Origin: Spirochaetota bacterium
Lineage (GTDB): Bacteria; Spirochaetota; Brachyspiria; Brachyspirales; JACRPF01
NCBI GenBank assembly: GCA_016214035.1
Contig: JACRPF010000004.1
Span: 1 to 64,000 of the forward strand
Length of the DNA stretch: 64,000 bases
Direction of reading: 5' to 3'
Part shown: positions 1-64,000 of the stretch, one piece after another
How positions within the stretch are numbered: position 1 is the stretch's first letter
Layout: every line of letters begins with the position of its first letter
Position numbers and translations under genes: made by a program
Notes under the pieces: model-generated
Database searches by the model: none
The model's input: the letters and a program-made list of their open reading frames with translations, nothing else
Told to the model about the DNA's origin: nothing

Positions 1-941
1 AGGATAATTATATACGGCGCGCACGGTTCTCCAAGGACGATCTTGCGCGACTGTTCATGGACCTGTACGCGGGCAATTACGTTGAAGGTCTTTTTTTAAG
101 CTCGGCGATTTTCTGTTCGCCCGACGTTACCATGACCGAGATGCTCGATGTCTGCACGATACTCCGCGTGAAATACCGTTTCCGCGGTTATATCCATCTT
201 AAAATCATTCCCGGCGTAAGCGATGCGCATATCGAGGCGGCGATGAAAACCGCCACGCGCATTTCGCTCAACCTTGAAGCGCCCAACGCGGATTACCTGA
301 AAGTCATCGCGCCGGAGAAGGACTTTCACACCGACATCATCGGTCGCCTTGAGACAATAAACCGCGCTATCGTTTCCGGCAACAATCCGAACGCGGGATA
401 TACCACACAGCTCATCGTTGGCGCCGCCGGAGAAAAGGACCGCGACATCATGCGGACAATAGGCTATCTCTACCGGAAAAAGAACCTCCGCCGCGCATAT
501 TTCTCGGCATTCATCCCGCAGCCGGCCACACCGCTCGAGCACGGCGCCGCGGTACCGTTGGCACGTGAACACCGGCTCTACCAGGCGGATTGGCTGCTCC
601 GATTCTACGACTTTGAAGTCGGCGAACTCGCCTTCGACGCTGCGGGCGATCTGCCGCTCGATAAAGATCCCAAGCGCGCATGGGCGGAATTGCATCCGGA
701 ACGGTTTCCGCTCGAGGTGAACACCGCATCGCAGCAGGAACTCCTCCGCGTTCCCGGCATCGGGCAGATATCGCTGCGCCGCATCACCATGCACCGCCGC
801 CAGTCGCACATCACCGACAAGGAAACACTCAAGCGCATGGGCGTGGTGCTCAAGCACGCGCTCCCGTTCATACTCATCAACGGCAAAAAAGAAAAACCGC
901 AGCGCGAGATGAACGACACGCAGCTTCTGCTCTTCAGCTGA
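1..941 (+). CDS. Radical SAM protein linked to DNA modification/repair, C-terminal part (rSAM_link_UDG-like)
   Basis: The reading frame is open from the first bases of the window, so the gene is cut at its 5' end; an internal ATG at 57 is not the true start. About 312 residues remain. The visible part looks like the second half of the radical SAM family annotated as a putative DNA modification/repair protein encoded next to a uracil-DNA-glycosylase-like protein: the back of a TIM-barrel-like domain with a SxEAP strand, then a helix-hairpin-helix segment with NTASQQELLRVPGIG at about visible residue 240. The CxxxCxxC cluster motif would lie upstream of the window and cannot be checked. The next gene starts 156 bases downstream with its own promoter, so this is probably the last gene of its unit. 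The family call rests on overall resemblance and the terminal HhH. Confidence 0.7.
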   Translation, partial: DNYIRRARFSKDDLARLFMDLYAGNYVEGLFLSSAIFCSPDVTMTEMLDVCTILRVKYRFRGYIHLKIIPGVSDAHIEAAMKTATRISLNLEAPNADYLKVIAPEKDFHTDIIGRLETINRAIVSGNNPNAGYTTQLIVGAAGEKDRDIMRTIGYLYRKKNLRRAYFSAFIPQPATPLEHGAAVPLAREHRLYQADWLLRFYDFEVGELAFDAAGDLPLDKDPKRAWAELHPERFPLEVNTASQQELLRVPGIGQISLRRITMHRRQSHITDKETLKRMGVVLKHALPFILINGKKEKPQREMNDTQLLLFS

Positions 942-996
942 CATACACTCGTCCCGTCCGCTCCGAAAAATATTCGCCGAATTCATCAAAAAGGTA

Positions 997-1024
997 TTGA
1001 CTTTTCGAGCGCAGAGAATAAAAT
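997..1024 (+). promoter_or_regulatory. Sigma70-type promoter for the homospermidine operon
   Basis: TTGACT at 997-1002 and TAAAAT at 1019-1024 are separated by 16 bp. They precede the homospermidine synthase ORF and would give a leader of about 65 nt. Prediction from consensus only. Confidence 0.5.
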
Positions 1025-1097
1025 CCGGATTGCGTGGCTGTACGCGCGGCATTGCCGCTCTTCGCCATTATCACACATTGGACGGTACGCTGATAAA

Positions 1098-2555
1098 ATG
1101 ACGCCTTTCAAAAAAAATGTTCTGCTCCTCGGTTTCGGTTCGGTTGCACAATGCACGCTCCCCATCCTTGTCAAGCATCTGAAAATGCCGCTTTCGAACA
1201 TCACCGTGATGGATTTCGAAAATAAACGGGAAGCGCTTGCGCCATGGATCAAACGCGGCGTACGCTATATTCGCGGACGCATAACGAAACAGAATATTAA
1301 AAGCATGTTCGACGCGCATCTTTCCGCCGGCGACATACTCATCGATCTTGCATGGAACATCGACTGCTGCGAGATACTCCAGTGGTGTCACGATCACGAT
1401 GTTCTCTATATAAACACATCGGTCGAGGTATGGGACCCGTACGCAGGCGCCAAACACAAGCATCCGACCGAACGTACGCTCTACTTCCGCCATATGAACA
1501 TCCGTAGTCTCACCTCATCATGGAGCGACAAGGGAACGACAGCGGTCATCGAACACGGTGCGAACCCCGGGCTTATCTCGCATTTCACTAAAAAAGGGCT
1601 GCTCGATATCGCCGATCAGCTGCTTGCCGATAAAAAGGTTACGGGCAAGAAAGCCGAGACCATTCAGGAGCTCCGACACACTAAAGTGTTCAACCGCCTG
1701 GCGATGGAACTCGGCGTAAAAGTGATACACGTCAGCGAGCGCGATACGCAGATCAGCAGCAGACCCAAGCGCGTCGACGAGTTCGTCAACACATGGAGCG
1801 TCGAGGGTTTCCGGGAAGAGGGTACAACCACTGCGGAACTCGGCTGGGGAACGCATGAGAAAGAGCTTCCCCGCTTCGCCTATGAACATAAGGAAGGCCC
1901 GCGGAATCAGATCTGTCTCGCACGTATGGGCATGAACACCTGGGTGCGTTCCTGGGTGCCCGACTTTCCGATCAACGGCATGGTAGTGCGTCACGGAGAG
2001 GCCTTCACCATTTCCGACAGGCTTACTGTCTGGAAGAACGACAAAGCTATATACCGTCCCACGGTTCATTACGCATACTGCCCCTCGAACGCGGCCATCA
2101 GTTCGCTCAACGAACTGCGCAGCCGCGACTATAAACTGCAGTCGCGCGTACGCATCATGAATGACGAGATTGTGAGCGGCGAGGACATACTCGGCGCACT
2201 GCTCATGGGACATCCGTATAAATCATGGTGGACGGGCAGTATTCTGAGTATCGACGAATCACGCAGACTTATCCCGCATCAAAGCGCTACGACCATGCAG
2301 GTGGCTATTTCGGTAGTGGCCACGGTACTCTGGATGATCGAAAATCCGGCGATGGGCGTCTGCGTACCGGATGACCTCCCGCACGATTTCATCCTCGGCA
2401 TCGCAAAACCGTATCTCGGAAAAATCGTATCAAAGGCATCCGACTGGACACCGCTGAAAACCAACACCAATTTTTTCAAGGGATATAACGAGCCGGATAT
2501 CGACCGGAAAGACCCCTGGCAGTTCAAGAACTTCCTCATCACCGAAAACGACTGA
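1098..2555 (+). CDS. hss: Homospermidine synthase
   Basis: 485 residues, the normal length for bacterial homospermidine synthase (EC 2.5.1.44), which makes sym-homospermidine from putrescine in an NAD-dependent reaction. It belongs to the saccharopine dehydrogenase-like fold. The N-terminus carries a Rossmann motif (VLLLGFGSVAQC, residues about 8-19), followed by the family-typical NTSVEVW and HGANPGLISHF (about 151-161) segments. The protein has no signal peptide and should be cytoplasmic. It is followed 15 bases later by an ornithine decarboxylase-type gene that would supply putrescine, so the two form a polyamine operon behind the promoter at 997-1024. The ribosome-binding site before the ATG is weak. 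The functional call is strong; whether spermidine or cadaverine also serves as a substrate cannot be read from the sequence. Confidence 0.92.
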   Translation: MTPFKKNVLLLGFGSVAQCTLPILVKHLKMPLSNITVMDFENKREALAPWIKRGVRYIRGRITKQNIKSMFDAHLSAGDILIDLAWNIDCCEILQWCHDHDVLYINTSVEVWDPYAGAKHKHPTERTLYFRHMNIRSLTSSWSDKGTTAVIEHGANPGLISHFTKKGLLDIADQLLADKKVTGKKAETIQELRHTKVFNRLAMELGVKVIHVSERDTQISSRPKRVDEFVNTWSVEGFREEGTTTAELGWGTHEKELPRFAYEHKEGPRNQICLARMGMNTWVRSWVPDFPINGMVVRHGEAFTISDRLTVWKNDKAIYRPTVHYAYCPSNAAISSLNELRSRDYKLQSRVRIMNDEIVSGEDILGALLMGHPYKSWWTGSILSIDESRRLIPHQSATTMQVAISVVATVLWMIENPAMGVCVPDDLPHDFILGIAKPYLGKIVSKASDWTPLKTNTNFFKGYNEPDIDRKDPWQFKNFLITEND

Positions 2556-2570
2556 TAGCACGGGACACAT

Positions 2571-3710
2571 ATGAATAAAAGCGAACTGAAACGTCTTGCG
2601 CAAAAACACGGCACCCCCCTTTTCATCGTAGACCACGACGCGCTCAGACGGAATTATCTTGAATTCAAAAAATACCTTCCGCGGGTGCAGGCGTACTACG
2701 CGGTAAAGGCGAATTCCGATCCGGCCATCGTACGCACGCTCTACAAAGCGGGTGCGAGCTTCGACGTGGCGTCGATGCCCGAGTTCAACATCGTCTATGA
2801 AAACATCAAAGGCATGCCGCCGAAAAAACGTCAGGACTACATCTGGGACAAGATAATCTACGCGAATCCCATCAAGGCCACTGAAACGCTCGAGGAACTT
2901 GACAAGTACAAGCCGCTGGTAACCTTCGATAACACCGAAGAGATAAAGAAGATAAAACGCCATGCGCCGCACGCGGGCCTCGTACTCCGGCTCAAGGTGC
3001 CGAATACCGGCGCCATGGTTGAACTTTCATCAAAGTTCGGCGCAAGCCCCGGCGAAGCGGTTGACCTCATCGAACAGGCGTTCAAGAGCGGGCTTGTGGT
3101 GGAGGGGCTCAGCTTCCACGTGGGCAGCCAGTGCACCAATTTCGAGAATTATGTACAGGCGCTCAATTTAAGCGCGAGCGTGTTCAATGAAGCGTGGGCG
3201 CGCGGCTACAAGCAGGTGAAGATACTCGACATCGGCGGCGGTTTTCCCGCGCCGTATGACAAGAACGTAAAGCCGTTCAAAACGCTTGCAAAAATGCTCA
3301 ACTCAGAATTCGAAAAGCTGTTCCCTCCGCACATCGAGATACTCGCCGAGCCGGGACGCTTTCTTGTTGCCACCGCCGGCACGAGCGTGGTGAAGATCAT
3401 CGGCACGGCGATACGCGACACCAAACGCTGCTACTACGTCAACGACGGCGTGTATCACACGTATTCGGGCATCATCTTCGACCACTGCACCTACCCGCTC
3501 AAATCGTTCAGCGGCGGACAGACCGAGATATGCGCGGTGTTCGGCCCCACGTGTGACGCACTCGACACGATTTCAATGTCGAACGAGCTGCCGGGCAACC
3601 TCAAGCTCGGAGACCTTCTGTACAGCGAGAATATCGGCGCATACAGTCACGCATCCTCCACATACTTCAACGGTTTTCCGCCGGCGAAAGTGCTGCACGT
3701 CAATAAATAG
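2571..3710 (+). CDS. Type III PLP-dependent ornithine (or lysine) decarboxylase
   Basis: 379 residues, alanine racemase-fold decarboxylase. PLP would bind to Lys46 in YYAVKANSD. Other family landmarks are FHVGSQC (about 181-187), the GGGFP phosphate-binding loop (about 222), EPGRF (about 259) and the GPTCDALD active-site segment contributed by the partner subunit (Cys near 327). These fit ornithine decarboxylase (EC 4.1.1.17); lysine/ornithine dual enzymes of the same family share all of them, so specificity is open. Its position directly behind homospermidine synthase favours putrescine production from ornithine. It begins 15 bases after the upstream stop, and the bases before the ATG give only a weak ribosome-binding site, suggesting re-initiation from the upstream gene. 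Confidence 0.88.
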   Translation: MNKSELKRLAQKHGTPLFIVDHDALRRNYLEFKKYLPRVQAYYAVKANSDPAIVRTLYKAGASFDVASMPEFNIVYENIKGMPPKKRQDYIWDKIIYANPIKATETLEELDKYKPLVTFDNTEEIKKIKRHAPHAGLVLRLKVPNTGAMVELSSKFGASPGEAVDLIEQAFKSGLVVEGLSFHVGSQCTNFENYVQALNLSASVFNEAWARGYKQVKILDIGGGFPAPYDKNVKPFKTLAKMLNSEFEKLFPPHIEILAEPGRFLVATAGTSVVKIIGTAIRDTKRCYYVNDGVYHTYSGIIFDHCTYPLKSFSGGQTEICAVFGPTCDALDTISMSNELPGNLKLGDLLYSENIGAYSHASSTYFNGFPPAKVLHVNK

Positions 3711-3744
3711 CCGTGGGTTTTCCTGCGAAAAAGCGCGCGGCGTA

Positions 3745-3750
3745 TATACT
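3745..3750 (+). promoter_or_regulatory. Probable -10 element of a leaderless AraC-type gene
   Basis: TATACT ends six bases before the ATG at 3757, so the expected +1 is the A of the ATG. No convincing -35 hexamer is visible at normal spacing. Prediction from position and consensus only. Confidence 0.35.
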
Positions 3751-3756
3751 GATTCC

Positions 3757-4587
3757 ATGAGCGCGACAAATCTTATTTCCGGGAACGGATTGCCCATTGA
3801 AGCCGTCTATATCATGAGCGGCGCGGATTTTCCGGCGATTAACCGTGACATCGACTGGCGTGAACTCCCCTGTCTGCTCGTGGCAGAGCGTATCGGTGCG
3901 AGCTGCCGCGTGCGGTTCAGTGACGGCCATTCGCAGATCTACCGTTCCGGCGAGGCGATGATAATACCGCCCTATACGCGGCACCGGACGGAGATCATCG
4001 CATGCACGATCCCCGAGACAACGACCTATTGGGTCCATATCAATTATACCGTCGCTGGACTCCCGCTCTTCCCGGCCATTCCGCTGCCTGTATGGGCAGA
4101 CCGGAGGTGCGGCAGAACGCTGGGACGCATCGCAGGATCGTTCGCCGCAGTCGGCGGCTCATCGCTTGCCGACAGCGCCCGTATCGGCGAACTGAGCTAT
4201 CAGCTCCTGTCCGCACTGCTGTCGCTCGCTGATATAAAAAAACGGGTACTGGGTATGGTCACCGAACGGCTTCGACTCGCGCCGGTGTTCGCCTTCATCA
4301 GCGATCATCCGGGACGCACGGCATCCGTCGATGAGCTTGCATCTGTCATCGGGCTTTCGCCGTCGCGGTTCGCATCGCTTTTTCATGCGGTAACCGGCAC
4401 GACACCGATTGAATATCAGCGCACCGCACGCATACGCAAAGCGTCGGTGATGCTCCTGCAGGGAAAAAAGCTCGCTGAAATAGCGCGCACCACCGGATAC
4501 GGAACACCGTTCAGTTTCAGCAGGGCGTTCAAAGCTGTTACCGGCGCAAGTCCTGCGGCGTATAAGCAGCGGCATCAATCCATGTGA
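3757..4587 (+). CDS. AraC-family transcriptional regulator
   Basis: 276 residues from the ATG at 3757. A longer frame reaches back to 3553 but overlaps the decarboxylase gene out of frame and has a non-protein-like N-terminus, so it is rejected. The first 170 residues resemble a cupin-type sensor (GEAMIIPPYTRHRTEI around 65-82) that would bind a small sugar or oligosaccharide. The last 100 residues are a clear pair of AraC helix-turn-helix motifs, ending in the hallmark GYGTPFSFSRAFKAVTGASP. It has no ribosome-binding site and a TATACT box ends 6 bases before the ATG, so the mRNA may be leaderless. It lies next to a secreted polysaccharide-type protein and within reach of two lyase operons whose promoters carry tandem repeats of AraC-site design; that it controls them is inference. 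Confidence 0.88.
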   Translation: MSATNLISGNGLPIEAVYIMSGADFPAINRDIDWRELPCLLVAERIGASCRVRFSDGHSQIYRSGEAMIIPPYTRHRTEIIACTIPETTTYWVHINYTVAGLPLFPAIPLPVWADRRCGRTLGRIAGSFAAVGGSSLADSARIGELSYQLLSALLSLADIKKRVLGMVTERLRLAPVFAFISDHPGRTASVDELASVIGLSPSRFASLFHAVTGTTPIEYQRTARIRKASVMLLQGKKLAEIARTTGYGTPFSFSRAFKAVTGASPAAYKQRHQSM

Positions 4588-4637
4588 CCATAGCGCATCA
4601 CCCCGGACAGACGGTATGAAATAAGCGGTTCCGGGTA

Positions 4638-4666
4638 TGGACAACAGGAGCCGGCGGCAGTATAGT
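4638..4666 (+). promoter_or_regulatory. Sigma70-type promoter upstream of the secreted TIM-barrel-like gene
   Basis: TGGACA at 4638-4643 and TATAGT at 4661-4666 are separated by 17 bp, followed by GAGG seven bases before the ATG at 4696. The -10 lies inside an inverted repeat (4662-4680). Confidence 0.55.
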
Positions 4667-4680
4667 ATGAGGTATACTAT
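4662..4680. promoter_or_regulatory. Inverted repeat over the -10, possible operator
   Basis: ATAGTAT, five bases, then ATACTAT: a 7-bp inverted repeat that covers most of the -10 and the predicted transcription start of the gene at 4696. A repressor bound here would block the promoter. The half-sites are A/T-rich and partly follow from the -10 consensus itself, so function is uncertain. Confidence 0.35.
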
Positions 4681-4695
4681 CGTGCGAGGTAACCA

Positions 4696-6147
4696 ATGCA
4701 TCTCAAACCATTCAGGCTGCTGATTGCCTGCATCGCGTGCTTCGGTTTATTCCCGCTCGACCGGAATGATGTCGTCACCTTTAGCGATAAAGAAGAGAAG
4801 AAGGAATCGCTGACGCGGATATCCGCGGCCGTAGAAAACGACATCATCACCGCCGTCTATGCGGTTCCGGAAAACACCGCACTCGGCTATGCGTATGCCG
4901 GCGTGAGTGTAAACCTCACTCCCGATGAGAATGCGAGATCGCTGGTGTTTACGATCCGAAAAGACGCATCGGCTGTGCAGCCTAATCGCATCACGCTCAG
5001 GACCAAAACGGGCAAACGTGCAAAAGTTGATCTTCCGGCATACGGCAGCGTCACCGAAGAATGGAAAACGTTCCGAATATCGCTTGATGATTTCTCACTG
5101 TCACGTAACGACATCGCGTCACTCGCCTCGGCAGGCTTCAGTCTTGCCGGAAACAACACCAAGGACAACATCGACAGCGTATCGGGAACGGTGTGGCTGC
5201 GCGACATCCGGCTTTCCACCGAGACCGCTGCGGCAAAACAGATAGTACCGGACTACGCCTTTCTGTTAAACAGGAAAGCTCCGAAACCAGCCAAGGGTCA
5301 CGCAGGGTGGATATACCGTGAATCGGAAGCCCATATTGAACGTATCAAACGATATAACAAAGAGAACGCAGTACCGTTCCGTATGCTCTTTGTATATGCG
5401 GGGTCATACACGTTCACGCAGAACGGCGGCAGGCTTTCACCGCTCAAAACGGGAATACTGCAGTGGTTCCGCGAACGGCTGCCCGCCGAGACCGCCGTCT
5501 ACGCCACAATAGACGCGAGCGACGCAAAGACGCTCGGATCATATCCGCCTGCCGAACAGGAACGCCTCGCGAAACTCATCGCGCAGGCTGTAGACGATGA
5601 ACCTGCCGCAGCCGGAGTTCACTTCGATATCGAGCCCTACGACATCACGCAGCTGCCGTTCTACATCGCCGCCAAAAAAGCGATGCGTAAACCCGTAAGC
5701 GCGGCATTCGGGGCATGGGATATCCATGTGCTTTCCGTGGTGGATTATCCCGTCCTCATGGCGTACGATATGGCGCACACGCCGGACATATACCGTGCAA
5801 CGGTTGAAAAAGCATGCCGCTCATTCGCTATGGATGCCGATGCCGCAAAGTCATGTTTCTATCTCGGATTCCCCTTTGTCGCCGCGCAGGCGGAATGCGA
5901 ATACCGCATCAACCGCGAAACAGGCGCGCGTGAATCAACAGCATATACGATGGAACAGTATATATCCGCCGCCGTCGATGCATGCCGGGTTATACCGCAG
6001 ATATGCAGCGGCGATCTTTTCGGCGGTGTATCGGTCTGGGCATTTCCCGATGAGAACAAGAAAGGGATAGGGCCTCCGGCTGGGCGCTGGGGGTATTATC
6101 CCAACCACTTGAAAGAATCATGTCTTTCATTACTGAGCAATTTTTAA
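4696..6147 (+). CDS. Secreted protein with CIA30/CBM-like N-terminus and glycosidase-like barrel
   Basis: 483 residues. An N-terminal hydrophobic stretch (RLLIACIACFGLF) fits a signal peptide. Residues about 30-180 form a beta-rich module ending in SGTVWLRDIRLS, the pattern of CIA30/CBM11-like jelly rolls that also occurs in the nearby lyases. Residues about 200-470 look like a TIM barrel with HFDIEPYD near 309, which resembles the acid-containing strand-4 motif of GH18-like and related families, although the full DxxDxDxE is absent. No exact family was recognised; an extracellular carbohydrate-active role is inferred from architecture and from the adjacent AraC-type regulator. The start is supported by GAGG seven bases upstream and by a strong promoter. 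Confidence 0.65.
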   Translation: MHLKPFRLLIACIACFGLFPLDRNDVVTFSDKEEKKESLTRISAAVENDIITAVYAVPENTALGYAYAGVSVNLTPDENARSLVFTIRKDASAVQPNRITLRTKTGKRAKVDLPAYGSVTEEWKTFRISLDDFSLSRNDIASLASAGFSLAGNNTKDNIDSVSGTVWLRDIRLSTETAAAKQIVPDYAFLLNRKAPKPAKGHAGWIYRESEAHIERIKRYNKENAVPFRMLFVYAGSYTFTQNGGRLSPLKTGILQWFRERLPAETAVYATIDASDAKTLGSYPPAEQERLAKLIAQAVDDEPAAAGVHFDIEPYDITQLPFYIAAKKAMRKPVSAAFGAWDIHVLSVVDYPVLMAYDMAHTPDIYRATVEKACRSFAMDADAAKSCFYLGFPFVAAQAECEYRINRETGARESTAYTMEQYISAAVDACRVIPQICSGDLFGGVSVWAFPDENKKGIGPPAGRWGYYPNHLKESCLSLLSNF

Positions 6148-6177
6148 CAATCGAACATCTTGGCATTCAGTCCGCGT

Positions 6178-7371
6178 TCATGCGCTCACATGGACTACCG
6201 CATAGCCTTCATGCGCGAGAAGACGGTTCATCGTGTAGGGCGTTTTCGTGAACGTTTTCAGCCATTCCTTCTCGAGCTTTTCAAGCACAAGGATGTACGC
6301 GTCTCCGCCCTTCGACAATGCGCGGGCGACGGCATCGAGTTCGGCTCGGGCGACCTTCACACCCGCAGACGGCGACAGTTCGCCGATGAGAAGATCGAAC
6401 TTTTCATCGGGCTGTATGGCATCGGGAACATGCGCGAAGGGACGTATCTGTAAGGCATTGCCGGCGAGTTGATGTTGTACCGCATTACGCTGCGTATATG
6501 CCGCGGCAAGCAGATCGCGTTCAGCGACGATAACCGCCGCGTCCGGCCAGCGCTTTCGTGCGATCACCGGGAAAATACCGTATCCCGCACGAAAACAGAA
6601 TACGCGCTTCGGCTTCTGGTTCGCAAGGACATCCAGCATCACCGGTATGCCGCTTTTCAAACGTTTGGGGTCATCGCCGCCGAGATCGAACGGCCGCTGA
6701 AATGATATACCGTCGACAATCACCTCATCGCGATAATAAAGGTCTGCCATATCGTCGGCTACCGTAGCGGGGGCGCCTGTATCCGCAGCAAGCGAAAACA
6801 CCGCATGAGCGGCACCCGTTGCCTCCTCGCGAAGCGGCAATCCATTATCACCCGCAATGGCACTAATGACGGGAACAAGATCGCGAATAACCACGACACG
6901 AAGTTCGCCGTTCTTTGCCAGCCGCGAACGTCCGCTGACGATGAGCTTTTCCATGAACGGGCGACCGATGCGTGCGGGAACATTGCAGAGTATCCAGTCA
7001 TAGCGTTCATCACCAGAGGCTATATCGCGAAATCCGAGACTGCCGTGGATGCGTGTGTTGGAAAGCCGGTGCTCCTGTGCATTCACCAATGCCCACGCTA
7101 CGGCGAGCAGATCGCGGTCAACCATAACGACTTCCGCATCGGGGAATCGGGCGGCAACTGGAAGACCGAGCGCCCCATACCCGCAACCCATATCGAGCAC
7201 ACGACGGGGCTCGCGCTCCGGCAGATGATCGAGCAGCAGCAATGTGCCTTCATCGATGCGGAACGTCGAAAAGACATCGTGGGGCACTTTCAGCCTGAGC
7301 GTTGTGCCGAGTGTTTCATAGGAAAGCGTGGTCTTATACCACGGGTCGTGTATCGCGTTTTCACTGTTCAT
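6178..7371 (-). CDS. RsmC/RlmG-like class I SAM methyltransferase, duplicated domain
   Basis: 397 residues from the ATG at 7371, which has GGA six bases upstream; a start six codons earlier at 7389 has none. Two methyltransferase-like halves follow each other, as in the rRNA guanine-N2 methyltransferases RsmC and RlmG. The first half has an intact SAM-binding motif I (VLDMGCGYGALG, about 57-68) and an acidic VDRD motif II. The second half is degenerate at motif I (FCFRAGYG, near 260). The catalytic NPPF of RsmC/RlmG is NVPAR (about 129) in the first half and GELSP in the second. In E. coli RsmC the C-terminal half is the catalytic one, so this arrangement is inverted and the target is unknown. 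It is divergent from the diguanylate cyclase gene. Confidence 0.65.
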   Translation of the reverse strand: MNSENAIHDPWYKTTLSYETLGTTLRLKVPHDVFSTFRIDEGTLLLLDHLPEREPRRVLDMGCGYGALGLPVAARFPDAEVVMVDRDLLAVAWALVNAQEHRLSNTRIHGSLGFRDIASGDERYDWILCNVPARIGRPFMEKLIVSGRSRLAKNGELRVVVIRDLVPVISAIAGDNGLPLREEATGAAHAVFSLAADTGAPATVADDMADLYYRDEVIVDGISFQRPFDLGGDDPKRLKSGIPVMLDVLANQKPKRVFCFRAGYGIFPVIARKRWPDAAVIVAERDLLAAAYTQRNAVQHQLAGNALQIRPFAHVPDAIQPDEKFDLLIGELSPSAGVKVARAELDAVARALSKGGDAYILVLEKLEKEWLKTFTKTPYTMNRLLAHEGYAVVHVSA

Positions 7372-7423
7372 AGTTCCGTTATATATCATATTCGCTTTTT
7401 TCCCAAGTCGGTATCGGATAAAA

Positions 7424-7451
7424 TTGCATTAATCATGCATTTCGATATAAT
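7424..7451 (+). promoter_or_regulatory. Sigma70-type promoter giving a leaderless diguanylate cyclase mRNA
   Basis: TTGCAT at 7424-7429 and TATAAT at 7446-7451, 16 bp apart. The ATG follows the -10 by six bases, so the predicted +1 is the start codon itself. No Shine-Dalgarno sequence exists before the ATG. Confidence 0.6.
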
Positions 7452-7457
7452 ACGAAA

Positions 7458-8753
7458 ATGATCGACATACCCAAAGTTATTGCCGCCCGCATACGATCTT
7501 ATTATATTTGGTCTCCCCTTATCACCACCGTGATTCTGGCGGTAATCCAGATACTCTACTATTCCCAGAAAGACGCCGTCGTTTCCATACTCGATTCGTT
7601 CTACTATAATCCTGTCATCGTTGCGCTGGCAGCGCTCGTGCTTATTGTCACGCTGGTCTCCTACCCGCGTGTATACAAGGTGAAAGTGCTCTTGTCCGGA
7701 TTCATGCTCGCCTCACTCTTTATTATTTTCATCCTCCTGCGTACAAAGATAGAAATTCCGGTGCCGTTCACCGGAACGGCGATACGCTTTTACGAAAGCG
7801 CCAAAAACATACCCGACGAATTCCGGCTCCGCTTCCTCCTGTTGCTGTTCAACCTGAATCTCCTAGCGATCATGATAATGCCCGCGAAGGTCTCATATTC
7901 CGCCGGCCGCCGCCTGTCGTTCCTGCCGCTGGTACTGAATATCATGCTTTACATCGCGGTGATATTTGTCGTATCCGGATTGCAATACACGCACATCATG
8001 CGCAATTTTATCATTTTCTTCAACAGTTATGTGCTATGGCTCAACATTGCGCTCTTCATCGCAATACTCATTCTGTCGTTCTTCCGTATCGAGGAAGGGC
8101 ACAATTACGGCAGTGTTATCGTGAGCATCGCAATTGTGGTGCTGTTCGCGGCATTATATCCGGCAGAAAAACGTCTCATGATGATAGACCTCGTCATCAT
8201 GGCCATCGTGCTTCTCGCGGGAATCGGCTATCACGTGCTTGAATCGCTCCGGCACAGCGCACAGATGGACCCGCTCATGAAAATATATAACCGCCAGCAC
8301 ATGTCTGCGATACTTGCCGGTGTGGCAAACATCGATCTCGGAACGGATTACAGCATACTCATTGTTGACATAGATCACTTCAAGCACATCAATGATACAC
8401 ACGGACACCAGGCCGGTGATGCGGTACTGTATGACGTTGCGCAGATCATCAAAACATCATCGCTGCCCGAAGGATTCCCCTGCCGTTACGGCGGTGAAGA
8501 GATAATCATATTTCTCAAAGACCTGGTGAGCGACAAGGCCGTCGCGAAAGCGGAGGAGATCCGGCTCGCCATTAAAAAAGAAAAGATCGCCTACAAGGAA
8601 AAAAAGATACCCGTGACCGCGAGCATCGGCATTTCATGCAACGCGGGCCGCGGCAAAAGTTTTGAGAAGATGATCAAGGAAGCAGACGGCGCCCTCTACG
8701 AGGCAAAACGCACCGGCCGCGACAAGGTAGTACTCGGCGGCAAACGAAAATAG
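7458..8753 (+). CDS. Membrane-bound diguanylate cyclase (GGDEF)
   Basis: 431 residues. The first 265 residues contain about seven to eight hydrophobic segments (for example around 18-35, 50-65, 75-95, 130-150, 170-190, 195-212, 222-240) and no recognised sensor name. The GGDEF domain begins near 267 (DPLMKIYNRQHM) and carries VDIDHFKHINDTHGH, AGDAVL and the active-site signature RYGGEEI near 342, so it should make cyclic di-GMP from two GTP. The usual RxxD inhibitory site just before the signature is absent (SSLPEGFPC), so product inhibition at the I-site is not expected. The nearby PilZ protein (53.2 kb) shows the organism has c-di-GMP receptors. The gene appears to be expressed from a leaderless transcript. 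Confidence 0.9.
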   Translation: MIDIPKVIAARIRSYYIWSPLITTVILAVIQILYYSQKDAVVSILDSFYYNPVIVALAALVLIVTLVSYPRVYKVKVLLSGFMLASLFIIFILLRTKIEIPVPFTGTAIRFYESAKNIPDEFRLRFLLLLFNLNLLAIMIMPAKVSYSAGRRLSFLPLVLNIMLYIAVIFVVSGLQYTHIMRNFIIFFNSYVLWLNIALFIAILILSFFRIEEGHNYGSVIVSIAIVVLFAALYPAEKRLMMIDLVIMAIVLLAGIGYHVLESLRHSAQMDPLMKIYNRQHMSAILAGVANIDLGTDYSILIVDIDHFKHINDTHGHQAGDAVLYDVAQIIKTSSLPEGFPCRYGGEEIIIFLKDLVSDKAVAKAEEIRLAIKKEKIAYKEKKIPVTASIGISCNAGRGKSFEKMIKEADGALYEAKRTGRDKVVLGGKRK

Positions 8754-8770
8754 CAGCCGCCATCCGCAGA

Positions 8771-11700
8771 TTACTTCAGCGGAACTATCTTTATCCAATC
8801 GACATTCATCCCGCCGCCGCCTTTGTTTATCAGCGTGATCGTATGGTCTCCTTTTATCAGCGGTATGCGAAGACCGCCGTTCCCGGCAAACCATGCGTCC
8901 TGCCAGTCATCTTTCGATGAACTCCAGCCGCCGGTTGAGAGAAACACGAATGCGGCACCGTCCTTCACCGTTTTCCCATCGACAATGACAGCCCGTCGTA
9001 CCGCTTCTTCCGCGGTACAATAACGTATCTGTATTCCATAGGTGCCGTCTTCAGGCACGCTGTATTTCCATGTAACCGAATGCCCGTCATTGTCCCAGAG
9101 ATTGAACGACTTACCCGAATTACCGAGTTTATCGACGATCTTCACCGTGCCGCCTTCTTCAGCAACGAACGTTTCTGCCTCTATCTTCACCGCCTTATCG
9201 AGCATCGGTTTAAAATCATCGCCGAGCACTGCGGCTTTCAGCGGTTCGGTTGCCTGCGGGGCGAAACGCACCACGAGCGTTACCGCACTCACATTAGAAA
9301 GCGCTATCGCAAGCTTACGCATGCCGGCATTTTTGTTCTGATTCGTCGGGTCCGGCGATGTTGCAAGCGGCACGGCGTTCATAACGCTGAAACGCGCATC
9401 AAAAGGCGACCTTATTTCAGCCGTAAGCGCCGCACCGGGACGCGTGAGTACCGCCCGTTTCCCGTCGGGTGTTATCGTTACGGCCGCTTTCGTGTGAGCG
9501 AACCACCACACCGTTGCCGGTTCCGCGGCCTCGATAACATCGGCCACCTCAATGGCTTTTCGCCCGTCAATCAGCGACGCGGTACGTATGACTTTCTTCG
9601 CCTGCGGCCGGTACGCCTCGGTGAGATCCACCGACGCCTGCGCCGACTGCGGCAGCGACTCGAAAACGCTTATTTTCGTAACAGCTTTCTTCAACTGCCC
9701 CGCATCCGCAGACGGGGCGATGACGAGTGTATTATGACCCTCCGGCCGTATGCGGTAGAACTCGTGATGCTTGTAGGAATGCTGATACGATATATAGGTC
9801 ATCCACTCGCTGCCGAGGTCTTCGAAAAAGCGCTGACCGCCGCTGTCGAGCACGAAGCTTCCGAGGTCGTAATGAAAGTGATTGACACCGTTCGCGCCGG
9901 ATTTCAAGCCGATGTAGAGCGCGTTCGTATCCGCCCATGATCCGCAGAGCAGCGCCACTTCGGTCTTGCTGAAATATTTATCGGGAGACACCGATGCCGG
10001 CGTCCGTCCTTCAAGTGATGCATCGAAATACATGAGTTCTTCAGCAGCGCCGGAGATGCGCGCTTTCTCGAACAGATGATAGAGAGGATTTTTGAACTTT
10101 TTCGCGAACCAGAAAAGCTCAGGGAACGATCCCGTTTTACCGGCGCCCGCATCGGCGAAGTTGAACGAATAGCCGCTCGGACCGGTGGTATAGACGGGGA
10201 AATCACCGGTCTTGCAGAAACCGCCGAACGTATCGAGCACGCCGAAATTGGTGCCGAGCGCGGATTCATACGACCCGATCATCGGAATCAGATACTTGAT
10301 TGAATAATGCCAGTAGCCGGGGCCCTCGTACCATGCGCCGTCGGGTTCGAATTCCTCCATCACGGCCTGAAACGATGCGAACGCGTTGGTGATGATATCC
10401 ACGGCGAGATCGGGCTCATCCTCGAACACGGCGAGTGCCGCCACGGTGGAACCGCCGTTACAGACAAAGTTCCAGTTATTGTTGCCGTTCACCCACCACA
10501 CGCTTGGTCCCTTGCCGCGATAGGCCGCCGCGGAATTGGTGAGGCCCAGATTCACGATCGCATTGCGGATGAACTTTTTCTCGTCGTCGCTCCATGCATT
10601 ATAGAGCCAGTCATACGCCACGCCGAATGCGTGCATCATCTCCGCGGTGTCGAGATAGTGCCGCGGGTTCCAGTCCTTGAATTTTCCCGCCTCCTCAAGT
10701 TCCGCCCAGAGACGCTCCTTGTATTTTGCGTCACCGTCAAGCAGATACATCATACCAAGCGTATACGCGCGCCCGAGCACGCGGCGGCTTGTCGTCAGGA
10801 GCCTGAGTCCGTCCGGTGTCTCATACTTCGATGTTGCTTCACCCAGCGCCTTATCAGCGCGCGACTTGAGCATGGTGTACGACTTTTTCGCCGTTTCATT
10901 CCCGGCGAGATCTTTCTTTATACGTGCTACATCTGCATCGGTGATGAGCATCCGCGGATGATTTTTCCGCACGAGCGCCATGAGTGCTTCACGTGACGGC
11001 GGCGGTATAAGCACTTTGCGCGATCTCACCGATCCGAACGCGCCCTTGACCAGCCGTATATCGTCGATATAAAGCACCGTATCCGGATTCGGTGTTATCC
11101 CCCACCCGGACGCATTCAGCGATATTTTGTCTATCTTCTGAAATCCGGCGGGTTCGCGGGATTTTCCCATGTCTGAAAAGAGTATGGTCACTTCCTGCCA
11201 TCCCGTCCAATCGACAGTGAAGTTCTTTGCAAAGTAGGAAAACTTTGCGGAATCAGTTCTTGAATCAAGGATAAGCGCAATATCCTGCCGCGTGTTCTTT
11301 TCAGAATACACCCGGAACGATATCGCGTTATATCCCGTCCAGTCGTGCAGTATTTTCGCGGTGTTTACCGACGTGTTTTTCGGCATATCTGCCCAGCGCA
11401 GGGACGCTTTGCCCTGTTTCACATTTTTTTCAGACCGTTCGCCGCCGGCCCACGCATCGTTCTCAAAACCGAATGTCGCAAGCGTATCCGCGTCAAGCCC
11501 GGGCGCCTCGACAGCTTCCCCGAAATCAAGCGATGCCAGATGCACCGTTGTCTTCGCGGTACTCGTAGAATACGCCCATACCACGCAGAATGCGGCATTG
11601 TCCGGAGCTTTCGCTTCCCATTCGCATGGAGTGAATGCGCGATCGGCTTCAAATATCTTTGAGACTTCGGGAATGATCTTCTTTTTATCTTTATCCTGCC

Positions 11701-12019
11701 AGTTCATATAGAGCGCCACTTTTCCGCCCATGATGACGGCCCGCTCCCGATAGGTTTTCCCCGGGGTCACCGGAACCGTCTGTGCGAACCCCACACCGAC
11801 CTTGGGATTATCGTCGGTTATCTTCACCGCGCGTTTCCCTTCAACGGTTACGATTTCTATCCTGGTGGTTGTCCCGTCAGGTGCGGGAGTATAGGTCCAT
11901 CCGTCCGGAGTCCCGTTACCATCGGCATCGGTGAATGCGGCGTTGGTGAATGACACGGCAGCATCCGCAGCAGACAAAGTCCCGGCAATAATACAAAGCG
12001 TTATACAGCGGAACAGCAT
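8771..12019 (-). CDS. Large secreted heparinase II/III-type polysaccharide lyase with three binding modules (lyase 1)
   Basis: 1082 residues with a signal peptide ending in LSAADA. Module order: jelly-roll A (about 21-165, starting NAAFTDADGNGTPDGW), CIA30-like module B (about 180-335, ending DTVLYIDDIRLV), an alpha/alpha toroid with NHPRMLITDADVARI, NGNNNWNF and EGPGYWHYSIKY, a heparinase II/III-type beta domain with NHFHYDLGSFVLDSGG near 709, and a C-terminal CBM6/35-like module C ending in GGGMNVDWIKIVPLK. It should cleave uronic-acid-containing polysaccharides (alginate, heparin-like or similar) by beta-elimination outside the cytoplasm; the substrate is not readable. It is a close paralogue of the gene 17 bases upstream and shares its transcription unit; GGAGAG precedes the ATG. 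Confidence 0.85.
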   Translation of the reverse strand: MLFRCITLCIIAGTLSAADAAVSFTNAAFTDADGNGTPDGWTYTPAPDGTTTRIEIVTVEGKRAVKITDDNPKVGVGFAQTVPVTPGKTYRERAVIMGGKVALYMNWQDKDKKKIIPEVSKIFEADRAFTPCEWEAKAPDNAAFCVVWAYSTSTAKTTVHLASLDFGEAVEAPGLDADTLATFGFENDAWAGGERSEKNVKQGKASLRWADMPKNTSVNTAKILHDWTGYNAISFRVYSEKNTRQDIALILDSRTDSAKFSYFAKNFTVDWTGWQEVTILFSDMGKSREPAGFQKIDKISLNASGWGITPNPDTVLYIDDIRLVKGAFGSVRSRKVLIPPPSREALMALVRKNHPRMLITDADVARIKKDLAGNETAKKSYTMLKSRADKALGEATSKYETPDGLRLLTTSRRVLGRAYTLGMMYLLDGDAKYKERLWAELEEAGKFKDWNPRHYLDTAEMMHAFGVAYDWLYNAWSDDEKKFIRNAIVNLGLTNSAAAYRGKGPSVWWVNGNNNWNFVCNGGSTVAALAVFEDEPDLAVDIITNAFASFQAVMEEFEPDGAWYEGPGYWHYSIKYLIPMIGSYESALGTNFGVLDTFGGFCKTGDFPVYTTGPSGYSFNFADAGAGKTGSFPELFWFAKKFKNPLYHLFEKARISGAAEELMYFDASLEGRTPASVSPDKYFSKTEVALLCGSWADTNALYIGLKSGANGVNHFHYDLGSFVLDSGGQRFFEDLGSEWMTYISYQHSYKHHEFYRIRPEGHNTLVIAPSADAGQLKKAVTKISVFESLPQSAQASVDLTEAYRPQAKKVIRTASLIDGRKAIEVADVIEAAEPATVWWFAHTKAAVTITPDGKRAVLTRPGAALTAEIRSPFDARFSVMNAVPLATSPDPTNQNKNAGMRKLAIALSNVSAVTLVVRFAPQATEPLKAAVLGDDFKPMLDKAVKIEAETFVAEEGGTVKIVDKLGNSGKSFNLWDNDGHSVTWKYSVPEDGTYGIQIRYCTAEEAVRRAVIVDGKTVKDGAAFVFLSTGGWSSSKDDWQDAWFAGNGGLRIPLIKGDHTITLINKGGGGMNVDWIKIVPLK

Positions 12020-12036
12020 CGTTCTCTCCGTAACTA

Positions 12037-15000
12037 TTATTTAAGCGGCACCAGTTTAATCCAGTCGAGATTTGCACCGCCGCCGCCGATATTTATCGCG
12101 GTAATGGTATGCTCTCCTTTCTCGAGCGACAATCTGACACCTTTGCCGTCAACCGACAGCCAGACTTCCTTCCAATTATCCTTGTCGCTGCTCCAGCCGC
12201 CGGTGGGCGGAAAATAGAACTGCGATTCCTCACCCGGCACGCGCTTCCCGTCGATGCTGAATGCGCGGACTGCCGGATCGGTTTCCCCACAGTATCGGAC
12301 CACGATGCCGTAATCACCGGCTACCGGCACTTCAGCTTTCCAGTTGATCGCGTGTTCGGCGTCGTCCCAGAATTTTATCGACTTGCCTGAATTGCCAATC
12401 TTACCGGTAATCTCGGCATTGCCGCCCGTCTGTCCGGTGAACGATTCCGCTTCAAAGATAAGCGCATCACCGCCCACCGTAAATCCCGCCGGTATTTCTG
12501 ACATAAGCGGTTTATATGCCGAACCGCCCTGCATCGGCCGGAACACCGCACGGATGGCAACGGCACCCTTAGCATTCGGCATATGTACCGTGATCTTTCG
12601 CACGCCGTTATTTTTACCCTGCATCGGCGGATTGGGTGATGACGGCAGCGGCTTTGCCTCGAGCACTTCGAATGCAGCTCCTGCAGGTGATTCCAGCGCA
12701 AGCGATGCCTTCGCAGTACCGACCGTCATCGTTGCAGTCCGTTTATCCTTAGAAAGAAGTACTTGCGCCTTCGTATGCATGAACCACCAGAGGTCGGCTT
12801 CTGCATCGAGCACTATCTCATCCTCAATACGCACCGCGCTTCTCCCTTCGGCAAGCGATAGCGTTCGAACGACTTTCTTTGCGTCCGGATATGCCGCACT
12901 CATATCGAGCACCGCGCGGGCACTCTGCGCATTCGTATCGAACGACAGTACTTCCGATTCAGCCTTGGCGTTCTGATCGGGACCGTCCGTCGGATTGATG
13001 AGTATGGTATTATGCCCCTCGGCGCGGAGTCGGTAATACGTCCAGCGCGCGCCGCCGAAGTAGCCTGGCATGTTGTAATTATCGGAACCGAGATCTTCGA
13101 TGAAACGCACGCCGCCCGAATCGACAATGACGGAACCAAGATCGAGATGCCCATGGCTCACGCCGTTCTTTCCGCCCTTGATGGCGGCAAAGAGCGCAGT
13201 CTTGTCGTCCCAGGAACTGCGCATCGAGATGACCGCCGCTTCATCGCCGCGGAAATACCGGTCGAACGCTATCGCCGGCGCCGTGGCCGGGAGCGACGGA
13301 TCGTAGTATAGAATATTTTCCGCCGCATTTCCCGGACGCTGTGATTGATACCAGGTATAGAACGGATTTTTCAGTTCACGCGAGAACCAGTTGAACTCAG
13401 GCGCGCTGTACGTACCTGGACGCGCACCGCCCGCATCGGCAAAATTGAACGCACCGCCCGGGCCGGTGGTGTATATCGGGAAATCGGCCGTTTTCATGAA
13501 ACCGGGAAAAGCCGCGGTTATGCCGAAATTGGTGCCGAGCGCGCTTACGAGCGACGCAAAATGCGGTACAAGATATTTTATCGAATAATGCCAGTAACCG
13601 GGGCCCTCATACCAGTTGCCGTCGGGTTCGAACTTCGGCAGCGTCGTCTGTATGGATGAGAACGCTTCGGCAAGCACTCCGGCGCAGAGATCGGGCTCTT
13701 CATCAAGGAGGGCCAATGCGGCGATTGCCGCACCGCCGTTGCAGACGAAATTCCAGTTATTACCGCCGCGCGTCCAGCCGTAGTTGGGCCCCTTGCCGCG
13801 ATACGCGTCGGCGGAGACGTTCAATCCTTTTTCAATCATCGCGGTGCGTATCACTTTTTTCTGTTCATCGCTCCATGACGCATACAGCCAGTCATAGGCG
13901 ACGGCGAACGCCTGCATCATCTCGCCGGTGTCAAGGAAATGGCGCGGATTCCAATCCTTAAAATTCGCCGCCTCCTCAAGCTCTTTCCAGAGCCGGTCCT
14001 TGTATTTCACATCACCGTCAAGCACATACGCAAGCCCGAGCGTATATGAACGCACCAGCACGCGGCGGCTTGTGGCAAGCAGACGCAGCCCGTCAGGTAT
14101 TTCATAGATGGAGACTTTCTGACCGAGCGTATCGTCAGCACTTTTGATGAGCAAGGCGTAAACGTTCGTCATGCGCGCATCCTCATGTACGATCTTTTTC
14201 ATACGCGGGATATCGGCAGCGGTGAACAAAAGCCGCGGATGCTCACGTTTCAGCAATGAAAGATACGTTTCTTTTGATGGCGCCGGCAGGCGTACTTCCT
14301 TCGGCACATACGCAGCTTTGAGTGCCGATGCCGGAGCGGTGCCTTTCTTCAGACTGATCGCATCCAGATGCAGTATGGACTCATCCATCGCCGTTCCTCC
14401 CCAGCCGCCGACATTGAAGGATATCACATCTATTTTCTGAAATCCCACCGGATCGCGCGAACGGTTCATCGCGGAAAACGGAATGCGCACCTCTTTCCAT
14501 CCGGCCCAGTTCACCGTGAACGAATACGAAAAATATGAGAATTGTTTCGGATCGCTGCGCGACTCGAATATGACGACGACCTGTTCACCTGTCTTTTTCT
14601 CCGAATATATCCACAGCGACATGGCCTCGAAACCGCTGAGGTCGTGGCGTATCTTCGATGTGCTCACGGCCTTTATCTTCGTATGATCCTTCCAGAGTCC
14701 TGCGTACTTACCCTCTTTCACGCTCGCCGTCGATAGTTCTATGCCGCTCCAGGCTGCCGTTTCAAACCCGAGTACCGCAGCGAACTCTTCCTCGCTCACG
14801 GTTTCTGCCGCCACCGCCTGAGTCTTCGCCGTCAATTCGGTACCCGTATCCTCAACCTCCGCCGATGCAAGATAGAAATCCGATGTTCCGGTTGATGTTG
14901 TGTATATCCATACGAGACAGAATGCCGCACCGGCCGGCGCCTTCTCGGCATACTCATATTCCTTGAAAGCGGATGTAAGCGCAACATCCTTCGAATGCTC

Positions 15001-15354
15001 AGGCTTGATCATTTTTTTATTTTCATCATGCCAGTTCAAATATATCTTCAGCCCGCCGCTCCCCTTCATGCGTACCGTCTGGCGGTAAAAATGCCCCGCG
15101 GTCACCGGTATCATCTGCCCCACACCCACACCGACCTTAGCATCAGTATCGACGATATGAACTGCATTCACGCCGTCCGCGGCGGCCATCTCGATCTTTG
15201 TCGTTGTCCCGTTCGGAGCCGGCCGCAGTTCCCAATTATCGGGAATGCCGTCGCCGTTACCATCCGTAAGCGTCGGGTTTTTGAGGATATTATCGCCGGC
15301 GGAGAGCGTTGCGGCGAGTATGACAAATAATACAAGCATCGTTAAATGTCGCAT
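12037..15354 (-). CDS. Large secreted heparinase II/III-type polysaccharide lyase with three binding modules (lyase 2)
   Basis: 1105 residues, same module order as its neighbour: signal peptide (ending near LSAGD), jelly-roll A (NPTLTDGNGDGIPDNW), CIA30-like module B (VLGFETAAWSGIELS to ILHLDAISL), toroid (REHPRLLFTAADIPRM, RGGNNWNF, EGPGYWHYSIKY), heparinase-type beta domain with GVSHGHLDLGSVIVDSGG near 734, and C-terminal module C ending GGGANLDWIKLVPLK. The two lyases differ throughout, so this is an old duplication, probably with different bond or length preference. GGAG lies five bases before the ATG, and the predicted transcription start is about 40 bases upstream, driven by the promoter and tandem repeats at 15402-15466. 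Confidence 0.86.
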   Translation of the reverse strand: MRHLTMLVLFVILAATLSAGDNILKNPTLTDGNGDGIPDNWELRPAPNGTTTKIEMAAADGVNAVHIVDTDAKVGVGVGQMIPVTAGHFYRQTVRMKGSGGLKIYLNWHDENKKMIKPEHSKDVALTSAFKEYEYAEKAPAGAAFCLVWIYTTSTGTSDFYLASAEVEDTGTELTAKTQAVAAETVSEEEFAAVLGFETAAWSGIELSTASVKEGKYAGLWKDHTKIKAVSTSKIRHDLSGFEAMSLWIYSEKKTGEQVVVIFESRSDPKQFSYFSYSFTVNWAGWKEVRIPFSAMNRSRDPVGFQKIDVISFNVGGWGGTAMDESILHLDAISLKKGTAPASALKAAYVPKEVRLPAPSKETYLSLLKREHPRLLFTAADIPRMKKIVHEDARMTNVYALLIKSADDTLGQKVSIYEIPDGLRLLATSRRVLVRSYTLGLAYVLDGDVKYKDRLWKELEEAANFKDWNPRHFLDTGEMMQAFAVAYDWLYASWSDEQKKVIRTAMIEKGLNVSADAYRGKGPNYGWTRGGNNWNFVCNGGAAIAALALLDEEPDLCAGVLAEAFSSIQTTLPKFEPDGNWYEGPGYWHYSIKYLVPHFASLVSALGTNFGITAAFPGFMKTADFPIYTTGPGGAFNFADAGGARPGTYSAPEFNWFSRELKNPFYTWYQSQRPGNAAENILYYDPSLPATAPAIAFDRYFRGDEAAVISMRSSWDDKTALFAAIKGGKNGVSHGHLDLGSVIVDSGGVRFIEDLGSDNYNMPGYFGGARWTYYRLRAEGHNTILINPTDGPDQNAKAESEVLSFDTNAQSARAVLDMSAAYPDAKKVVRTLSLAEGRSAVRIEDEIVLDAEADLWWFMHTKAQVLLSKDKRTATMTVGTAKASLALESPAGAAFEVLEAKPLPSSPNPPMQGKNNGVRKITVHMPNAKGAVAIRAVFRPMQGGSAYKPLMSEIPAGFTVGGDALIFEAESFTGQTGGNAEITGKIGNSGKSIKFWDDAEHAINWKAEVPVAGDYGIVVRYCGETDPAVRAFSIDGKRVPGEESQFYFPPTGGWSSDKDNWKEVWLSVDGKGVRLSLEKGEHTITAINIGGGGANLDWIKLVPLK

Positions 15355-15401
15355 AAATTCTCCATGTGGTTGAAGACTGCATAACTATACAGTGTTTTTA
15401 C

Positions 15402-15431
15402 AGTATAGTAAATCAGCGCCGGTACTGTCTT
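15402..15431 (-). promoter_or_regulatory. Promoter of lyase operon 1 (lyase 2 and lyase 1)
   Basis: On the minus strand AAGACA (15426-15431) is followed after 18 bp by TATACT (15402-15407). The same hexamers at the same 18-bp spacing occur before lyase operon 2 (22859-22888). The -35 overlaps the proximal copy of a tandem repeat, as expected for an activator-dependent promoter. Confidence 0.65.
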
Positions 15432-15466
15432 GGAAGAATGCGACATTTGTTGGAGGAAAAAGACAT
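15430..15466 (-). promoter_or_regulatory. Tandem 17-bp repeats, putative AraC-family activator site 1
   Basis: Read on the plus strand, TTGGAAGAATGCGACAT (15430-15446) is followed three bases later by TTGGAGGAAAAAGACAT (15450-15466): 13 of 17 positions agree and the period is 20 bp, two helical turns. The proximal copy touches the -35 hexamer. A near-identical pair precedes lyase operon 2. Direct repeats 20-21 bp apart overlapping the -35 are the classical arrangement for AraC-family activators. Confidence 0.6.
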
Positions 15467-15486
15467 AGCGCGGGGCATATCCCGCA
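15464..15486. repeat. Short GGG-cATAT-CCC palindromic repeat, copy 1
   Basis: CATAGCGCGGGGCATATCCCGCA; it matches 22 of 23 bases at 57583-57605. The GCGGG/CCCGC arms form a hairpin. It lies just 3' of the gene ending at 15517 on the minus strand and directly beside the distal activator repeat. Confidence 0.5.
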
Positions 15487-15516
15487 GTGCGAGCATAATT
15501 TAAAATACCACGCCTT

Positions 15517-16167
15517 CTAATATTTCAATGATATTACGCAACTATTTGGAAACAACTGAATCGTTACAGGGTTATTTTTTTCACTATAATCGCTTAAAGT
15601 ATAATACCCCAAGACAGATAACACCGGAGATACAATAAGTGATGACAATATCAATAGCCCATAAATACCTGCAGTTTCATAATATGGCTTACTATTTAAG
15701 AAGGTATAACTTAATGTAAAAAGCAGCGCTGATGGTATTAAAGGAAAAACATATGCGCCCATCGACGGCACAAGTTCAATACTATTTTTTGAAAAAAATG
15801 AAACACCTGTGGCGCATCCGACAGGCGCACCTATAAATATTCCATATGCCATTCCCTGTGGTTTATCTGGACCGGTAAGTGCCCAACCAATAAACATAGA
15901 TGCTGTAGTAGTGATGCAAGCACACCAAATTGCCTCTTGTGTAAGGGAAAAAGATGATAATCCATCATAAAAATTGGTTGCTTTAAGATTACTATTACCC
16001 ACTTTTGATTCATTCAAAATAGTACACGAACTTGATTTTAATATCATGTCAACAGTAAATATTTGGCTATACTCATTCGCCATATTCGCCTCTGCGAATA
16101 ATGGGTAAAATAGAATGCAAGACAATATTCCGACCGTAATGTTTATGACTTTCCTTTTGTGTAGCAT
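15517..16167 (-). CDS. AT-rich orphan exported/membrane protein, function unknown
   Basis: 216 residues from the ATG at 16167, chosen because MLHKRKVINITVGILSCILFYPLFAEA is a typical signal peptide; a start nine codons earlier (16194) would put polar residues ahead of it. Neither start has a ribosome-binding site. After the signal peptide and a polar stretch of about 60 residues there are about four hydrophobic segments with glycine-rich turns (MFIGWALTG, GIFIGAPVGCATG, ALLFTLSYTFL, GLLILSSLIVSPVLSVLGYY). No family was recognised. The gene is much richer in A/T, with many AAT, ATA and AAA codons, than the GC-rich genes on both sides, which suggests recent acquisition. It sits between the two lyase operons on the same strand. 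Confidence 0.55.
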   Translation of the reverse strand: MLHKRKVINITVGILSCILFYPLFAEANMANEYSQIFTVDMILKSSSCTILNESKVGNSNLKATNFYDGLSSFSLTQEAIWCACITTTASMFIGWALTGPDKPQGMAYGIFIGAPVGCATGVSFFSKNSIELVPSMGAYVFPLIPSALLFTLSYTFLNSKPYYETAGIYGLLILSSLIVSPVLSVLGYYTLSDYSEKNNPVTIQLFPNSCVISLKY

Positions 16168-16355
16168 ATTATTACATACAGTGTAATCCAGCATTTCCGC
16201 CGCGTCAAGCCGACTTTACAGCATTTCTATCATATAATAAATCGACGATTCGATAAGTTCGCCGACCATATACTCGCTGCTATGCCTTGCTTATCGCCAT
16301 ATAACAGCTGCTTGATTTCATGAAAATGGTGTTTTTAACCTAGGCAGTTGTAGCA

Positions 16356-16399
16356 GGCTTTTAAAGACGAGGGAGCATGCTCCCTCGTCTTTAAAAGCC
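16356..16399. repeat. Perfect 44-bp palindrome
   Basis: Two 22-base arms are exact reverse complements with no loop (centre between 16377 and 16378); the core is GAGGGAGCATGCTCCCTC. It lies 90 bases 3' of the WbsX-like gene, at the end of lyase operon 2. As RNA it would form a very stable hairpin, but there is no T-run after it on either strand, so it is not a standard intrinsic terminator. The rest of the gap 16168-16488 holds no ORF I believe. Confidence 0.75.
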
Positions 16400-16488
16400 C
16401 CGGCAGTATGTCAACGCAGTCTACAACACATTATACACAATCTCAGGCACATGCGGAATATGCTCCGGACGACGGCTTAACTTATCAA

Positions 16489-17742
16489 TTACCTGAATGT
16501 CTCGAGTGCCCGTTTAATCGCATGGAGACGTGCTGTTCCTTCATCGAGCGTGGGACAGATCCAGCCGCCTTCGACGAACTCGCTCCAGTTATATATCAGA
16601 ATGGATTTTACTTCGGTATTTTTCGGATTATCGATAACCCATTGACATGCGGACCTGACATTCTCCGTGAGTTCATCGGCAGTGCCGCGGGTAAACCATG
16701 CTCCCTCCGCGGGCCTGTCGTATAACGGGAATCGCGTCACCTGTGCGGGCCGTGAATCCCAGCCGTCGTTCACCGGCGGAATCACCTGCCGCCCCGCCGA
16801 CCTGCAGGCATCGCGGAACGCCGCATTCGCTTCAGCCAGTTTTGCGTAAGGATACTCAATTGCTCTTTTATCCCTGTTCTTCCGGATCTCCGGATGTATC
16901 GGCGCACCGTATCCGCTCACGGCATCATAACCGATATCATCCAAAAATCTGCTGTTCTCGCCGCCGAGCCATATCATGGCTACGTAATAGGGTTTGCCCA
17001 GTCCCGCTGCCTCGCACCTGCGGGATAGTTCCTCAAAACCCGCTTTCATATCGACATAGGTCTTGAAATATGCAAACTTCTGAGCGCCGAATATAAATAC
17101 CAGCGGCCGATTACCGAGAACCTTCTGGTAATTTTGCTCCCTGAAGAGCCGCACAAGCTCATCCGCGGTTGTTTTCCATTCCGCAACGGGGTCCCAGGTG
17201 CTGTCAGCGCCTTTTCCGGCGGCGTTCGCAGCTCCGGGATTATCGGGGTCATACTCCTTCTGCTTCGGGCCGAGCAAATGGTCCTGCAGAAATAGACAGT
17301 AGTTCAATCTGTCCTTATACTTACTCTTCCGATGGAATGACGGCAGATCCGGCGTATACCATTTCCATTTCGGATCATTTCGCAGATCCCTCGGCCAGAC
17401 GCGGTAGTTCACCGCCCAGTAATCAAGTCCCGCCGATGCTGCATACAGAATATCCTGATCCATCACGTTCTGCTGATATTCATCCATCAGGATCTTTCCG
17501 TCACGGACATCGGCATAGTACGGAATACGGGTATGCCATTGCGGGTCTTCCAGATAGCGTGTCTGCTGAAACTCCAGCTTCCACGCCGACCATCGGATGA
17601 CACCGGTGAGTATTCCTTCTTTTCCCGCGGCATACGCAACAGTTCCGATAATAAAAAACGCGATGACTACGGCGCAACAGACTCTTCTACGGTATGCCGC
17701 AGTGAAACGCGGTGACTCGCCGAATCCATTGCATTTTTCCAT
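16489..17742 (-). CDS. GH99/WbsX-like glycosidase-type secreted protein
   Basis: 417 residues from the ATG at 17742, chosen because GGGG lies five bases upstream; a longer frame from 17778 would overlap the previous gene by 20 bases. A transmembrane or signal segment (VCCAVVIAFFIIGTVAYAAG, about residues 21-40) is followed by a barrel-like domain. The segments ASAGLDYWAVNYRVW, RPLVFIFGAQKF and IYNWSEFVEGGWICPTLDEG match the WbsX / GH99-like pattern, in which the latter block is usually NxWNEWxEGxxxxP. Proteins of this group act as endo-glycosidases or are found with glycan loci; the substrate here is unknown. It is the last gene of lyase operon 2, starting 16 bases after the deacetylase stop codon. 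Confidence 0.7.
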   Translation of the reverse strand: MEKCNGFGESPRFTAAYRRRVCCAVVIAFFIIGTVAYAAGKEGILTGVIRWSAWKLEFQQTRYLEDPQWHTRIPYYADVRDGKILMDEYQQNVMDQDILYAASAGLDYWAVNYRVWPRDLRNDPKWKWYTPDLPSFHRKSKYKDRLNYCLFLQDHLLGPKQKEYDPDNPGAANAAGKGADSTWDPVAEWKTTADELVRLFREQNYQKVLGNRPLVFIFGAQKFAYFKTYVDMKAGFEELSRRCEAAGLGKPYYVAMIWLGGENSRFLDDIGYDAVSGYGAPIHPEIRKNRDKRAIEYPYAKLAEANAAFRDACRSAGRQVIPPVNDGWDSRPAQVTRFPLYDRPAEGAWFTRGTADELTENVRSACQWVIDNPKNTEVKSILIYNWSEFVEGGWICPTLDEGTARLHAIKRALETFR

Positions 17743-17758
17743 ATCGCCCCAACGCGCC

Positions 17759-19414
17759 TTACCACATAATATCTGCAAGCCCGTCCTTTACCGGACGCCG
17801 TTCACCGTTATAGACGATCTCGGTAACGCCTTCGGGTACTTTCAGCGTCAGCGGGAATGTCCGCAGATACGGATGCAGCCAGGGACGTGTCATGGTGAAC
17901 GTCACTCCGTTCGCATCTTTTTTGCCGCCGTCAACCTGCGTGTTCATCCGCATCCAGCGCCAGACGTACACCTCGCCCGCCGTTGTATACCAGATATCCG
18001 GATTGCCTTCAAGCGAGGCCAGCACCTTTTCCAGCGTAGCCATGCCGCTCCCGGCCAATTCATAACTGTGCCCCCATACATGAAAGACAAGCCCGTCCTT
18101 CACCGTAAGTTCCTTGAACCGCGCGCTGATACGCTCCGCGCCGGTATTGAAATGAAAATCCGGCGTATACCCGTACGGATTCTTTATCTCATCGATATAG
18201 TTCGGTCCCGTTGCTGTGCCCCGCGCCGACCATATACCGGCATTCGAAACACTGCGCACCACGTAATCACCCTGCTCGTCGTATGCGGGTGAATAATTGA
18301 ACGGATAACCGAACGATATGACCGGATGTCCTACCATTCCTTCAAGAAGCCGACGCATATTCGCTGTCTCGGCGTAGCATCGTTCGTAGCCGGAAAGATA
18401 ATACGCGGGATGATTCCATGAATGATTGCCAATCTCCATGCCGAGCGCTTCAAGTTCGGCGAGTTTGGCGAGCATCTGCGAGTTGCGGTTCATGAAGAAC
18501 GTGCCGCGGAACCCGTGTTTTTTCATCGTCTCGGCAAGCGGCATGTCCATATCCCTACCGTCGTCCCATGTCGTGAAGATGGTATATTTTTTACCGTAGG
18601 GAAAAACTGCCGGCGATGGAGCAGCTCCGCCGGAATATCCGACCAGCGTAATCGTTCTCGTCTCCGTCTTTGCCGTGTCTATGGTCTGGATAAGTTCTCC
18701 GCCGTTCTCAACGGGCATTGCCGGAACCGCTTCCACCGGATGCCGTTCGATGATAACATTCGCCGCCGTACCGTCCACGGTTATGCGTTCCGCTGCGGAT
18801 GACAGAAACAAATATGCCTGAGTTCCCGCCGGCGTCGTGAATGAACGTTCGCCGCATTGCCATGTTGCCGATACTTTTGCGGGAAACGATGCGCGTATCC
18901 GTCCCGGTGCAAGCGGAACCGGCAATGTAACCGAGCCGCCGTCCACCGGACAGTCGAGATACCAGCGCATATTCGCTGTCGCTGATACATCAAGCGGTTC
19001 AACGCTTACCGAGCGAATGCCGGCGGTATCCTGTCCGCGCTGTGAGCTTTTGCGATACAGCATACCGCGTGACTGCATGGCCGTGAACATGGCGAACGAT
19101 TGCTTCCCCGATGTGTTGATGTAGTAACAATCCACAAGCGGTGTGCGGCCCGCGACAAAGCCGATATGCTGGTTCTTTGCACCGCCGGTCTTTCCGTTGA
19201 AATCAACGGTCACCTTCCATGCGCCCGCGGGAAGTTCTGAAGCGAATTCCCAGCGGACTTCATCTTTCACGCCCATGGCGGCGGTAAGATAAACCGTATC
19301 GCCTTCTTTATTCTTTGCACCACCCGTTGCGGATGCGGCGTCAAGCGTTATCGTTTCGCCGAGCGCCAGCGATGTTAACATCATCCCTGCCGTCAGACAC
19401 AGCATCAAGTTCAT
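17759..19414 (-). CDS. Secreted polysaccharide deacetylase (NodB domain) with N-terminal beta module
   Basis: 551 residues with a signal peptide ending LALGE. Residues about 20-240 are beta-rich with no recognised family. The NodB homology domain starts near 275: TWDDGRDMD supplies the catalytic and metal-binding aspartates (TFDDG type), and GNHSWNHP (near 330) the two metal-binding histidines; FGYPFNYSP and HVWGHSYEL are the later motifs. It should remove N- or O-acetyl groups from a polysaccharide outside the cytoplasm. The last 70 residues form another beta segment. Its ATG overlaps the stop of lyase 3 by four bases (ATGA), so the two are translationally coupled, which suggests deacetylation and lyase action on the same glycan. 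Confidence 0.85.
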   Translation of the reverse strand: MNLMLCLTAGMMLTSLALGETITLDAASATGGAKNKEGDTVYLTAAMGVKDEVRWEFASELPAGAWKVTVDFNGKTGGAKNQHIGFVAGRTPLVDCYYINTSGKQSFAMFTAMQSRGMLYRKSSQRGQDTAGIRSVSVEPLDVSATANMRWYLDCPVDGGSVTLPVPLAPGRIRASFPAKVSATWQCGERSFTTPAGTQAYLFLSSAAERITVDGTAANVIIERHPVEAVPAMPVENGGELIQTIDTAKTETRTITLVGYSGGAAPSPAVFPYGKKYTIFTTWDDGRDMDMPLAETMKKHGFRGTFFMNRNSQMLAKLAELEALGMEIGNHSWNHPAYYLSGYERCYAETANMRRLLEGMVGHPVISFGYPFNYSPAYDEQGDYVVRSVSNAGIWSARGTATGPNYIDEIKNPYGYTPDFHFNTGAERISARFKELTVKDGLVFHVWGHSYELAGSGMATLEKVLASLEGNPDIWYTTAGEVYVWRWMRMNTQVDGGKKDANGVTFTMTRPWLHPYLRTFPLTLKVPEGVTEIVYNGERRPVKDGLADIMW

Positions 19415-22400
19415 TTTGCCGTCCCTGCACCGATATCTTCAAATTCAAACGACTGCACATATGTCTCGCCGGTGTTCGAACTCCACGAATATATCCATGC
19501 CTTGCAGAACGCGGCGTTTGCCGGAGACTGCTCCGAATACTCCGTGAGCTTGAACGCATCAGTTCCGCCGTCAACGCGTTTTGACATTTCCTTGCCGATC
19601 TGTTTTTTATCCGCGTCATACCAGACGAAATAGAGCGCTATCGGCGCGCCCTTGAGCATCGCCCGCTCGCGGTACATCCTTCCGGGTTTCACCTCGAGCA
19701 TCTGCTGCAGTCCCACGCCGTTCTTCTTGTCGTTGTCGACGATATGCATCGCCGGTTTGCCGTCAGCTGTGACACGTGTTATTTTCGTCGTGTCGCCGTT
19801 CGGCCCCGGGCTCATCAGCCAGCCTTCCGGTTTGCCGTCATTGTCGGCATCGTCGAATGACGGATTGGCGTTCAGGATGTCTTTTCCCGTTGCGGGGACG
19901 ACCTTTATCCAATCCATGTTCATGCCGGCCATTGCGCCGACGAACGTGAGCGTATGTTCGCCCGCGGCGAGATTGAAACGCATGCCGCCCGTTTTCGATG
20001 CGAGCCACACGTCGCGCCAATTATCCTTGTCGGAACTCCAGCCGCCGGTCTCGGCAAAACAGAAAAGATTCGTCCCCTGCCCCGCCGGCTTTCCGTCGAT
20101 ATAGAGTGCGCGCATCGGAGCGTCGGCGCTGCAGTAGCGTAGCCGTATGCCGTAATCGCCCGCGGACGGCGCTGAGAACTTCCACGACAATGCATGCCCC
20201 GGTTCATCCCAAAGCTTGAACGATTTTCCCGAATCGCCTATTTTTGTAACCACTGCCACTTTACCTTTCTGCTCATCGGTGAAATCCTCCGCCTGAATGA
20301 CGATGGCCTTTGCCGAATCGGGTGTAAACACACCGAGATTTTCGGCGCGCCCTTCATTATCAACTTTTCCCGGTAACGCAAACCCCGCTGGATCAACCTT
20401 GCGAATCAGGAGTGTGACGACGGCTTTCTTCACCGGCTTTTCAAGATCGATGCCGATGCGCAGCGGCTTGGACGCCTTATATCCCATATCCTCATCGATG
20501 ATATCTTCACGGAACGTAACCTTCTCGCCGCCCGCGTCGACCTTCACCTCAACCGCCTGCTTGCTGTTATACACGATGAACGTGTCGGGTGCGGTCTTCA
20601 GCCATTTGTCATATGTGAGTACCGCGGTGCTGAAGCTCATCGGCCGATCCGCCTCGAACGTATCGCTTACGGATACGGTGATTTCCGGCGCGCGTTTATA
20701 GATGAAGGTCCGTTTCAATCCGGTGATGCCGTCCACTTTATCATACGCGCTCGCATAGTCGATGACGAACCGGTCTGCATCATCGCTGAACTTTGCCTCG
20801 ACTATCTTCGCCATGGCGTCGCGTCCTGGCCGCTGCTGAACGCCGTCAATGACCGGCACTGAATGACCGAACGAACTTAAGGCCTTGCTGTCATACCGCT
20901 TCGCACTGAACGTCCGCGCGGTATAGACTTCGTTCCCCGGGTCAATTATCAGCGGCAGTTTCGCGCCTTTTGTGGCGATGACGAAGGAACCCAGATCGTT
21001 GTGATTATGCTCCTCAGCGTTATGACCGCCTTTGAACGATGCGGCGAAGGCGTTCGGCGCGTCGGGGTCTTTCGGACGGCAGTTTAATATCCCCGCCTCT
21101 TCAAAGAAGTCCCTGAAACTGTCGCCCGCTTTCGGTGCGAACTTCGGATACGGTTGTGCGGTGTAGTATATCGATGATGGAAAAAACGTGAGCGCGAACG
21201 ACTGCGGATCGCCGCCGTTAAGCGGTATCCCTTTCGCCTGCCATGTGGGCATCTGTGCCGGATCGTACATGCGGTCCATGAAATACAATATCCAGCTCGA
21301 AGGCTTCGCCGTCGGCCCGCAGTCGGCATATGCCGGATACAATCCGTCGATGAGTTCCATCCGTTTGCCGAAACGGCCTATTGCCGCCACCTTGGCATTG
21401 TTGAACCAGTCGATCTTTCCCTTTGTTGCTAAAGAAACCCCTGCTGCGATCAGCACAAAATTGCCGAAACCGTACCCCCAATAGCCGATGCCCTCGGAAC
21501 AGTAACCGTCATCCGTCATACCGTGCAGAAAATACGGCAGACCTATCTCGGCGCCGTGTACAAAAAGCGCCCGCTCCTCGGCGCTGTCTATCACCGCAAG
21601 TGCGGCGAGCACCACCCCGGCGTGGCACACCGCATTCCAGTTATTATTGCCGTTCATCCACCAGAAACCGCCGCGGTCCTCACCGGTGATAAGCCGCGGT
21701 TTATACGCATTGAATATTCGCCGATAGAGTTCATTCGTGAGCGTTATGCGCGTTTCTTCCAAAAGCTTTTCACCGAGCATCCGGTATGTACCGGAGAACA
21801 CGAGCGCGCGCGCTGCCGCCGACAAATCAACCTCAATTCGTTTACCGTTATAATTATCAAGCCTTCCGTCATGCGCCGACAGCGTCCATGATTTATCTGA
21901 CGCAATACTTTTCACCGCCTCTTCCACCGCGGCAATAAAACGCCCCTTATTCTCGATGCACTCGGCCAGGAGAACATCCCTCAGATAACCGGTGCGCCTG
22001 CCCATCATACCGTCGCCGGTGCGCTTGCCCGATCGCGTATAGGCGAGATAGTCATCGTCGCTCCAGGCAGTCATGCCGGATTTGAGCTGACGCTCGCCGT
22101 TCTCGACAATCTGTTTCGCCTTTTCAGGGTCAATACTCTCCCATGTCTTCCGGTCGCTCACCGGCGGCAGCAGTACCGCCTCCGGTTTTTCCGGAAGCAT
22201 GGCGGCAATCTCTTTCACCCGGCTCATGTCTGGCATCGGCGTCTTTTTCAATTCCAGTTTCGATTCGGCTTTCATTTCCGGCATAGCTCCTTCGACAAAG
22301 CGGATGTCGTCAACCCAGATCACGGACTCGGGATTCGGCTTTAGCCCCCACCCGTCGGCGGTAATCATGATGGAATCGATCTGCTTCCAGCCCGCAGGAT

Positions 22401-22797
22401 CGCGGCTTGCGCTGAATTTTTTGAACGGTATTTTAATCTCTTTCCATCCGTCCCAGTTCACTGTCAGCGGATAGCTGTAATAGGAGAATACCTTCGGGTC
22501 TTTGCGTGAATTAAGGATGAGCATGAGCGATTCGCCGGTATTCTTTTCGGAAAACATCCAGAGCCGGAGTTCATTATATCCGCTCCAGTCATGGTCAATC
22601 GCATCAATCGATATTGATTTGTTCTGCAGATGATCTTTCCAGAGGCCGGAGCTCTTCCCCTCTTTCACGTTCTTCTCCGACAGCTCGATGCCTTTCCATC
22701 CCGTTTTTTCAAAACCGAGCAATGCCTGAAAATCAGGCGAAACGGCCGAGAACACACTTGACGCCGCAAGTAGTGCGGTAAAAATGATGCGCATCAT
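19411..22797 (-). CDS. Large secreted heparinase II/III-type lyase with rearranged binding modules (lyase 3)
   Basis: About 1128 residues. GAGG lies just before the ATG-ATG pair at 22797/22794, which starts a clean signal peptide (MMRIIFTALLAASSVFSA); a start ten codons earlier at 22827 is possible. Module order differs from lyases 1 and 2: CIA30-like module B comes first (LGFEKTGWKGIELS to VIWVDDIRFV), then a toroid (MNGNNNWNAVCHAG, SEGIGYWGYGFGNF), the heparinase-type beta domain with EEHNHNDLGSFVIATKG near 597, module C (FTDEQKGKVAVVTKIG to MNMDWIKVVPA), and jelly-roll A at the very C-terminus (NPSFDDADNDGKPEGW), the module that is N-terminal in the other two. The catalytic part is also the most divergent of the three. 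First gene of operon 2. Confidence 0.84.
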   Translation of the reverse strand: MMRIIFTALLAASSVFSAVSPDFQALLGFEKTGWKGIELSEKNVKEGKSSGLWKDHLQNKSISIDAIDHDWSGYNELRLWMFSEKNTGESLMLILNSRKDPKVFSYYSYPLTVNWDGWKEIKIPFKKFSASRDPAGWKQIDSIMITADGWGLKPNPESVIWVDDIRFVEGAMPEMKAESKLELKKTPMPDMSRVKEIAAMLPEKPEAVLLPPVSDRKTWESIDPEKAKQIVENGERQLKSGMTAWSDDDYLAYTRSGKRTGDGMMGRRTGYLRDVLLAECIENKGRFIAAVEEAVKSIASDKSWTLSAHDGRLDNYNGKRIEVDLSAAARALVFSGTYRMLGEKLLEETRITLTNELYRRIFNAYKPRLITGEDRGGFWWMNGNNNWNAVCHAGVVLAALAVIDSAEERALFVHGAEIGLPYFLHGMTDDGYCSEGIGYWGYGFGNFVLIAAGVSLATKGKIDWFNNAKVAAIGRFGKRMELIDGLYPAYADCGPTAKPSSWILYFMDRMYDPAQMPTWQAKGIPLNGGDPQSFALTFFPSSIYYTAQPYPKFAPKAGDSFRDFFEEAGILNCRPKDPDAPNAFAASFKGGHNAEEHNHNDLGSFVIATKGAKLPLIIDPGNEVYTARTFSAKRYDSKALSSFGHSVPVIDGVQQRPGRDAMAKIVEAKFSDDADRFVIDYASAYDKVDGITGLKRTFIYKRAPEITVSVSDTFEADRPMSFSTAVLTYDKWLKTAPDTFIVYNSKQAVEVKVDAGGEKVTFREDIIDEDMGYKASKPLRIGIDLEKPVKKAVVTLLIRKVDPAGFALPGKVDNEGRAENLGVFTPDSAKAIVIQAEDFTDEQKGKVAVVTKIGDSGKSFKLWDEPGHALSWKFSAPSAGDYGIRLRYCSADAPMRALYIDGKPAGQGTNLFCFAETGGWSSDKDNWRDVWLASKTGGMRFNLAAGEHTLTFVGAMAGMNMDWIKVVPATGKDILNANPSFDDADNDGKPEGWLMSPGPNGDTTKITRVTADGKPAMHIVDNDKKNGVGLQQMLEVKPGRMYRERAMLKGAPIALYFVWYDADKKQIGKEMSKRVDGGTDAFKLTEYSEQSPANAAFCKAWIYSWSSNTGETYVQSFEFEDIGAGTAK

Positions 22798-22858
22798 GGA
22801 CCTCAGGAATTCGCTATGGCGTTTCATGAACTGCCTGGCCGCGGGGATAGACCCGATC

Positions 22859-22888
22859 AGTATACCAAAATAGCAGCCGCACTGTCTT
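22859..22888 (-). promoter_or_regulatory. Promoter of lyase operon 2 (lyase 3, deacetylase, WbsX-like)
   Basis: Minus-strand AAGACA (22883-22888), 18 bp, TATACT (22859-22864): same hexamers and spacing as the lyase operon 1 promoter at 15402-15431. The spacer sequences differ, so the conservation is not simple recent duplication of the whole region. Confidence 0.65.
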
Positions 22889-22924
22889 GGAAAAATGCGA
22901 CATGTGGTTGAAGAAAAACGACAT
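22887..22924 (-). promoter_or_regulatory. Tandem 17-bp repeats, putative AraC-family activator site 2
   Basis: Plus-strand reading: TTGGAAAAATGCGACAT (22887-22903), four bases, TTGAAGAAAAACGACAT (22908-22924); period 21 bp. The proximal copy differs from that at 15430-15446 at one base, and the distal copy matches its counterpart at 14 of 17. Same position relative to the -35. Confidence 0.6.
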
Positions 22925-22956
22925 ACACGCGGTACGAACGCATTATTTCGCCGATA

Positions 22957-23610
22957 CTAATGTGCCGCAACGTTGATAAGCCATTGTGCGAGCGCGTCAA
23001 TGCCGTCGCCTTTCTTCGCGTTTACCTCGAATATCTTCGCTGTTGTATTATGCGCTTTTACGCCGTCATAGAAGAACTTGTCGTTAAAATCAACATGTAC
23101 TTTCAGATCGGCTTTATTAAGGACGATGATACCCGCCTTCTGGAACGCGAGCGGATATTTATACGGCTTATCGCTGCCCTCCGCCGCGCTCACCACGAGA
23201 AGCTTCATATGTTCGCCTATCTCGTATTCCGCCGGACAAACGAGATTACCGACGTTCTCGATGAAAACCACGCTGTTGTCCCTGAGCGGATGGGCCGCGA
23301 GCGCCTTGTCCATCATCTTCGCGTCGAGGTGACAGCCGCCGTGCGTGTTGATCTGAAACGCGTCCACGCCGCGTGAGGCAAAAAGTTTCGTATCGATATC
23401 CGATTCAATATCGCCTTCAATCACCGTCACCGGCCGGTCCTTGATGCGCGCTATGACGCCAGCGATAACCGAAGTCTTCCCCGTACCCGGCGCACCGAGC
23501 ACGTTCACCGCGAATATCTTTCTCGCTGTAAATGACGCGTTTATCTTCGCCGCGATGGAATTGTTATCCGCATAAATACTTTTGATGATGCTGACCGTTT
23601 CCGATGCCAT
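22957..23610 (-). CDS. hypB: HypB-like hydrogenase/urease-type nickel insertion GTPase
   Basis: 217 residues, cytoplasmic SIMIBI-class GTPase. The P-loop is GAPGTGKT (39-46) and the base-specificity motif NKAD (165-168). The HypB nickel/zinc site at the dimer interface is recognisable: Cys93-His94 in THGGCHLD and Cys125 in GNLVCPAEYE. The N-terminal histidine-rich store and the CxxCGC high-affinity site of E. coli HypB are absent, as in many HypBs. The protein would deliver nickel to a [NiFe] hydrogenase or another nickel enzyme, normally together with HypA. No hypA or hydrogenase gene is in the window. It follows a DppB/NikB-type permease gene by 11 bases. Confidence 0.88.
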   Translation of the reverse strand: MASETVSIIKSIYADNNSIAAKINASFTARKIFAVNVLGAPGTGKTSVIAGVIARIKDRPVTVIEGDIESDIDTKLFASRGVDAFQINTHGGCHLDAKMMDKALAAHPLRDNSVVFIENVGNLVCPAEYEIGEHMKLLVVSAAEGSDKPYKYPLAFQKAGIIVLNKADLKVHVDFNDKFFYDGVKAHNTTAKIFEVNAKKGDGIDALAQWLINVAAH

Positions 23611-23621
23611 GAGTAAACTCC

Positions 23622-24617
23622 TTACGTGGTTGCGTAGCTGATGCGGGGATTGATGAACACATAGAGAATATCGACAATGAGGATATTGACGAGTGTCAGG
23701 AACGCCGAAAACGCGAGCACCGTCATGATGACGGGATAATCGAACATGCGTATCGATTCGAACATGAGAAGCCCCATGCCCGGGATCGAGAATATCTTTT
23801 CAACGATGACCGAGCCGCCGATGAGCGACGGCAGGAGCGTTGAGAATATCGTCACGATGGGTATAAGCGAATTGCGAAGCGCGTGTTTCAGCACCACCGC
23901 TTTTTCGGAAAGTCCTTTCGCCATGGCTGTCTTGATATATTCCTGACTGAGCGTATCGAGCACACTCGCGCGTGTAAGCCGCGTCATGAACGCAAGATTA
24001 TGGTACGTATAACAGACGAGCGGCAGCACCATATGCGCGGTAATGTCACCGAGTTTGCCGAAAAACGGCAATGACGCATAGCTGTCCGACACGAGCCCGT
24101 AGAGCGGGAAGATGTTGAACTGTACGCTCAAAAAGCTCACGAGCATAAGCGCAACCCATGGCGTAGGGAGCGAATATAACCCGAACAGCACGACGGCCGA
24201 TATACGATCGAACGGCCCTCCGTCACGCATGGCGTTGTAGATACCGACGGGAAGCGATATCAGTACGGCAATTATTATCGATATCAGGTTGAGCGCAAGC
24301 GTCACCGGGAATGCCTCGGCTATCTTGACGATCACCGGCCGGTTGTCATGTATAGACACGCCGAAATTGAATGTAAAGAATTTTTTTAGCCAGAGCACAT
24401 ACTGCACCGGGACCGGTTTATCGAGGTCATACAGTTTTCGCACCGATTCTATCACCGAACGGTCGAGATTCTTCGCCATCACCCCGCCCTGGGCTATTTC
24501 TATGGGGTCCGCAGGTATGAGATGTATCACGAAAAATACGATGGTGATGATGCCGAGGAACGTGACCATCGCCTGCAGTAGCCGTTTACCGATGTAGCGC
24601 AGCAGTTCTTGATTCAT
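23622..24617 (-). CDS. ABC transporter permease, DppB/OppB/NikB type
   Basis: 331 residues with six predicted transmembrane segments (first at about 12-32). The family start RYIGKRLLQAMVTFLGIITI and the EAA-type cytoplasmic loop ASVLDTLSQEYIKTAMAKGLSEKAVVLKHALRNS (about 225-258, read in parts) are typical of the peptide/nickel/opine permease family. This subunit pairs with a DppC/NikC permease and DppDF ATPases, none of which is in the window, so it is a separated component. Because hypB follows it in the same unit, nickel or a metallophore is a reasonable cargo, but peptides are equally possible from the sequence. The ribosome-binding site is not strong. Confidence 0.85.
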   Translation of the reverse strand: MNQELLRYIGKRLLQAMVTFLGIITIVFFVIHLIPADPIEIAQGGVMAKNLDRSVIESVRKLYDLDKPVPVQYVLWLKKFFTFNFGVSIHDNRPVIVKIAEAFPVTLALNLISIIIAVLISLPVGIYNAMRDGGPFDRISAVVLFGLYSLPTPWVALMLVSFLSVQFNIFPLYGLVSDSYASLPFFGKLGDITAHMVLPLVCYTYHNLAFMTRLTRASVLDTLSQEYIKTAMAKGLSEKAVVLKHALRNSLIPIVTIFSTLLPSLIGGSVIVEKIFSIPGMGLLMFESIRMFDYPVIMTVLAFSAFLTLVNILIVDILYVFINPRISYATT

Positions 24618-24656
24618 GAAAGCAGTTTACAGTAAAACAGTAAAAAATCAAAGCAA

Positions 24657-25496
24657 TCAGATATCGATGACACCGTCGAATACGATTACCGCATTGCCGG
24701 TCATTGCCACACTCGCGCCCTCGCCCGGCCAGCGTATGGCAAGATCACCGCCGGACAGATGCACGGCGATATCATTGCCGGTCATGCCGCTGAGCACACC
24801 GGCTACGCATACCGCCGATGCGCCGGTACCGCACGCAAGCGTCTCGCCGCTCCCGCGCTCCCAGGTGCGCTGCCGCACTTCCGCCATGCTTATCTTTTCA
24901 ACGAACTCCACGTTCACGCGCCGGGGAAACAGCGGATGGTTCTCAATCAGCGGCCCCACTTCCGAAACGGGAAACTTTGCCACATCGTCCACATAAATGA
25001 CCGCATGCGGATTTCCCATGGACACCGATGTGAAGCGATACGTCTTGCCGCCGACAGTGACCGGATGATTTATCACGCGCGGCATATCGAGCGTTGTGGG
25101 TATCGCCCTGCCGTCAAGTACGGGAACACCCATATCAACCGTGGCACGTGTCACCGCACCGTTCTCTACCGTAAGCTTGATATCAAGCACGCCGCGGCCC
25201 GTCTCTATACGCAGCGTATCCTTCTTCGCAATACCGCGATCATGTACATATTTCGCCACACAGCGCACGCCGTTGCCGCACATCTCCGATTCGCTTCCGT
25301 CGGCGTTGAACATACGCATGCGCGCGTCGGCCTTGTCGCTCGGAGTGATGAGTATTATACCGTCACCGCCGATACCGAAATGGCGGTCTGAAAGACGGAT
25401 GGCCAGTGCCGCCGGGTCGTCGACCTTATTGGCAAAGCAGTCGATATATACATAATCGTTACCGGCGCCGTGCATTTTTGTGAATGGAAGCTTCAT
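24657..25496 (-). CDS. dapF: Diaminopimelate epimerase
   Basis: 279 residues from the ATG at 25496, which has AAAGGA at good spacing; a longer frame from 25535 lacks support. It converts LL-diaminopimelate to the meso form for lysine and peptidoglycan synthesis in the cytoplasm. Both catalytic cysteines are visible, Cys73 in MCGNGVRC and Cys222 in GETLACGTGA, as are the N-terminal KMHGAGNDY and the GNPHAV motifs. Length is normal. It lies between the tocopherol-cyclase-like gene and the permease gene on the same strand with gaps of 39-49 bases, probably one transcript from recR. Confidence 0.95.
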   Translation of the reverse strand: MKLPFTKMHGAGNDYVYIDCFANKVDDPAALAIRLSDRHFGIGGDGIILITPSDKADARMRMFNADGSESEMCGNGVRCVAKYVHDRGIAKKDTLRIETGRGVLDIKLTVENGAVTRATVDMGVPVLDGRAIPTTLDMPRVINHPVTVGGKTYRFTSVSMGNPHAVIYVDDVAKFPVSEVGPLIENHPLFPRRVNVEFVEKISMAEVRQRTWERGSGETLACGTGASAVCVAGVLSGMTGNDIAVHLSGGDLAIRWPGEGASVAMTGNAVIVFDGVIDI

Positions 25497-25545
25497 TACT
25501 TTTGTCCTTTGAGCAATTGTCGTACAATTATACAAAAACAGCGAT

Positions 25546-26568
25546 TCATGTCAATTGAGTGATGTCTCCGCCCACCTCAAGCCCGCCATGCATCCCTTCG
25601 CCGGAGTATATCTCCTTGCCGCGGTCGGTAAACGTCACCATTATGCGCGATGACATGCTTTCCGCGATACGTCCGGTCATAACCCCGTCTGCCGGAGCCG
25701 CGAGCGCAGCACCCGCACCGCGTTGTGCGACGATATGGAGGGCGCACCGGCCGTCGGCGACAGTACACCGCACTTCTGCCGAAGAGACCGCTATTTCCTT
25801 GAGACGTGCTCCGGTATAGCTCGCAAAGCGGTACAGTTTTCCCCGCAGCAGCAATCCGGCTATGCATCCCGTAAAGCGGCCGTTGAGCCAGGGTATCTTC
25901 GCCAGTGAGAATGTAAGCGATGTCTCCGGTTCAGGAAAGTGATTTGTCTGCATCCACACCCATGCCGAGGGGAATGAACGCCCCCAATCCTTCTCGCAAT
26001 AGCCGCGGCCGTCGTTCATATCCACATAGCGGTCATCGATAGATACAGTGCCTTCGAGCGCATGGTCGAGACTCAGAACGCCGTGATAGCATTCCATGAA
26101 CGGCGCGAATGCGTACGGCCCCATGATACCCGGCGCGAACAGTGTCACCGGCCATGGCGTCGTATGTTGCAACGAGACATCTGCGGCGAATGAAAACCGG
26201 TCCGCCGTGACGGCGCATTTCACATGATCGCGCGTGAACCGGTTCCTGCCGATACGAATATCGAACCGCAGCGGGTCGTGCTGGAAATCATTGATATCGT
26301 AACGCTCGTAATGTGCGCGTACACCGGTACCATCGAGTATCTGAATGAACGCATGCGCAGTGCGCTCACCGTCACCGAGCGCGATGCCGGGAATAACCGC
26401 AAATCGATTTTTGCCGGTGCTGTCGACCAGCTTATAATACCAGCCCTCGAAAAAACGCCGGCGCTTTCCATAACCGTGATAGAGTGCGTCGTCCCATATG
26501 CGCCGGATATAATACGGCAACAGCCGGACTGCGCCCATACCGCGAGCATAGCTGCATAATGCATTCAT
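25546..26568 (-). CDS. Tocopherol cyclase-like protein
   Basis: 340 residues, start supported by AAAGGG seven bases upstream of the ATG at 26568. The family marks are RRFFEGWYYKLV near the N-terminus (about 37-48), GYCEKDWGRSFPSAWVWMQ (about 189-207) and a beta-rich remainder. In plants and cyanobacteria, tocopherol cyclase closes the chromanol ring; the bacterial relatives outside cyanobacteria are uncharacterised, and there is no tocopherol pathway gene here. It has no signal peptide. It sits between recR and dapF, with 30 and 49-base gaps. A lipid- or isoprenoid-modifying role is inference only. Confidence 0.78.
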   Translation of the reverse strand: MNALCSYARGMGAVRLLPYYIRRIWDDALYHGYGKRRRFFEGWYYKLVDSTGKNRFAVIPGIALGDGERTAHAFIQILDGTGVRAHYERYDINDFQHDPLRFDIRIGRNRFTRDHVKCAVTADRFSFAADVSLQHTTPWPVTLFAPGIMGPYAFAPFMECYHGVLSLDHALEGTVSIDDRYVDMNDGRGYCEKDWGRSFPSAWVWMQTNHFPEPETSLTFSLAKIPWLNGRFTGCIAGLLLRGKLYRFASYTGARLKEIAVSSAEVRCTVADGRCALHIVAQRGAGAALAAPADGVMTGRIAESMSSRIMVTFTDRGKEIYSGEGMHGGLEVGGDITQLT

Positions 26569-26598
26569 GATAATCCCTTTCCTGCAATCGACATGGCA

Positions 26599-27192
26599 CT
26601 ACCGAAGAACCGTGCGGTTCATCATCGACCTCGACAATGAATGCACATCGGCATTCTCAATATCGCTTCCCATGGAAATGCCATAGGCGATGCGGCTGAC
26701 GGTCTGCTTGCCCGCAAGCATTTTTACAATATAGTTCGCGGTGGTATCACCCTCAATGCCCGCATCGAACGCGAGAATTATCTCCGATGGTGTCTCCTTA
26801 TCAACCCGCTCAAAAAGTTCTTTGAGCCGTATGTCCCGTATGGATACTCCTTTGATGGGAGCGATAAGCCCGTGCAGCAGATGGTACCGTCCGCGGTATT
26901 CACCGGTCTGTTCGATGGCCAGAAGGTCGGCATACCGGGCCACCACACACAGAATGCTCCTGTCGCGCTTTTCGTCGGAACATATATCGCATAGCTCATT
27001 TGTGGATAGATTGCCGCATACCCTGCAGAACACCACGTCCGTTTTGAGGTCTTTCAATGCCGACGCGAACGATTCGCGGTGAATATCGTCACCGTAGAAA
27101 AAATGCATGGCAAGACGGAACGCCGTCTTTTCCCCGATGCCGGGGAGCTTCGCTATTTCCTTTGCCAGGCGTTCTATCGATTGCAGTGCCAT
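26599..27192 (-). CDS. recR: Recombination mediator protein RecR
   Basis: 197 residues, the normal length. Order of domains: helix-hairpin-helix (LAKLPGIGEKTAFRLAMHF type, about 9-31), zinc finger with Cys56, Cys59, Cys68 and Cys71, TOPRIM domain beginning at CVVARYADLLAIE (about 82), and the C-terminal block with GISMGSDIENADVHSLSRSM in place of the commoner GxPxGgdLEYaD. It works with RecF and RecO to load RecA on gapped DNA. It is the first gene of the leftward unit; the 179-base gap to the divergent thioredoxin-like gene should contain its promoter. Confidence 0.95.
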   Translation of the reverse strand: MALQSIERLAKEIAKLPGIGEKTAFRLAMHFFYGDDIHRESFASALKDLKTDVVFCRVCGNLSTNELCDICSDEKRDRSILCVVARYADLLAIEQTGEYRGRYHLLHGLIAPIKGVSIRDIRLKELFERVDKETPSEIILAFDAGIEGDTTANYIVKMLAGKQTVSRIAYGISMGSDIENADVHSLSRSMMNRTVLR

Positions 27193-27310
27193 CGCATTGA
27201 TTCCATTGCGTTCTTAATTCCGTTACGCATCCATGATACAGCACGTACGCGGATTATTCAACCTGACGATTTTCCGTCAATACGCGACGCCTCAGACCTA
27301 TCCCGGAAAT

Positions 27311-27339
27311 TGGACAAAAACACCGCACATGATTATACA
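27311..27339 (+). promoter_or_regulatory. Sigma70-type promoter of the exported thioredoxin-like gene
   Basis: TGGACA (27311-27316) and TATACA (27334-27339) 17 bp apart; predicted +1 about 27346, leaving room for the GGAGG at 27362-27366 in the leader. Confidence 0.55.
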
Positions 27340-27361
27340 GTATGCACATCGTGTAATACAC

Positions 27362-27366
27362 GGAGG
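27362..27366 (+). promoter_or_regulatory. Strong Shine-Dalgarno that points to an ATA start codon
   Basis: GGAGG is followed after five bases (TTACC) by ATA at 27372, which opens a perfect signal peptide in frame with the thioredoxin-like domain. No ATG, GTG or TTG lies between the upstream in-frame stop (27354) and GTG at 27483. Confidence 0.6.
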
Positions 27367-27371
27367 TTACC

Positions 27372-27809
27372 ATAAGACAGTTAATCATCGTCACGCTATT
27401 TTGCGCCGTACTGTCGTTCTGTCACGCGGACGATTCGTCCGTTTGGGGCACGAGCATCCCCGACGCTGTCAGTAACGCGAACGTGAGCAACCGTCTTGTG
27501 CTGCTGTTATTTACCGGCTCAGACTGGTGTCCATACTGCGTCAAACTGAGAAAAGAGGTCCTTGATTCGGAAACATTCGCGGCATACGCGAAAGAGAATC
27601 TCATATTGGTGGAACTCGATTTCCCGAAAAAGAAAAGTCTTCCCGACGAATTGAAGCGCGCCAATGTGGACGCCAAAAAGACCTACGAGGTCAGAGGATT
27701 CCCCTCCCTTGTCATCCTCGCACCCGACGGGAATCCCGTGGGACGTATGGTCGGATTCCGCGGAACTCCGGACGATTTTATCCGCAAGGTCGACAAATAC
27801 AAGCCGTAA
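27372..27809 (+). CDS. Exported thioredoxin-like protein with apparent ATA start
   Basis: 145 residues if translation starts at ATA 27372. The first 19 residues (RQLIIVTLFCAVLSFCHA after the start) are a textbook signal peptide, and GGAGG sits five bases upstream, so this is very likely the real beginning. Starting at the GTG at 27483 would remove the signal peptide and the first beta strand and has no ribosome-binding site. The mature protein is a thioredoxin-fold domain of the Thioredoxin_7 type with redox motif WCPYC (Cys53, Cys56) and a cis-proline in RGFPSLV. It should act as a periplasmic thiol oxidoreductase. Either ATA is used as a rare initiation codon, or an ATG was lost by mutation or sequence error. 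Confidence 0.75.
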   Translation: MRQLIIVTLFCAVLSFCHADDSSVWGTSIPDAVSNANVSNRLVLLLFTGSDWCPYCVKLRKEVLDSETFAAYAKENLILVELDFPKKKSLPDELKRANVDAKKTYEVRGFPSLVILAPDGNPVGRMVGFRGTPDDFIRKVDKYKP

Positions 27810-27824
27810 CGGGAATACCCCGGG

Positions 27825-28175
27825 CTACTTCGCAGTTTTATCCTTCGGTGCGGGTTTTCCGTCAGGCGCAGTCTTTGTTACGCCGTCTTTCATCATCGGG
27901 CACTGATCAGCCGGACATCCTTTCATATCGCGGCCTTCATGCATCATCTTCTGACCCATCATGTGGTGCATCATCATCGGCCCGCCGTGGAAGGTGCGAA
28001 TCATGCCGCCGGTAAACACAACCGCCGACGATATCCACAGCAGTATGGCGATAACGACACCAAATGTTTTCAGCGATTTTTTCTCGGCCTTCTGCACGCC
28101 CAGCAGTACGAAAAAACTTGCCATCAGAAGAATGCTGATCGGAACGATAACTACGACAGCCATGAGCTTAATCAT
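27825..28175 (-). CDS. Small two-segment membrane protein with Met/His/Cys-rich tail
   Basis: 116 residues from the ATG at 28175, because GGAGG lies seven bases before it; the ATG at 28193 would place the ribosome-binding site inside the gene. Two hydrophobic segments (about 4-25 and 36-57) are followed by a soluble tail rich in methionine and histidine (GGPMMMHHMMGQKMMHEG, CPADQCPMM) and then lysine. Such tails bind copper, silver or similar soft metals. No family was recognised. It is convergent with the exported thioredoxin-like gene, 15 bases away, which fits a periplasmic thiol or metal-handling pair, but that is inference. Confidence 0.6.
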   Translation of the reverse strand: MIKLMAVVVIVPISILLMASFFVLLGVQKAEKKSLKTFGVVIAILLWISSAVVFTGGMIRTFHGGPMMMHHMMGQKMMHEGRDMKGCPADQCPMMKDGVTKTAPDGKPAPKDKTAK

Positions 28176-28316
28176 ATGATTTCCTCCAGACAATTACGTC
28201 TTATACAAAATATGAACATAAAATACTGCTGAAAGTCAAACGATATTCAAATCATTTGCATGCCCTCGCCTTATGTTCACGATTGCATGTTCTGTGTACG
28301 ATAGTGGACAAAAAAG

Positions 28317-28357
28317 AAGCCTTCAAAAACCCGCAATTATCAGGTTTTTGAAGGCTT
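28317..28357 (-). terminator. Intrinsic terminator of tRNA-Phe
   Basis: Perfect 15-bp stem (28317-28331 with 28343-28357, arms AAGCCTTCAAAAACC and its complement) with an 11-base loop; on the minus strand it is followed by C then six T residues. It lies three bases beyond the tRNA 3' end. Confidence 0.85.
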
Positions 28358-28360
28358 ATG

Positions 28361-28433
<73 letters not shown>

Positions 28434-28448
28434 TTGAAGAACGCGATG

Positions 28449-28476
28449 AATATACCACGAAGCGCAATAATGTCAA
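28449..28476 (-). promoter_or_regulatory. Promoter of tRNA-Phe
   Basis: Minus-strand TTGACA (28471-28476) and TATATT (28449-28454), spacing 16 bp; perfect -35 box as usual for tRNA promoters. Confidence 0.7.
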
Positions 28477-28506
28477 GTAGTTACGTCATCTTTTAGAATC
28501 ACGCTC

Positions 28507-28535
28507 TTGCCTTTCCTCTCGTTTTTTACTATATT
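28507..28535 (+). promoter_or_regulatory. Promoter of trxA
   Basis: TTGCCT (28507-28512) and TATATT (28530-28535) with 17-bp spacing; AAGGAG follows in the leader eight bases before the ATG at 28565. Confidence 0.55.
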
Positions 28536-28564
28536 CATTGCAACGAAATCAAGGAGCCGCTCAC

Positions 28565-28882
28565 ATGGGATCACTCGCCGATGTATCCGATGCCACCTTT
28601 GAAAACGATGTCCTGAAGAGCACCATCCCCGTCCTCATTGATTTCTGGGCGCCATGGTGCGGTCCGTGCCGCATGCAGGGGCCGATTATTGAGAAGATTG
28701 CTCAAACGAAAACTGACGTAAAATTCGTCAAACTGAATACCGATGAAAGTCCTAACACCGCAATCAAATACGGCATTACCGGAATACCGACGCTGATCAT
28801 ATTCAAGAACGGCGAGCCTGTAAAAAAACTCATCGGCCTTCAGAGCGAAGCTCAGATACTCAAAGAACTGTCAACGATCTGA
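28565..28882 (+). CDS. trxA: Thioredoxin
   Basis: 105 residues from the ATG at 28565, chosen because AAGGAG lies eight bases upstream and the N-terminus then matches thioredoxins; a frame from 28538 adds nine unlikely residues. The redox site is WCGPC (Cys32, Cys35), with the cis-proline in GIPTLI near 75. It is a cytoplasmic general protein disulfide reductase fed by thioredoxin reductase, which is not in the window. It has its own promoter and is convergent with the sugar isomerase-like gene 19 bases away. Confidence 0.95.
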   Translation: MGSLADVSDATFENDVLKSTIPVLIDFWAPWCGPCRMQGPIIEKIAQTKTDVKFVKLNTDESPNTAIKYGITGIPTLIIFKNGEPVKKLIGLQSEAQILKELSTI

Positions 28883-28901
28883 CGTTGCTCTAAAAAAATC
28901 A

Positions 28902-29867
28902 TCACCGTTTCTTTTTTGCCGTTTTCGGACGAACCGAAGTCTTTTTATTTTTCTGACGAACTGAATCTGCGGCATCAGCGACGATCTTCATAAACCGTCT
29001 GCCGTATTCAACATAGATGCGCGCTTTTTCATCCTCTTCGGACGACACTGCGGCATCATGGAACACTACCGCCATATGCGGCTCGATGGAAAATCCGCCG
29101 TTATACCCGTTCGTAACAAGGTCGGTCACTATCCGCTTTACATCGCCTTCCCCTTCACCGGGATAGGTATAATCGGCTTTTGCATAGAATTCATTCGCCG
29201 GACGTTCCTTTATCCTGCCGTCCTTGATATGCACATAGCGTATATGCTTTTTCACTTTTGAATAGAATCCCCATGACGACTGTGTTTTGGTGTACGGCGG
29301 CTTACCGCTTCGATCATATGAATGAATGGGGTTTCCGGTATCAAAGATGAGTCCGAACGCCTTTGAATCGACGGCTTCAACAAGTTTGAGCGTGTGCTGC
29401 GCGGACAAGCCGCCGTAATTCATGCAGTTCTCATGCAGATAGAGCACGCCGGCGTCCTCACACATCGAAACGAGATAGCGCACCTTGCGGAACATTTCTT
29501 TTTCAACATCGGCCGGATAGGGATATATGCCGTCGGGTATCCTGAAACTCATGGCGCGAATCATCTTCGTTCCAAGGCGTTTCATACGCGGGAATGCTCG
29601 CTTCAGCTCCTGAATGCTTTTCAAAAAGTCTTCGTCGTTGCGCGGGTCTTTCGCCCAGTTCGCCACCGCGCTCCCGAAACAGTTCACGGACACGCCGGCA
29701 GCGGTCAGTTTAGCATATACTTCCTCGAACTTTTCATCGCTGATATCGGTCATATTCACGCCGTCGATGGCGCGCGATTCGATGAACTTCCAGCCGAGTT
29801 CCTTCGTCGCCCGTATCTGCGCATCGATTGATTTTCCCGCTTCATCGGCAAATCCGGTGAAATACAT
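28902..29867 (-). CDS. Sugar phosphate isomerase/epimerase-like TIM-barrel protein with basic C-terminal tail
   Basis: 321 residues, xylose isomerase-like (AP_endonuc_2) barrel. The four metal-binding residues typical of the family can be assigned: Glu146 (YLHENCMNYGG), Asp176 (LIFDTGNP), His213 (YVHIKDG) and Glu262 (SIEPHM). Such enzymes epimerise or isomerise sugars and inositols and often work with Gfo/Idh/MocA oxidoreductases; one of those lies at 62.4-63.8 kb. Residues about 303-321 are a lysine/arginine-rich tail (KNKKTSVRPKTAKKKR) beyond the usual end of the fold. AAGGAG precedes the ATG, and a TATAGT -10 box lies about 38 bases upstream. Confidence 0.82.
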   Translation of the reverse strand: MYFTGFADEAGKSIDAQIRATKELGWKFIESRAIDGVNMTDISDEKFEEVYAKLTAAGVSVNCFGSAVANWAKDPRNDEDFLKSIQELKRAFPRMKRLGTKMIRAMSFRIPDGIYPYPADVEKEMFRKVRYLVSMCEDAGVLYLHENCMNYGGLSAQHTLKLVEAVDSKAFGLIFDTGNPIHSYDRSGKPPYTKTQSSWGFYSKVKKHIRYVHIKDGRIKERPANEFYAKADYTYPGEGEGDVKRIVTDLVTNGYNGGFSIEPHMAVVFHDAAVSSEEDEKARIYVEYGRRFMKIVADAADSVRQKNKKTSVRPKTAKKKR

Positions 29868-29967
29868 GAATGACTCCTTAAAACGATTCTCTGCGGATAA
29901 CTATACGCTTTTCATGAAACTACGGCCATAGAGAAATGCGCGAAAAACATGGAGAAACACGCAGTGA

Positions 29968-30363
29968 TTATCCGAATCCCCGTTTTTCGATATCGGCTTC
30001 ACTCATACCGAAATAGTGAGCTATCTCATGAATGAGCGTGTCGCGTATATTTTTCCTGAGCGCCTGCTCCGTCCTCGATATCCGTTCTATGTCATATCGA
30101 TACAATGTTATCGTATCCGGAACCGCGCTCTGATACTCGAAAAGCCCCCGCTCATTGATCGGCGTTCCCACATACAGCCCGAGCAGTCCTTCGTCAGACG
30201 GTCCGTTCTCGACCATGATACTTACATTCTCAATAGAGGCGCGGATATTATCGGGAATATCGGCCAGGGCCGCCGCAAGCGCTTTCTGAAACACGTTTCG
30301 CGGCCATTTGAATTTCGGTTTTTCGGCCCGGCGTGACGTCACAGCTGTATCCGCTTGTAGCAA
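29968..30363 (-). CDS. Zincin-like metallopeptidase family protein (Zincin_1 type)
   Basis: 131 residues. The metal-binding motif HEIAHYFG is at 112-116, close to the C-terminus, as in the small PF06262-type metallopeptidases, whose cellular role is not established. The preceding segment LGLYVGTPI...PDTITLYRYDIER is characteristic of that group. The first 15 residues are polar and there is no signal peptide, so it should be cytoplasmic. Its start overlaps the end of the beta-propeller gene by 25 bases on the same strand, indicating co-transcription and coupling with the M23 peptidase unit upstream. An internal start cannot be excluded. Confidence 0.82.
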   Translation of the reverse strand: MLQADTAVTSRRAEKPKFKWPRNVFQKALAAALADIPDNIRASIENVSIMVENGPSDEGLLGLYVGTPINERGLFEYQSAVPDTITLYRYDIERISRTEQALRKNIRDTLIHEIAHYFGMSEADIEKRGFG

Positions 30364-31490
30364 TAGATGAATTTATCCGTTGTCACCAGATACTCGTCGC
30401 CGCGTGAGGAGAACGCCACATCATACACCCAGGAATCGAATGTCGTCTGCCAGAGAATATTATTATTTTTGTGATCGATGAGGAGGATGCGGCTTAACCC
30501 CTGTTTCGCGATTCCGACGAACGCGAACTGCCCGAACACATCTGCTTTCATGTACGAGGAGAACTCCATGGCGGCATCATTGAACTGATATTGAGCTTTA
30601 ACCGCACCGCTTGCCAGATCGTAAAAGAGAACGCCGTAATCGGTGAGCGTCAGCATGGTGTTATATTTTTCGCTCATGACAATCGACGACGCACGACGCC
30701 GCGCCTGACCGGTGGGCTTATACCAGCGGAGTTTCCCTGCCGCGCTGTACACTGAAATATATTCGGGCCGGAGCCCGCTTACAACGCCGACAAAATTGCC
30801 GTATTCGGAAAGCGCGATACCCTTCACCACATTCTTTTCGCTCAGAATGGCCGAGGTGAGAAAGCTCATCTTTCCGGTCCGGTACACATAACAGAACTGT
30901 CCGTTGATATACCCCGCGGCGAAATCACCTGTGTATCGTGAAAAACCGCTGTCGGTGATGAATTCGCCGGCGCGGACGGGAGTGGACAGCTCGTTATTAT
31001 TATTATCGAGCAGAGAAAAGCTCATATTTTCGCTCGTTCGAAGCACGATAACGCTTGCCGCCGGAGCGAAATCGGGATACGTTTTCGTTTCGCGCACCCA
31101 CATCGGGCGCCTGTCGAGTCCATAACAGGTTATCTTCTCGCCGTAACGTTCATAAACGATAAAACTGTCCCTGCCGCAGGTGGCAAATTCGCCGCGGCGC
31201 AGATTGAGAAACAGCGTCGTATCGCCGTTCTTCTCGAAGTAATGAACAAACTGCTCACGAAGCGTTATCCTGTTGATGTAGAAATCACCCTTCACGGTGA
31301 TGTTCTCATCACGTTCCATCTGGTTCCCGCCGGATGCGGTTTTGGTCCACGCGCTCACCATGCGGAATTCCTCATCTATCGAATGCGTGAGAAACACAAA
31401 GAACAGGAGCAGAAAGCCAACCACGCCGACGATGACCTCGAGATACAGGATATAAAACGGTTCGCGGAATCTGGTGACTTCAATCTTCAT
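30339..31490 (-). CDS. Membrane-anchored beta-propeller-like protein
   Basis: 383 residues. One transmembrane helix near the N-terminus (about 14-37, ILYLEVIVGVVGFLLLFFVFL) leaves most of the protein outside. The remaining 340 residues are repeated beta strands with patterns such as GIALSEYGNFVGVV and DVAFSSRGDEYLVT, like WD40/PQQ-type propellers of the DUF5711 sort. No catalytic motif is seen. It overlaps the M23 peptidase gene by four bases (ATGA) and the metallopeptidase gene by 25, so the three form one tightly coupled unit; a scaffold or sensor for cell-wall hydrolysis is possible but inferred only from context. Confidence 0.65.
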   Translation of the reverse strand: MKIEVTRFREPFYILYLEVIVGVVGFLLLFFVFLTHSIDEEFRMVSAWTKTASGGNQMERDENITVKGDFYINRITLREQFVHYFEKNGDTTLFLNLRRGEFATCGRDSFIVYERYGEKITCYGLDRRPMWVRETKTYPDFAPAASVIVLRTSENMSFSLLDNNNNELSTPVRAGEFITDSGFSRYTGDFAAGYINGQFCYVYRTGKMSFLTSAILSEKNVVKGIALSEYGNFVGVVSGLRPEYISVYSAAGKLRWYKPTGQARRRASSIVMSEKYNTMLTLTDYGVLFYDLASGAVKAQYQFNDAAMEFSSYMKADVFGQFAFVGIAKQGLSRILLIDHKNNNILWQTTFDSWVYDVAFSSRGDEYLVTTDKFIYCYKRIQL

Positions 31491-32587
31491 CTATCAATCT
31501 CCGTAAACGGCTGTGCCGTCGAAAAAATATCGTTGCGGGTGAAATAATTCGGATCCACACGCACGTTCCCTACGCTCATCTCCCAATGCAGATGAGGTCC
31601 GGTTGCAAGACCCGTGGCTCCTATCTCGCCGATGACATCGCCTTTTGAAACAAAAGCGCCGTTCGTGGCGATAAGGCGCGACATATGAAAATAACCTGAA
31701 AAAAGGCCAAGTCCATGATCGATGATGATGCAGTTGCCGCGCACATAGAGCAATTCTGACAGCCGCACGATACCGCTTCCCGACGCGCGCACCGGTGTGC
31801 CGTTGCTGTTGCCGATATCAAGCCCGCGGTGAAATGACCGCCGTGTTTTCGTATACTGCCGCCCGATACCGTATGGTGATGTTATCTCGCCGTCGGCGGG
31901 TACGCTGAAAAATCCCTGCGATAGATTGCTCATCGTGACCACATTATAGATATTGGTACGAAGCCGTTCTGACTCCGCCGGCCCCCGGGCATCGTTCATT
32001 ATTTTGACAAGATTACTACCGAAATACCGCACAACCTGTGGTGCGCCTTCCAGCTTCGCTTCGTTCGTATAGTGCAAGGGTATGGCACGATGCAGTTTTG
32101 TACCATTCGTAAAAGACATAATCACGCTTAAATATGTCTTTTGAGACCACCATTCACAGTCGAAGCCGGCGAGGGCCCGCCATATGACGGCGGCATCATT
32201 TGTTGCAACGGGAAGAAATGTTATCGAAAAATCGAAATCGCGGATGAATATTCCCGCGGATACCGTGGTCACTTCAAGCGGCGTGGAAAGCTGAAACCAT
32301 ATCGGACGTGTTGCACGGCACAGCGTATCGCTTGCCTGAACTGACATCATATTGGTATCGGGCATGCCTACCGCTGCAGCATCGGTCATAGTTGTCGTTT
32401 CCAGCATCCAGCCGTTTTCAAGCACGGGATACATCGCGCTTTTTCTGGTTTCCATAACAACTGATGCCGGCCCGAATGTATAAAAAAACGTCTGTGCCGC
32501 GCTTCCGATTGCGATCTGTGCTACTGCATTCGTTTTCAGCCGCACGACATCATACGCCGTTGTTCGCATGCACCGATAGTACAGCAT
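31487..32587 (-). CDS. M23-family (LytM-type) metallopeptidase
   Basis: 366 residues. The C-terminal LytM domain has the zinc ligands in HRGLDIG (near 250) and HLHWE (near 330), and the surrounding SPYGIGRQ and GNCIIIDHGLGLFSGYFHMSRL. The N-terminal 220 residues are beta-rich and unrecognised. Such proteins cut peptidoglycan cross-bridges or, without activity, regulate amidases. The start is uncertain: the N-terminus used here does not look like a normal signal peptide, AGGGAG lies unusually close (2-3 bases) to the first ATG, and a second ATG is six codons inside. First gene of the three-gene unit running to 29968. Confidence 0.85.
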   Translation of the reverse strand: MLYYRCMRTTAYDVVRLKTNAVAQIAIGSAAQTFFYTFGPASVVMETRKSAMYPVLENGWMLETTTMTDAAAVGMPDTNMMSVQASDTLCRATRPIWFQLSTPLEVTTVSAGIFIRDFDFSITFLPVATNDAAVIWRALAGFDCEWWSQKTYLSVIMSFTNGTKLHRAIPLHYTNEAKLEGAPQVVRYFGSNLVKIMNDARGPAESERLRTNIYNVVTMSNLSQGFFSVPADGEITSPYGIGRQYTKTRRSFHRGLDIGNSNGTPVRASGSGIVRLSELLYVRGNCIIIDHGLGLFSGYFHMSRLIATNGAFVSKGDVIGEIGATGLATGPHLHWEMSVGNVRVDPNYFTRNDIFSTAQPFTEIDR

Positions 32588-32672
32588 AACTCCCTATTGT
32601 CAATATTTTACCGCGATTTTACCGCGATTACTCCGGACAATACGGCTCCTCACAATCCGGTTGAACTTTCAC

Positions 32673-32688
32673 CGGCAGGATATACAAT
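32673..32688 (+). promoter_or_regulatory. Weak near-leaderless promoter for fluC (-10 region)
   Basis: TTGAAC at 32661-32666 and TACAAT at 32683-32688, 16 bp apart; the ATG at 32698 follows the -10 by nine bases, so almost no leader exists and no fluoride riboswitch can fit in the transcript. Confidence 0.35.
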
Positions 32689-32697
32689 GACACATCC

Positions 32698-33084
32698 ATG
32701 GAAAAGATACTCTACATCGCACTCGGCGGATCGCTCGGCGCGGTATCGCGATATGCCGTCACCGTCGCAGTACAGCGTTTTTTGACAAGCTTCGCGCCGT
32801 GGGGCACGCTTATGGTCAACGCAAGCGGATGCCTAATCATAGGCTTTCTTTTCTGTTTTGTGGAGGAAAAAATTATTACGCCGAATATGCGGTTTTTCAT
32901 ATTTACCGGTTTCCTCGGCGGTTACACCACGTTCTCATCGTACGGCCTTGAAACGTTCAATCTTTTCCGTGACGGTGAGTTCTTTACGGGGACGATGAAC
33001 ATACTGCTCAGCAATGTGCTCGGCATCGGTTTTGTGTTTGCGGGCTTTTTTCTCGGACGGGCGCTTCTGAACGCCATACGATAG
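32698..33084 (+). CDS. crcB: Fluoride channel FluC/CrcB
   Basis: 128 residues with four hydrophobic segments. Family marks: GGSLGAVSRY near the start, WGTLMVNASGCLIIGF (about 40-55) with the pore asparagine, and GFLGGYTTFSSYGLE (about 76-90) with the phenylalanine box and the central sodium-binding turn. It exports fluoride passively as a dual-topology dimer in the inner membrane. A single copy is seen, as expected for a homodimer. A DUF190 gene follows ten bases later, a common partner of CrcB. Confidence 0.95.
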   Translation: MEKILYIALGGSLGAVSRYAVTVAVQRFLTSFAPWGTLMVNASGCLIIGFLFCFVEEKIITPNMRFFIFTGFLGGYTTFSSYGLETFNLFRDGEFFTGTMNILLSNVLGIGFVFAGFFLGRALLNAIR

Positions 33085-33093
33085 GGAGGGACC

Positions 33094-33432
33094 ATGAAAC
33101 GCGACACTCAGGCACAGCTTTTACGCATACTCATCGGCGAGGGCGATAAATACAAGGGAAAAATGCTTTATGAAGCGATTGTCCTCAAGGCGCGGGAACT
33201 CCATCTTGCCGGAGCAACCGTCATTCGCGGCATCATGGGCTTCGGGGCGGATACGCTCATCCGGTCGGCCAAACTGCTTGAACTGTCCAACGACCTCCCC
33301 GTAATCATTGAAATCGCCGACACGGAAGCGAATATCAATAAACTCCTGCCGTTTCTTGATGAAGTTGTCACCGACGGGCTTATTACTATTGAGAACGTGC
33401 GGATAATTAAATATACACATAACGCGGGATAA
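33094..33432 (+). CDS. DUF190 protein, CrcB-associated
   Basis: 112 residues. The sequence LRILIGEGDKYKGKMLYEAIVLKARE and GATVIRGIMGFG (about 40-52) match the DUF190 family, a PII-like ferredoxin fold that is frequently encoded with crcB. Its biochemical role is not established; a regulatory link to fluoride export is suggested by gene pairing. AGGGAGGG precedes the ATG. The stop codon lies inside a small GGGAT/ATCCC hairpin. Confidence 0.88.
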   Translation: MKRDTQAQLLRILIGEGDKYKGKMLYEAIVLKARELHLAGATVIRGIMGFGADTLIRSAKLLELSNDLPVIIEIADTEANINKLLPFLDEVVTDGLITIENVRIIKYTHNAG

Positions 33433-33440
33433 GCATCCCG
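33425..33440. repeat. Short GGGAT-ATCCC hairpin over a stop codon
   Basis: CGGGAT, four bases, ATCCCG; the TAA of the DUF190 gene is inside it. It resembles the other GGGA/TCCC hairpins near gene ends in the window but lacks a T-run. Confidence 0.35.
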
Positions 33441-33508
33441 TACCTAATCGGCGACAAGAAAAAACGTCTAACATCTTTTCCGGAATGCCGATAATATGAG
33501 AAAGCTTT

Positions 33509-34120
33509 ATGAAAACCATACTTTTTATTATTTTTCCGCTTTTGCTCGCACTGGCGGCTGACGGTCAAACCAACGGCACGAATGTCACCGCTGCGATGAA
33601 TGATGCTGCCGCCGCGGTCAACGACTATTCTCAGCGCGGGAAAACGAGCTCACCGATCAACGGATTCCGCAGCGTACAGCTCGGTCAGACCATAGCAGAA
33701 GTAGTGAACGCCGTCTATCAGGACAGATTAATGCTGTTGCCGCAGCAGTTCGTTGAACGGGACATGGACATTCAGAGTGAAAAGAATGAACGCTTTATCA
33801 ATATCAACGAAAACAAGTTCTTTAAAAGCGGTTATTTCCTGTTCAGGGCCGGCCGGCTCTACAGCATCCGGCTCGCATTCTCCGAGCATCAATTCACCTT
33901 TCTTGACCTGCATGCCGCGCTCACGAAAAAATACGGCGCGGGAAAATACAAGGATAACAACACAGTCATCTGGAGCAATAGTGGACGGGAACTGGTGCTT
34001 GAGCGGCCCTCCATCGTAAAATATTTCAACCGCGAATCCGTTTCAAATGTCATCGCCGAATACGGCGGGGTCACCGAAGACGTATCTAGCGATCGCGCAT
34101 CGCTCTTGCAGGGGCTGTAA
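33509..34120 (+). CDS. Secreted protein of unknown function
   Basis: 203 residues with a signal peptide (MKTILFIIFPLLLALAADGQ). The mature part contains SVQLGQTIAEVVNAVYQDRLML and later LRAGRLYSIRLAFSEHQFTFLDLHAALTKKYG in short blocks, a pattern seen in periplasmic proteins that compare a starting and an updated value, but no family was recognised. The gene ends three bases before a membrane-anchored deacetylase gene, followed by a lipoprotein gene, and the three likely form one envelope operon. A weak TAATAT box lies 11 bases before the ATG. Confidence 0.6.
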   Translation: MKTILFIIFPLLLALAADGQTNGTNVTAAMNDAAAAVNDYSQRGKTSSPINGFRSVQLGQTIAEVVNAVYQDRLMLLPQQFVERDMDIQSEKNERFININENKFFKSGYFLFRAGRLYSIRLAFSEHQFTFLDLHAALTKKYGAGKYKDNNTVIWSNSGRELVLERPSIVKYFNRESVSNVIAEYGGVTEDVSSDRASLLQGL

Positions 34121-34123
34121 CAT

Positions 34124-35485
34124 ATGGGCACACGAAAGAAAAAAAAGCGCGACAGAAAAACGTCCCTTAAAAAGAACGCAAACCCGGCGGTGGATGAGAC
34201 CATCAGCCGGATCCTGAGCGAAAAGAAAAAGCCGTCATCCGCTGCAAACGGCTCCATCGATGATGAGCGCGAACTGCTCGAAGCGAAAGAAGTCTTCGCG
34301 CTTTCAAAGATAGACATACAGGAACCGAAACTAAAAAAAGCCACCAAAGCGGTACGCACGATCATCCTCATTTCGCTGCCGGTCATCGGCATCCTGTCAG
34401 TACTGTTCTTCATATTCGGTCTTCCCGCGCTGCTTAAAGACAGGGAGCAGAAGATAAAGACGCTCACCAACGCCGTTGAAAAGAATTCCCGCGAACTCTC
34501 ATCGCTTCGCGAGAACGAGGAGATACAGAAAAACCTTTTATTCGATTACCGACTGCAGTTCGACCGCTACCGCATACAGGTAAAAAAAGAGAGCATCGAT
34601 TCGATAAAAGACGTTGACATGAGCGCCATCGTCGACGCAAATCTCGCGCGCTTCCGCTCAACGATAGGCACGAACCGGGGCAGAAGCATCACGCGCGGCA
34701 GCACCAAATACCGCCGCATCGCACTCACGTTCGACCTCGGCACGGGTACCGATATCGCCCAGCTGCATGCGATAGTAAAAAAGCTCGGCATTGTCGTCAC
34801 CGTGTTCATTTCGAACGAGACGCCGCGCAAAGGATCGGGCTCGCTCCTGCGCACCACTACGCTCAAACACTTCAAGCTGCTCGCCGATGCCGGCTGCGAG
34901 TTCGGTAATCATACGTGGAGCCACTACGACCTTGTCCGTTCGCTCTATGAAACATCGTATAAGACACGCGTACTGCACCCGGAATATACCACCTACCCGC
35001 TTACCGCCGAGACTATGTCCGCGCAGTTCACCGAGGTTGAAAAGAAATATTTTACCGTCACCGGAAAAAACATCTCAAAGATATGGCGCGCACCGTACGG
35101 CAAGATAGACCAGGATATCGTCAACGCGGCGGCAAGTGCCGGATACCCCGTACACGTGCTCTGGACGGTCGACCTCAACGATTATGTGCCGGAAGCAAAA
35201 AGCGTCTCTTATGACCCCGAGAAACGCACCACGGTGACCCGGCAGAACGACCAGTACTTCACCTCGGCGCAGATGCTCGCGTATCTCATCAACCGGGAAA
35301 AAACGGACCCGCTCGGCATGAACGGCGTGATCACGCTCTGTCACCTCGGTTCCGCCAGGGAAAAAGACAAAATGATTGATATGCTGCCGAAATTCATCGA
35401 ACACTACCTGAAACGCGGCTATAAGTTCGTCACGGTATCGGACATCATCGGCGAAGAGCCGAAGCACTATATACATCTGAAGTAA
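34124..35485 (+). CDS. Membrane-anchored polysaccharide deacetylase-like protein with basic N-terminus
   Basis: 453 residues. A lysine/arginine-rich cytoplasmic N-terminus (GTRKKKKRDRKTSLKK) is followed by a transmembrane helix (about 78-100), a coiled-coil-like stretch (about 105-155) and a NodB domain. The metal-binding histidines are present in GNHTWSHYDL (near 260), and APYGK matches motif 3. The motif 1 TFDDG is TFDLG here (near 201), so the second aspartate is replaced by leucine; which acid does the job, if any, is unclear. It probably acts on peptidoglycan or another envelope glycan. Starts three bases after the previous gene. Confidence 0.78.
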   Translation: MGTRKKKKRDRKTSLKKNANPAVDETISRILSEKKKPSSAANGSIDDERELLEAKEVFALSKIDIQEPKLKKATKAVRTIILISLPVIGILSVLFFIFGLPALLKDREQKIKTLTNAVEKNSRELSSLRENEEIQKNLLFDYRLQFDRYRIQVKKESIDSIKDVDMSAIVDANLARFRSTIGTNRGRSITRGSTKYRRIALTFDLGTGTDIAQLHAIVKKLGIVVTVFISNETPRKGSGSLLRTTTLKHFKLLADAGCEFGNHTWSHYDLVRSLYETSYKTRVLHPEYTTYPLTAETMSAQFTEVEKKYFTVTGKNISKIWRAPYGKIDQDIVNAAASAGYPVHVLWTVDLNDYVPEAKSVSYDPEKRTTVTRQNDQYFTSAQMLAYLINREKTDPLGMNGVITLCHLGSAREKDKMIDMLPKFIEHYLKRGYKFVTVSDIIGEEPKHYIHLK

Positions 35486-35496
35486 GGAGACAGCCC

Positions 35497-35973
35497 ATGA
35501 AAAAAAACGCACAAAAAAACATCATCGCTTTCGTCACGACCGTAGGATTTACGATTGCTGTTATTACGGGATGCAGCCGTTTCTCATCGGAAGCCCCGAT
35601 CCGTGAAATCCCCGGCGTTACCGGTACCGAGGAGTTGAAAGTAGTATCCCGTCTTGAACGGTTTTTGTCACTCGGCTATTCAAGCAAAGAGATACGGACG
35701 GCATACAATGAATATTTTTCGTCAAAATACAAGGCGCGACTTGCGGCCACACGCGGAATATCGAACGCGGAAAGCTATGTGCGCTCAAACCCCTATATCG
35801 ATTTCGAGTTTGTAACATCCATAGAAACCGTCAAGGAAGTGCGTATCGAAGGGAACACCGCCCGCGTTGAAGCGCTGACCATCGTGTATGACCTGAACGA
35901 AAAAAAGAACGACATCGAAAAGCAGGTTTTCCTCCTTGAAAAGGAAAACGGCAAGTGGGTCTGCAGCTTCTGA
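35497..35973 (+). CDS. Lipoprotein of unknown function
   Basis: 158 residues. The N-terminus has a lysine-rich n-region, a hydrophobic core and a lipobox AVITGC, so lipidation at Cys26 is expected. The rest has an N-terminal helical segment (RLERFLSLGYSSKEIRTAYNEYFSSKYK) and a C-terminal beta-rich part ending VFLLEKENGKWVCSF, the look of NTF2-like domains of the DUF4878/Lumazine-binding sort, but this is only a resemblance. AAGGAG precedes the ATG. Third gene of the unit beginning at 33509. Confidence 0.65.
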   Translation: MKKNAQKNIIAFVTTVGFTIAVITGCSRFSSEAPIREIPGVTGTEELKVVSRLERFLSLGYSSKEIRTAYNEYFSSKYKARLAATRGISNAESYVRSNPYIDFEFVTSIETVKEVRIEGNTARVEALTIVYDLNEKKNDIEKQVFLLEKENGKWVCSF

Positions 35974-35982
35974 CGACGGCAG

Positions 35983-37494
35983 TTATGCCAGGGTATTCTT
36001 TGACGTGTAGGGAATGCCGTATTTTTTACAAAGCAGATTAGCGGCAATCCTGCCGGACTCATATATCGTCGGCAACCCGCTTCCCGGATGTGTTCCGCCG
36101 CCGACAATATAGGTATTGTCGACCTCGTCGAGTTTATTATGCGGCCGGAAATACAGCATCTGTCCGAGATTATGCGCCAGATTGAACGTGGCGCCGTTGT
36201 ACACGTTGTAATCCGACAGCCATTCGTCCGGTGTGATGATATGCTCCCGCTTGATATGTTTTCGCAGATCTTTCATCGGCGTCTTCCGCTCGATAGTGTC
36301 CAGAACAATATCGCGAAACGCGTCACGCTCGCGCTTCCAGTCTATGCTGCCGGTAAGGTTTGCCACAGGCACGAGAACGTACAGCGCGCTGTGCCCCTGA
36401 GGCGCAAGCGTCTTGTCATTGACCGATGCGTTACGCACATACAACGATGTGTCTTTTGAAAGTACGCGGCGTTTGAAAATATCGCTGACATTCGACTTAT
36501 AATCGTCGGCGAAATAGATGGCATGATGCGGCATTGTATATTTCTTGTCTACGCCGAGATACATCATGAATATCGAGCACGAATACTTCTTTTTCGCGAG
36601 CTTCGGACGTGTGTACTGCTTTATTTCGCCGTCACGGAACAGATTCGTCATTGCATAGGAAAAATCGGCATTGATGATAACGTCATCCGCCATGATTCGC
36701 TCGCCGCTCGAAAGCTCAACACCTTTCGCCTTGCGGTCCTCGGTGATAATGCGTTTCACCGGAGCTTTCAGCCGAATCGTCCCGCCGTGTTCCTTGACCA
36801 CCTTCGCCATGGCGTCGGCAATCTTCGAAAGACCGCCCTCCGTGTGCCATACCCCGAACGCATGCTCGATGTACGATATTATTGTAAACGCGCCCGGGCA
36901 CTCCCACGGCGACATCCCGAGATATTTAGCCTGAAACGTGAAGGTAAGCGCGAGACGTTCGTTTGAAAAATATCCCTTAAGCACATCCATGAGCGACCTG
37001 CCGAGGGAAAAATGCATGAACGCCCTGCGGAAGTTTTTGGATAGAAAATCAAGCGGTGAACTGTATGTCTTCTGCAGACACGGATACATGAGCTCAAAAC
37101 GCTTTTTTTCATACGCTTTGTACCTATCAAGCCCCGCGCTCTCGCCGGGGAAAAGCCGCTCTATCTCCTTTTTCATCTTTTTATGGTCCGATGCGGGCTC
37201 AAAATACTTCCCGTCGCCGAATGCAAGCCGGTACATCGGATCGAGTTTTTTAAATTTCAGATAATCGTTGGAATCACGGCCTGCTTCGGCGAATACCTCG
37301 TCAAGTACTTCACGGAGCATGAGAAACGTGGGACCTGTATCGAACGTGTATTTCCCGAGCTTTACCGCCTTATTACGTCCGCCGACAACGGCATCCTTCT
37401 CGCACATCGTCACCCTGCAGCCGCGCGCGGCCAAAAGCATTCCCGCGGCAAGCCCGCCGGGACCTGCACCGACGATAACAACATGTTTTTTCAT
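35983..37494 (-). CDS. CrtI-family phytoene desaturase-like oxidoreductase
   Basis: 503 residues from the ATG at 37494: GGAGG lies six bases before it, whereas the ATG two codons earlier directly abuts the ribosome-binding site. The FAD-binding GxGxxG (VGAGPGGLAAG) is at about 7-17, and the C-terminal signature GGGTHPGSGLPTIYESGRIAA is that of CrtI-type carotene desaturases and related FAD enzymes. It would insert double bonds in phytoene or diapophytoene, but no phytoene synthase or other carotenoid gene is in the window, and related enzymes (carotene isomerases, retinol saturases) share the motifs. Single gene, convergent with the lipoprotein gene. Confidence 0.82.
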   Translation of the reverse strand: MKKHVVIVGAGPGGLAAGMLLAARGCRVTMCEKDAVVGGRNKAVKLGKYTFDTGPTFLMLREVLDEVFAEAGRDSNDYLKFKKLDPMYRLAFGDGKYFEPASDHKKMKKEIERLFPGESAGLDRYKAYEKKRFELMYPCLQKTYSSPLDFLSKNFRRAFMHFSLGRSLMDVLKGYFSNERLALTFTFQAKYLGMSPWECPGAFTIISYIEHAFGVWHTEGGLSKIADAMAKVVKEHGGTIRLKAPVKRIITEDRKAKGVELSSGERIMADDVIINADFSYAMTNLFRDGEIKQYTRPKLAKKKYSCSIFMMYLGVDKKYTMPHHAIYFADDYKSNVSDIFKRRVLSKDTSLYVRNASVNDKTLAPQGHSALYVLVPVANLTGSIDWKRERDAFRDIVLDTIERKTPMKDLRKHIKREHIITPDEWLSDYNVYNGATFNLAHNLGQMLYFRPHNKLDEVDNTYIVGGGTHPGSGLPTIYESGRIAANLLCKKYGIPYTSKNTLA

Positions 37495-37536
37495 CAACAT
37501 CCTCCAGGTACATCACGTAGTGCGAATCGGTGACGT

Positions 37537-39885
37537 TCAGGTATTCTCAGGGGAAGGTATTGCCTTTGCGGCAGCATCTCCATTTCCGGACAAGAGCGGC
37601 CGGCCGGGTGCTGCGCCCTCAATCCTGTAGCGGCCTATCTCATCCTCAAGCACACCAATCGCCTGGGATGTCTTTGTGGTGAGCATGAGCACTTCCTGTA
37701 TGGCCTTATTAATCTCTTCACCGCCCAGTCCCATTTCCTGCATGCTCTTGGTATTCTCATCCGAAAGCGCCTTGAGCTTCCCGAGCGATTCAGCGCTGGT
37801 TTTCAGAAAAATCTGAAACTGCTGAAAATCCGCCTGGACCATGCCGAGTTTCTCGTTCACCGATTCATAGGTGGTCTTCACCATGCCCGACGTGTCTGAA
37901 ATCGATCCGATGGCCGAAAGCATCTCCTGCGTGCCGTGCATCTCTTCATCGGATGCATTCTTTATCTGCGTGACTATCTCACGGATCCGAGACGACTGCG
38001 ACGAGACCATTTCAAAGTTCGACTCGGTCGCCTTAAGCTCCTCGGCGGTTGCAACGATGCTTTTCTCTATCTCGCGCAGTGAACGTTTCGCCTCATCCGC
38101 CTGCTGATTGGACATATCGGACAGCTTGCGTATCTCCTCCGCGACAACGGCGAACCCTTTGCCGTGTTCGCCCGCATGCGCCGCTTCTATCGCCGCATTC
38201 ATGGCGAGAAGATTAGTCTGCGAGGCTATCGTCGCGATAAGCGACACAAACTCGCTGATCGTTGAAACACTTGCAAGCACCGTCTCCATGTTCTCCGCGG
38301 TCCGTTCGATGAGGTCGCGGCTTTCGGTTGATACCGAGGAAAGCTGTTCCGCGGAGCTGTTCGCGTCCGTGGCAACCGTGGCGAGCATACGGGCAGTGGC
38401 ATTCATCTCCTCGATTGACGCGGCCATCTGGCTGATACTCGCCGCGTTGCCCTCGATCATCTGCTTGAGTTTTCCCGTATCATGGAGCAGGGTGCCGATG
38501 TTCTCGACAATGATGCCGCTTACGCCGTTCACCCGCTGATTGTCACGCGACGTCTGTTCCACCAGCGCAAACTGCGCCGCAATATTTTTTTCGACGGATT
38601 TCACCGTTGCCGTCATCTGCGTAGTTGCTGACGCGCTTTCATTCATGTTCGCCGCAAGTACTTCGCTCTGTTTACGTGTCGCACGCACGCTGTCGCGCAC
38701 TTTAAGAAAAAAGCCCTGTATCACATCAGCAAAGCGGTTGAATGACACGGACAGCATGCCGATCTCATCGCGCGATTTCACCGGCAGGCGCCTGGTCAGG
38801 TCTCCCGTACCGCTCGCGACATCGCCGAAAACGGCGGCAAGCTGTTTGAGCGGCGTTGTGAGCGCAAAGCCGAACAACAGCGAAACACCCAGCATTACAG
38901 CCAGTAATAAAACCGACACGATTACCAAAAGGGAACGCAGCCCCTGAGAAACTTTATTGATATCATCCATATAATTACTCACGGCGACGATCCAGTTCAT
39001 ATCGGGAATTGACATGAATCGATACAGTTTTATCCTGTCTTTACCGTCATTTGCCTTTGACGCCTGCGCTGCTGTGATAAAACCATCCTTCTGCTTTACC
39101 ATCGCCTCGTGTTGCGGCGTGAGACGTATTGTCCCTTCAATATTTTTATCGGGATGATGCACCTGCCGTTTTTCCGCATCGAATATTTCCGCATAGCCCG
39201 CAGCCCCTATTTTTTTATTTATAAGGACATTGATGCTATCGATCAATTCATCTTCCTTTGTGCCCACATACAAAGCGCCAATTATCGTACCGCTCTTATC
39301 CCGAAGCGGTTTGTAACCTGCGACATACCACGATGAAACGACAAATGCACGCCCGTAGTAATCATTTCCGAGCATTATCGATTTATATACCGGAGAATCG
39401 ACCGGAATATATGTACCGACAGCGCTGGAGCCGTCTTCTCTTTTAACCGTTGTCGATACGCGAAGCAGTCCTTTTTCAAAACGCTGGAAAATTGTGACGG
39501 ATCCGCCAAGGATATTCGTCAGCTTTTCAACCTGTGTGTTCATTTTGGATACGGTTTCACTCCCGTGTCTCATCACGGGAAGAGACGCTATGCCGTTCTC
39601 GTGCGTTATCTGATCCTCGATGACATATTCAATCTTTTTACGCTGATCGATAGCGATGTCGGAGCCGATTATCTTTGACGCTATCACAAGACTTTTACGT
39701 TGCTGGTCGATAGCCTGATTGACAACGGATACAATCTCACTGCAATTGGCTGTCATCACCTGTTGTGCTGACTGTCCCGCGAGCCGCCCTACGATAGTAT
39801 TACTTGTAATGCCTATTGCCACATTCCCGATGACTGCAGCGAGACACATAACGATGGTAATTTTTGCCCGAACACTGAGGTTCAT
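37537..39885 (-). CDS. Methyl-accepting chemotaxis protein with Cache_3-Cache_2-type sensor
   Basis: 782 residues from the ATG at 39885; GGGGAG is six bases upstream, and the ATG two codons earlier abuts it. Transmembrane helix 1 is about 8-30, then a periplasmic Cache region (about 33-310) with [19 protein letters not shown] and [18 protein letters not shown], transmembrane helix 2 (about 315-340), HAMP (about 342-395) and the cytoplasmic signalling coiled coil with the conserved hairpin tip [17 protein letters not shown]. No C-terminal CheR-tethering pentapeptide is seen. It should sense a small molecule and signal through CheA/CheW encoded elsewhere. Confidence 0.93.
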
Positions 39886-39913
39886 GATCATCTCCCCGGT
39901 TTGTCTTCACATA

Positions 39914-39942
39914 ACAATATAGTAAAAACCTTACTTCGTCAA
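39914..39942 (-). promoter_or_regulatory. Promoter of the chemoreceptor gene
   Basis: Minus-strand TTGACG (39937-39942), 17 bp, TATTGT (39914-39919); an overlapping TATATT would give 15-bp spacing. Confidence 0.5.
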
Positions 39943-39984
39943 TAGAAACGCAGCTATAGCCCTGTTTTTTTCGATGTTTCGGTA

Positions 39985-39990
39985 TATAGT
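39985..39990 (+). promoter_or_regulatory. -10 element placing +1 on the photolyase ATG
   Basis: TATAGT ends six bases before the ATG at 39997; no Shine-Dalgarno sequence is present, and the -35 is not recognisable. A leaderless mRNA is predicted. Confidence 0.35.
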
Positions 39991-39996
39991 TCCCGC

Positions 39997-41355
39997 ATGA
40001 GCATTCATCCGGGCCGTATCCATACGCTTACACCGCTTCCATACACCGGAGGTCCCGTCGCCTACTGGATGTCGCGCGATCAGCGCGCGGACGACAATTG
40101 GGCCCTTATCCACGCCCGGAACAGCGCAATGGCATCGCGTGCTTCTTTCCGTGTCATATTCACGCTTGCACCGTCATTTCTGAACGCGACGTCGAGGCAT
40201 TATCAATTCATGCTCACGGGCCTCTGCGAGACCGAGCGGGCGCTTGCCGAACGTAACATCCCGATGTACGTAATACTCGGCGACCCGGCTGAAATCATAC
40301 TGCAATTCATCCGAAAACACGCAATAAAGCTCCTGGTAACCGATTTCGACCCGATACGCATCAAACAGCGGTGGTGCGCACGGATTGCATCATCGGCCGC
40401 CATACCGTTCCATGAAATTGACGCGCATAACATCGTCCCCTGCCGTTTTGTTTCACAGAAAAAAGAATTCGCGGCCCGGACGATACGCCCGAAAATAAAC
40501 CGCCTGCTCGATTCATTCCTGACACCCTTCCCGAAACCGGCCAGCATGCCGTCAGCCAATATGCGGGGACATCGGCGGAACAATTGGGACGCGATAGCAT
40601 CATCTCGTAATACAACCATGACTGCCCCCGAGATTAACTGGATAGTCCCCGGTGCCCGTGCAGCGCATACGCGGCTTACAGCTGTAATCAAAACGACCCT
40701 GAAACGGTATCATCATGATGCGAACGACCCCGCGCTCGATGCGGCATCGCGCCTGTCGCCGTATCTGCACTTCGGACAGCTTTCGGCGCAGCGCGTAGCA
40801 CTTTCGGTTGATACCGCCGCTGATGTCCCGCCGGAAGCGAAGGAATCATTTCTTGAACAGCTTATCGTCCGGCGTGAGCTGGCTGATAACTTCTGCCTCA
40901 ATGAAAAGCACTACGACATTCCCGCCGGTTTCCCCGCATGGGCGAAAAGAACACTTGCAAAGCACGCAAAGGACAAGCGTGAATATCTGTATACCTATAA
41001 ACTGTTCGAAGAAGCAAAAACGCATGACGCGCTCTGGAACGCAGCGCAGACACAGCTTCGCCGCGAAGGATACATGCACGGATACATGCGCATGTATTGG
41101 GCGAAAAAGATACTCGAATGGACGCGATCTCCGGCCGAAGCAATGCGCATCGCCGTAAGGCTCAACGACACCTGGCAGCTTGACGGGCGCGATCCGAACG
41201 GCTATACAGGCATCGCATGGTCCGTCGGCGGTGTACACGACAGACCCTGGGGCGAGCATCCGGTATTCGGTCAGATCAGATACATGAACTATAACGGCTG
41301 CAAATCGAAATTCGATATCGCAAAATACATTGAACGTTATGGAGCATCGACATGA
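39997..41355 (+). CDS. phr: Class II CPD photolyase
   Basis: 452 residues, normal for class II deoxyribodipyrimidine photolyases. The N-terminal alpha/beta domain begins with the class II mark YWMSRDQRADDNWAL (about 23-37). The C-terminal FAD domain contains LSPYLHFGQLS, EGYMHGYMRMYWAKKILEW and LNDTWQLDGRDPNGYTGIAWSVGG. It splits cyclobutane pyrimidine dimers with light, so the organism or its ancestors live in lit habitats. The gene overlaps thiE by four bases (ATGA) and appears to start from a leaderless transcript. Confidence 0.95.
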   Translation: MSIHPGRIHTLTPLPYTGGPVAYWMSRDQRADDNWALIHARNSAMASRASFRVIFTLAPSFLNATSRHYQFMLTGLCETERALAERNIPMYVILGDPAEIILQFIRKHAIKLLVTDFDPIRIKQRWCARIASSAAIPFHEIDAHNIVPCRFVSQKKEFAARTIRPKINRLLDSFLTPFPKPASMPSANMRGHRRNNWDAIASSRNTTMTAPEINWIVPGARAAHTRLTAVIKTTLKRYHHDANDPALDAASRLSPYLHFGQLSAQRVALSVDTAADVPPEAKESFLEQLIVRRELADNFCLNEKHYDIPAGFPAWAKRTLAKHAKDKREYLYTYKLFEEAKTHDALWNAAQTQLRREGYMHGYMRMYWAKKILEWTRSPAEAMRIAVRLNDTWQLDGRDPNGYTGIAWSVGGVHDRPWGEHPVFGQIRYMNYNGCKSKFDIAKYIERYGAST

Positions 41356-41969
41356 AGTTCGCGTTTCCATCGCCGCTCTATTGCATCACCGATGAAAGTC
41401 TTTCACGCGGGAGAGATAACATCTCGGTCATCCGCATGATGCTCTCAGCCGGCGTGAAGATCATCCAATACCGTGAAAAAAACAAGTCGATGCGCGACAA
41501 ATATACCGAGTGCGTACTGATCCGCAGACTCACCGCGGACGCGAAAGCTCTGTTCATCGTGAACGATGACATTCATCTGGCGCTTGCCGTACACGCGGAC
41601 GGCGTGCATATCGGCCAGCATGACATGCCCTGTGATGTTGTTCGCGGGCTGGTAACGGATATGATACTCGGGCTATCCATTGAAACAGCGGCGCAGTTGA
41701 ACGATCCTGCCGCATCGTCAGCGGATTATTTCGGTGTAGGTCCCGTCTTCAGCACCGCCACAAAACCGGACGCGGCAGCACCGCTCGGTCTCGAGGGGCT
41801 GACCGGAATCGTCCGCATGACTGATAAACCGGTGGTTGCCATCGGCGGCATCAAAGAATCGAATATGACGGATATTCTGAAAACCGGAGCGCACTGTGCC
41901 GCTGTCATATCAGATATTGTCGGCGCAGACGATATACCCGCAAAGATTAAGCGTCTACTGACACGTTAA
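41352..41969 (+). CDS. thiE: Thiamine-phosphate synthase
   Basis: 205 residues, TIM barrel. Joins HMP-pyrophosphate and the thiazole phosphate to form thiamine phosphate. Family segments: IQYREKNKS (pyrophosphate contact, about 36-44), LFIVNDDIHLA (about 72-82), DGVHIGQHDM (about 89-98), DYFGVGPVFSTATK (about 130-143) and VAIGGI near 165. Its ATG overlaps the photolyase stop, so it is translated from the photolyase mRNA; there is no TPP riboswitch in front of the unit and no other thi gene in the window, an unusual arrangement. Confidence 0.93.
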   Translation: MKFAFPSPLYCITDESLSRGRDNISVIRMMLSAGVKIIQYREKNKSMRDKYTECVLIRRLTADAKALFIVNDDIHLALAVHADGVHIGQHDMPCDVVRGLVTDMILGLSIETAAQLNDPAASSADYFGVGPVFSTATKPDAAAPLGLEGLTGIVRMTDKPVVAIGGIKESNMTDILKTGAHCAAVISDIVGADDIPAKIKRLLTR

Positions 41970-42000
41970 CTACCGCGGGCACGTAGCGGACAACGGCATA

Positions 42001-43050
42001 TTAATCGATGTGACTCAGATCCACATGACAGTACCCGCCGGGGTTCTTGTCGAGATAGTCCTGGTGATATTCTTCCGCGCTGAAAAACTGCTTCGCCGGT
42101 ATGATTTCCGTGACAATCTTTTTCTTGAATCGTCCCGACTTTTCAAGTTCGGCTTTCGCCTTTTCCGCCGCCGCTTTCTGTTCCGGTGTTGTGTATATGA
42201 TAAGTGACCGGTACTGTGTACCGACATCATTGCCCTGTCTGTTCAGCTGCGTCGGGTCATGCAGTTTCCAGAAATGATACAGAAGCCGTTCGTAGCTTAC
42301 CGCCGAAGGGTCGAATGTCACCTCGACAGCCTCGGCATGCCGTGTGGTACCCGTACATACCTCTTCATAGGTGGGATTTAGCTTATCACCGCCGGTATAT
42401 CCCGCTCTCGTGGAGACAACGCCTTTCACGCGTTTGTAATACGCCTCAACGCCCCAGAAACATCCGGCAGCAAAAACCGCCGTCTGTGTTTTCCTTCCCT
42501 GTTTTTTCTGATGTGCGGGGAACAGCGAAAGATACGCGCCGTACCCTTTTGCGGACAGTTCCTCAACCGGAATGAATTTCAGCGCCGCCGAATTGATGCA
42601 GTATCTGAGCCCCGTCGGCTGCGGTCCGTCCTCGAATACATGTCCCAGATGCGCGTCGGCGTAGGCGCTTCTCGCCTCGGTGCGCACCATGCCGTAGCTC
42701 GTGTCGGATTTTGTAACAATCGCATGCTTGTCGATAGGCTGCGTAAAACTGGGCCAGCCTGAGCCCGAATCGAATTTATCCGTGGAGCTGAACAGCGGTT
42801 TGCCGGAGACGATATCCACATAAATCCCTTCGCGATGATTGTCCCAATATTCATTATGGAACGCCATCTCCGTTCCGTTCTCACATACCACTTTGTACTG
42901 CTCGGCGGTAAGACGCTTTTTCAGCTCGCCCTTTGACGCCGCGGCATTGGCATCTCCGTCTTTTTTGTCTTTCATGGATTTATCTCCCGTGCCCGCGGAC
43001 AATACCGCCGCGAGCAGCGTGCAGAGGATCAACGTCATCGATGATTTCAT
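42001..43050 (-). CDS. msrBA: Exported MsrB-MsrA fusion methionine sulfoxide reductase
   Basis: 349 residues. A signal peptide ([18 protein letters not shown]) is followed by a lysine-rich linker, an MsrB domain (about 40-165) with catalytic Cys151 in GLRYCINS, and an MsrA domain (about 188-345) with GCFWG (Cys197). Together they repair both methionine sulfoxide epimers in exported proteins. The order B then A is the reverse of the better-known PilB-type A-B fusions. The zinc-binding CxxC pairs of many MsrBs are missing ([11 protein letters not shown]), as in zinc-free forms. Single gene with a GAGTA-type weak ribosome-binding site. Confidence 0.93.
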
Positions 43051-43110
43051 ATACGTACTCCTCGATAGAAGTATAATAATCCGCCGGCGAAAGTCAAAAT
43101 ACAGCGCAGG

Positions 43111-44355
43111 TCATTCCACCAAAACAATATTCGCATCACCGTCAAGCCGTTCAAAAACCCCGCTGACAATGGAACGTTTTTCGAGCGGCCGGCGCGACAT
43201 GAGCGAGCAGTGAAGATATTCACTTGCAAGCCCCTCATACCCCGTGGCGGTCTGTGTCTCAACTACGACGTGAAGCGTCCTGCCGAGCATCATCTTCCGG
43301 TAGCGGAGTTCGAGCGCATCGTTTATCGCAGCAAGCTTTTTTGCGCGTTCGCTTTTCACGCGCTCGGGGATCTGCGGCATACCCGCGGACGGCGTTCCTT
43401 CACGCGGCGAATAGCGGAAGATGTGCAGCTTTGAAAAACCGGCGTCCTCGCAGAAACGGCATGTGGCGGCGAAATCCTCGTCCGTCTCATAGGGATGCCC
43501 TGCCATAATGTCGGTCGTGAGGGAAAAATGCGGATCTATTCTGTACAGCGCATCGACGATACGTTTAAAGTCATCGATTTTATACCGTCGTCCCATGCGC
43601 GACAACACCGCATCACTGGCGCTTTGGAGCGGGATATGCGCCTGCCGGCAGACCGACGGATGCGCAAATAGTTTTACTAGTGCATCGGTGAAAAACACCG
43701 GTTCGATGGATGAAAACCGTAATCGTCCGCCGTTGAGGAGCGGCAGTAGAGACCCGGCAAGATCCGCAAGTCCGCCCTGGAAATCATATGCGCCGATATT
43801 AATGCCGGTAAGAACGAATTCACGAAAACCTTTACCCGCAAGCCCCTGAACCGTTTCACGCACCACGGCGGCATCCATGGATTTCGGCTTCCCCCGCGCA
43901 TGAGCCACGATACAGTAATTGCAAAACGCATCGCATCCGTCCTGTACCTTGAGGAACGCCCTGCTGTGAAACTGATAATCATCCGCACGCATTTCCGTCT
44001 GCACATCGGCCGTTTCAGGCATACTGCCGTGCCGTTCATAATATGACAGATACGCCGGTATCTGTGCTTTCTGTTCGTTCGGCACATAGACGGTCGAACT
44101 GCCGTCATCCCGGTGCAGTGTGGCATAACAGCCGGTAACGACCATGAGCACGCCGGGATATTCCTTTTTCAGCGACTGCACGAAGCGCCTGAGCTTGGAA
44201 TCGCTTTTCTGTGTTACCGTGCAGCTGTTCACCACAACCGCGGCAGCGTTCTCCTCTCCGGTTATCACATGTCCGTGCGAAAGAAGATGCGATGCAAGCG
44301 CCTCACTCTCATACTGGTTCAGTTTGCAGCCGAAGGTTTTAATATATATATTCAT
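43111..44355 (-). CDS. mtaB: tRNA t6A37 methylthiotransferase MtaB
   Basis: 414 residues. N-terminal UPF0004 domain with cluster cysteines Cys10 (IKTFGCKLNQYES), Cys45 and Cys76, radical SAM cluster CxxxCxxC at Cys141, Cys145 and Cys148 (DGCDAFCNYCIV), and a C-terminal TRAM-like domain from about residue 355. The FGCKLNQ N-terminus and short length fit MtaB, which makes ms2t6A at position 37 of tRNAs reading ANN codons, rather than MiaB or RimO. Single gene upstream of the tRNA-Gly region on the opposite strand. Confidence 0.92.
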   Translation of the reverse strand: MNIYIKTFGCKLNQYESEALASHLLSHGHVITGEENAAAVVVNSCTVTQKSDSKLRRFVQSLKKEYPGVLMVVTGCYATLHRDDGSSTVYVPNEQKAQIPAYLSYYERHGSMPETADVQTEMRADDYQFHSRAFLKVQDGCDAFCNYCIVAHARGKPKSMDAAVVRETVQGLAGKGFREFVLTGINIGAYDFQGGLADLAGSLLPLLNGGRLRFSSIEPVFFTDALVKLFAHPSVCRQAHIPLQSASDAVLSRMGRRYKIDDFKRIVDALYRIDPHFSLTTDIMAGHPYETDEDFAATCRFCEDAGFSKLHIFRYSPREGTPSAGMPQIPERVKSERAKKLAAINDALELRYRKMMLGRTLHVVVETQTATGYEGLASEYLHCSLMSRRPLEKRSIVSGVFERLDGDANIVLVE

Positions 44356-44436
44356 GATGGGGTTTGTTGAAACGATCCCGTGAACTATTGTTACTTTTAT
44401 ACTTTTGTAAAAATATGTACATTACTCGCTGTCTCT

Positions 44437-44520
44437 TATTGTCGCTTCCGCGGTGCATCCAGCACCGCTTGATCTAGCGAAACGCGGGGGTTATTCATAG
44501 TTGCGCACCTCCTGTGCGTG
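44437..44520 (-). repeat. Dispersed intergenic repeat, copy A
   Basis: Read on the minus strand it aligns with 57641-57727: hairpin 1 (CACGCACaggagGTGCGC), a linker with CCCGCG and TTCGCTAG, hairpin 2 (GCGGTGCtggatGCACCGC), and AGCGACAATA. The last 47 bases match at about 39 positions, and differences in hairpin 1 preserve pairing. It lies in the gap between mtaB and tRNA-Gly, where no ORF is credible. Confidence 0.65.
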
Positions 44521-44579
44521 CTTCCCTTTTGATAATATGAATTCATCTTCTGGAGTCATCGAAATGGCCCCGCGCTCGT

Positions 44580-44608
44580 TTGACATTTTCTATATAATAT
44601 ACTATATT
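44580..44608 (+). promoter_or_regulatory. Promoter of tRNA-Gly
   Basis: TTGACA (44580-44585), 17 bp, TATATT (44603-44608); predicted +1 about 10 bases before the mature tRNA 5' end. Confidence 0.7.
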
Positions 44609-44624
44609 TCGAATCACTGCCACT

Positions 44625-44697
44625 GCGGGTATAACTCAGTTGGTAGAGTGCAAGCTTCCCAAGCTTGATGTCGCGGGTTCGACCCCCGTTGCCCGCT
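44625..44697 (+). tRNA. tRNA-Gly (anticodon CCC)
   Basis: 73 bases. Acceptor GCGGGTA pairs with TGCCCGC, D arm ACTC/GAGT, anticodon stem CAAGC/GCTTG around the loop TTCCCAA with CCC at 34-36, T arm GCGGG/CCCGT with TTCGACC loop. Discriminator T; CCA is not encoded. It reads GGG glycine codons. The opposite strand has a long false ORF through it. Confidence 0.93.
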
Positions 44698-44713
44698 CAG
44701 TACCGTATCGCGT

Positions 44714-44917
44714 TCAGACCCCGTTTCGCAGAAACCCCTGTTCCCTGAGATACGCGAACAATTCTTCTTTTGTGATAATTTTTTCAGCGACAAGAAGTTC
44801 ACCGAGCATTTTGCCGGAGGCCTTTGCTTTTTCAAGATATGTCTGAAGCTGCGCATCTGTAAGCACCTTTTTCTGAATGAGCATCTCACCAAGCAGCAAA
44901 AGCGACTCCTTTATCAT
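44714..44917 (-). CDS. Small stand-alone T2SSE_N/MshEN-like protein
   Basis: 67 residues. Two copies of the LGExLxxxxxIT helix pattern (LLGEMLIQKKVLTDAQLQTYL and LGELLVAEKIITKEELFAYL) form a domain like the N-terminal part of type II secretion/pilus ATPases (GspE/PilB), a region that in MshE binds c-di-GMP. Here it stands alone, without an ATPase domain. The start may instead be the TTG at 44899, which lies six bases after AAGGAG inside the frame used here; that would begin exactly at the domain. A minus-strand promoter (44950-44978) and a small hairpin precede it. Confidence 0.6.
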   Translation of the reverse strand: MIKESLLLLGEMLIQKKVLTDAQLQTYLEKAKASGKMLGELLVAEKIITKEELFAYLREQGFLRNGV

Positions 44918-44923
44918 TCGTCA

Positions 44924-44936
44924 CGGGAATGTCCCG
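44924..44936. repeat. Short GGGA-TCCC hairpin in the leader of the small T2SSE_N gene
   Basis: CGGGA, three bases, TCCCG between the promoter at 44950 and the ATG at 44917; same core as the hairpins at 15464, 33425 and 57583. Confidence 0.35.
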
Positions 44937-44949
44937 CGGCAACGGCTAT

Positions 44950-44978
44950 AGTATAATCAAAAAACAGAAAAGTTACAA
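44950..44978 (-). promoter_or_regulatory. Promoter of the small T2SSE_N gene
   Basis: Minus-strand TTGTAA (44973-44978), 17 bp, TATACT (44950-44955). The -35 lies within the last codons and stop of ubiX. Confidence 0.5.
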
Positions 44979-45533
44979 ACCGCCCTCGTACCGCGGATGA
45001 TCGACCGGTATGCCGAGTTGGTCGGTTATCCTGAAAATGACACTGTCAACAAGATCGATGATCGTTTCCGGCTCCATATAGAACGACGGTGATGCGGGGA
45101 GAAGTATGCCTCCGGACAGCGTAACCGATTCCATATTGCGGATATGCGTAAGGCTTAACGGCGTTTCCCGGATTACCAGAAGGAGCTTCCGCCGTTCCTT
45201 GAGCATAACATCAGCGGCCCGCGTGATCAGCGTATCCGCCGCGCCCGCCGCGATATGCGCAAGAGTGTTCATCGAACAGGGCAGCACCGCCATGGCATCA
45301 AATGTGTTGGACCCTGACGCGTAGGGAAGAAAGATATCCGTATTCTCATGGATCACTGCGCCGTATGATTTCAGCGTCTCAACGGGTTTCTCAAGCTCGA
45401 TCTCAAAAATCTTTTTCCCGATAGTGCTGAATATATAATGCAGCGTGACACCGTCAATACCGCCGGCAATCTCGGCGAGACGCAAAGCATAAATCGCTCC
45501 GGAAGCCCCGGTGACTCCCACGCCGATATTCAT
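44973..45533 (-). CDS. ubiX: Flavin prenyltransferase UbiX/Pad1
   Basis: 186 residues. It attaches dimethylallyl phosphate to FMN to make prenyl-FMN, the cofactor of UbiD-type decarboxylases. The flavin-binding start VGVTGASGAIYALRL (about 5-19), the PCSMNTLAHIAAGAADTLITRAADV block (around 83-108) and RETPLS are diagnostic. No ubiD gene is in the window. The gene follows the secreted-protein gene that ends at 45548 by 14 bases on the same strand, probably part of one transcript. Confidence 0.93.
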   Translation of the reverse strand: MNIGVGVTGASGAIYALRLAEIAGGIDGVTLHYIFSTIGKKIFEIELEKPVETLKSYGAVIHENTDIFLPYASGSNTFDAMAVLPCSMNTLAHIAAGAADTLITRAADVMLKERRKLLLVIRETPLSLTHIRNMESVTLSGGILLPASPSFYMEPETIIDLVDSVIFRITDQLGIPVDHPRYEGGL

Positions 45534-45547
45534 GGTAGTACGTCCGT

Positions 45548-47458
45548 CTATTTAGCCAGAACAAACGTACCGCGCTTGACTTCAACCGTGCCGCTTTCCG
45601 ATGTAAGCTTCACTTCAAGCACATATACACCCATGGCAAGCTTCTGTTTCGCGGTGGATTGCCACGTTACCGTGTTTATTCCCGGAACAGCAGTCCCGGT
45701 GGGTGCTTTATATATTACTTTGCCGTTCACCGAATAAATGGTGATATCAAATGTACGCGTACCCGCAATATTAAGATTGATATTAAAACTTACCAGCCCG
45801 GTATTATCCGGCTTATACGCACGTTTTAATGTTGAAAAATCGATAACCGGCGATACCGGAAGTTTTCCCATGATCGCATTGGTAAGAACAATGCTTCCGC
45901 CAACACCGACATTGCTGATAACTACATCATAATTATTGATTGGAACCTGAATTTCATATACAACCGTACGCGCTGATGTATACGGCGCCTTGGTCATGGA
46001 CAGTACGCTGAGTGGAAATTGCTCGGTGCTGTCCTGTGCAACCGCATATACAGTTGTGATGTACGGGTCGAAGAAATTGCTTAAAAAACTCAACGTCAGG
46101 GTCCGGTAATTTTTCACGGCGCCATTGTTCGTTGCCAATACCGGCGGACGTATTATCACCGTCGGGGTGTTGGTAAACTGCATGGCAAACGTGATATTCG
46201 TCAGCACCGGAGTAACGCCGCGGATGTTGGCGTTGGTGGCAAACATCACAATCTGGTACTGCAGGAATTGCGCGTTGCTTACCCCCGGCAGTGTTGACGG
46301 ATTGAGATAGTTTGAGAACGTTGCTGCTGCAAGAGTCGCTAGGCTCCGGTCGTTCGTATATACATTGGCATAGGGCGTTGACGCTACGCCGCTCGGGCCA
46401 TACCATCGATTCGTCACAAGTTCGTCAACGGAATTGCCCCAGCGAACCTGGACTCCGGCAAATACATTCGGCCCATAATAGTTGAGATTGGTTATCAAGA
46501 ACTCGCGGTTATTAGTTGACCCCACATTGGTAAGCCCCACAAAACCGGATATATAGAAATGCGACAATTGGGCTAACATCATCATCCCGCCGGCATTCGT
46601 AGTATACTGCGGAATAACAACCGGAGCCGAAACAACCACACCGTTGGTAAAGAACTCATGCGCGGCAACAACATCGTCGAACCACATCGTATTCGACACC
46701 ATAAAAAAAGCTGATGCTCCGATAAACTGCAGATAACTCCCCGGATCAAACGCCATGCTCATCCTGTTTCCAACAGGTATAGTCCCCCCGGAAAAAGCCG
46801 ATGAATGTACACGTAACTGCGCTGAGAACATATTCCAGCCGAGTGATGACAACGGCCATATATAATTCTGCCAATAATACGATGCGCCCGTGGAATCATC
46901 GATCATAGATACCCTGAAACTTCCAGGAACAACCGGGGATGCGCATTGATATTTCGACATGCAAAAAACGAAGATATTGGTATTGACATTAACCTCCGCG
47001 TGCGTGTTGGGCGCATTTGTTTTGCGATACGCAACATTCAATCCCGGGTATTCGCTGGATGAGGTATACATATACTTATATGAGCCGTCTCCATCACATG
47101 ACTCAGTCGGGTCATATGCCTGCGCATGCGGTAAACCCAATGCATAAAACCCTTCTTCAATTAATCGGCCGCTGTGAGATAACGGCATAAACGTATTCAC
47201 ATAGAAGACGCTGGGCATTACCATATTCGTGAGCGGATAGAGAAACACATATGAATGACCTTCGAAATCATTCCCGCTTAAATACATGTAATCGGCAGAC
47301 ATGATGTTGCTTTGCATTGCCATGGATGTTGAACTATTGTAAAAACCATTCCCGTTCTTCCGCCAGGATGATTGGCTCCATTCAATAATGGTTTGAGAAT
47401 ACCCCAAGAAAGAAGCCAACATCGCCGATAGTGATATAGTAAGTAATCGTCTCATCAT
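45548..47458 (-). CDS. Large secreted protein with FlgD/T9SS-like C-terminal domain
   Basis: 636 residues from the ATG at 47458, chosen because GGGGA is five bases upstream and a signal peptide (MMRRLLTISLSAMLASFLGYSQ) follows; a longer frame from 47500 overlaps the upstream gene. The mature protein is rich in Asn, Thr, Ser and Tyr and in beta strands, with no recognised catalytic motif. The last 85 residues (FNINLNIAGTRTFDITIYS, NGKVIYKA, LAMGVYVLEVKLTSE in order) look like the FlgD-like Ig fold used as a sorting domain on T9SS-type cargo. It probably is a surface or secreted structural protein. It overlaps or abuts the lipoprotein gene upstream. Confidence 0.65.
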   Translation of the reverse strand: MMRRLLTISLSAMLASFLGYSQTIIEWSQSSWRKNGNGFYNSSTSMAMQSNIMSADYMYLSGNDFEGHSYVFLYPLTNMVMPSVFYVNTFMPLSHSGRLIEEGFYALGLPHAQAYDPTESCDGDGSYKYMYTSSSEYPGLNVAYRKTNAPNTHAEVNVNTNIFVFCMSKYQCASPVVPGSFRVSMIDDSTGASYYWQNYIWPLSSLGWNMFSAQLRVHSSAFSGGTIPVGNRMSMAFDPGSYLQFIGASAFFMVSNTMWFDDVVAAHEFFTNGVVVSAPVVIPQYTTNAGGMMMLAQLSHFYISGFVGLTNVGSTNNREFLITNLNYYGPNVFAGVQVRWGNSVDELVTNRWYGPSGVASTPYANVYTNDRSLATLAAATFSNYLNPSTLPGVSNAQFLQYQIVMFATNANIRGVTPVLTNITFAMQFTNTPTVIIRPPVLATNNGAVKNYRTLTLSFLSNFFDPYITTVYAVAQDSTEQFPLSVLSMTKAPYTSARTVVYEIQVPINNYDVVISNVGVGGSIVLTNAIMGKLPVSPVIDFSTLKRAYKPDNTGLVSFNINLNIAGTRTFDITIYSVNGKVIYKAPTGTAVPGINTVTWQSTAKQKLAMGVYVLEVKLTSESGTVEVKRGTFVLAK

Positions 47459-47489
47459 AATATTCCCCAATTTTGGTAATAGCGCATAC

Positions 47490-48908
47490 TCAAGGTCCAT
47501 ACCGATAAATCACCGGACGGCCGGTGGATACGTTCTTAAAGGTAAGGAAAATATCTCCGTTAATCGGACTTACTTTTATCGCCGGATATAAACCCTGTAT
47601 CGTATCAACCACAGCCCCCCCTAAATCCGTCCATGTTGTCCCGTTTACACATTGGCGGACGGCGACACCATTTGTTGTGGCATAAGCGACAACGACATCA
47701 GTCCCGCGCATGCAAATTGCCGGGGCGTTTGTGACATAGTTGGATATATATGTTGCTTTACCAATACTGTTGGTTCCGAGCGTTGCCCATGTTGCACCGT
47801 TCCAGTATTTCACATACACATTGGTTGTATTGGTACTTAAATATGCGACATACGGATTCGCAGGTGAACGGCTCGATTCTATTGCAACCCCGCTGCCGCC
47901 GGTATCAATATCGGCCCCGCCAAGCAGAACCCATCCGGCAGTATTTTTATACACTCTTACTATACCATTACTTAAATTGCATCCAAGATAATATTGATTG
48001 ACGCCGCTGTCGTATTGAAGATCAATGCTGTTCGGCATCATCATGGCAAACGGCACATCGAGATCAGACCAGTCTACACCGCTTCGCTGCCGTACCGTCA
48101 TATTCCCGGTTATCGTATCGTAATATGCGACCGTAGCGTATTTTGAAAAATCAAAACCGATGGCTCCGCATGTTGTTCCGACACTACCGGTCGTAGTGGT
48201 ACTAATTGCATTAGATACGTTCACGGCACCGTTCACAGTGGCATTGGTGAAAAAATTAGACCAATACCATGTGCCGCTACCATTTGTATAAAACATCACG
48301 CGGATACTTTTTAAATTTACCGAATGATACGCAACGAAATACAAATTGCTGACCATTTTCACGATTATGTTGCTGCCGACAGTACTCGTCGGACCGTCCG
48401 CCGTATATTCGCTCCAGTTATAACGATCGAGATTATACCTATTTATTGTCGGGTTAGATCTTCTATACGCGATCACGGGATAACCTCTATAATCGAAATC
48501 AAGCGACATGAACATAGCGCCAGTATATCCAGTAAAACCGTTAGGGTCGTCCATCTGCTGCCATTGTAAATATTTATATATTGCCATTGCACGCTGACTT
48601 CGTTGCCCGTCCTTGATGGCAACGGCTGTAATGGTTGTTGTTTGTATAATGGATATTGGAGCAGTATATTCTATTGAATCAGCGGTGGGTACGGTGCCGT
48701 CGACGGTATAATAAATTTTTGCCCCGGCGGGAACCTTTGTGATAATACTAACGGTGATGTTCGTCGTGTAGCTACCCTGCGGTACACTGAACAGCGGAGC
48801 GGGATAAATACCGTCATCGGGATTCAGCGGCGTCGGAGTGCAGCTCATGGTGCTTATAAGAAAAACGGATAGAACACAAAACATAGAATATATCAATAAT
48901 TTTCTCAT
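47490..48908 (-). CDS. Lipoprotein with chitobiase C-terminal-like and propeller-like regions
   Basis: 472 residues from the second ATG of a pair at 48908, six bases after GGAG. A lipobox STMSC gives a lipidated cysteine near residue 22. Residues about 35-110 match the CHB_HEX_C_1 module (GSYTTNITVSI, GAKIYYTVDGTVPT, TTITAVAIKDGQRS), common in cell-surface proteins of glycan metabolism and adhesion. The remaining 350 residues show repeated GYPVIAYRR, NIYFVAYHS-like and NPYVAYLST strands, a propeller-like pattern. Function unknown; it starts an operon with the 45.5-47.5 kb gene and ubiX. Confidence 0.68.
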   Translation of the reverse strand: MRKLLIYSMFCVLSVFLISTMSCTPTPLNPDDGIYPAPLFSVPQGSYTTNITVSIITKVPAGAKIYYTVDGTVPTADSIEYTAPISIIQTTTITAVAIKDGQRSQRAMAIYKYLQWQQMDDPNGFTGYTGAMFMSLDFDYRGYPVIAYRRSNPTINRYNLDRYNWSEYTADGPTSTVGSNIIVKMVSNLYFVAYHSVNLKSIRVMFYTNGSGTWYWSNFFTNATVNGAVNVSNAISTTTTGSVGTTCGAIGFDFSKYATVAYYDTITGNMTVRQRSGVDWSDLDVPFAMMMPNSIDLQYDSGVNQYYLGCNLSNGIVRVYKNTAGWVLLGGADIDTGGSGVAIESSRSPANPYVAYLSTNTTNVYVKYWNGATWATLGTNSIGKATYISNYVTNAPAICMRGTDVVVAYATTNGVAVRQCVNGTTWTDLGGAVVDTIQGLYPAIKVSPINGDIFLTFKNVSTGRPVIYRYGP

Positions 48909-48963
48909 CATCGTCTCCAATGTCATATGTCGAAAGGAATGACAGAATCGCTTAACTTACATC

Positions 48964-48993
48964 ATTATAATACATTTTGGCTACTTTTGTCAA
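48964..48993 (-). promoter_or_regulatory. Strong promoter of the secreted-protein operon
   Basis: Minus-strand TTGACA (48988-48993), 18 bp, TATAAT (48964-48969): both boxes perfect. Confidence 0.65.
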
Positions 48994-49009
48994 ATAGACC
49001 GGCACACGG

Positions 49010-49801
49010 TTATCCGCGTTTTTCCTTGTTATATAGTATCTTAAGTCCCTTCAGTGACAAAAAATCATCCACAATATCGATTTCCTCGGAACCATGGGCG
49101 ATAAAATTCGATAACCCGCCGGTAGCAATGACGGATATCGGCTTTTCCTCGCTCATTTCCTGCTTCATGCGCCGTACAATGCCGTTTACCGATTCCACGG
49201 TTTCGTAATAGATACCCGCCTGCATGCCGCGTACGGTATCGGTCTCAATGACACGTTTCGGTGTGCCGAGTTCAACCTTCGGCAGTTTGCTGGTGCGGTT
49301 CACCAATGCCTCCAGTGAAATGCTGATGCCGGGTATGATGAGTCCGCCGAGATATTCGTTTCTGCCCGATACAGCGCAGAACGTTGTTGCCGTGCCGAAA
49401 TCAATGATGATAGCCGGTGTCGAGTAGAGCTTTATCACCGCATACGCGTTCACCAGACGGTCGGTACCCAGTTTGTTCGGTTCATCATAGCGCACCGCCA
49501 TCACATCGCTGAAATCCTCGTGCGTGACCAGCACGGGGTTACAGTTGAAATATTTAAAGATCATCTTGTTTATCGAGTGATTGATCGGCGGCACAACGCT
49601 CGAATATATGCCGCCGGTGATACTGGTCGGCGCCACGTTATTGTGTATCAGCATCTCCTTGAACATAATACCAAGCTCATCGGTAGTGATGCTTCTGTTG
49701 GTTCCAATGCGGAATGAGGCGATGAGTTTCTGGTCGTTCGGCTCTTCGGAAAAGATACCGGACTCTATATTGCTGTTCCCGACGTCGATGGTAAGTATCA
49801 T
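49010..49801 (-). CDS. coaX: Type III pantothenate kinase
   Basis: 263 residues from the ATG at 49801, preceded by AGGAG; a frame from 49885 adds an unlikely N-terminus. First step of coenzyme A synthesis in the cytoplasm. ASKHA-fold marks: LTIDVGNSNIESGIF (phosphate loop, 3-17), GTDRLVNAYAV (about 104-114) and IDFGTATTFCAVSG (about 124-137). CoaX needs a monovalent cation and is not feedback-inhibited by CoA. The pathway enzyme PanC is also encoded in the window at 57.8 kb. Confidence 0.93.
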   Translation of the reverse strand: MILTIDVGNSNIESGIFSEEPNDQKLIASFRIGTNRSITTDELGIMFKEMLIHNNVAPTSITGGIYSSVVPPINHSINKMIFKYFNCNPVLVTHEDFSDVMAVRYDEPNKLGTDRLVNAYAVIKLYSTPAIIIDFGTATTFCAVSGRNEYLGGLIIPGISISLEALVNRTSKLPKVELGTPKRVIETDTVRGMQAGIYYETVESVNGIVRRMKQEMSEEKPISVIATGGLSNFIAHGSEEIDIVDDFLSLKGLKILYNKEKRG

Positions 49802-49961
49802 ACCGGATGCTCCTCGCGTTTCGTCACATTCGTCGCGATGAGTATATATCAAATCCTCCCGCGCAACAACTATGCAATCCAACACGCGGCGGCAAGCGAT
49901 CGATTGAAAACGAGCTTAATTCCGGTATACTATATCTGCTTATTTAATGAGGAGAGCACGT

Positions 49962-50291
49962 ATGCCTACTATAGCTTTGTTACTGGTATCGAACATCTTC
50001 ATGACATTCGCCTGGTACGGACATCTCAAATACAAACAGGCGCCGCTTTTGCTCGTCATCGCAGTCAGCTGGCTCATCGCGATGCCGGAATACTGCTTTC
50101 AGGTTCCCGCAAACCGTATGGGGCACGGCACCTTCAACGCGGCGCAGCTCAAAACGATTCAGGAAGTAATAACGCTTACCGTTTTTTCAGTTTTCTCGGT
50201 TGTCTATCTAAAAGAAGAACTGCGCTGGAACTACCTCGTCGGCTTCGCCCTTATCATTGCAGCGGTGTTTTTCATTTTCAAGAAATGGTAA
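49962..50291 (+). CDS. DUF486 (DMT-like) small membrane protein
   Basis: 109 residues from the ATG at 49962, six bases after GAGGAGA; the ATG at 49947 lies before that site. Four hydrophobic segments. The sequence TFAWYGHLKYK, AVSWLIAMPEYCFQVPANRMG and QLKTIQEVITLTVF is characteristic of DUF486, a half-size relative of the drug/metabolite transporter superfamily. Substrate unknown. The gene is divergent from coaX and lies directly before the subtilase promoter. Confidence 0.88.
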   Translation: MPTIALLLVSNIFMTFAWYGHLKYKQAPLLLVIAVSWLIAMPEYCFQVPANRMGHGTFNAAQLKTIQEVITLTVFSVFSVVYLKEELRWNYLVGFALIIAAVFFIFKKW

Positions 50292-50298
50292 ATCATTT

Positions 50299-50326
50299 TT
50301 GACATTTCCATCTGTATACATATACT
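50299..50326 (+). promoter_or_regulatory. Consensus promoter of the subtilase operon, near-leaderless
   Basis: TTGACA (50299-50304), 16 bp, TATACT (50321-50326); the ATG at 50335 follows by eight bases, so the leader is at most a few bases and no Shine-Dalgarno exists. Confidence 0.6.
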
Positions 50327-50334
50327 CAGTTCGT

Positions 50335-52245
50335 ATGAGAAGATTTTATACACTGACTATTATTGCCGCAGCCGTTTTTTGCTGTGCGGCAATGCCGCTC
50401 ACCGCTTCAAACAACGACGAACTCAAAGCACGGATGGCGCTTAAGAAGAGGCTCTACCCCGCTCTGTCCGCACGTGTCATAGCACTGATGGAACTCGGCG
50501 GCACGAACGGGCATACATTCACCGCCGTTGCGCGCCAGTACGGTTTTCCTGTAATGAATGACGGCCGTGCCGTTTTCAATCTCACAACCGAAGCGGCGAG
50601 CACCGATGCGGTAATCGCCGCGTTGCGGTCTTTCGGCGTATCCCGCATTACACGACATAAGAACGAGCTGGAAATTGCCGCCGATGCCGGAATGCTGCCG
50701 CTTATCAACAATCTGCCGGGCGTGAACAGGGTCCGCGCGCCTTATATACCGCAGGCGCTGACGATCAACGGCGAAGAACCCGCACTGACCAAAGCGACTA
50801 ATCTGCACGCAATCGGCACGCGGGGCCAGAACATCAACGTGGCCGTAATCGATCTGGATTTCTTAGGCCTTGATGACGCCATCACCTCGGGAGAACTGCC
50901 GGCGAATGTCGAGCGGATTGATTTTACCGGATTCGGACTCTCTGTATTTGAAGCCCATGGAACCGCCGTTGCCGAGGTGGTACACGAAATGGCACCGGAC
51001 GCAAAACTCTTCCTTATCAAAGTCGGGAGCGGGCTGGACCTTGCCAACGCGAAGGATTACTGCATTACGAACAATATCCATATCATCAATCATTCCGTCG
51101 GCTGGTTCAATACCGAATGGGGTGACGGCAAAGGCTATATATGCGACATAGCGAACGACGCCTTCAGCAACGGCATACTTTGGGTCAACGCGGCAGGCAA
51201 TTCCGGGGTAAGTCACTGGCAGGGCATGTTCACCGATGCGAACAGCGACAACTTCACCGAGTTCAGCGGCAGCGCAGAGACCAATGTTTTTAACGCATCC
51301 TCAGGTAAAAAAATATCCATTTATCTGTCCTGGAACGACACCTGGGGTGGAAGCACCAGCGATTACGACCTCTACCTCATCCGTTCAAACAGCGGCGCAT
51401 GGACGGCGGTGGCGCAATCGATTGTCCGCCAAACGGGTACCGACGACCCGGTTGAGGCAATCAGCGTAACCGCCCCCGCGAGCGACACTTACGGCATTAT
51501 GATTCGAAAATATTCGGGGGTATCCCGAGACCTCCAGATATTCACCTCACACACCCTGAAATATGTTTCCGCACGAAGCATAGCCACCCCCGCAGATGCC
51601 ATGGGCGCGCTCGCAGTCGGCGCGATAGCGGCAGGCAGCTGGCCCGCAGGACCGGCAGCATCGTACAGTTCACGCGGACCATCGCAGGACGGACGCATTA
51701 AACCGGATGTCTGCGGTGTTGACAGCAATCAGAATTATATTTTTACCTACTACTACAGCGGTTACAACGGCCGCTTTCTGGGGACATCCTCTGCTGCTCC
51801 GTGCGTAGCAGGCGCGGCTGCACTTATCTGGAGCGCATATCCGTTTGCGAACAACCGTTTTATCTGGACGCAGCTCACCAACACCGCTATCGATGCGGGT
51901 ACCGCCGGTCCCGACAACGATTTCGGATACGGATGCATCAATCTCACCAACATCATCGACACTGCAAAAGCAACGGCAAAGAGTATCGCCATAAATAACC
52001 CTTACCGCGGCACGGGTGTGGTCACATTCATCAACACACCGAAAGGGACAGTGATATCGATACGGACTATCACCGGGAAATTCGTGCGACAGGTCACCTG
52101 TGATGACGACAGCGGCCGCACGATCTGGGACACACGCAACGCCGCGTTAGAAGCGGTCGCCCCCGGCATGTATTACTGTGACATCGCCAAGCCCGGCAAT
52201 ACGCATACCACGATACGCGTGATGGTCACCACGGTGCGTCAATGA
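50335..52245 (+). CDS. Secreted subtilisin-like serine protease (S8) with C-terminal sorting-type domain
   Basis: 636 residues from the ATG at 50335, where a signal peptide (RRFYTLTIIAAAVFCCAAMPLTAS) begins; the frame from 50257 overlaps the previous gene. The catalytic triad is visible as VAVIDLD (Asp near 172), AHGTAVAE (His near 207) and GTSSAAP (Ser near 484), with the oxyanion-hole Asn in VNAAGNSG. An inserted domain of about 110 residues (SWNDTWGGSTSDYDLYLIRS) resembles P-domain/PPC-like modules. The last 85 residues (GKFVRQVTCDDDSG, APGMYYCDIAKPG) resemble FlgD/T9SS-type sorting domains. The stop overlaps the start of the outer-membrane protein gene (ATGA). Confidence 0.87.
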   Translation: MRRFYTLTIIAAAVFCCAAMPLTASNNDELKARMALKKRLYPALSARVIALMELGGTNGHTFTAVARQYGFPVMNDGRAVFNLTTEAASTDAVIAALRSFGVSRITRHKNELEIAADAGMLPLINNLPGVNRVRAPYIPQALTINGEEPALTKATNLHAIGTRGQNINVAVIDLDFLGLDDAITSGELPANVERIDFTGFGLSVFEAHGTAVAEVVHEMAPDAKLFLIKVGSGLDLANAKDYCITNNIHIINHSVGWFNTEWGDGKGYICDIANDAFSNGILWVNAAGNSGVSHWQGMFTDANSDNFTEFSGSAETNVFNASSGKKISIYLSWNDTWGGSTSDYDLYLIRSNSGAWTAVAQSIVRQTGTDDPVEAISVTAPASDTYGIMIRKYSGVSRDLQIFTSHTLKYVSARSIATPADAMGALAVGAIAAGSWPAGPAASYSSRGPSQDGRIKPDVCGVDSNQNYIFTYYYSGYNGRFLGTSSAAPCVAGAAALIWSAYPFANNRFIWTQLTNTAIDAGTAGPDNDFGYGCINLTNIIDTAKATAKSIAINNPYRGTGVVTFINTPKGTVISIRTITGKFVRQVTCDDDSGRTIWDTRNAALEAVAPGMYYCDIAKPGNTHTTIRVMVTTVRQ

Positions 52246-53192
52246 AAAAAAATATCTTTCGTTTTATAACAGTGATGTCCGCCTGCGCCGCGCTCACCGC
52301 TTCGGGCGGAACAGCGTTCGAATTCCTATCCGTACCGGACGGTACATTTACCGGTCTCGGCGGTACAGGCGCAGCTGCACAGGGCTGCATTGAAGGGGTT
52401 TTCAACAATCCGGCATCGCTGGCATCGATACGTGACGTAATCCGTGGCGCCGGTTCCTGGTCGTTCCTGCCCGAAGCGGGGCTTGCCTCTCTTGCCGGAA
52501 GTTACTCCCCCGTCCGGAATCATGTCATTGCGCTCGGGGTGAAATATCTATCGTACAACGCGCTTGAAGGCGATATGACATTTGACAACAACTTCACCCC
52601 GTCGCAGTTTTCCGCCTCATCGCTCTATGCCGCGGCATCATATGGAATAGCGCTCGGCGATATTTTCGCAAAACTGCTGACATTCCCGATACGTTTCGAC
52701 CTCGGTGCAACCCTCGGCTTCGCGCGTGAATCGTTCGACAATGCCGCACTCTCCGCTGTTCTCGCCGACGCGGGCATCATCGTGTCGCTTTTCGACCGTC
52801 ATCTGGCTCTCGGCGGCGTGCTCAAACACGCGGGCGGCATGCTTGACGGCAGCACAACACCTCCCCTGCCGCTCAGTTTCACCGCCGGCATTTCCGGCAA
52901 CATCGACCTCGCTCCGGGATATGCGCTTAACCTTTTTGCCGACAGCGATTTTGCAAGCGGCAGTTTCGGCATTGAAGCCGTGTTACTGCGGTATGCATAT
53001 ATCCGCGCCGGTCTCTACGTCGCCGACCGGCAGACAGATATTTCCGGCGGTGTCGGCTGCCTCATCCCCGGCGGCATTCCGGTTCACATCGATTATTCAT
53101 TCGCCGTGTCGGCAATCGGTGTCCGGCATAATATCGGCGCGCAGGTATCGTTTGAGACAATGGACAATGCGCCCGCGGCCAATCAAAAATAG
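52242..53192 (+). CDS. Outer-membrane beta-barrel protein, UPF0164/PorV-like
   Basis: 316 residues with a signal peptide (FITVMSACAALTASGGTA). The mature start FLSVPDGTFTGLGGTGAAAQG followed by GVFNNPASLASI is the GxGGTGxA...NNPA pattern of PorV/UPF0164-type outer-membrane proteins, and alternating strands follow to the end. UPF0164 proteins are known from spirochaetes, and PorV works as a carrier for T9SS cargo. The gene overlaps the subtilase gene by four bases, and that protease has a sorting-type C-terminus, so a functional pair is likely. No Shine-Dalgarno: translation should be coupled. Confidence 0.72.
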   Translation: MKKNIFRFITVMSACAALTASGGTAFEFLSVPDGTFTGLGGTGAAAQGCIEGVFNNPASLASIRDVIRGAGSWSFLPEAGLASLAGSYSPVRNHVIALGVKYLSYNALEGDMTFDNNFTPSQFSASSLYAAASYGIALGDIFAKLLTFPIRFDLGATLGFARESFDNAALSAVLADAGIIVSLFDRHLALGGVLKHAGGMLDGSTTPPLPLSFTAGISGNIDLAPGYALNLFADSDFASGSFGIEAVLLRYAYIRAGLYVADRQTDISGGVGCLIPGGIPVHIDYSFAVSAIGVRHNIGAQVSFETMDNAPAANQK

Positions 53193-53203
53193 AAGTATAC
53201 CTT

Positions 53204-53491
53204 TTACTTAGTTCGAAGCTGCACACCGGCAATATATATATCGCATTCTTCCTTCACCCAAACCACGCGGGCATTTCTGAACCGCACTTTCTGATTATCC
53301 GTCCGGTCAAAACAGACCGACATATCTACCGTCTCGCCGGCGATGAGCGGCAGCGGCGTGACAATTCTGGCACCGGATGCGGACAAATCGACCGATACGC
53401 CCTCGAACGGCACCCCGCCGAGACGTTCCGGTATCAGGTCCACCGGATACTTCAATGTATATCGCTGATGTTTTCGCGCTTCGGCAGTCAT
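53204..53491 (-). CDS. PilZ-domain protein
   Basis: 95 residues, one domain. The c-di-GMP-binding RxxxR is RKHQR (6-10) and the second motif DLSASGA (about 32-38, for DxSxxG) is intact, so it should bind cyclic di-GMP. There is no effector domain attached; it acts as a single-domain adaptor, for example for motility or secretion. Convergent with the outer-membrane protein gene, 11 bases away. Confidence 0.9.
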   Translation of the reverse strand: MTAEARKHQRYTLKYPVDLIPERLGGVPFEGVSVDLSASGARIVTPLPLIAGETVDMSVCFDRTDNQKVRFRNARVVWVKEECDIYIAGVQLRTK

Positions 53492-53642
53492 TCGTTTACC
53501 ATCACCTGGATGTTCCGCATGCTGATACGGTACACATCGTACCGGCTATGCATCACGGCAGTGCGGATAGATTATTAACCTATTATAGTATAATACAAAA
53601 TATGAAATCGATGTTCTTTTTTTTTGTTCACCCTCTGATTCC

Positions 53643-53671
53643 TTGACGTATGCGTCTATTCACGTTATATT
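53643..53671 (+). promoter_or_regulatory. Promoter of the phosphotransferase gene
   Basis: TTGACG (53643-53648), 17 bp, TATATT (53666-53671). Confidence 0.55.
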
Positions 53672-53701
53672 CGCATTATCAACGCTTGACCGGGGCTTAC
53701 C

Positions 53702-54781
53702 ATGGCACACATACTCACCTCGCCTGAAGATATCAGCATCGCATGGCTCGAATCGATGCTACGAACGACCGCATCGTCTGTCGCTCCGGAAATCAAAGAC
53801 TTTGCCATATCGTTCACCCGCGCAAGCACGATGGCGTCAATTGCGGGAGTGGATATCGTCTACGACCGGCCGGCTGAGGATATGCCCGCGTCGCTTTTCA
53901 TAAAAACGGCAAAACTGAACGCGAAGGGAGTCCCCACGGGCAGCGGCAGAAAGGAGGTTTATTTCTATAATAACCTTACCGGAGTCATCAAGCCGGGCAC
54001 AGTACCCCGCTGCTATTTCGCGTCATTTGACGAGGATACAAAACAGTACACGATTGCGCTGGAGAACATCTCGGCGACACATGACAACGCCGCGTGGCCT
54101 GAAGAACACTATTTCGACCAGTGCTGTCTTGCCATAGACAGTTTTGCGGAGATACATGCCGCATGGTGGGACCATCCTGAACTTGAGCGTATCATCGCAA
54201 AACGGACGGCCGATGACTGCCGGAATGGAGGCATCCGCGCCCGCGCAATGCTTTCCCGTTTCCTTGACGCACACAAGAACAGCATCCCGAAGGAATATCG
54301 CGACACCATGCTCCGGTACAATGATGTATGCGATATCGTCGACGAGCGGTATCTATCGAACCGGAACATCTCGCTTGTGCACCGTGACGCCCACTTCTGG
54401 AACTTCATGTACCCGAAAAACCGCACCGGCAGCGTACGCATCATCGACTGGGATTCGTACCGCATCGACACACCGACAAACGATATCGCCTACTATATGG
54501 CGATACACTGGTATACGCCGCAACGTCACCGGTATGAATGGCGGCTCCTTGAGCGGTATCATGAAAAGCTGCTCGCACACGGCATAAAAAACTACAGCTT
54601 TGAAATGCTCATCGACGACTACAAGCTTTCCGTCCTTTCTTCGCTTTTCCTCGCTGCGGCGCAGTGGGAAATGGGTCTCGATGAAACGACCATCTGGCGC
54701 CCGAACATGCAGCACGTCTGTGAAGCGTTAAACGACCTCGACTGCATGGAAGCGGTCAATCGTCTTCGAGGAACCTTTTAG
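53702..54781 (+). CDS. Aminoglycoside phosphotransferase-fold kinase (EcKinase/DUF1679-like)
   Basis: 359 residues, cytoplasmic. The catalytic loop is LVHRDAHFWNFMY (near 226-238) with the essential Asp and Asn, and the metal-binding Asp is in IIDWDSYRIDTPTNDIAYY (near 249). This layout fits the choline/aminoglycoside kinase group, with details (HRDAHFWN, TNDIAYY) closer to the EcKinase-like branch. Likely a small-molecule kinase; the substrate cannot be read, and resistance should not be assumed. Its own promoter lies at 53643. Single gene. Confidence 0.8.
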   Translation: MAHILTSPEDISIAWLESMLRTTASSVAPEIKDFAISFTRASTMASIAGVDIVYDRPAEDMPASLFIKTAKLNAKGVPTGSGRKEVYFYNNLTGVIKPGTVPRCYFASFDEDTKQYTIALENISATHDNAAWPEEHYFDQCCLAIDSFAEIHAAWWDHPELERIIAKRTADDCRNGGIRARAMLSRFLDAHKNSIPKEYRDTMLRYNDVCDIVDERYLSNRNISLVHRDAHFWNFMYPKNRTGSVRIIDWDSYRIDTPTNDIAYYMAIHWYTPQRHRYEWRLLERYHEKLLAHGIKNYSFEMLIDDYKLSVLSSLFLAAAQWEMGLDETTIWRPNMQHVCEALNDLDCMEAVNRLRGTF

Positions 54782-54903
54782 CCGCCGTTCGAGGGAACTT
54801 TTTTTTAACCCCATACGTCTAAAAACCGTTTTTCCGGAATAATATTTCCCTATTTTTTTCAGGAAAGTGTTATATCGGACAATTCAGTATCAAGGAGTTT
54901 TAC

Positions 54904-55761
54904 ATGAAGAAGTACACCGCATTCATCCCCGCGCTCATCGCCGCCCTGATGGCCATCGCCTGCGCGAACGCAGACGAGCAGTTCACCGCCAAGGAAATGG
55001 CCGACGCGCTTGCAAACCAGGAAAACGGCACGACAACCGAAATGACCGACATGCTCGGCGCTATGGGCAGCACCGACGGCGGCGCATTGTCACTCGCCGC
55101 GCCGATGGCAACATATACGGTCACCGCCAGCGGCACCATGAGCGGATTTGCAAATGTATCCGCCGGCGTGTATATAAAAAGCAACACAACCCCAATAACC
55201 GTCACCGCCCCCGGATTCTCAGGCACCATCAGCAGCGTCAGTGTGCGCGTTGAATGCTATAACGCATCGGGAAGCAATATCAACATCGTCGACACAGGCA
55301 AGTCACTCGGTGACGCCGCGAACGGCACGATTAAATCCATAAAATACACCCGGACGGTCAATGCAACAGTGAAAAATATCCGCCGGAACATTGAGCGTTC
55401 ACTGAGCGCAAACACAACATTCACCGCCGCGGGCATCAACGACGGAACGGCGGGTGTTACACTCACCGGAACACGCATAGCCACCAATACGGTCACCGGC
55501 GGCGAAGTCACTGGAACCTGGACGGTATCGCAGACATTCAACAACGTTAATGCCGTACGGAAAAGTGAAAACGGCGTTGTGTACACGGCGCTCACCGGCA
55601 TTATGAACATTTCGGTCAACGGCACCTACGGCGGATCACGCGGTAGCAGAAATATAGACAAGGACGCAACCGTCACGTTCAACGCAACGAAAACGGTCTC
55701 GGTCACCGCAGGCGGCACCACGGTTAAGGTAGATATCGCTACGGGCGATATTACCGAATAA
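54904..55761 (+). CDS. Thr/Asn/Gly-rich lipoprotein of unknown function
   Basis: 285 residues. AAGGAG precedes the ATG. A lipobox-like MAIAC in the signal sequence suggests lipidation at Cys20. The mature protein is rich in threonine, asparagine, serine, alanine and glycine with many short beta strands (TYTVTASGTMSGF, TAAGINDGTAGVTLTGTRI, NISVNGTYGG), lacks further cysteines apart from one, and shows no catalytic motif. Overall it looks like a surface beta-sandwich or fimbrial-type protein. Single gene, with a clear terminator downstream. Confidence 0.6.
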   Translation: MKKYTAFIPALIAALMAIACANADEQFTAKEMADALANQENGTTTEMTDMLGAMGSTDGGALSLAAPMATYTVTASGTMSGFANVSAGVYIKSNTTPITVTAPGFSGTISSVSVRVECYNASGSNINIVDTGKSLGDAANGTIKSIKYTRTVNATVKNIRRNIERSLSANTTFTAAGINDGTAGVTLTGTRIATNTVTGGEVTGTWTVSQTFNNVNAVRKSENGVVYTALTGIMNISVNGTYGGSRGSRNIDKDATVTFNATKTVSVTAGGTTVKVDIATGDITE

Positions 55762-55782
55762 GACATACGGGAATTGTCCACC

Positions 55783-55821
55783 AAGGCGCATCGGCCATTC
55801 CAGCCGGTGCGCCTTTTTTTT
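55783..55821 (+). terminator. Intrinsic terminator after the lipoprotein gene
   Basis: Thirteen-base arms AAGGCGCATCGGC and GCCGGTGCGCCTT pair (one G-T) around a 7-base loop and run into eight T residues. Confidence 0.9.
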
Positions 55822-55833
55822 ATTATCTGCTGA

Positions 55834-55862
55834 TTGCATAATCATTCCGTATACACTATAAT
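55834..55862 (+). promoter_or_regulatory. Promoter of hisS-dut
   Basis: TTGCAT (55834-55839), 17 bp, TATAAT (55857-55862), directly after the terminator of the previous gene. Confidence 0.65.
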
Positions 55863-55906
55863 CATTCCGCACAACGGTCTGCATCACTCGAACAAGGAAC
55901 GTCATT

Positions 55907-57148
55907 ATGGAAGCAATCACCGCGGTTCGCGGCACCAACGATCTCGTCTACGCGCAGGCGGCACGTATGCTTGCGCTGGAAAACACACTCCGCGGCATTG
56001 CGCACAAGTACGGGTATGAAGAGATCCGCACCCCCGTGTTCGAACACACCGAACTGTTCACCCGCGGCATCGGCGAGGATACGGACATCGTGAGCAAGGA
56101 GATGTTCACGTTTCAGGACCGCGGCGAGCGTTCGCTGACACTGCGCCCCGAAGGCACCGCATCCATGGTCCGCGCCTTCGTGGAACATCACCTGTTTGCT
56201 GAGCGCGGCATCAACAAGATATTCTACACCGGCGCCATGTACCGGGCCGAACGGCCGCAGAAGGGCCGCTACCGCGAGTTCCATCAGTTCGGCGTCGAGG
56301 TCATCGGATCGCCCTCACCGCTGGTGGACGCCGAGATCATCCTGTTCAATCTCGATGTGTTTAAAACACTCGGCCTCTCAGGGCTTACACTTACCATCAA
56401 TTCCGTCGGCTGCCCGAAATGCAATCCGGCGTATCTTGCGGCGCTCCGCGAGACGTTCAAGAACGACCTTCCCTCACTCTGCGAGACCTGCAGAACACGT
56501 TACGACAAGAACGTGCTCCGCATGCTCGACTGCAAAGTGGAAAGCTGTCAGCCGATACTCGCCAAGGCTCCTGCCTTCAGCGACCACCTCTGCGACGAGT
56601 GCAAGCCGCACTTCGAGACGGTGAAGCAGGAACTTGCCAATGCGGGCATTCAGTTCACGGTGAACCCGCGCCTCGTTCGCGGTCTCGACTACTACACCAA
56701 AACGGCGTTCGAGATATCCGCAAACATGCTGGGTGCACAGAACGCAGTGTGCGGCGGCGGACGATATGACAACCTCATCGGCGTCTTCAATAACGGGAAA
56801 AGTTTTCCCGCGATGGGAAGCGCCTTCGGACTTGAACGTATACTCCTCGCGCTCGGCGACGCTGAGACGAAAAATACCATCGACGTATTCGTCGTTGCGT
56901 TCAAGGAGACGGCGGACAAGCTTATGCCGACATTGTCCATGCTCCGCGCCGCGGGACGGTCGGCGAATGCGGATTACAATGTATCATCGATAAAAAGTCA
57001 GCTTAAAACCGCCGACAAACTCGGCGCAAAATACACGCTCATACTCGGCCCCGAGGAAGCAGCCGCCGGAGAATGCATGCTCCGCAATATGACGGACAAG
57101 ACGGAAAAGCGCGTGAAGATCGCGGACGCTGCAGGAATGATCGTATGA
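55907..57148 (+). CDS. hisS: Histidyl-tRNA synthetase
   Basis: 413 residues, class II synthetase. Motif 2 and the histidine sites are seen in RPEGTASMVRAFVEH and FHQFGVEVIGS; the HisA blocks are LVRGLDYYTKTAFEI and CGGGRYDNLIG, and motif 3 is GSAFGLERILLAL. The insertion with paired cysteines (CPKC, CETC, DCKVESC, CDEC between about 167 and 228) occurs in many bacterial HisRSs. AAGGAA lies before the ATG. The stop overlaps the dut start by four bases. Confidence 0.97.
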   Translation: MEAITAVRGTNDLVYAQAARMLALENTLRGIAHKYGYEEIRTPVFEHTELFTRGIGEDTDIVSKEMFTFQDRGERSLTLRPEGTASMVRAFVEHHLFAERGINKIFYTGAMYRAERPQKGRYREFHQFGVEVIGSPSPLVDAEIILFNLDVFKTLGLSGLTLTINSVGCPKCNPAYLAALRETFKNDLPSLCETCRTRYDKNVLRMLDCKVESCQPILAKAPAFSDHLCDECKPHFETVKQELANAGIQFTVNPRLVRGLDYYTKTAFEISANMLGAQNAVCGGGRYDNLIGVFNNGKSFPAMGSAFGLERILLALGDAETKNTIDVFVVAFKETADKLMPTLSMLRAAGRSANADYNVSSIKSQLKTADKLGAKYTLILGPEEAAAGECMLRNMTDKTEKRVKIADAAGMIV

Positions 57149-57576
57149 CCGTACGCATCGTGAATAAATCGAAAAATCCGCTGCCGAAATATCAGACAAC
57201 GGGGTCATCGGGCGTGGACATGTATGCCGACATCGAAGTGCCGATGCAAATAACCGCAGGACAGCCCGTGGCCGTACCGACAGGACTTTTCGTCGAAATA
57301 CCGCACGGCTATGAGGCGCAGATACGCTCGCGCAGCGGACTTGCGCTCAAGGAAGGCGTCTTCTGCCTCAATTCACCGGGCACGATAGACAGCGACTATC
57401 GCGGCGAAATTAAAGTGATTATCGCCAACACGAAAGATACGCCGTTCACAGTGAAACCGGGCGACCGCATCGCGCAGATGGTATTTACGAAAGTGGAAAT
57501 AGCCGCATTTGAACAGGTATCATCACTCGGCGATACGGAACGCGGACACGGCGGATTCGGCAGTACGGGTAAATAA
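57145..57576 (+). CDS. dut: dUTP diphosphatase
   Basis: 143 residues from the ATG at 57145, which overlaps the hisS stop (ATGA); a frame from 57073 lies within hisS. Trimeric dUTPase motifs in order: SSGVDMYADI (motif 1), RSRSGLALKEG (motif 2), NSPGTIDSDYRGEIKV (motif 3 with the catalytic Asp and Tyr), PGDRIAQMVF (motif 4) and GHGGFGSTG at the C-terminus (motif 5). It hydrolyses dUTP to dUMP, preventing uracil in DNA and feeding thymidylate synthesis. Coupled to hisS. Confidence 0.96.
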   Translation: MTVRIVNKSKNPLPKYQTTGSSGVDMYADIEVPMQITAGQPVAVPTGLFVEIPHGYEAQIRSRSGLALKEGVFCLNSPGTIDSDYRGEIKVIIANTKDTPFTVKPGDRIAQMVFTKVEIAAFEQVSSLGDTERGHGGFGSTGK

Positions 57577-57582
57577 AAATCG

Positions 57583-57605
57583 CATAGCGCGGGACATATC
57601 CCGCA
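57583..57605. repeat. Short GGG-cATAT-CCC palindromic repeat, copy 2
   Basis: Differs from 15464-15486 at one base of 23; GCGGG/CCCGC hairpin seven bases after the dut stop codon. It lacks a T-run, so it is not a standard terminator. Confidence 0.5.
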
Positions 57606-57640
57606 ACCCAAGAGGGCAAAATGACAGCATACCAAGTACA

Positions 57641-57727
57641 ACACGCGCATGGATGCGCGGAATTACGATGTGCTCCCGCGCTTCGCTAGCGCCAGCGGTG
57701 CCGGATGCACCGCGAGAGCGACAATAC
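57641..57727 (+). repeat. Dispersed intergenic repeat, copy B
   Basis: Two hairpins (ACGCGCatggatGCGCgg and GCGGTGCcggatGCACCGC) joined by a linker with CCCGCGCTTCGCTAG, ending AGCGACAATA; homologous to the minus strand of 44437-44520. It fills most of the 223-base gap between dut and panC. No ORF. Confidence 0.65.
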
Positions 57728-57799
57728 AGTGTGCTATTTTTTTAGTACAAAGTGCAAAATATGAGAAGTAACGGTTCACCGAAATAAAGGAGAACATCC

Positions 57800-58756
57800 A
57801 TGCCGCAGAAGAAAAAAAAGCGGGCAATCCAAAAGCGGAAAGCGAACGCTGTCAAGCGGAAGTCACCCGCGATACAACGCAAACGCAGACAGACGGCCGC
57901 AAAGAAACATGAGATAGCCGTCATCGATACTATTGCGGCGATGCGCCGTTTTGCAAGCACGGCACGCGCCAAAAAAAAGAAAATCGGGTTCGTCCCAACG
58001 ATGGGAGCACTCCACGAAGGGCACATCTCGCTGATACGCGCCGCGAAAAAGGACTGCGACGTCGTTATCGTGAGCATATTCGTCAACCCCACGCAGTTCT
58101 CGCCCACCGAGGACCTCAGCAAATACCCGCGGACATTCGACAGCGACCAGAAGCTCATCGCCGGCGCGGGCGGACATGCCATTTTCTACCCTACGAACAT
58201 GATGATGTATCCCGAAGGGTATGCCACCTACGTGACGGTTGAAAGTCTTTCATCACTCCTCTGCGGCGTAACGCGGCCGCATCATTTCCGCGGCGTAACC
58301 ACAGTGGTCACCAAACTGTTTACCATCATCACGCCGGATATCGCGTACTTCGGCGAAAAGGATTATCAGCAGGCAGCCATCATCCGCCGCATGACCGCCG
58401 ACCTCAATCTGCCGGTGATGATCAAAACATGCCCCGTCATCCGCGCGGAGAACGGGCTTGCGTTAAGCTCGCGCAACAGGTATCTTTCCGATAAGGAGAA
58501 GGCCGATGCGCCGCTCCTCTGCCGCTCGCTCCTCGCCGCACGCGCAGCATATGCGAAGGGCGGCCGCGACGTGAAGGCGCTGACGGACATCATGGAATCC
58601 GTGCTCCGCGGAGGAAAAACACTTCGTATTGATTATATCGCGTTCGTGGACGCCGCAACGCTAGCGAAAAAGACGACGGCCGACAATAACACGCGCATCA
58701 TCATGGCGGTATACTGCGGATCAACACGGCTTATCGACAATATGGCGATACGATAA
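57800..58756 (+). CDS. panC: Pantothenate synthetase with basic N-terminal extension
   Basis: 318 residues against about 280 usual. The first 42 residues are very rich in lysine and arginine (PQKKKKRAIQKRKANAVKRK and more) and are not part of the fold; AAGGAG seven bases before the ATG at 57800 argues that they are translated. The enzyme domain starts near 43: PTMGALHEGHISLI has the HIGH-type ATP site, then NPTQFSPTEDLSKYPR, FGEKDYQQ and ENGLALSSRNRYLS. It joins pantoate and beta-alanine with ATP. Upstream of coaX in the CoA pathway, though the genes are 8 kb apart. The extension may bind nucleic acid or acidic surfaces. Confidence 0.95.
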   Translation: MPQKKKKRAIQKRKANAVKRKSPAIQRKRRQTAAKKHEIAVIDTIAAMRRFASTARAKKKKIGFVPTMGALHEGHISLIRAAKKDCDVVIVSIFVNPTQFSPTEDLSKYPRTFDSDQKLIAGAGGHAIFYPTNMMMYPEGYATYVTVESLSSLLCGVTRPHHFRGVTTVVTKLFTIITPDIAYFGEKDYQQAAIIRRMTADLNLPVMIKTCPVIRAENGLALSSRNRYLSDKEKADAPLLCRSLLAARAAYAKGGRDVKALTDIMESVLRGGKTLRIDYIAFVDAATLAKKTTADNNTRIIMAVYCGSTRLIDNMAIR

Positions 58757-58771
58757 AAGAAATAGTCCCGC

Positions 58772-60364
58772 TCAGAATGTCCAATACGCCCCGGCATTCG
58801 CGAATCCGGAATAGACCGGTATATTTCCCGGATAACGTCCCGTCTCCTGCCCGTAGAAGCCTGCGGAAAATTCGACATGCGCGGTGAGAACGATACCGAG
58901 CGCCCACTGTGCAATGAACACCAGAATATTCTCGTTGGGGAAACGCCGCACCTCGCTCTCGTTCATCGGGACGACGAGCGGCATATACGCCGGCAGCGCG
59001 AACGGCCAGAACGGACCCACATATTCCGGGGGCGCTATCACCTTGAGGATCGGCACATACTGCAGGAACGAGAAATCGAACGCCGAGTGAATGCTCACCG
59101 AGGGATATCCCTGATTGAGTCCTAAACGTATATCGGCGAAACGGTTCAGCACGCTGAAACGCAGCCCCGCATGTGTTTTCAGCAGGAAACTCCACCACGT
59201 CGGAAAAAAGTAATCCGAGTTCCGCGAGAAAAGGTCGTCCATACCGAACGTAATCACCGGGTTCTCGAAAATACCCGCGATGGTAAGCGGCATGAAATAC
59301 GACGCGCCTATCTTCATGTTGATGGGAATATAGCCGCTGCGCCCGTCCCACCAGTGCACCGGTGCGTATACATCCTCAAGGACGATGCCGAGCCGCCACT
59401 CGCGGCTCAACCGCCACACACAGCCCAGATCTGCCGAAAATCCGTTGCCGATATACAGCGGCGCAATTGCGTCATAGGACACACCGTTGATGAGCGCTCC
59501 GCCGAATGTTCCCGCCACCGCGCCGATGGTCTGCATATAGTGGTCCATGACCGTGCCGATGATGCTGTTCGTCGTAATCGTCCCGTTCGTATTGGAGACG
59601 ATGTGATCGGAAAGCAGATTGAGCAGATCCTGTTCGCTGGTGATATTCACCGCGAGCCGGTTGAACACGCGGACGGTTGCGCCGAACGAAAAACGGTTCA
59701 TACCGGGCATCTGCGTGGCAAAAGCGATCTCGGCGGAGATGTCGTTCCTGAAACCCGGCGGCAGCATCACCTCAAGATGGTCGTATGCAAGGAACGCTAT
59801 GTTCTTCGAGAACGGCACATAGAGCGGCGCGCTCACGTCGATATGCATGTTCAGTGCGAGAAAGTCTGATACGGCGGCGGCGAAGTTGGTCACGTCGTCG
59901 ATATTGGTCATCGCCCCGAAATGCGGACGATTCGTGTTGAACGTCACCCCGGCCATACCGAGCAGATACGATATCGTCTCAAATCCGGGAATACCCGCCA
60001 GCGAGGAGGAAATGCCGGAGTAATCCATAACCGTGGTCAGTGACTGCATCTGTGATAAGGGACTTGCGGAAAACGACGGCGATAAACTCACTCGTCCGTT
60101 GTTTTTTTTCACGGTAAAAACGGCGTCCTCGTCCTCATACCGGCGGTATCCGTCGCGCACGGATGCCGTCTGCAGATACGTGAGCAGCGCCGGGTTCTGC
60201 CCGAATACATCCTCGTTGTCGGCGCTGGCGATATCGGCGCCGCCGGCACCGATTATCCGCGTGCTCGTATACTGCACTCGCGATAACTGGTATTCGGACT
60301 TGGTCCATGCCGTAAGCATGCATGATGCAGCGATGAACAGTGTGGCGAGAAAAATGCTCCGCAT
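58772..60364 (-). CDS. Outer-membrane beta-barrel-type protein (PorV/UPF0164-like start)
   Basis: 530 residues with a signal peptide (FLATLFIAASCMLTAW). The mature start STRIIGAGGADIASADNEDVFGQNPALL resembles the GxGGAxxA...NPAxL pattern of PorV-like outer-membrane proteins, followed by long alternating strands, for example SFGATVRVFNRLAVNIT and GCVWRLSREWRLGIVLEDV, and a final aromatic residue (YWTF) as on outer-membrane barrels. No specific function. It begins one base after the end of the lipoprotein gene upstream, so it is the last member of a coupled envelope unit. Confidence 0.65.
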   Translation of the reverse strand: MRSIFLATLFIAASCMLTAWTKSEYQLSRVQYTSTRIIGAGGADIASADNEDVFGQNPALLTYLQTASVRDGYRRYEDEDAVFTVKKNNGRVSLSPSFSASPLSQMQSLTTVMDYSGISSSLAGIPGFETISYLLGMAGVTFNTNRPHFGAMTNIDDVTNFAAAVSDFLALNMHIDVSAPLYVPFSKNIAFLAYDHLEVMLPPGFRNDISAEIAFATQMPGMNRFSFGATVRVFNRLAVNITSEQDLLNLLSDHIVSNTNGTITTNSIIGTVMDHYMQTIGAVAGTFGGALINGVSYDAIAPLYIGNGFSADLGCVWRLSREWRLGIVLEDVYAPVHWWDGRSGYIPINMKIGASYFMPLTIAGIFENPVITFGMDDLFSRNSDYFFPTWWSFLLKTHAGLRFSVLNRFADIRLGLNQGYPSVSIHSAFDFSFLQYVPILKVIAPPEYVGPFWPFALPAYMPLVVPMNESEVRRFPNENILVFIAQWALGIVLTAHVEFSAGFYGQETGRYPGNIPVYSGFANAGAYWTF

Positions 60365-60365
60365 T

Positions 60366-61616
60366 TCAGAACGACCAGTTCGTGAAGAAATTACTGAGCA
60401 TGCCCATCATGTTGGTTATCTCGTTGCTCATCGAGGTGAAATTGCTGATGAAGTTAGAGTACGCCGTTATATCGTTGGTCGAGAGCGAATTGGTGATCGA
60501 CGTCCAGTTGGTGAGCATCGCCGGCGTGATGCTGAACGCCGCGAGCGAGTTTATCACACTGAGCGCACTGTCCGTCGCGGCCTTGATACCGCCGCTGTGC
60601 GTGCTCCAGGCGGACGGCGTGAACGCAAGCACATCGTTGCTCGGATATGCATTCACACCAGCCAGTGTGTAATGAAACATGTTAAGCGCGACGGCCATGG
60701 TGTTCACCGGCGAACGCATCTGTGCGTCGACGTTGGTGATCTGTGCGTCAATCATGGAGGAGGCCATCTGCAGCGTTGACGGGATCATCCCCTGCAGACT
60801 CGCCATGCCGTTACTGACGTTCGTCATGGAGCGTTTCACATCATCGATGCGATGAAGTGACGAGACCGCGCTTTGGAACAGCGTAATGATATCCTCAAGC
60901 ATATCATGCGATGAACGGGCGAACGCGATGAGATTGGTCAGATCGGCATAGGACATGTCGCTGAGGCCGTTCTGCGCTATCGACATATTATTGGTCAGCC
61001 CGGCGATATTGAAACTGTTTGAATCAACGGCGAACTGACCGGCAGCATCGATGCGAAAAAAATCGTTCGACGAAGCGTAAAACCCGTCACGGTTTGAATC
61101 GAGTATATCGCCCACCGCGAGAAAAAAACTCGCAAGCATGATATTGAAATTGGCAATGGCGGAATTGGGGCTGACGGTGCCGTCACACTGCCCTTTGATG
61201 AAACTGAAGCTGCTGCGGCTGTTCAGATACTCCGATATCTTCTGAAATGTCCCGTTCGTGCGGAACAGCCGGAACGACGCCGATGGCGGATGATTCATCA
61301 GATTGATGATGTCCGGCATCATGTTCGTCGACCCCATGATTGTGTTGACCGCCCAGAGTATGTCGCCGAGATCGCGTGAAAACAGCGTCCGGGCCGCACC
61401 CACACGCGCCTGACTTCCGCCGGGCCGTTTCGCTATCGCCGCGTCGTAGAACGTGAGCGCGCTGTCATAGCGCTTGCCCTGCGACTCGTTGTCGCCCATG
61501 AGCACGAGTTCCTCATAGGTCCCCTGCGGTGACGGCGAACCGAAATTGAACACATTGGCGCAGCTTACCATCACGAGAATGACAACGGTGCATGACAATA
61601 AGAGCGCGGGCTTCAT
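60366..61616 (-). CDS. Lipoprotein with TPR-like start, function unknown
   Basis: 416 residues from the second ATG of a pair at 61616, seven bases after GGAG; a frame from 61637 lacks support. A lipobox LVMVSC marks a lipidated cysteine near residue 20. Residues about 35-75 (YEELVLMGDNESQGKRYDSALTFYDAAIAKRP) look like a tetratricopeptide repeat. The rest is helical and rich in Asn, Ser and Met, with ITNMMGMLSNFF-like C-terminal helices. No family recognised. One base separates it from the outer-membrane gene downstream; the two probably assemble together. Confidence 0.6.
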   Translation of the reverse strand: MKPALLLSCTVVILVMVSCANVFNFGSPSPQGTYEELVLMGDNESQGKRYDSALTFYDAAIAKRPGGSQARVGAARTLFSRDLGDILWAVNTIMGSTNMMPDIINLMNHPPSASFRLFRTNGTFQKISEYLNSRSSFSFIKGQCDGTVSPNSAIANFNIMLASFFLAVGDILDSNRDGFYASSNDFFRIDAAGQFAVDSNSFNIAGLTNNMSIAQNGLSDMSYADLTNLIAFARSSHDMLEDIITLFQSAVSSLHRIDDVKRSMTNVSNGMASLQGMIPSTLQMASSMIDAQITNVDAQMRSPVNTMAVALNMFHYTLAGVNAYPSNDVLAFTPSAWSTHSGGIKAATDSALSVINSLAAFSITPAMLTNWTSITNSLSTNDITAYSNFISNFTSMSNEITNMMGMLSNFFTNWSF

Positions 61617-61651
61617 CATCAGTCTCCACGCCTCCACGATGTATACGTACG

Positions 61652-62329
61652 CTATTTCGCTGCCGGTCGCGCCGGCGGTGGGGCAGGTTTGTCTTTCGGG
61701 GTCGTGTCAACCGGTTCGGTGTAGGTCCCCTTAGCGATGGTTTCAACCATGGTCTTTACGATATCCTTATAAAATCCGCGCATCCGTGTGACCCAGTACA
61801 CTTCGCCGTCATAGGTTCCGACAACCTTGAAACTCACTTCGACAAAGCTTTTATAAAAATCCGACGACTCGTCGAATTTCTCTATGCGCCCGGAAAGGAT
61901 GCAGTCTATCTTCTTGAACGGAACCGCCTTGTAGGTCACTGTCCGCCGCATGTGCGATGTATTGATATCCAAATCACCGCTTTTCTTTTCAATGAAATCG
62001 CTCTCTTCGATGGTGTCACCGTATTCGCCGACCGCCACTTTGATGGTACCGAGCGAGTAGAACGCCTTGATGACATCGTCGGTGAAATCCTCGCCGAGTT
62101 TCACGTAATCCACAACCCGTCCGCCGAGTGTGTGCACGGACTTCGCGTCAAAGCGCATGACGGAAACACTCTTGATTCCCGCGTCGCTGAACACCTTTTT
62201 CGGAGCCACATCGTTCTCGATGAACACCGCCTTCTCGTCCCGCCAGGATGATGAAATGGTCTGTTTTCCCGCGCATGAAACGATGACGATAAAGGCCGTT
62301 GCGGCGGCCAGGATTCGGATTGTTTTCAT
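61652..62329 (-). CDS. Lipoprotein of unknown function
   Basis: 225 residues from the ATG at 62329, five bases after AAGGAG; a frame from 62422 overlaps the oxidoreductase gene and has no signal. Lipobox FIVIVSC gives a lipidated cysteine near residue 19. The mature part alternates strands and helices (SVSVMRFDAKSVHTLGGRVVDY, DCILSGRIEKFDESSDFYKSFVEVSFKVVG), similar in style to GNA1162/LpoB-like lipoproteins that bind in the periplasm, but no family is claimed. It ends in a proline/alanine-rich tail. Middle member of the envelope unit. Confidence 0.62.
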   Translation of the reverse strand: MKTIRILAAATAFIVIVSCAGKQTISSSWRDEKAVFIENDVAPKKVFSDAGIKSVSVMRFDAKSVHTLGGRVVDYVKLGEDFTDDVIKAFYSLGTIKVAVGEYGDTIEESDFIEKKSGDLDINTSHMRRTVTYKAVPFKKIDCILSGRIEKFDESSDFYKSFVEVSFKVVGTYDGEVYWVTRMRGFYKDIVKTMVETIAKGTYTEPVDTTPKDKPAPPPARPAAK

Positions 62330-62399
62330 ACATGCTCCTTGTCTCATTATAACAATGCATCGGGCCGTATGTGAAGTTCCCTTCAGGCCGTGCGGCATA

Positions 62400-63755
62400 C
62401 TATCGACGTTTCCTGCCGCCATGTTTCCTGCGCCTTGCCGCCGGTGCGGTGGACTTCTTTTTTTTCACCGCTGTCCGTTTCACCTGTGCGCCGCGTATCT
62501 TTTTGACTGCACTCTTTTTCTCGGCCGCGACGACGACGATCCTGCTCTTTTTCGCCCATGGGAGTTTCATTTCGTAAAAGCTTTTCTCCTGGGCGTACAT
62601 GGTCTTAACAGCCGCTTCAATGCCGTTAATCACCAGATTGTGCTCATTCGTCACGTCCAGGTCGGGATTGTACGACTCTTTCGCAACGGCTTTCTTCGTC
62701 GTATATTTCGACGCGACATCGCACACGCCGTTTGACGATATGAAACCGTTCGATATGCACTTCACATGCTGAATGGCATTATCGATGGTGCACAGCGGCG
62801 TCCCGCCGTTCTGAATCGCCTCGCAGACGTTTTTGAAAACAAGATGATGCGTGGGTATGGACCCGTTTTCCAGCTTCTCCACCACATCGTATCCATTGCC
62901 GCGTTTGACCTGCACTTCCATGCGTGTCTGATTGCTCCAGATGATGCGCCCGCGCTGGAAATGGAATTCCGTAACCGGGCCTTCCATGCCGTCGCACGAA
63001 TGAGAGACGATGAAGGTAAGTTTCGCACCCGTCGCCGTGTGCACGCGGATGAACTGTGTGTCCGCGGATTCAATCTCCTTGGCGTGATAATTTTCCATAT
63101 AAACGGAAACCGGTTCGGCGCTTTCATGGTGCGTCGGCCCCGCAACGTACAGCATGTTCTGCAGAAAGTGCGCGCATGCGTTCTGCATCGGCGAGTCATA
63201 TATGGTATTGCCCGCAAATGTAAGTTTTCCCGCCCAGGCGTTGCGCTTGTAGTATGCGCTTGACCGCGACCAGAGCGCATAGGTCTTCGCCGAGACAAGC
63301 TTTCCGAACTTCCGCTCAACGGCGTATTTTTTTATGGCCTGTATCGTCGGGGAATAAATGTTCTGATATCCGATGGCGAGTATCTTTCCGGTCTCCGCCG
63401 CGGTCTCCCGCATCCGAAGCGCCTCGGCAAGTGTGCCGGCCGCCGGTTTCTCGCACATCACATTATATCCGGCCTTCAGCGCGCGAACGGCGAGAATTTC
63501 ATGCTGATCATGACCGCAGGGAATGGCGATCAGATCGAGTCTGCCGCGTTCCTGCTGAAACATGGCTTCGTAGCCCCGATAGATACGCACACCCTTCACG
63601 GAAAGCTGCTGTTCCTTCACCGCATCCTTCTGCGGGTTGCGGATGACCGCGGCAGAAAGCTCGCATAAGCCCTGCTCCGCGCACCAGCCTATGGATTTCA
63701 GATGCGATTCACCGAATCCCGATACTCCGACAATGCCGATACGGACTTTATTCAT
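62400..63755 (-). CDS. Gfo/Idh/MocA-family oxidoreductase with basic C-terminal tail
   Basis: 451 residues. The N-terminal Rossmann domain starts VRIGIVGVSGFGESHLKS, followed by the signature CEKPAAGTLAEALRM (about 96-110), in which the lysine of the EKP motif is catalytic. The C-terminal alpha/beta domain carries substrate and dimer contacts. It should oxidise or reduce a sugar, inositol or related substrate with NAD(P). Residues about 410-451 are lysine/arginine/alanine-rich (VKRTAVKKKKSTAPAARRRK) and lie outside the fold, like the tails on the sugar isomerase-like protein and PanC. AGGAG six bases before the ATG; TATAAT at 63785-63790 on the minus strand. First gene of the leftward unit. 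Confidence 0.85.
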   Translation of the reverse strand: MNKVRIGIVGVSGFGESHLKSIGWCAEQGLCELSAAVIRNPQKDAVKEQQLSVKGVRIYRGYEAMFQQERGRLDLIAIPCGHDQHEILAVRALKAGYNVMCEKPAAGTLAEALRMRETAAETGKILAIGYQNIYSPTIQAIKKYAVERKFGKLVSAKTYALWSRSSAYYKRNAWAGKLTFAGNTIYDSPMQNACAHFLQNMLYVAGPTHHESAEPVSVYMENYHAKEIESADTQFIRVHTATGAKLTFIVSHSCDGMEGPVTEFHFQRGRIIWSNQTRMEVQVKRGNGYDVVEKLENGSIPTHHLVFKNVCEAIQNGGTPLCTIDNAIQHVKCISNGFISSNGVCDVASKYTTKKAVAKESYNPDLDVTNEHNLVINGIEAAVKTMYAQEKSFYEMKLPWAKKSRIVVVAAEKKSAVKKIRGAQVKRTAVKKKKSTAPAARRRKHGGRKRR

Positions 63756-63784
63756 GGGACACTCCTGCTTGGTACAACGTTTTC

Positions 63785-63790
63785 ATTATA
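63785..63790 (-). promoter_or_regulatory. -10 box of the oxidoreductase/envelope unit
   Basis: Minus-strand TATAAT, about 30 bases before the ATG at 63755; the -35 is weak (TTGCAG at 14 bp or poorer boxes at 16-17 bp). Confidence 0.4.
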
Positions 63791-63832
63791 TCGTATCATC
63801 ACACCGCCTGCAACCGCTCGTCCCGGCGGCAA

Positions 63833-64000
63833 TCAGCGCAGCAGATGTTTTAAAAGTTTCGCCTGCACCACCAAACGTTTTTTCCTGATGTCAAAACCAG
63901 ACACACGTCCGTATATCTCAATCCGCTGATCCCGCCGCACCGCATACGACCCTTCGATGATGACATCCACCATACCCGTGACGGTGCGATCGCGCGGTTT
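63833..64000 (-). CDS. C-terminal fragment of an unidentified protein
   Basis: The minus strand is open from the window edge to a TGA at 63833, giving 55 residues that begin KPRDRTVTGMVDVIIEG and end VVQAKLLKHLLR. The strand pattern and basic residues (RIEIYGRVSGFDIRKKRLVV) suggest an OB-fold-like or beta-barrel end of a protein, but too little is visible to name it. The 5' part lies outside the window. Confidence 0.55.
   Translation of the reverse strand, partial: KPRDRTVTGMVDVIIEGSYAVRRDQRIEIYGRVSGFDIRKKRLVVQAKLLKHLLR

Follow-up and report, generated by a model that had tools for sequence, protein, structure and literature searches.

The two lyase operons described here probably constitute the depolymerising part of a dispersed regulon under AraC-type control, which would cut a uronate-containing polysaccharide and import the products through an ABC transporter. 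The window, namely the whole 64,000-nucleotide stretch of DNA that was analysed, corresponds to positions 1–64000 of contig C14 in a 5.2-Mb genome (G000) of 22 contigs and 98% estimated completeness, whose host is an uncultured spirochaete relative. The system is of an ordinary kind, secreted uronan lyases built from known parts, and its uncommon trait is the arrangement, in which an operator links a regulon scattered through the genome of a spirochaete lineage. Our literature searches returned neither a described system matching this gene combination nor any paper linking spirochaetes, heparinase, sulfatase and polysaccharide lyase.

Gene content and limits of the lyase operons

As proposed in a preliminary description of this DNA, polysaccharide lyases are arranged here in two operons, both located on the minus strand. 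Operon A comprises lyase 3 (19411–22827; 1138 residues, or 1128 from an internal ATG), a secreted NodB/CE4-type deacetylase (17759–19414) and a secreted WbsX/GH99-like protein (16489–17742), while operon B contains lyase 2 (12037–15354; 1105 residues) followed by lyase 1 (8771–12019; 1082 residues) after a 17-nt gap with a ribosome-binding site. The three giant lyases announced earlier were all confirmed as Hepar_II_III_C proteins, though they fall into two families, PL35 for lyases 1 and 2 and PL33 for lyase 3. Both operons are parted by a 225-aa ORF (15517–16194) with a GC content of 0.35 against a background of about 0.55, which had no database matches and is possibly a recent insertion.

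The single 19-kb region delimited previously merges unrelated modules. An AraC gene (3757–4587, plus strand) is followed by a gene for a secreted "barrel" protein of 483 aa (4696–6147, plus strand), for which Pfam, NCBIfam and PHROGs gave no match. Between this pair and the lyases lie a methyltransferase gene (6178–7389, minus strand) and a GGDEF gene (7458–8753, plus strand), both of which had gone uncited. The AraC–barrel pair is kept in the sister genome G001 on contig C3 (44% and 49% identity), away from the G001 lyases on contig C81, so that the pair represents an independent module and both genes were rejected as members of the locus in which they had been placed; AraC-type regulators are matched about 150 times in the whole of G000. 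A GH18-like motif, GVHFDIEP, was spotted by eye in the barrel protein.

The lack of SusC/D, sulfatase and transporter genes had been regarded as a further peculiarity of the region. SusC/D and sulfatase genes are indeed absent from the 19 kb, and the main genes between 57 and 30363 gave no Pfam match to SusC/D, but 33 sulfatase-family matches appear elsewhere in the genome, suggesting a sulfated-glycan lifestyle; none of these 33 belongs to the operator-linked regulon described below. Since the host is a spirochaete relative, this locus should not be measured against the SusC/D loci of Bacteroidota.

The lyase 3 and deacetylase genes overlap by four bases (ATGA), as originally noticed, and the WbsX-like protein likely starts at the ATG at 17742, 17 nt past the deacetylase stop. 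A model along the lines of the preliminary description would have lyase 3 and the deacetylase act in succession on the same acetylated uronan, inside one locus governed by the adjacent AraC regulator. The overlap, the presence of the AraC gene at about 4 kb from the closest of the lyase genes and the intact CE4 metal and catalytic residues of the deacetylase agree with such a model, this protein matching PF01522 with 52 bits and D284, D285, H331 and H335 of its Asp-Asp and HxxxH motifs being invariant in homologues. Nevertheless, it appears very unlikely when the genomic context of relatives is considered. Out of at least 483 relatives of lyase 3, 80 were kept for locus comparison, and a homologous deacetylase appeared in 0 of the 80 lyase-3 loci of other phyla (fetched flanks, short on small contigs) and was also absent from the sister-genome lyase cluster, while full-length homologues (31–36%) sit in other contexts, for instance in a Lentisphaerae genome with a DapA/NanA-type aldolase close by. 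The coupling was hence rejected as a conserved substrate clue, and the AraC–barrel pair, as a separate syntenic module, likewise argues against the model. A structure prediction of the deacetylase obtained from 3 sequences (pLDDT 40) was left out of the argument. The WbsX-like protein is a marginal match to PF14307 (26.2 bits versus a gathering score of 25.1) and showed no PDB match. Within the dispersed regulon that we favour, the deacetylase and the WbsX-like protein might remove side groups or flanking sugars.

Catalytic families and binding-type modules of the lyases

A profile of lyases 1 and 2 with their relatives matched the PL35 structures 8khv, 8khw and 9o3q at E-values of about 7e-117 to 2e-103 across the whole catalytic core, the next-best family being PL15 (3a0o, E 7e-24), and both enzymes are on this basis PL35-like. 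Lyase 1 keeps N191, N192, Y246, H401, H403, D405, D421 and H457 in a mapping on GAGase II, with the catalytic set Asn192/Tyr246/His401 and the Mn ligands H403/D405/D421/H457 all identical in that numbering, and the lyase 2 equivalents were located via alignment. In GAGase II, mutants of N192, Y246, H401 and the four Mn ligands lost all or much of their activity (PMC12088678). Beta-elimination by the PL35-like and PL33-like enzymes alike would depend on an Asn that neutralises the carboxylate at C5, with a Tyr and a His acting as base and acid. Another PL35 enzyme, GAGase III, displays a weak alginate activity linked to a His (PMC12088678), whose position is occupied by Asn in lyases 1 and 2. 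Compared with the PL35 GAGases (GAGase II, 8khv; GAGase VII, 8khw; the 9o3q chondroitinase), lyases 1 and 2 have the same catalytic core, Asn/Tyr/His set and Mn ligands, but they are about 33% identical to GAGase II, carry three extra binding-type modules, are paired in one operon and appear without SusC/D context.

The profile of lyase 3 retrieved the PL33 structures 8r6z, 8r75, 8r70 and 8r73 at about 1e-63 to 1e-60 (best 4e-63), with the best PL35 structure at 3e-38, which marks this enzyme as PL33-like. In a comparison with one PL33_1 member, BtPL33 (8r6z), lyase 3 is 26% identical and keeps R103, H154, L174, N238, W239, Y291, H444, Y470 and F475, thus presenting the same catalytic core and named catalytic residues as the PL33 lyases. 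The position of BtPL33 W242 is a Val in lyase 3, as also seen in subfamily PL33_2, which includes a gellan lyase (PMC11848413). Lyase 3 differs from BtPL33 and its relatives in this low identity, in its multimodular build and in its near relatives, since Planctomycetota, Lentisphaerota and Verrucomicrobiota account for most of the 80 kept sequences, which also include a copy in G040, a genome of the same phylum as the host. Identities of only 33% and 26% mean that the specificity of the characterised enzymes is not transferable to any of the three lyases.

Outside their catalytic cores, the three enzymes have three binding-type modules in common, whose names derive from weak Pfam matches or from similarity to other modules. 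Lyase 3 displays the order signal peptide, CBM11-like module (residues ~30–190), PL33 core (~200–810), CBM35-like module (~832–979) and CBM4/9-like module (~985–1134), whereas the order in lyases 1 and 2 is CBM4/9-like, CBM11-like, PL35 core and CBM35-like. The C-terminal module of lyase 3 and the N-terminal module of lyase 2 are 48% identical, and the N-terminal module of lyase 3 shares 46% identity with one module of lyase 1. The occurrence of one binding set on two catalytic families suggests a common target, and the modules could keep lyases 1–3 on the same material. These modules are present as well on other secreted proteins of G000 and G001. A 585-aa protein encoded on contig C18 of G000 (L080:8337–10094) contains the binding-type modules, 62% identical to those of lyase 3, without a lyase core, and adjoins a 1272-aa CBM protein.

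A common operator-promoter and its copies in the genome

An identical 22-base core is located 5' of both lyase operons; it occurs twice in the window and in none of 100 shuffles, which upholds the joint control of both operons put forward in the preliminary description and suggests that they would be co-expressed. Operator-promoter 1 (22859–22924, minus strand), 5' of lyase 3, contains the direct repeats ATGTCGTTTTTCTTCAA (22908–22924) and ATGTCGCATTTTTCCAA (22887–22903), and operator-promoter 2 (15402–15466, minus strand), 5' of lyase 2, contains ATGTCTTTTTCCTCCAA (15450–15466) and ATGTCGCATTCTTCCAA (15430–15446), in both cases followed by AAGACA, 18 nt and TATACT. The repeat unit, ATGTCG..TT...CAA, is thus present in two copies 20–21 bp apart, abutting the −35 motif (AAGACA). 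Promoter-like matches in the region were no more numerous than expected by chance, so that the two sites are informative only through being identical to each other. Direct-repeat sites from which AraC-family proteins activate transcription are laid out in this way, beside the −35 motif. Hence, we infer that an AraC-family protein, for which G000 offers about 150 candidates, activates transcription by binding both repeats.

Searching the 5.2-Mb genome with the core pattern at up to 3 mismatches yielded 6 sites (0 with the reversed control), and a second pattern, CCAAGACA-N16-19-TATANT, yielded 5 (1 in the control). The distal repeat, which lies outside both search patterns, recurs at 20–21 bp in all five good sites. 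The remaining site at C16:188612 of G000 fits the pattern at 3 mismatches and was attributed to chance, its distal repeat and −10 motif being misfits. Three good copies fall outside the window, directly 5' of an ABC operon on contig C2 and of beta-helix genes on contigs C4 and C21.

The C2 operon (L187:10815–15908) consists of two genes of an ABC sugar transporter, the first encoding a 1005-aa protein with a solute-binding region apparently fused to a MalF/UgpA-type permease and the second a 687-aa MalG/UgpE-type permease that has a long N-terminal extension. Because the operator precedes this operon, the transporter missing from the lyase locus is probably supplied in trans, and its absence ceases to be the peculiarity that had been claimed. 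This MalFG/Ugp-type system would take up the oligosaccharides released outside the cell.

The C4 and C21 genes (L188:13861–16308 and L186:5897–8803) encode secreted beta-helix paralogues of 815 and 968 aa, 55% identical, which may attack the same polymer or its relatives. The predicted structure (pLDDT 90) most resembled the Klebsiella K1 capsule lyase and related phage depolymerases, followed by GH110 and mannuronan epimerases; given that the model matched many polysaccharide-active beta-helix folds at TM values of about 0.3–0.5, the fold does not fix the reaction type. The family spans Lentisphaerae, Planctomycetota and spirochaete genomes at about 45–77% identity, and the 77% core identity to Lentisphaerae GWF2_49_21 suggests a recent transfer of the gene.

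The same operator could belong instead to a general, starvation-type activator of secreted carbohydrate-active genes, both operons then being independent enzyme sets with different substrates. In G001, two sites of operator type precede non-lyase genes, including an oxidoreductase gene, and the host of G000 is a generalist, with its abundance of AraC-type and sulfatase-family matches, all of which would fit such an activator. Against it, just five good sites exist in 5.2 Mb despite many carbohydrate-active genes, the same three binding-type modules are present on all three lyases, and lyase-3 homologues of other phyla have PL35 or beta-helix homologues as neighbours; we therefore consider a general activator unlikely. 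A fixed regulon is nonetheless contradicted by the sister genome, where the operator was not found 5' of the lyase cluster and sites of its type precede other genes; the G001 sites on contigs C18 and C54, devoid of the distal repeat, were treated as chance.

Neighbourhoods in relatives, candidate substrate and biological meaning

The grouping of these genes in a dispersed uronan regulon is partly reflected in the loci of relatives. The conserved synteny that had been advanced as a check appeared for the adjacency of lyase 3 and PL35 enzymes, found in the sister genome and in two Verrucomicrobia loci (L153 and L163, with a weaker PL35-like neighbour in L149), but not for the deacetylase coupling. 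In the sister cluster on contig C81 of G001, orthologues of lyase 3 and lyase 1 lie side by side, with 69% identity each; this cluster adds a 961-aa module protein and an Alginate_lyase plus Hepar_II_III_C protein resembling oligoalginate lyase, whereas it lacks lyase 2, the deacetylase, the WbsX-like gene and the operator. In a Verrucomicrobia MAG, an ORF of at least 4066 aa (L163:12028–24225) located right after the lyase-3 homologue begins with a PL35-like lyase. Three Lentisphaerae loci, one of them from Oligosphaera ethanolica, contain a beta-helix homologue some 3.4 kb downstream of the lyase-3 homologue, a neighbourhood that provides independent support for the regulon grouping. As in the glycosaminoglycan loci of Bacteroidota, such as those of B. 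thetaiotaomicron (PMC6994673) and Roseihalotalea (PMC13027841), PL33/PL35-type lyases for acidic polymers appear under common control; unlike them, the system described here has no SusC/D, its parts lie on several contigs tied by the operator and uptake is assigned to an ABC transporter.

The presence of PL33- and PL35-like lyases with conserved catalytic residues supports the secreted breakdown of a uronate-containing polysaccharide that was anticipated in the earlier reading. Enzymes of both families together act on hyaluronan, chondroitin, heparosan/heparan sulfate, gellan and, weakly, alginate (PMC11848413, PMC12088678). As judged from the sequences, the likeliest substrate would be a glycosaminoglycan-like uronan, an acidic polymer that the secreted enzymes would cleave via beta-elimination. 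GH88/GH105 above the cut-off and KduI were not found in the whole of G000, and given the estimated completeness of 98% their true absence is likely. They were accordingly dropped as backing for a glycosaminoglycan pathway, and this negative result, which leaves the unsaturated products unaccounted for, counts against our explanation.

A different target, alginate or another non-glycosaminoglycan uronan such as a gellan-like polymer or a bacterial exopolysaccharide, would change only the substrate and overlaps with our explanation in everything else. The gellan lyase of PL33_2 and the weak alginate activity of GAGase III (PMC11848413, PMC12088678) are compatible with this target, together with the oligoalginate-lyase-like protein of the sister cluster, the missing GH88/105 and KduI, and the proximity of the predicted beta-helix fold to capsule depolymerases and, to a lesser degree, mannuronan epimerases. 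In contrast, lyases 1 and 2 have an Asn in place of the His needed for the alginate activity of GAGase III, and glycosaminoglycans are the preferred substrates of characterised PL35 enzymes; such a substrate thus seems possible though rather improbable. It is doubtful that the genome-scattered regulon acts on an acidic polymer outside the classical glycosaminoglycans by means of an undescribed family of beta-helix carbohydrate-active enzymes and a GH88/KduI-independent route for unsaturated products.

Without SusC/D loci, bacterial polysaccharide systems are hard to spot because their parts are scattered. In the spirochaete relative under study, a single operator sequence was enough to gather lyases, probable helper enzymes and a transporter from different contigs, in a grouping partly confirmed by gene neighbourhoods of other phyla. 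If our explanation holds, it would offer a motif-based way to assemble scattered polysaccharide systems, the widespread beta-helix family would become a candidate for assay, and PL33/PL35-type glycosaminoglycan chemistry would reach a spirochaete lineage.

Follow-up and report, generated by a model that had tools for sequence, protein, structure and literature searches.

The two lyase operons of the 64,000-nucleotide window (the whole stretch of DNA analysed here) start from promoters whose tandem 17-bp repeats we read, with a probability of about 0.8, as operators of a family-specific regulon of at least 13 promoters, under an AraC-family class II activator with a probable uronic-acid-polysaccharide inducer. 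The reading is built on the boxes themselves, their fixed position with respect to the -10, their distribution over the genome, their conservation at orthologous targets and the content of the genes behind them, from which we infer the AraC family of the binding protein, activation rather than repression, and the inducer.

Both sites lie on the minus strand, at 15401-15466 (site 1) and 22858-22924 (site 2), and each holds the 17-bp box ATGTCNNNTTYYTYCAA twice as direct copies:

15450..15466, minus strand: site 1 distal box, ATGTCTTTTTCCTCCAA
15430..15446, minus strand: site 1 proximal box, ATGTCGCATTCTTCCAA, sharing two bases with the -35
15402..15431, minus strand: site 1 predicted core promoter, -35 AAGACA (15426-15431), 18 bp, -10 TATACT (15402-15407)
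22908..22924, minus strand: site 2 distal box, ATGTCGTTTTTCTTCAA
22887..22903, minus strand: site 2 proximal box, ATGTCGCATTTTTCCAA, sharing two bases with the -35
22859..22888, minus strand: site 2 predicted core promoter, -35 AAGACA (22883-22888), 18 bp, -10 TATACT (22859-22864)

Read toward the genes, site 1 is ATGTCTTTTTCCTCCAA-CAA-ATGTCGCATTCTTCCAA-GACA-N18-TATACT, with a period of 20 bp, and site 2 is ATGTCGTTTTTCTTCAA-CCAC-ATGTCGCATTTTTCCAA-GACA-N18-TATACT, with a period of 21 bp. Within the window, ATGTCNNNTTYYTYCAA is matched exactly by these four boxes and nowhere else, and tolerating up to two mismatches added two matches, a chance-level number. The sequences match the single promoter design that a sequence-only reading had described for the two operons (AAGACA, 18 bp, TATACT, tandem 17-bp repeats at a 20- or 21-bp period); its printed consensus, TTGRARRAAWRCGACAT, fits the boxes except at position 12, where the box at 15450-15466 has A in place of C. 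Its 18-bp spacing between -35 and -10 is true of both window sites, but over the whole set the spacing is mostly 17 or 18 bp. The transcription starts of the two sites are predicted from promoter sequence. The site 1 -10, together with a second TATAGT, falls within a 26-bp imperfect inverted repeat (15384-15409; ACTATACTGTAAAAACACTGTATAGT on the minus strand), which could be either a second operator or a chance palindrome.

The genes behind the two sites, with starts taken from mechanical ORF calls, are the following:

12037..15354, minus strand: operon 1 gene 1, a 1105-aa lyase with Hepar_II_III_C and DUF4962 domains
8771..12019, minus strand: operon 1 gene 2, a 1082-aa paralogous lyase, 47% identical to gene 1
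19411..22827, minus strand: operon 2 gene 1, a 1138-aa heparinase II/III-like lyase (8r6z family, E 9e-35)
17759..19414, minus strand: operon 2 gene 2, 551 aa, with a polysaccharide deacetylase domain
16489..17778, minus strand: operon 2 gene 3, 429 aa, with a weak WbsX-like domain
15517..16194, minus strand: possible last gene of operon 2, 225 aa, no family

The closest solved structure to the first lyase of operon 1 is the PL35 chondroitinase 9o3q (E 2e-74), and the membership of 15517..16194 in operon 2 is uncertain, since 294 bp separate it from the preceding gene. Elsewhere in the window, the gene at 25546-26568 encodes a tocopherol-cyclase domain (E 4e-21), unexpected next to diaminopimelate epimerase and transporter genes.

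A scan of the whole 5.2-Mb genome with the pattern formed by the four window boxes, a check proposed together with the sequence-only reading, returned 11 exact matches and, allowing one mismatch, 35; the reversed-pattern control gave 2 at the same tolerance. Among 26 fetched single-box matches outside the window, seven, from six distinct promoters, had a partner box exactly 21 or 23 bp away and one had a partner at 31 bp, whereas the background rate predicts about 0.1 partners at 19-23 bp; as the query consisted of a single box, the spacing of the second box represents an independent test. Two profiles, R1 from nine tandem promoters of this genome only and the wider R2 from eighteen, brought the tandem promoters of this genome to 13, two in the window and 11 outside it (C2:71957, C19:54065, C21:227801, C16:274954, C1:368363, C4:96328, C22:64741, C5:28632, C16:188565, C1:98158 and C21:117925). 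With the same profiles, a relative of the same family but of another genus (G001) showed eight clear sites and a weaker ninth. Six of the G001 sites were recovered by R1, and these matches are independent because G001 was excluded from its training, while C5, C16b, C1b and several G001 sites had trained R2 and owe their good R2 scores to its construction. Across 391 other members of the phylum, a single match, weak and partial, passed 1e-4 in the profile search, the E-values being rough owing to a shortened calibration. Around lyase homologs in 36 named loci, no site was found outside the window, and none came up when two of the genomes carrying those loci were scanned whole. We attribute to chance the weak matches at C18 (two copies of a repeat), C22:108951, C12:193669 and C19:168633. 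A further weak box pair, at C19:238762 (L180, about 1501-1541), has a good TATACT and precedes a DHDPS-family gene that could be a keto-deoxy-sugar aldolase; it is a possible catabolic member of the regulon.

The architecture of the sites is strict at some positions and relaxed at others. All 21 sites have a distance from box to -10 of 21, 22 or 23 bp, and the period of the boxes is 21 bp in 13 of the 21, 19, 20 or 23 bp in six and 31 or 32 bp in the remaining two. GTC occupies box positions 3-5 in all 42 boxes and CAA positions 15-17 in all 21 proximal ones, with looser sequence between the blocks, so that the box is bipartite, its TGTC and TCCAA beginning 11 bp apart; the first two bases of the -35 are poor, AA or AT for TT. 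Three promoters (L123, L132 and L133) combine the 23-bp period with a variant core, with GACC in the -35 and TACMTT as the -10, and perhaps form a sub-class of the regulon.

Five orthologous targets retain the site in both this genome and G001, with protein identities of 69% for the transporter, 56% for the GFO/IDH/MocA protein, 58% for a 562-aa protein, 69% for a beta-helix protein and 55% for PL8. Base-by-base comparison of four of these pairs shows 24-26 of 34 box positions to be identical, against 7-10 of 17-18 positions in the linker to the -10 at the same targets. The spacing also follows the locus: in both genomes the boxes of the PL8 promoters stand three turns apart (31 and 32 bp), and those of the 562-aa protein keep a 23-bp period. 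The two PL8 promoters (L124:11927-12002 and, in G001:C142, L288:8826-8874) were also seen to combine the extra helical turn between boxes with a degraded -35. Box conservation, locus-wise spacing and the fixed 21-23 bp to the -10 give strong evidence that the repeats act as working operators and that the proximal box needs a fixed place against the polymerase.

This conservation also bears on whether the window promoters are alike merely because a lyase gene was duplicated together with its promoter. The first genes of operons 1 and 2 are indeed distant paralogs (30% identical), and the linkers before their -10 agree at 10 of 18 places, but the same promoter stands before unrelated PL8, PL11, transporter, esterase and oxidoreductase genes and before orthologs in another genus. 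Unrelated genes behind the same promoter refute duplication for the promoter set as a whole, and for the window pair we regard it as scarcely credible. Boxes that outlast their linkers at orthologous targets and the recurrence of one design before unrelated genes uphold the earlier suggestion that the repeats are selected and not copied.

The first genes behind the sites outside the window in this genome, and the genes behind the G001 sites, are:

C19: PL11 rhamnogalacturonan lyase, plus a beta-helix protein
C21a and C4: beta-helix proteins, one with binding modules
C21b: PL8 lyase
C16a: heparinase II/III-like lyase
C2: solute-binding protein fused to a permease, then a second permease
C22: GDSL esterase
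C1a: GFO/IDH/MocA oxidoreductase
C5, C16b and C1b: three large proteins without clear catalytic family
G001 sites: transporter, beta-helix, GFO/IDH/MocA, heparinase II/III, PL8 and others
One G001 site: sugar-isomerase-like TIM barrel, then two oxidoreductases

Targets without a recognised family include first genes of 562 and 724 aa. The regulon does join lyases, as had been predicted for a small lyase regulon, but it is wider than that and includes an ABC transporter, an esterase and oxidoreductases. The outcome named in advance as speaking against the prediction was that other polysaccharide genes and related genomes would lack the boxes; boxes were present before such genes and in G001. 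At the C2 site the solute-binding protein and the ABC permease form one 1005-aa chain (L118:8891-11908) under the regulon operator, and a 687-aa permease whose N-terminal part is long comes next.

The AraC half-site is TAGC-N7-TCCATA, and the box described here, TGTC-N7-TCCAA, is of the same build. At araBAD of Escherichia coli, the araI1-I2 pair consists likewise of 17-bp bipartite direct repeats with a 21-bp period, in the same orientation to the promoter and with the promoter-near half-site overlapping the -35; the differences lie in the A-box (TGTC here, TAGC there), in the B-box (TCCAA here, TCCATA there) and in the targets, which here are many and scattered, none adjoined by the regulator gene. 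The sites show three sequence marks of an AraC class II operator of the araI1-I2 type (direct repeats, a bipartite box and a proximal box on the -35), and in these features and in the period the AraC-family activator geometry proposed from the window is borne out. I1 and I2 adjoin the polymerase site, and AraC-type motifs overlapping the -35 have been documented (PMC8151288). For the AraC-family rhamnose regulators of Bacillales, Bacteroides and Enterococcus, the predicted operators are direct repeats of 21-bp periodicity before carbohydrate-use genes (PMC3870299); the repeats are alike, whereas sequence and taxa differ, and several lyase families are concerned here instead of a single sugar pathway. 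CdhR and GbdR of Pseudomonas are AraC-family activators with direct-repeat half-sites about two turns apart, CdhR binding upstream of the promoter (class I; PMC5806209), in contrast to the class II overlap of the proximal box with the -35 observed here.

On this model an AraC-family activator would bind as a dimer, each subunit on one 17-bp box, with one helix-turn-helix placed on TGTC and the other on TCCAA, and the proximal subunit, set against a poor -35, would recruit sigma-70 RNA polymerase by class II activation. Such recruitment would be made possible by the position of the proximal subunit, which would abut a -35 with poor first two bases. As inducer, a breakdown product of uronic-acid polysaccharides is probable, given that the common targets are lyases of unrelated families and one sugar importer. 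The 23-bp spacing of three promoters is out of phase with 21 bp and counts against the AraC-activator model.

Other proteins could bind such boxes. LytTR- and OmpR-type response regulators are direct-repeat activators that likewise bind near the -35, and one of them might be the true ligand; their boxes, however, are about 10 bp long, and a 17-bp bipartite box with strict GTC and CAA about one turn apart fits a two-HTH AraC monomer, in a genome exceptionally rich in AraC-type genes, so that we consider a regulator of this other kind unlikely. Somewhat less likely still is a repressor covering the -35 and blocking RNA polymerase. The overlap of the proximal box with the -35 would suit it, as would a -10 and a spacing near consensus, and since the TATACT cores at 17-18 bp could be fairly active alone, repression keeps a small share of the probability. 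Against it, the box forces a poor -35 (AA or AT for TT), as at activator-dependent promoters, and the distal box is always upstream, even at three turns, like those of polymerase-recruiting activators.

The AraC-family activator therefore being the preferred reading, the choice of its gene has to be made among an unusually dense set, with at least 150 HTH_18 (AraC-type) genes in this genome and at least 150 in G001 (each 5 Mb), out of 225 and 257 first-look candidates, respectively. Two window genes matter here:

3757..4587, plus strand: AraC-type gene named as regulator by the sequence-only reading, unlikely regulator of the window sites
4696..6147, plus strand: its neighbour, an exported-protein gene with a 49% identical pair in G001 and without a box

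The former is of AraC type, shares the contig with the window sites and has a full-length ortholog (G001:C3:95802-96566, 44%) in the one relative sharing the regulon, as do 54 other sampled AraC pairs, likewise present in both regulon-bearing genomes (95 and 98 genes read from the two genomes gave 55 reciprocal pairs). Its pair ranks 40th of the 55 by identity and keeps 15 of 21 residues in the DNA-reading helices, where 30 of the 55 sampled pairs are strictly better kept; a motif so closely kept between genomes would lead one to expect a better-kept protein. No box lies before 3757-4587, the best match of 7.9 bits falling below the 95th percentile of shuffles, and none was found near 4696-6147 in the window search, while the conserved pairing of the two genes suggests a local target. 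With at least 150 competitors, 3757-4587 is a very improbable regulator of the lyase promoters and more likely serves its neighbour. As about 30 of the 55 pairs have well-kept reading helices, orthology alone is insufficient to pick the regulator; none of the sampled AraC genes has a tandem site at its own promoter, so autoregulation links no candidate to the motif. An AraC gene at C4:58.6 kb was set aside, since the one isolated box near it lies outside the class II position and has no counterpart in the ortholog. Also set aside was the AraC gene at C21:221.6 kb, which has no box and stands head-to-head with a beta-helix/GH28 gene; it belongs to a 64% pair, and its distance to a regulon site is about 5 kb in this genome and 14 kb in G001.

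A literature search found no such regulon and no description of the operator sequence; the regulon is new, though of a well-known kind, and does not constitute a new mechanism. Polysaccharide degraders are usually described with one local regulator per polysaccharide locus, and what is notable here is the reach, with one operator at 13 scattered promoters, before unrelated lyase families and a single importer, kept in a second genus. Scattered lyases of unrelated families and a single importer under one operator would fit the sensing of a product common to uronate lyases. We tentatively raise the possibility, at rather less than even odds, that one AraC-type master activator senses a product shared by all uronate-cleaving lyases (e.g., an unsaturated uronide or open-chain ketone) and switches on, in concert, lyases from unrelated families together with one oligosaccharide importer and the oxidoreductases downstream. 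The regulon offers a handle on co-acting enzymes, including the 562-aa and 724-aa targets, on the shared inducer, and on the pairing of one AraC protein with its motif out of a very large set; if the master activator is real, these bacteria would rely on one sensor of a shared product instead of one regulator per polysaccharide.
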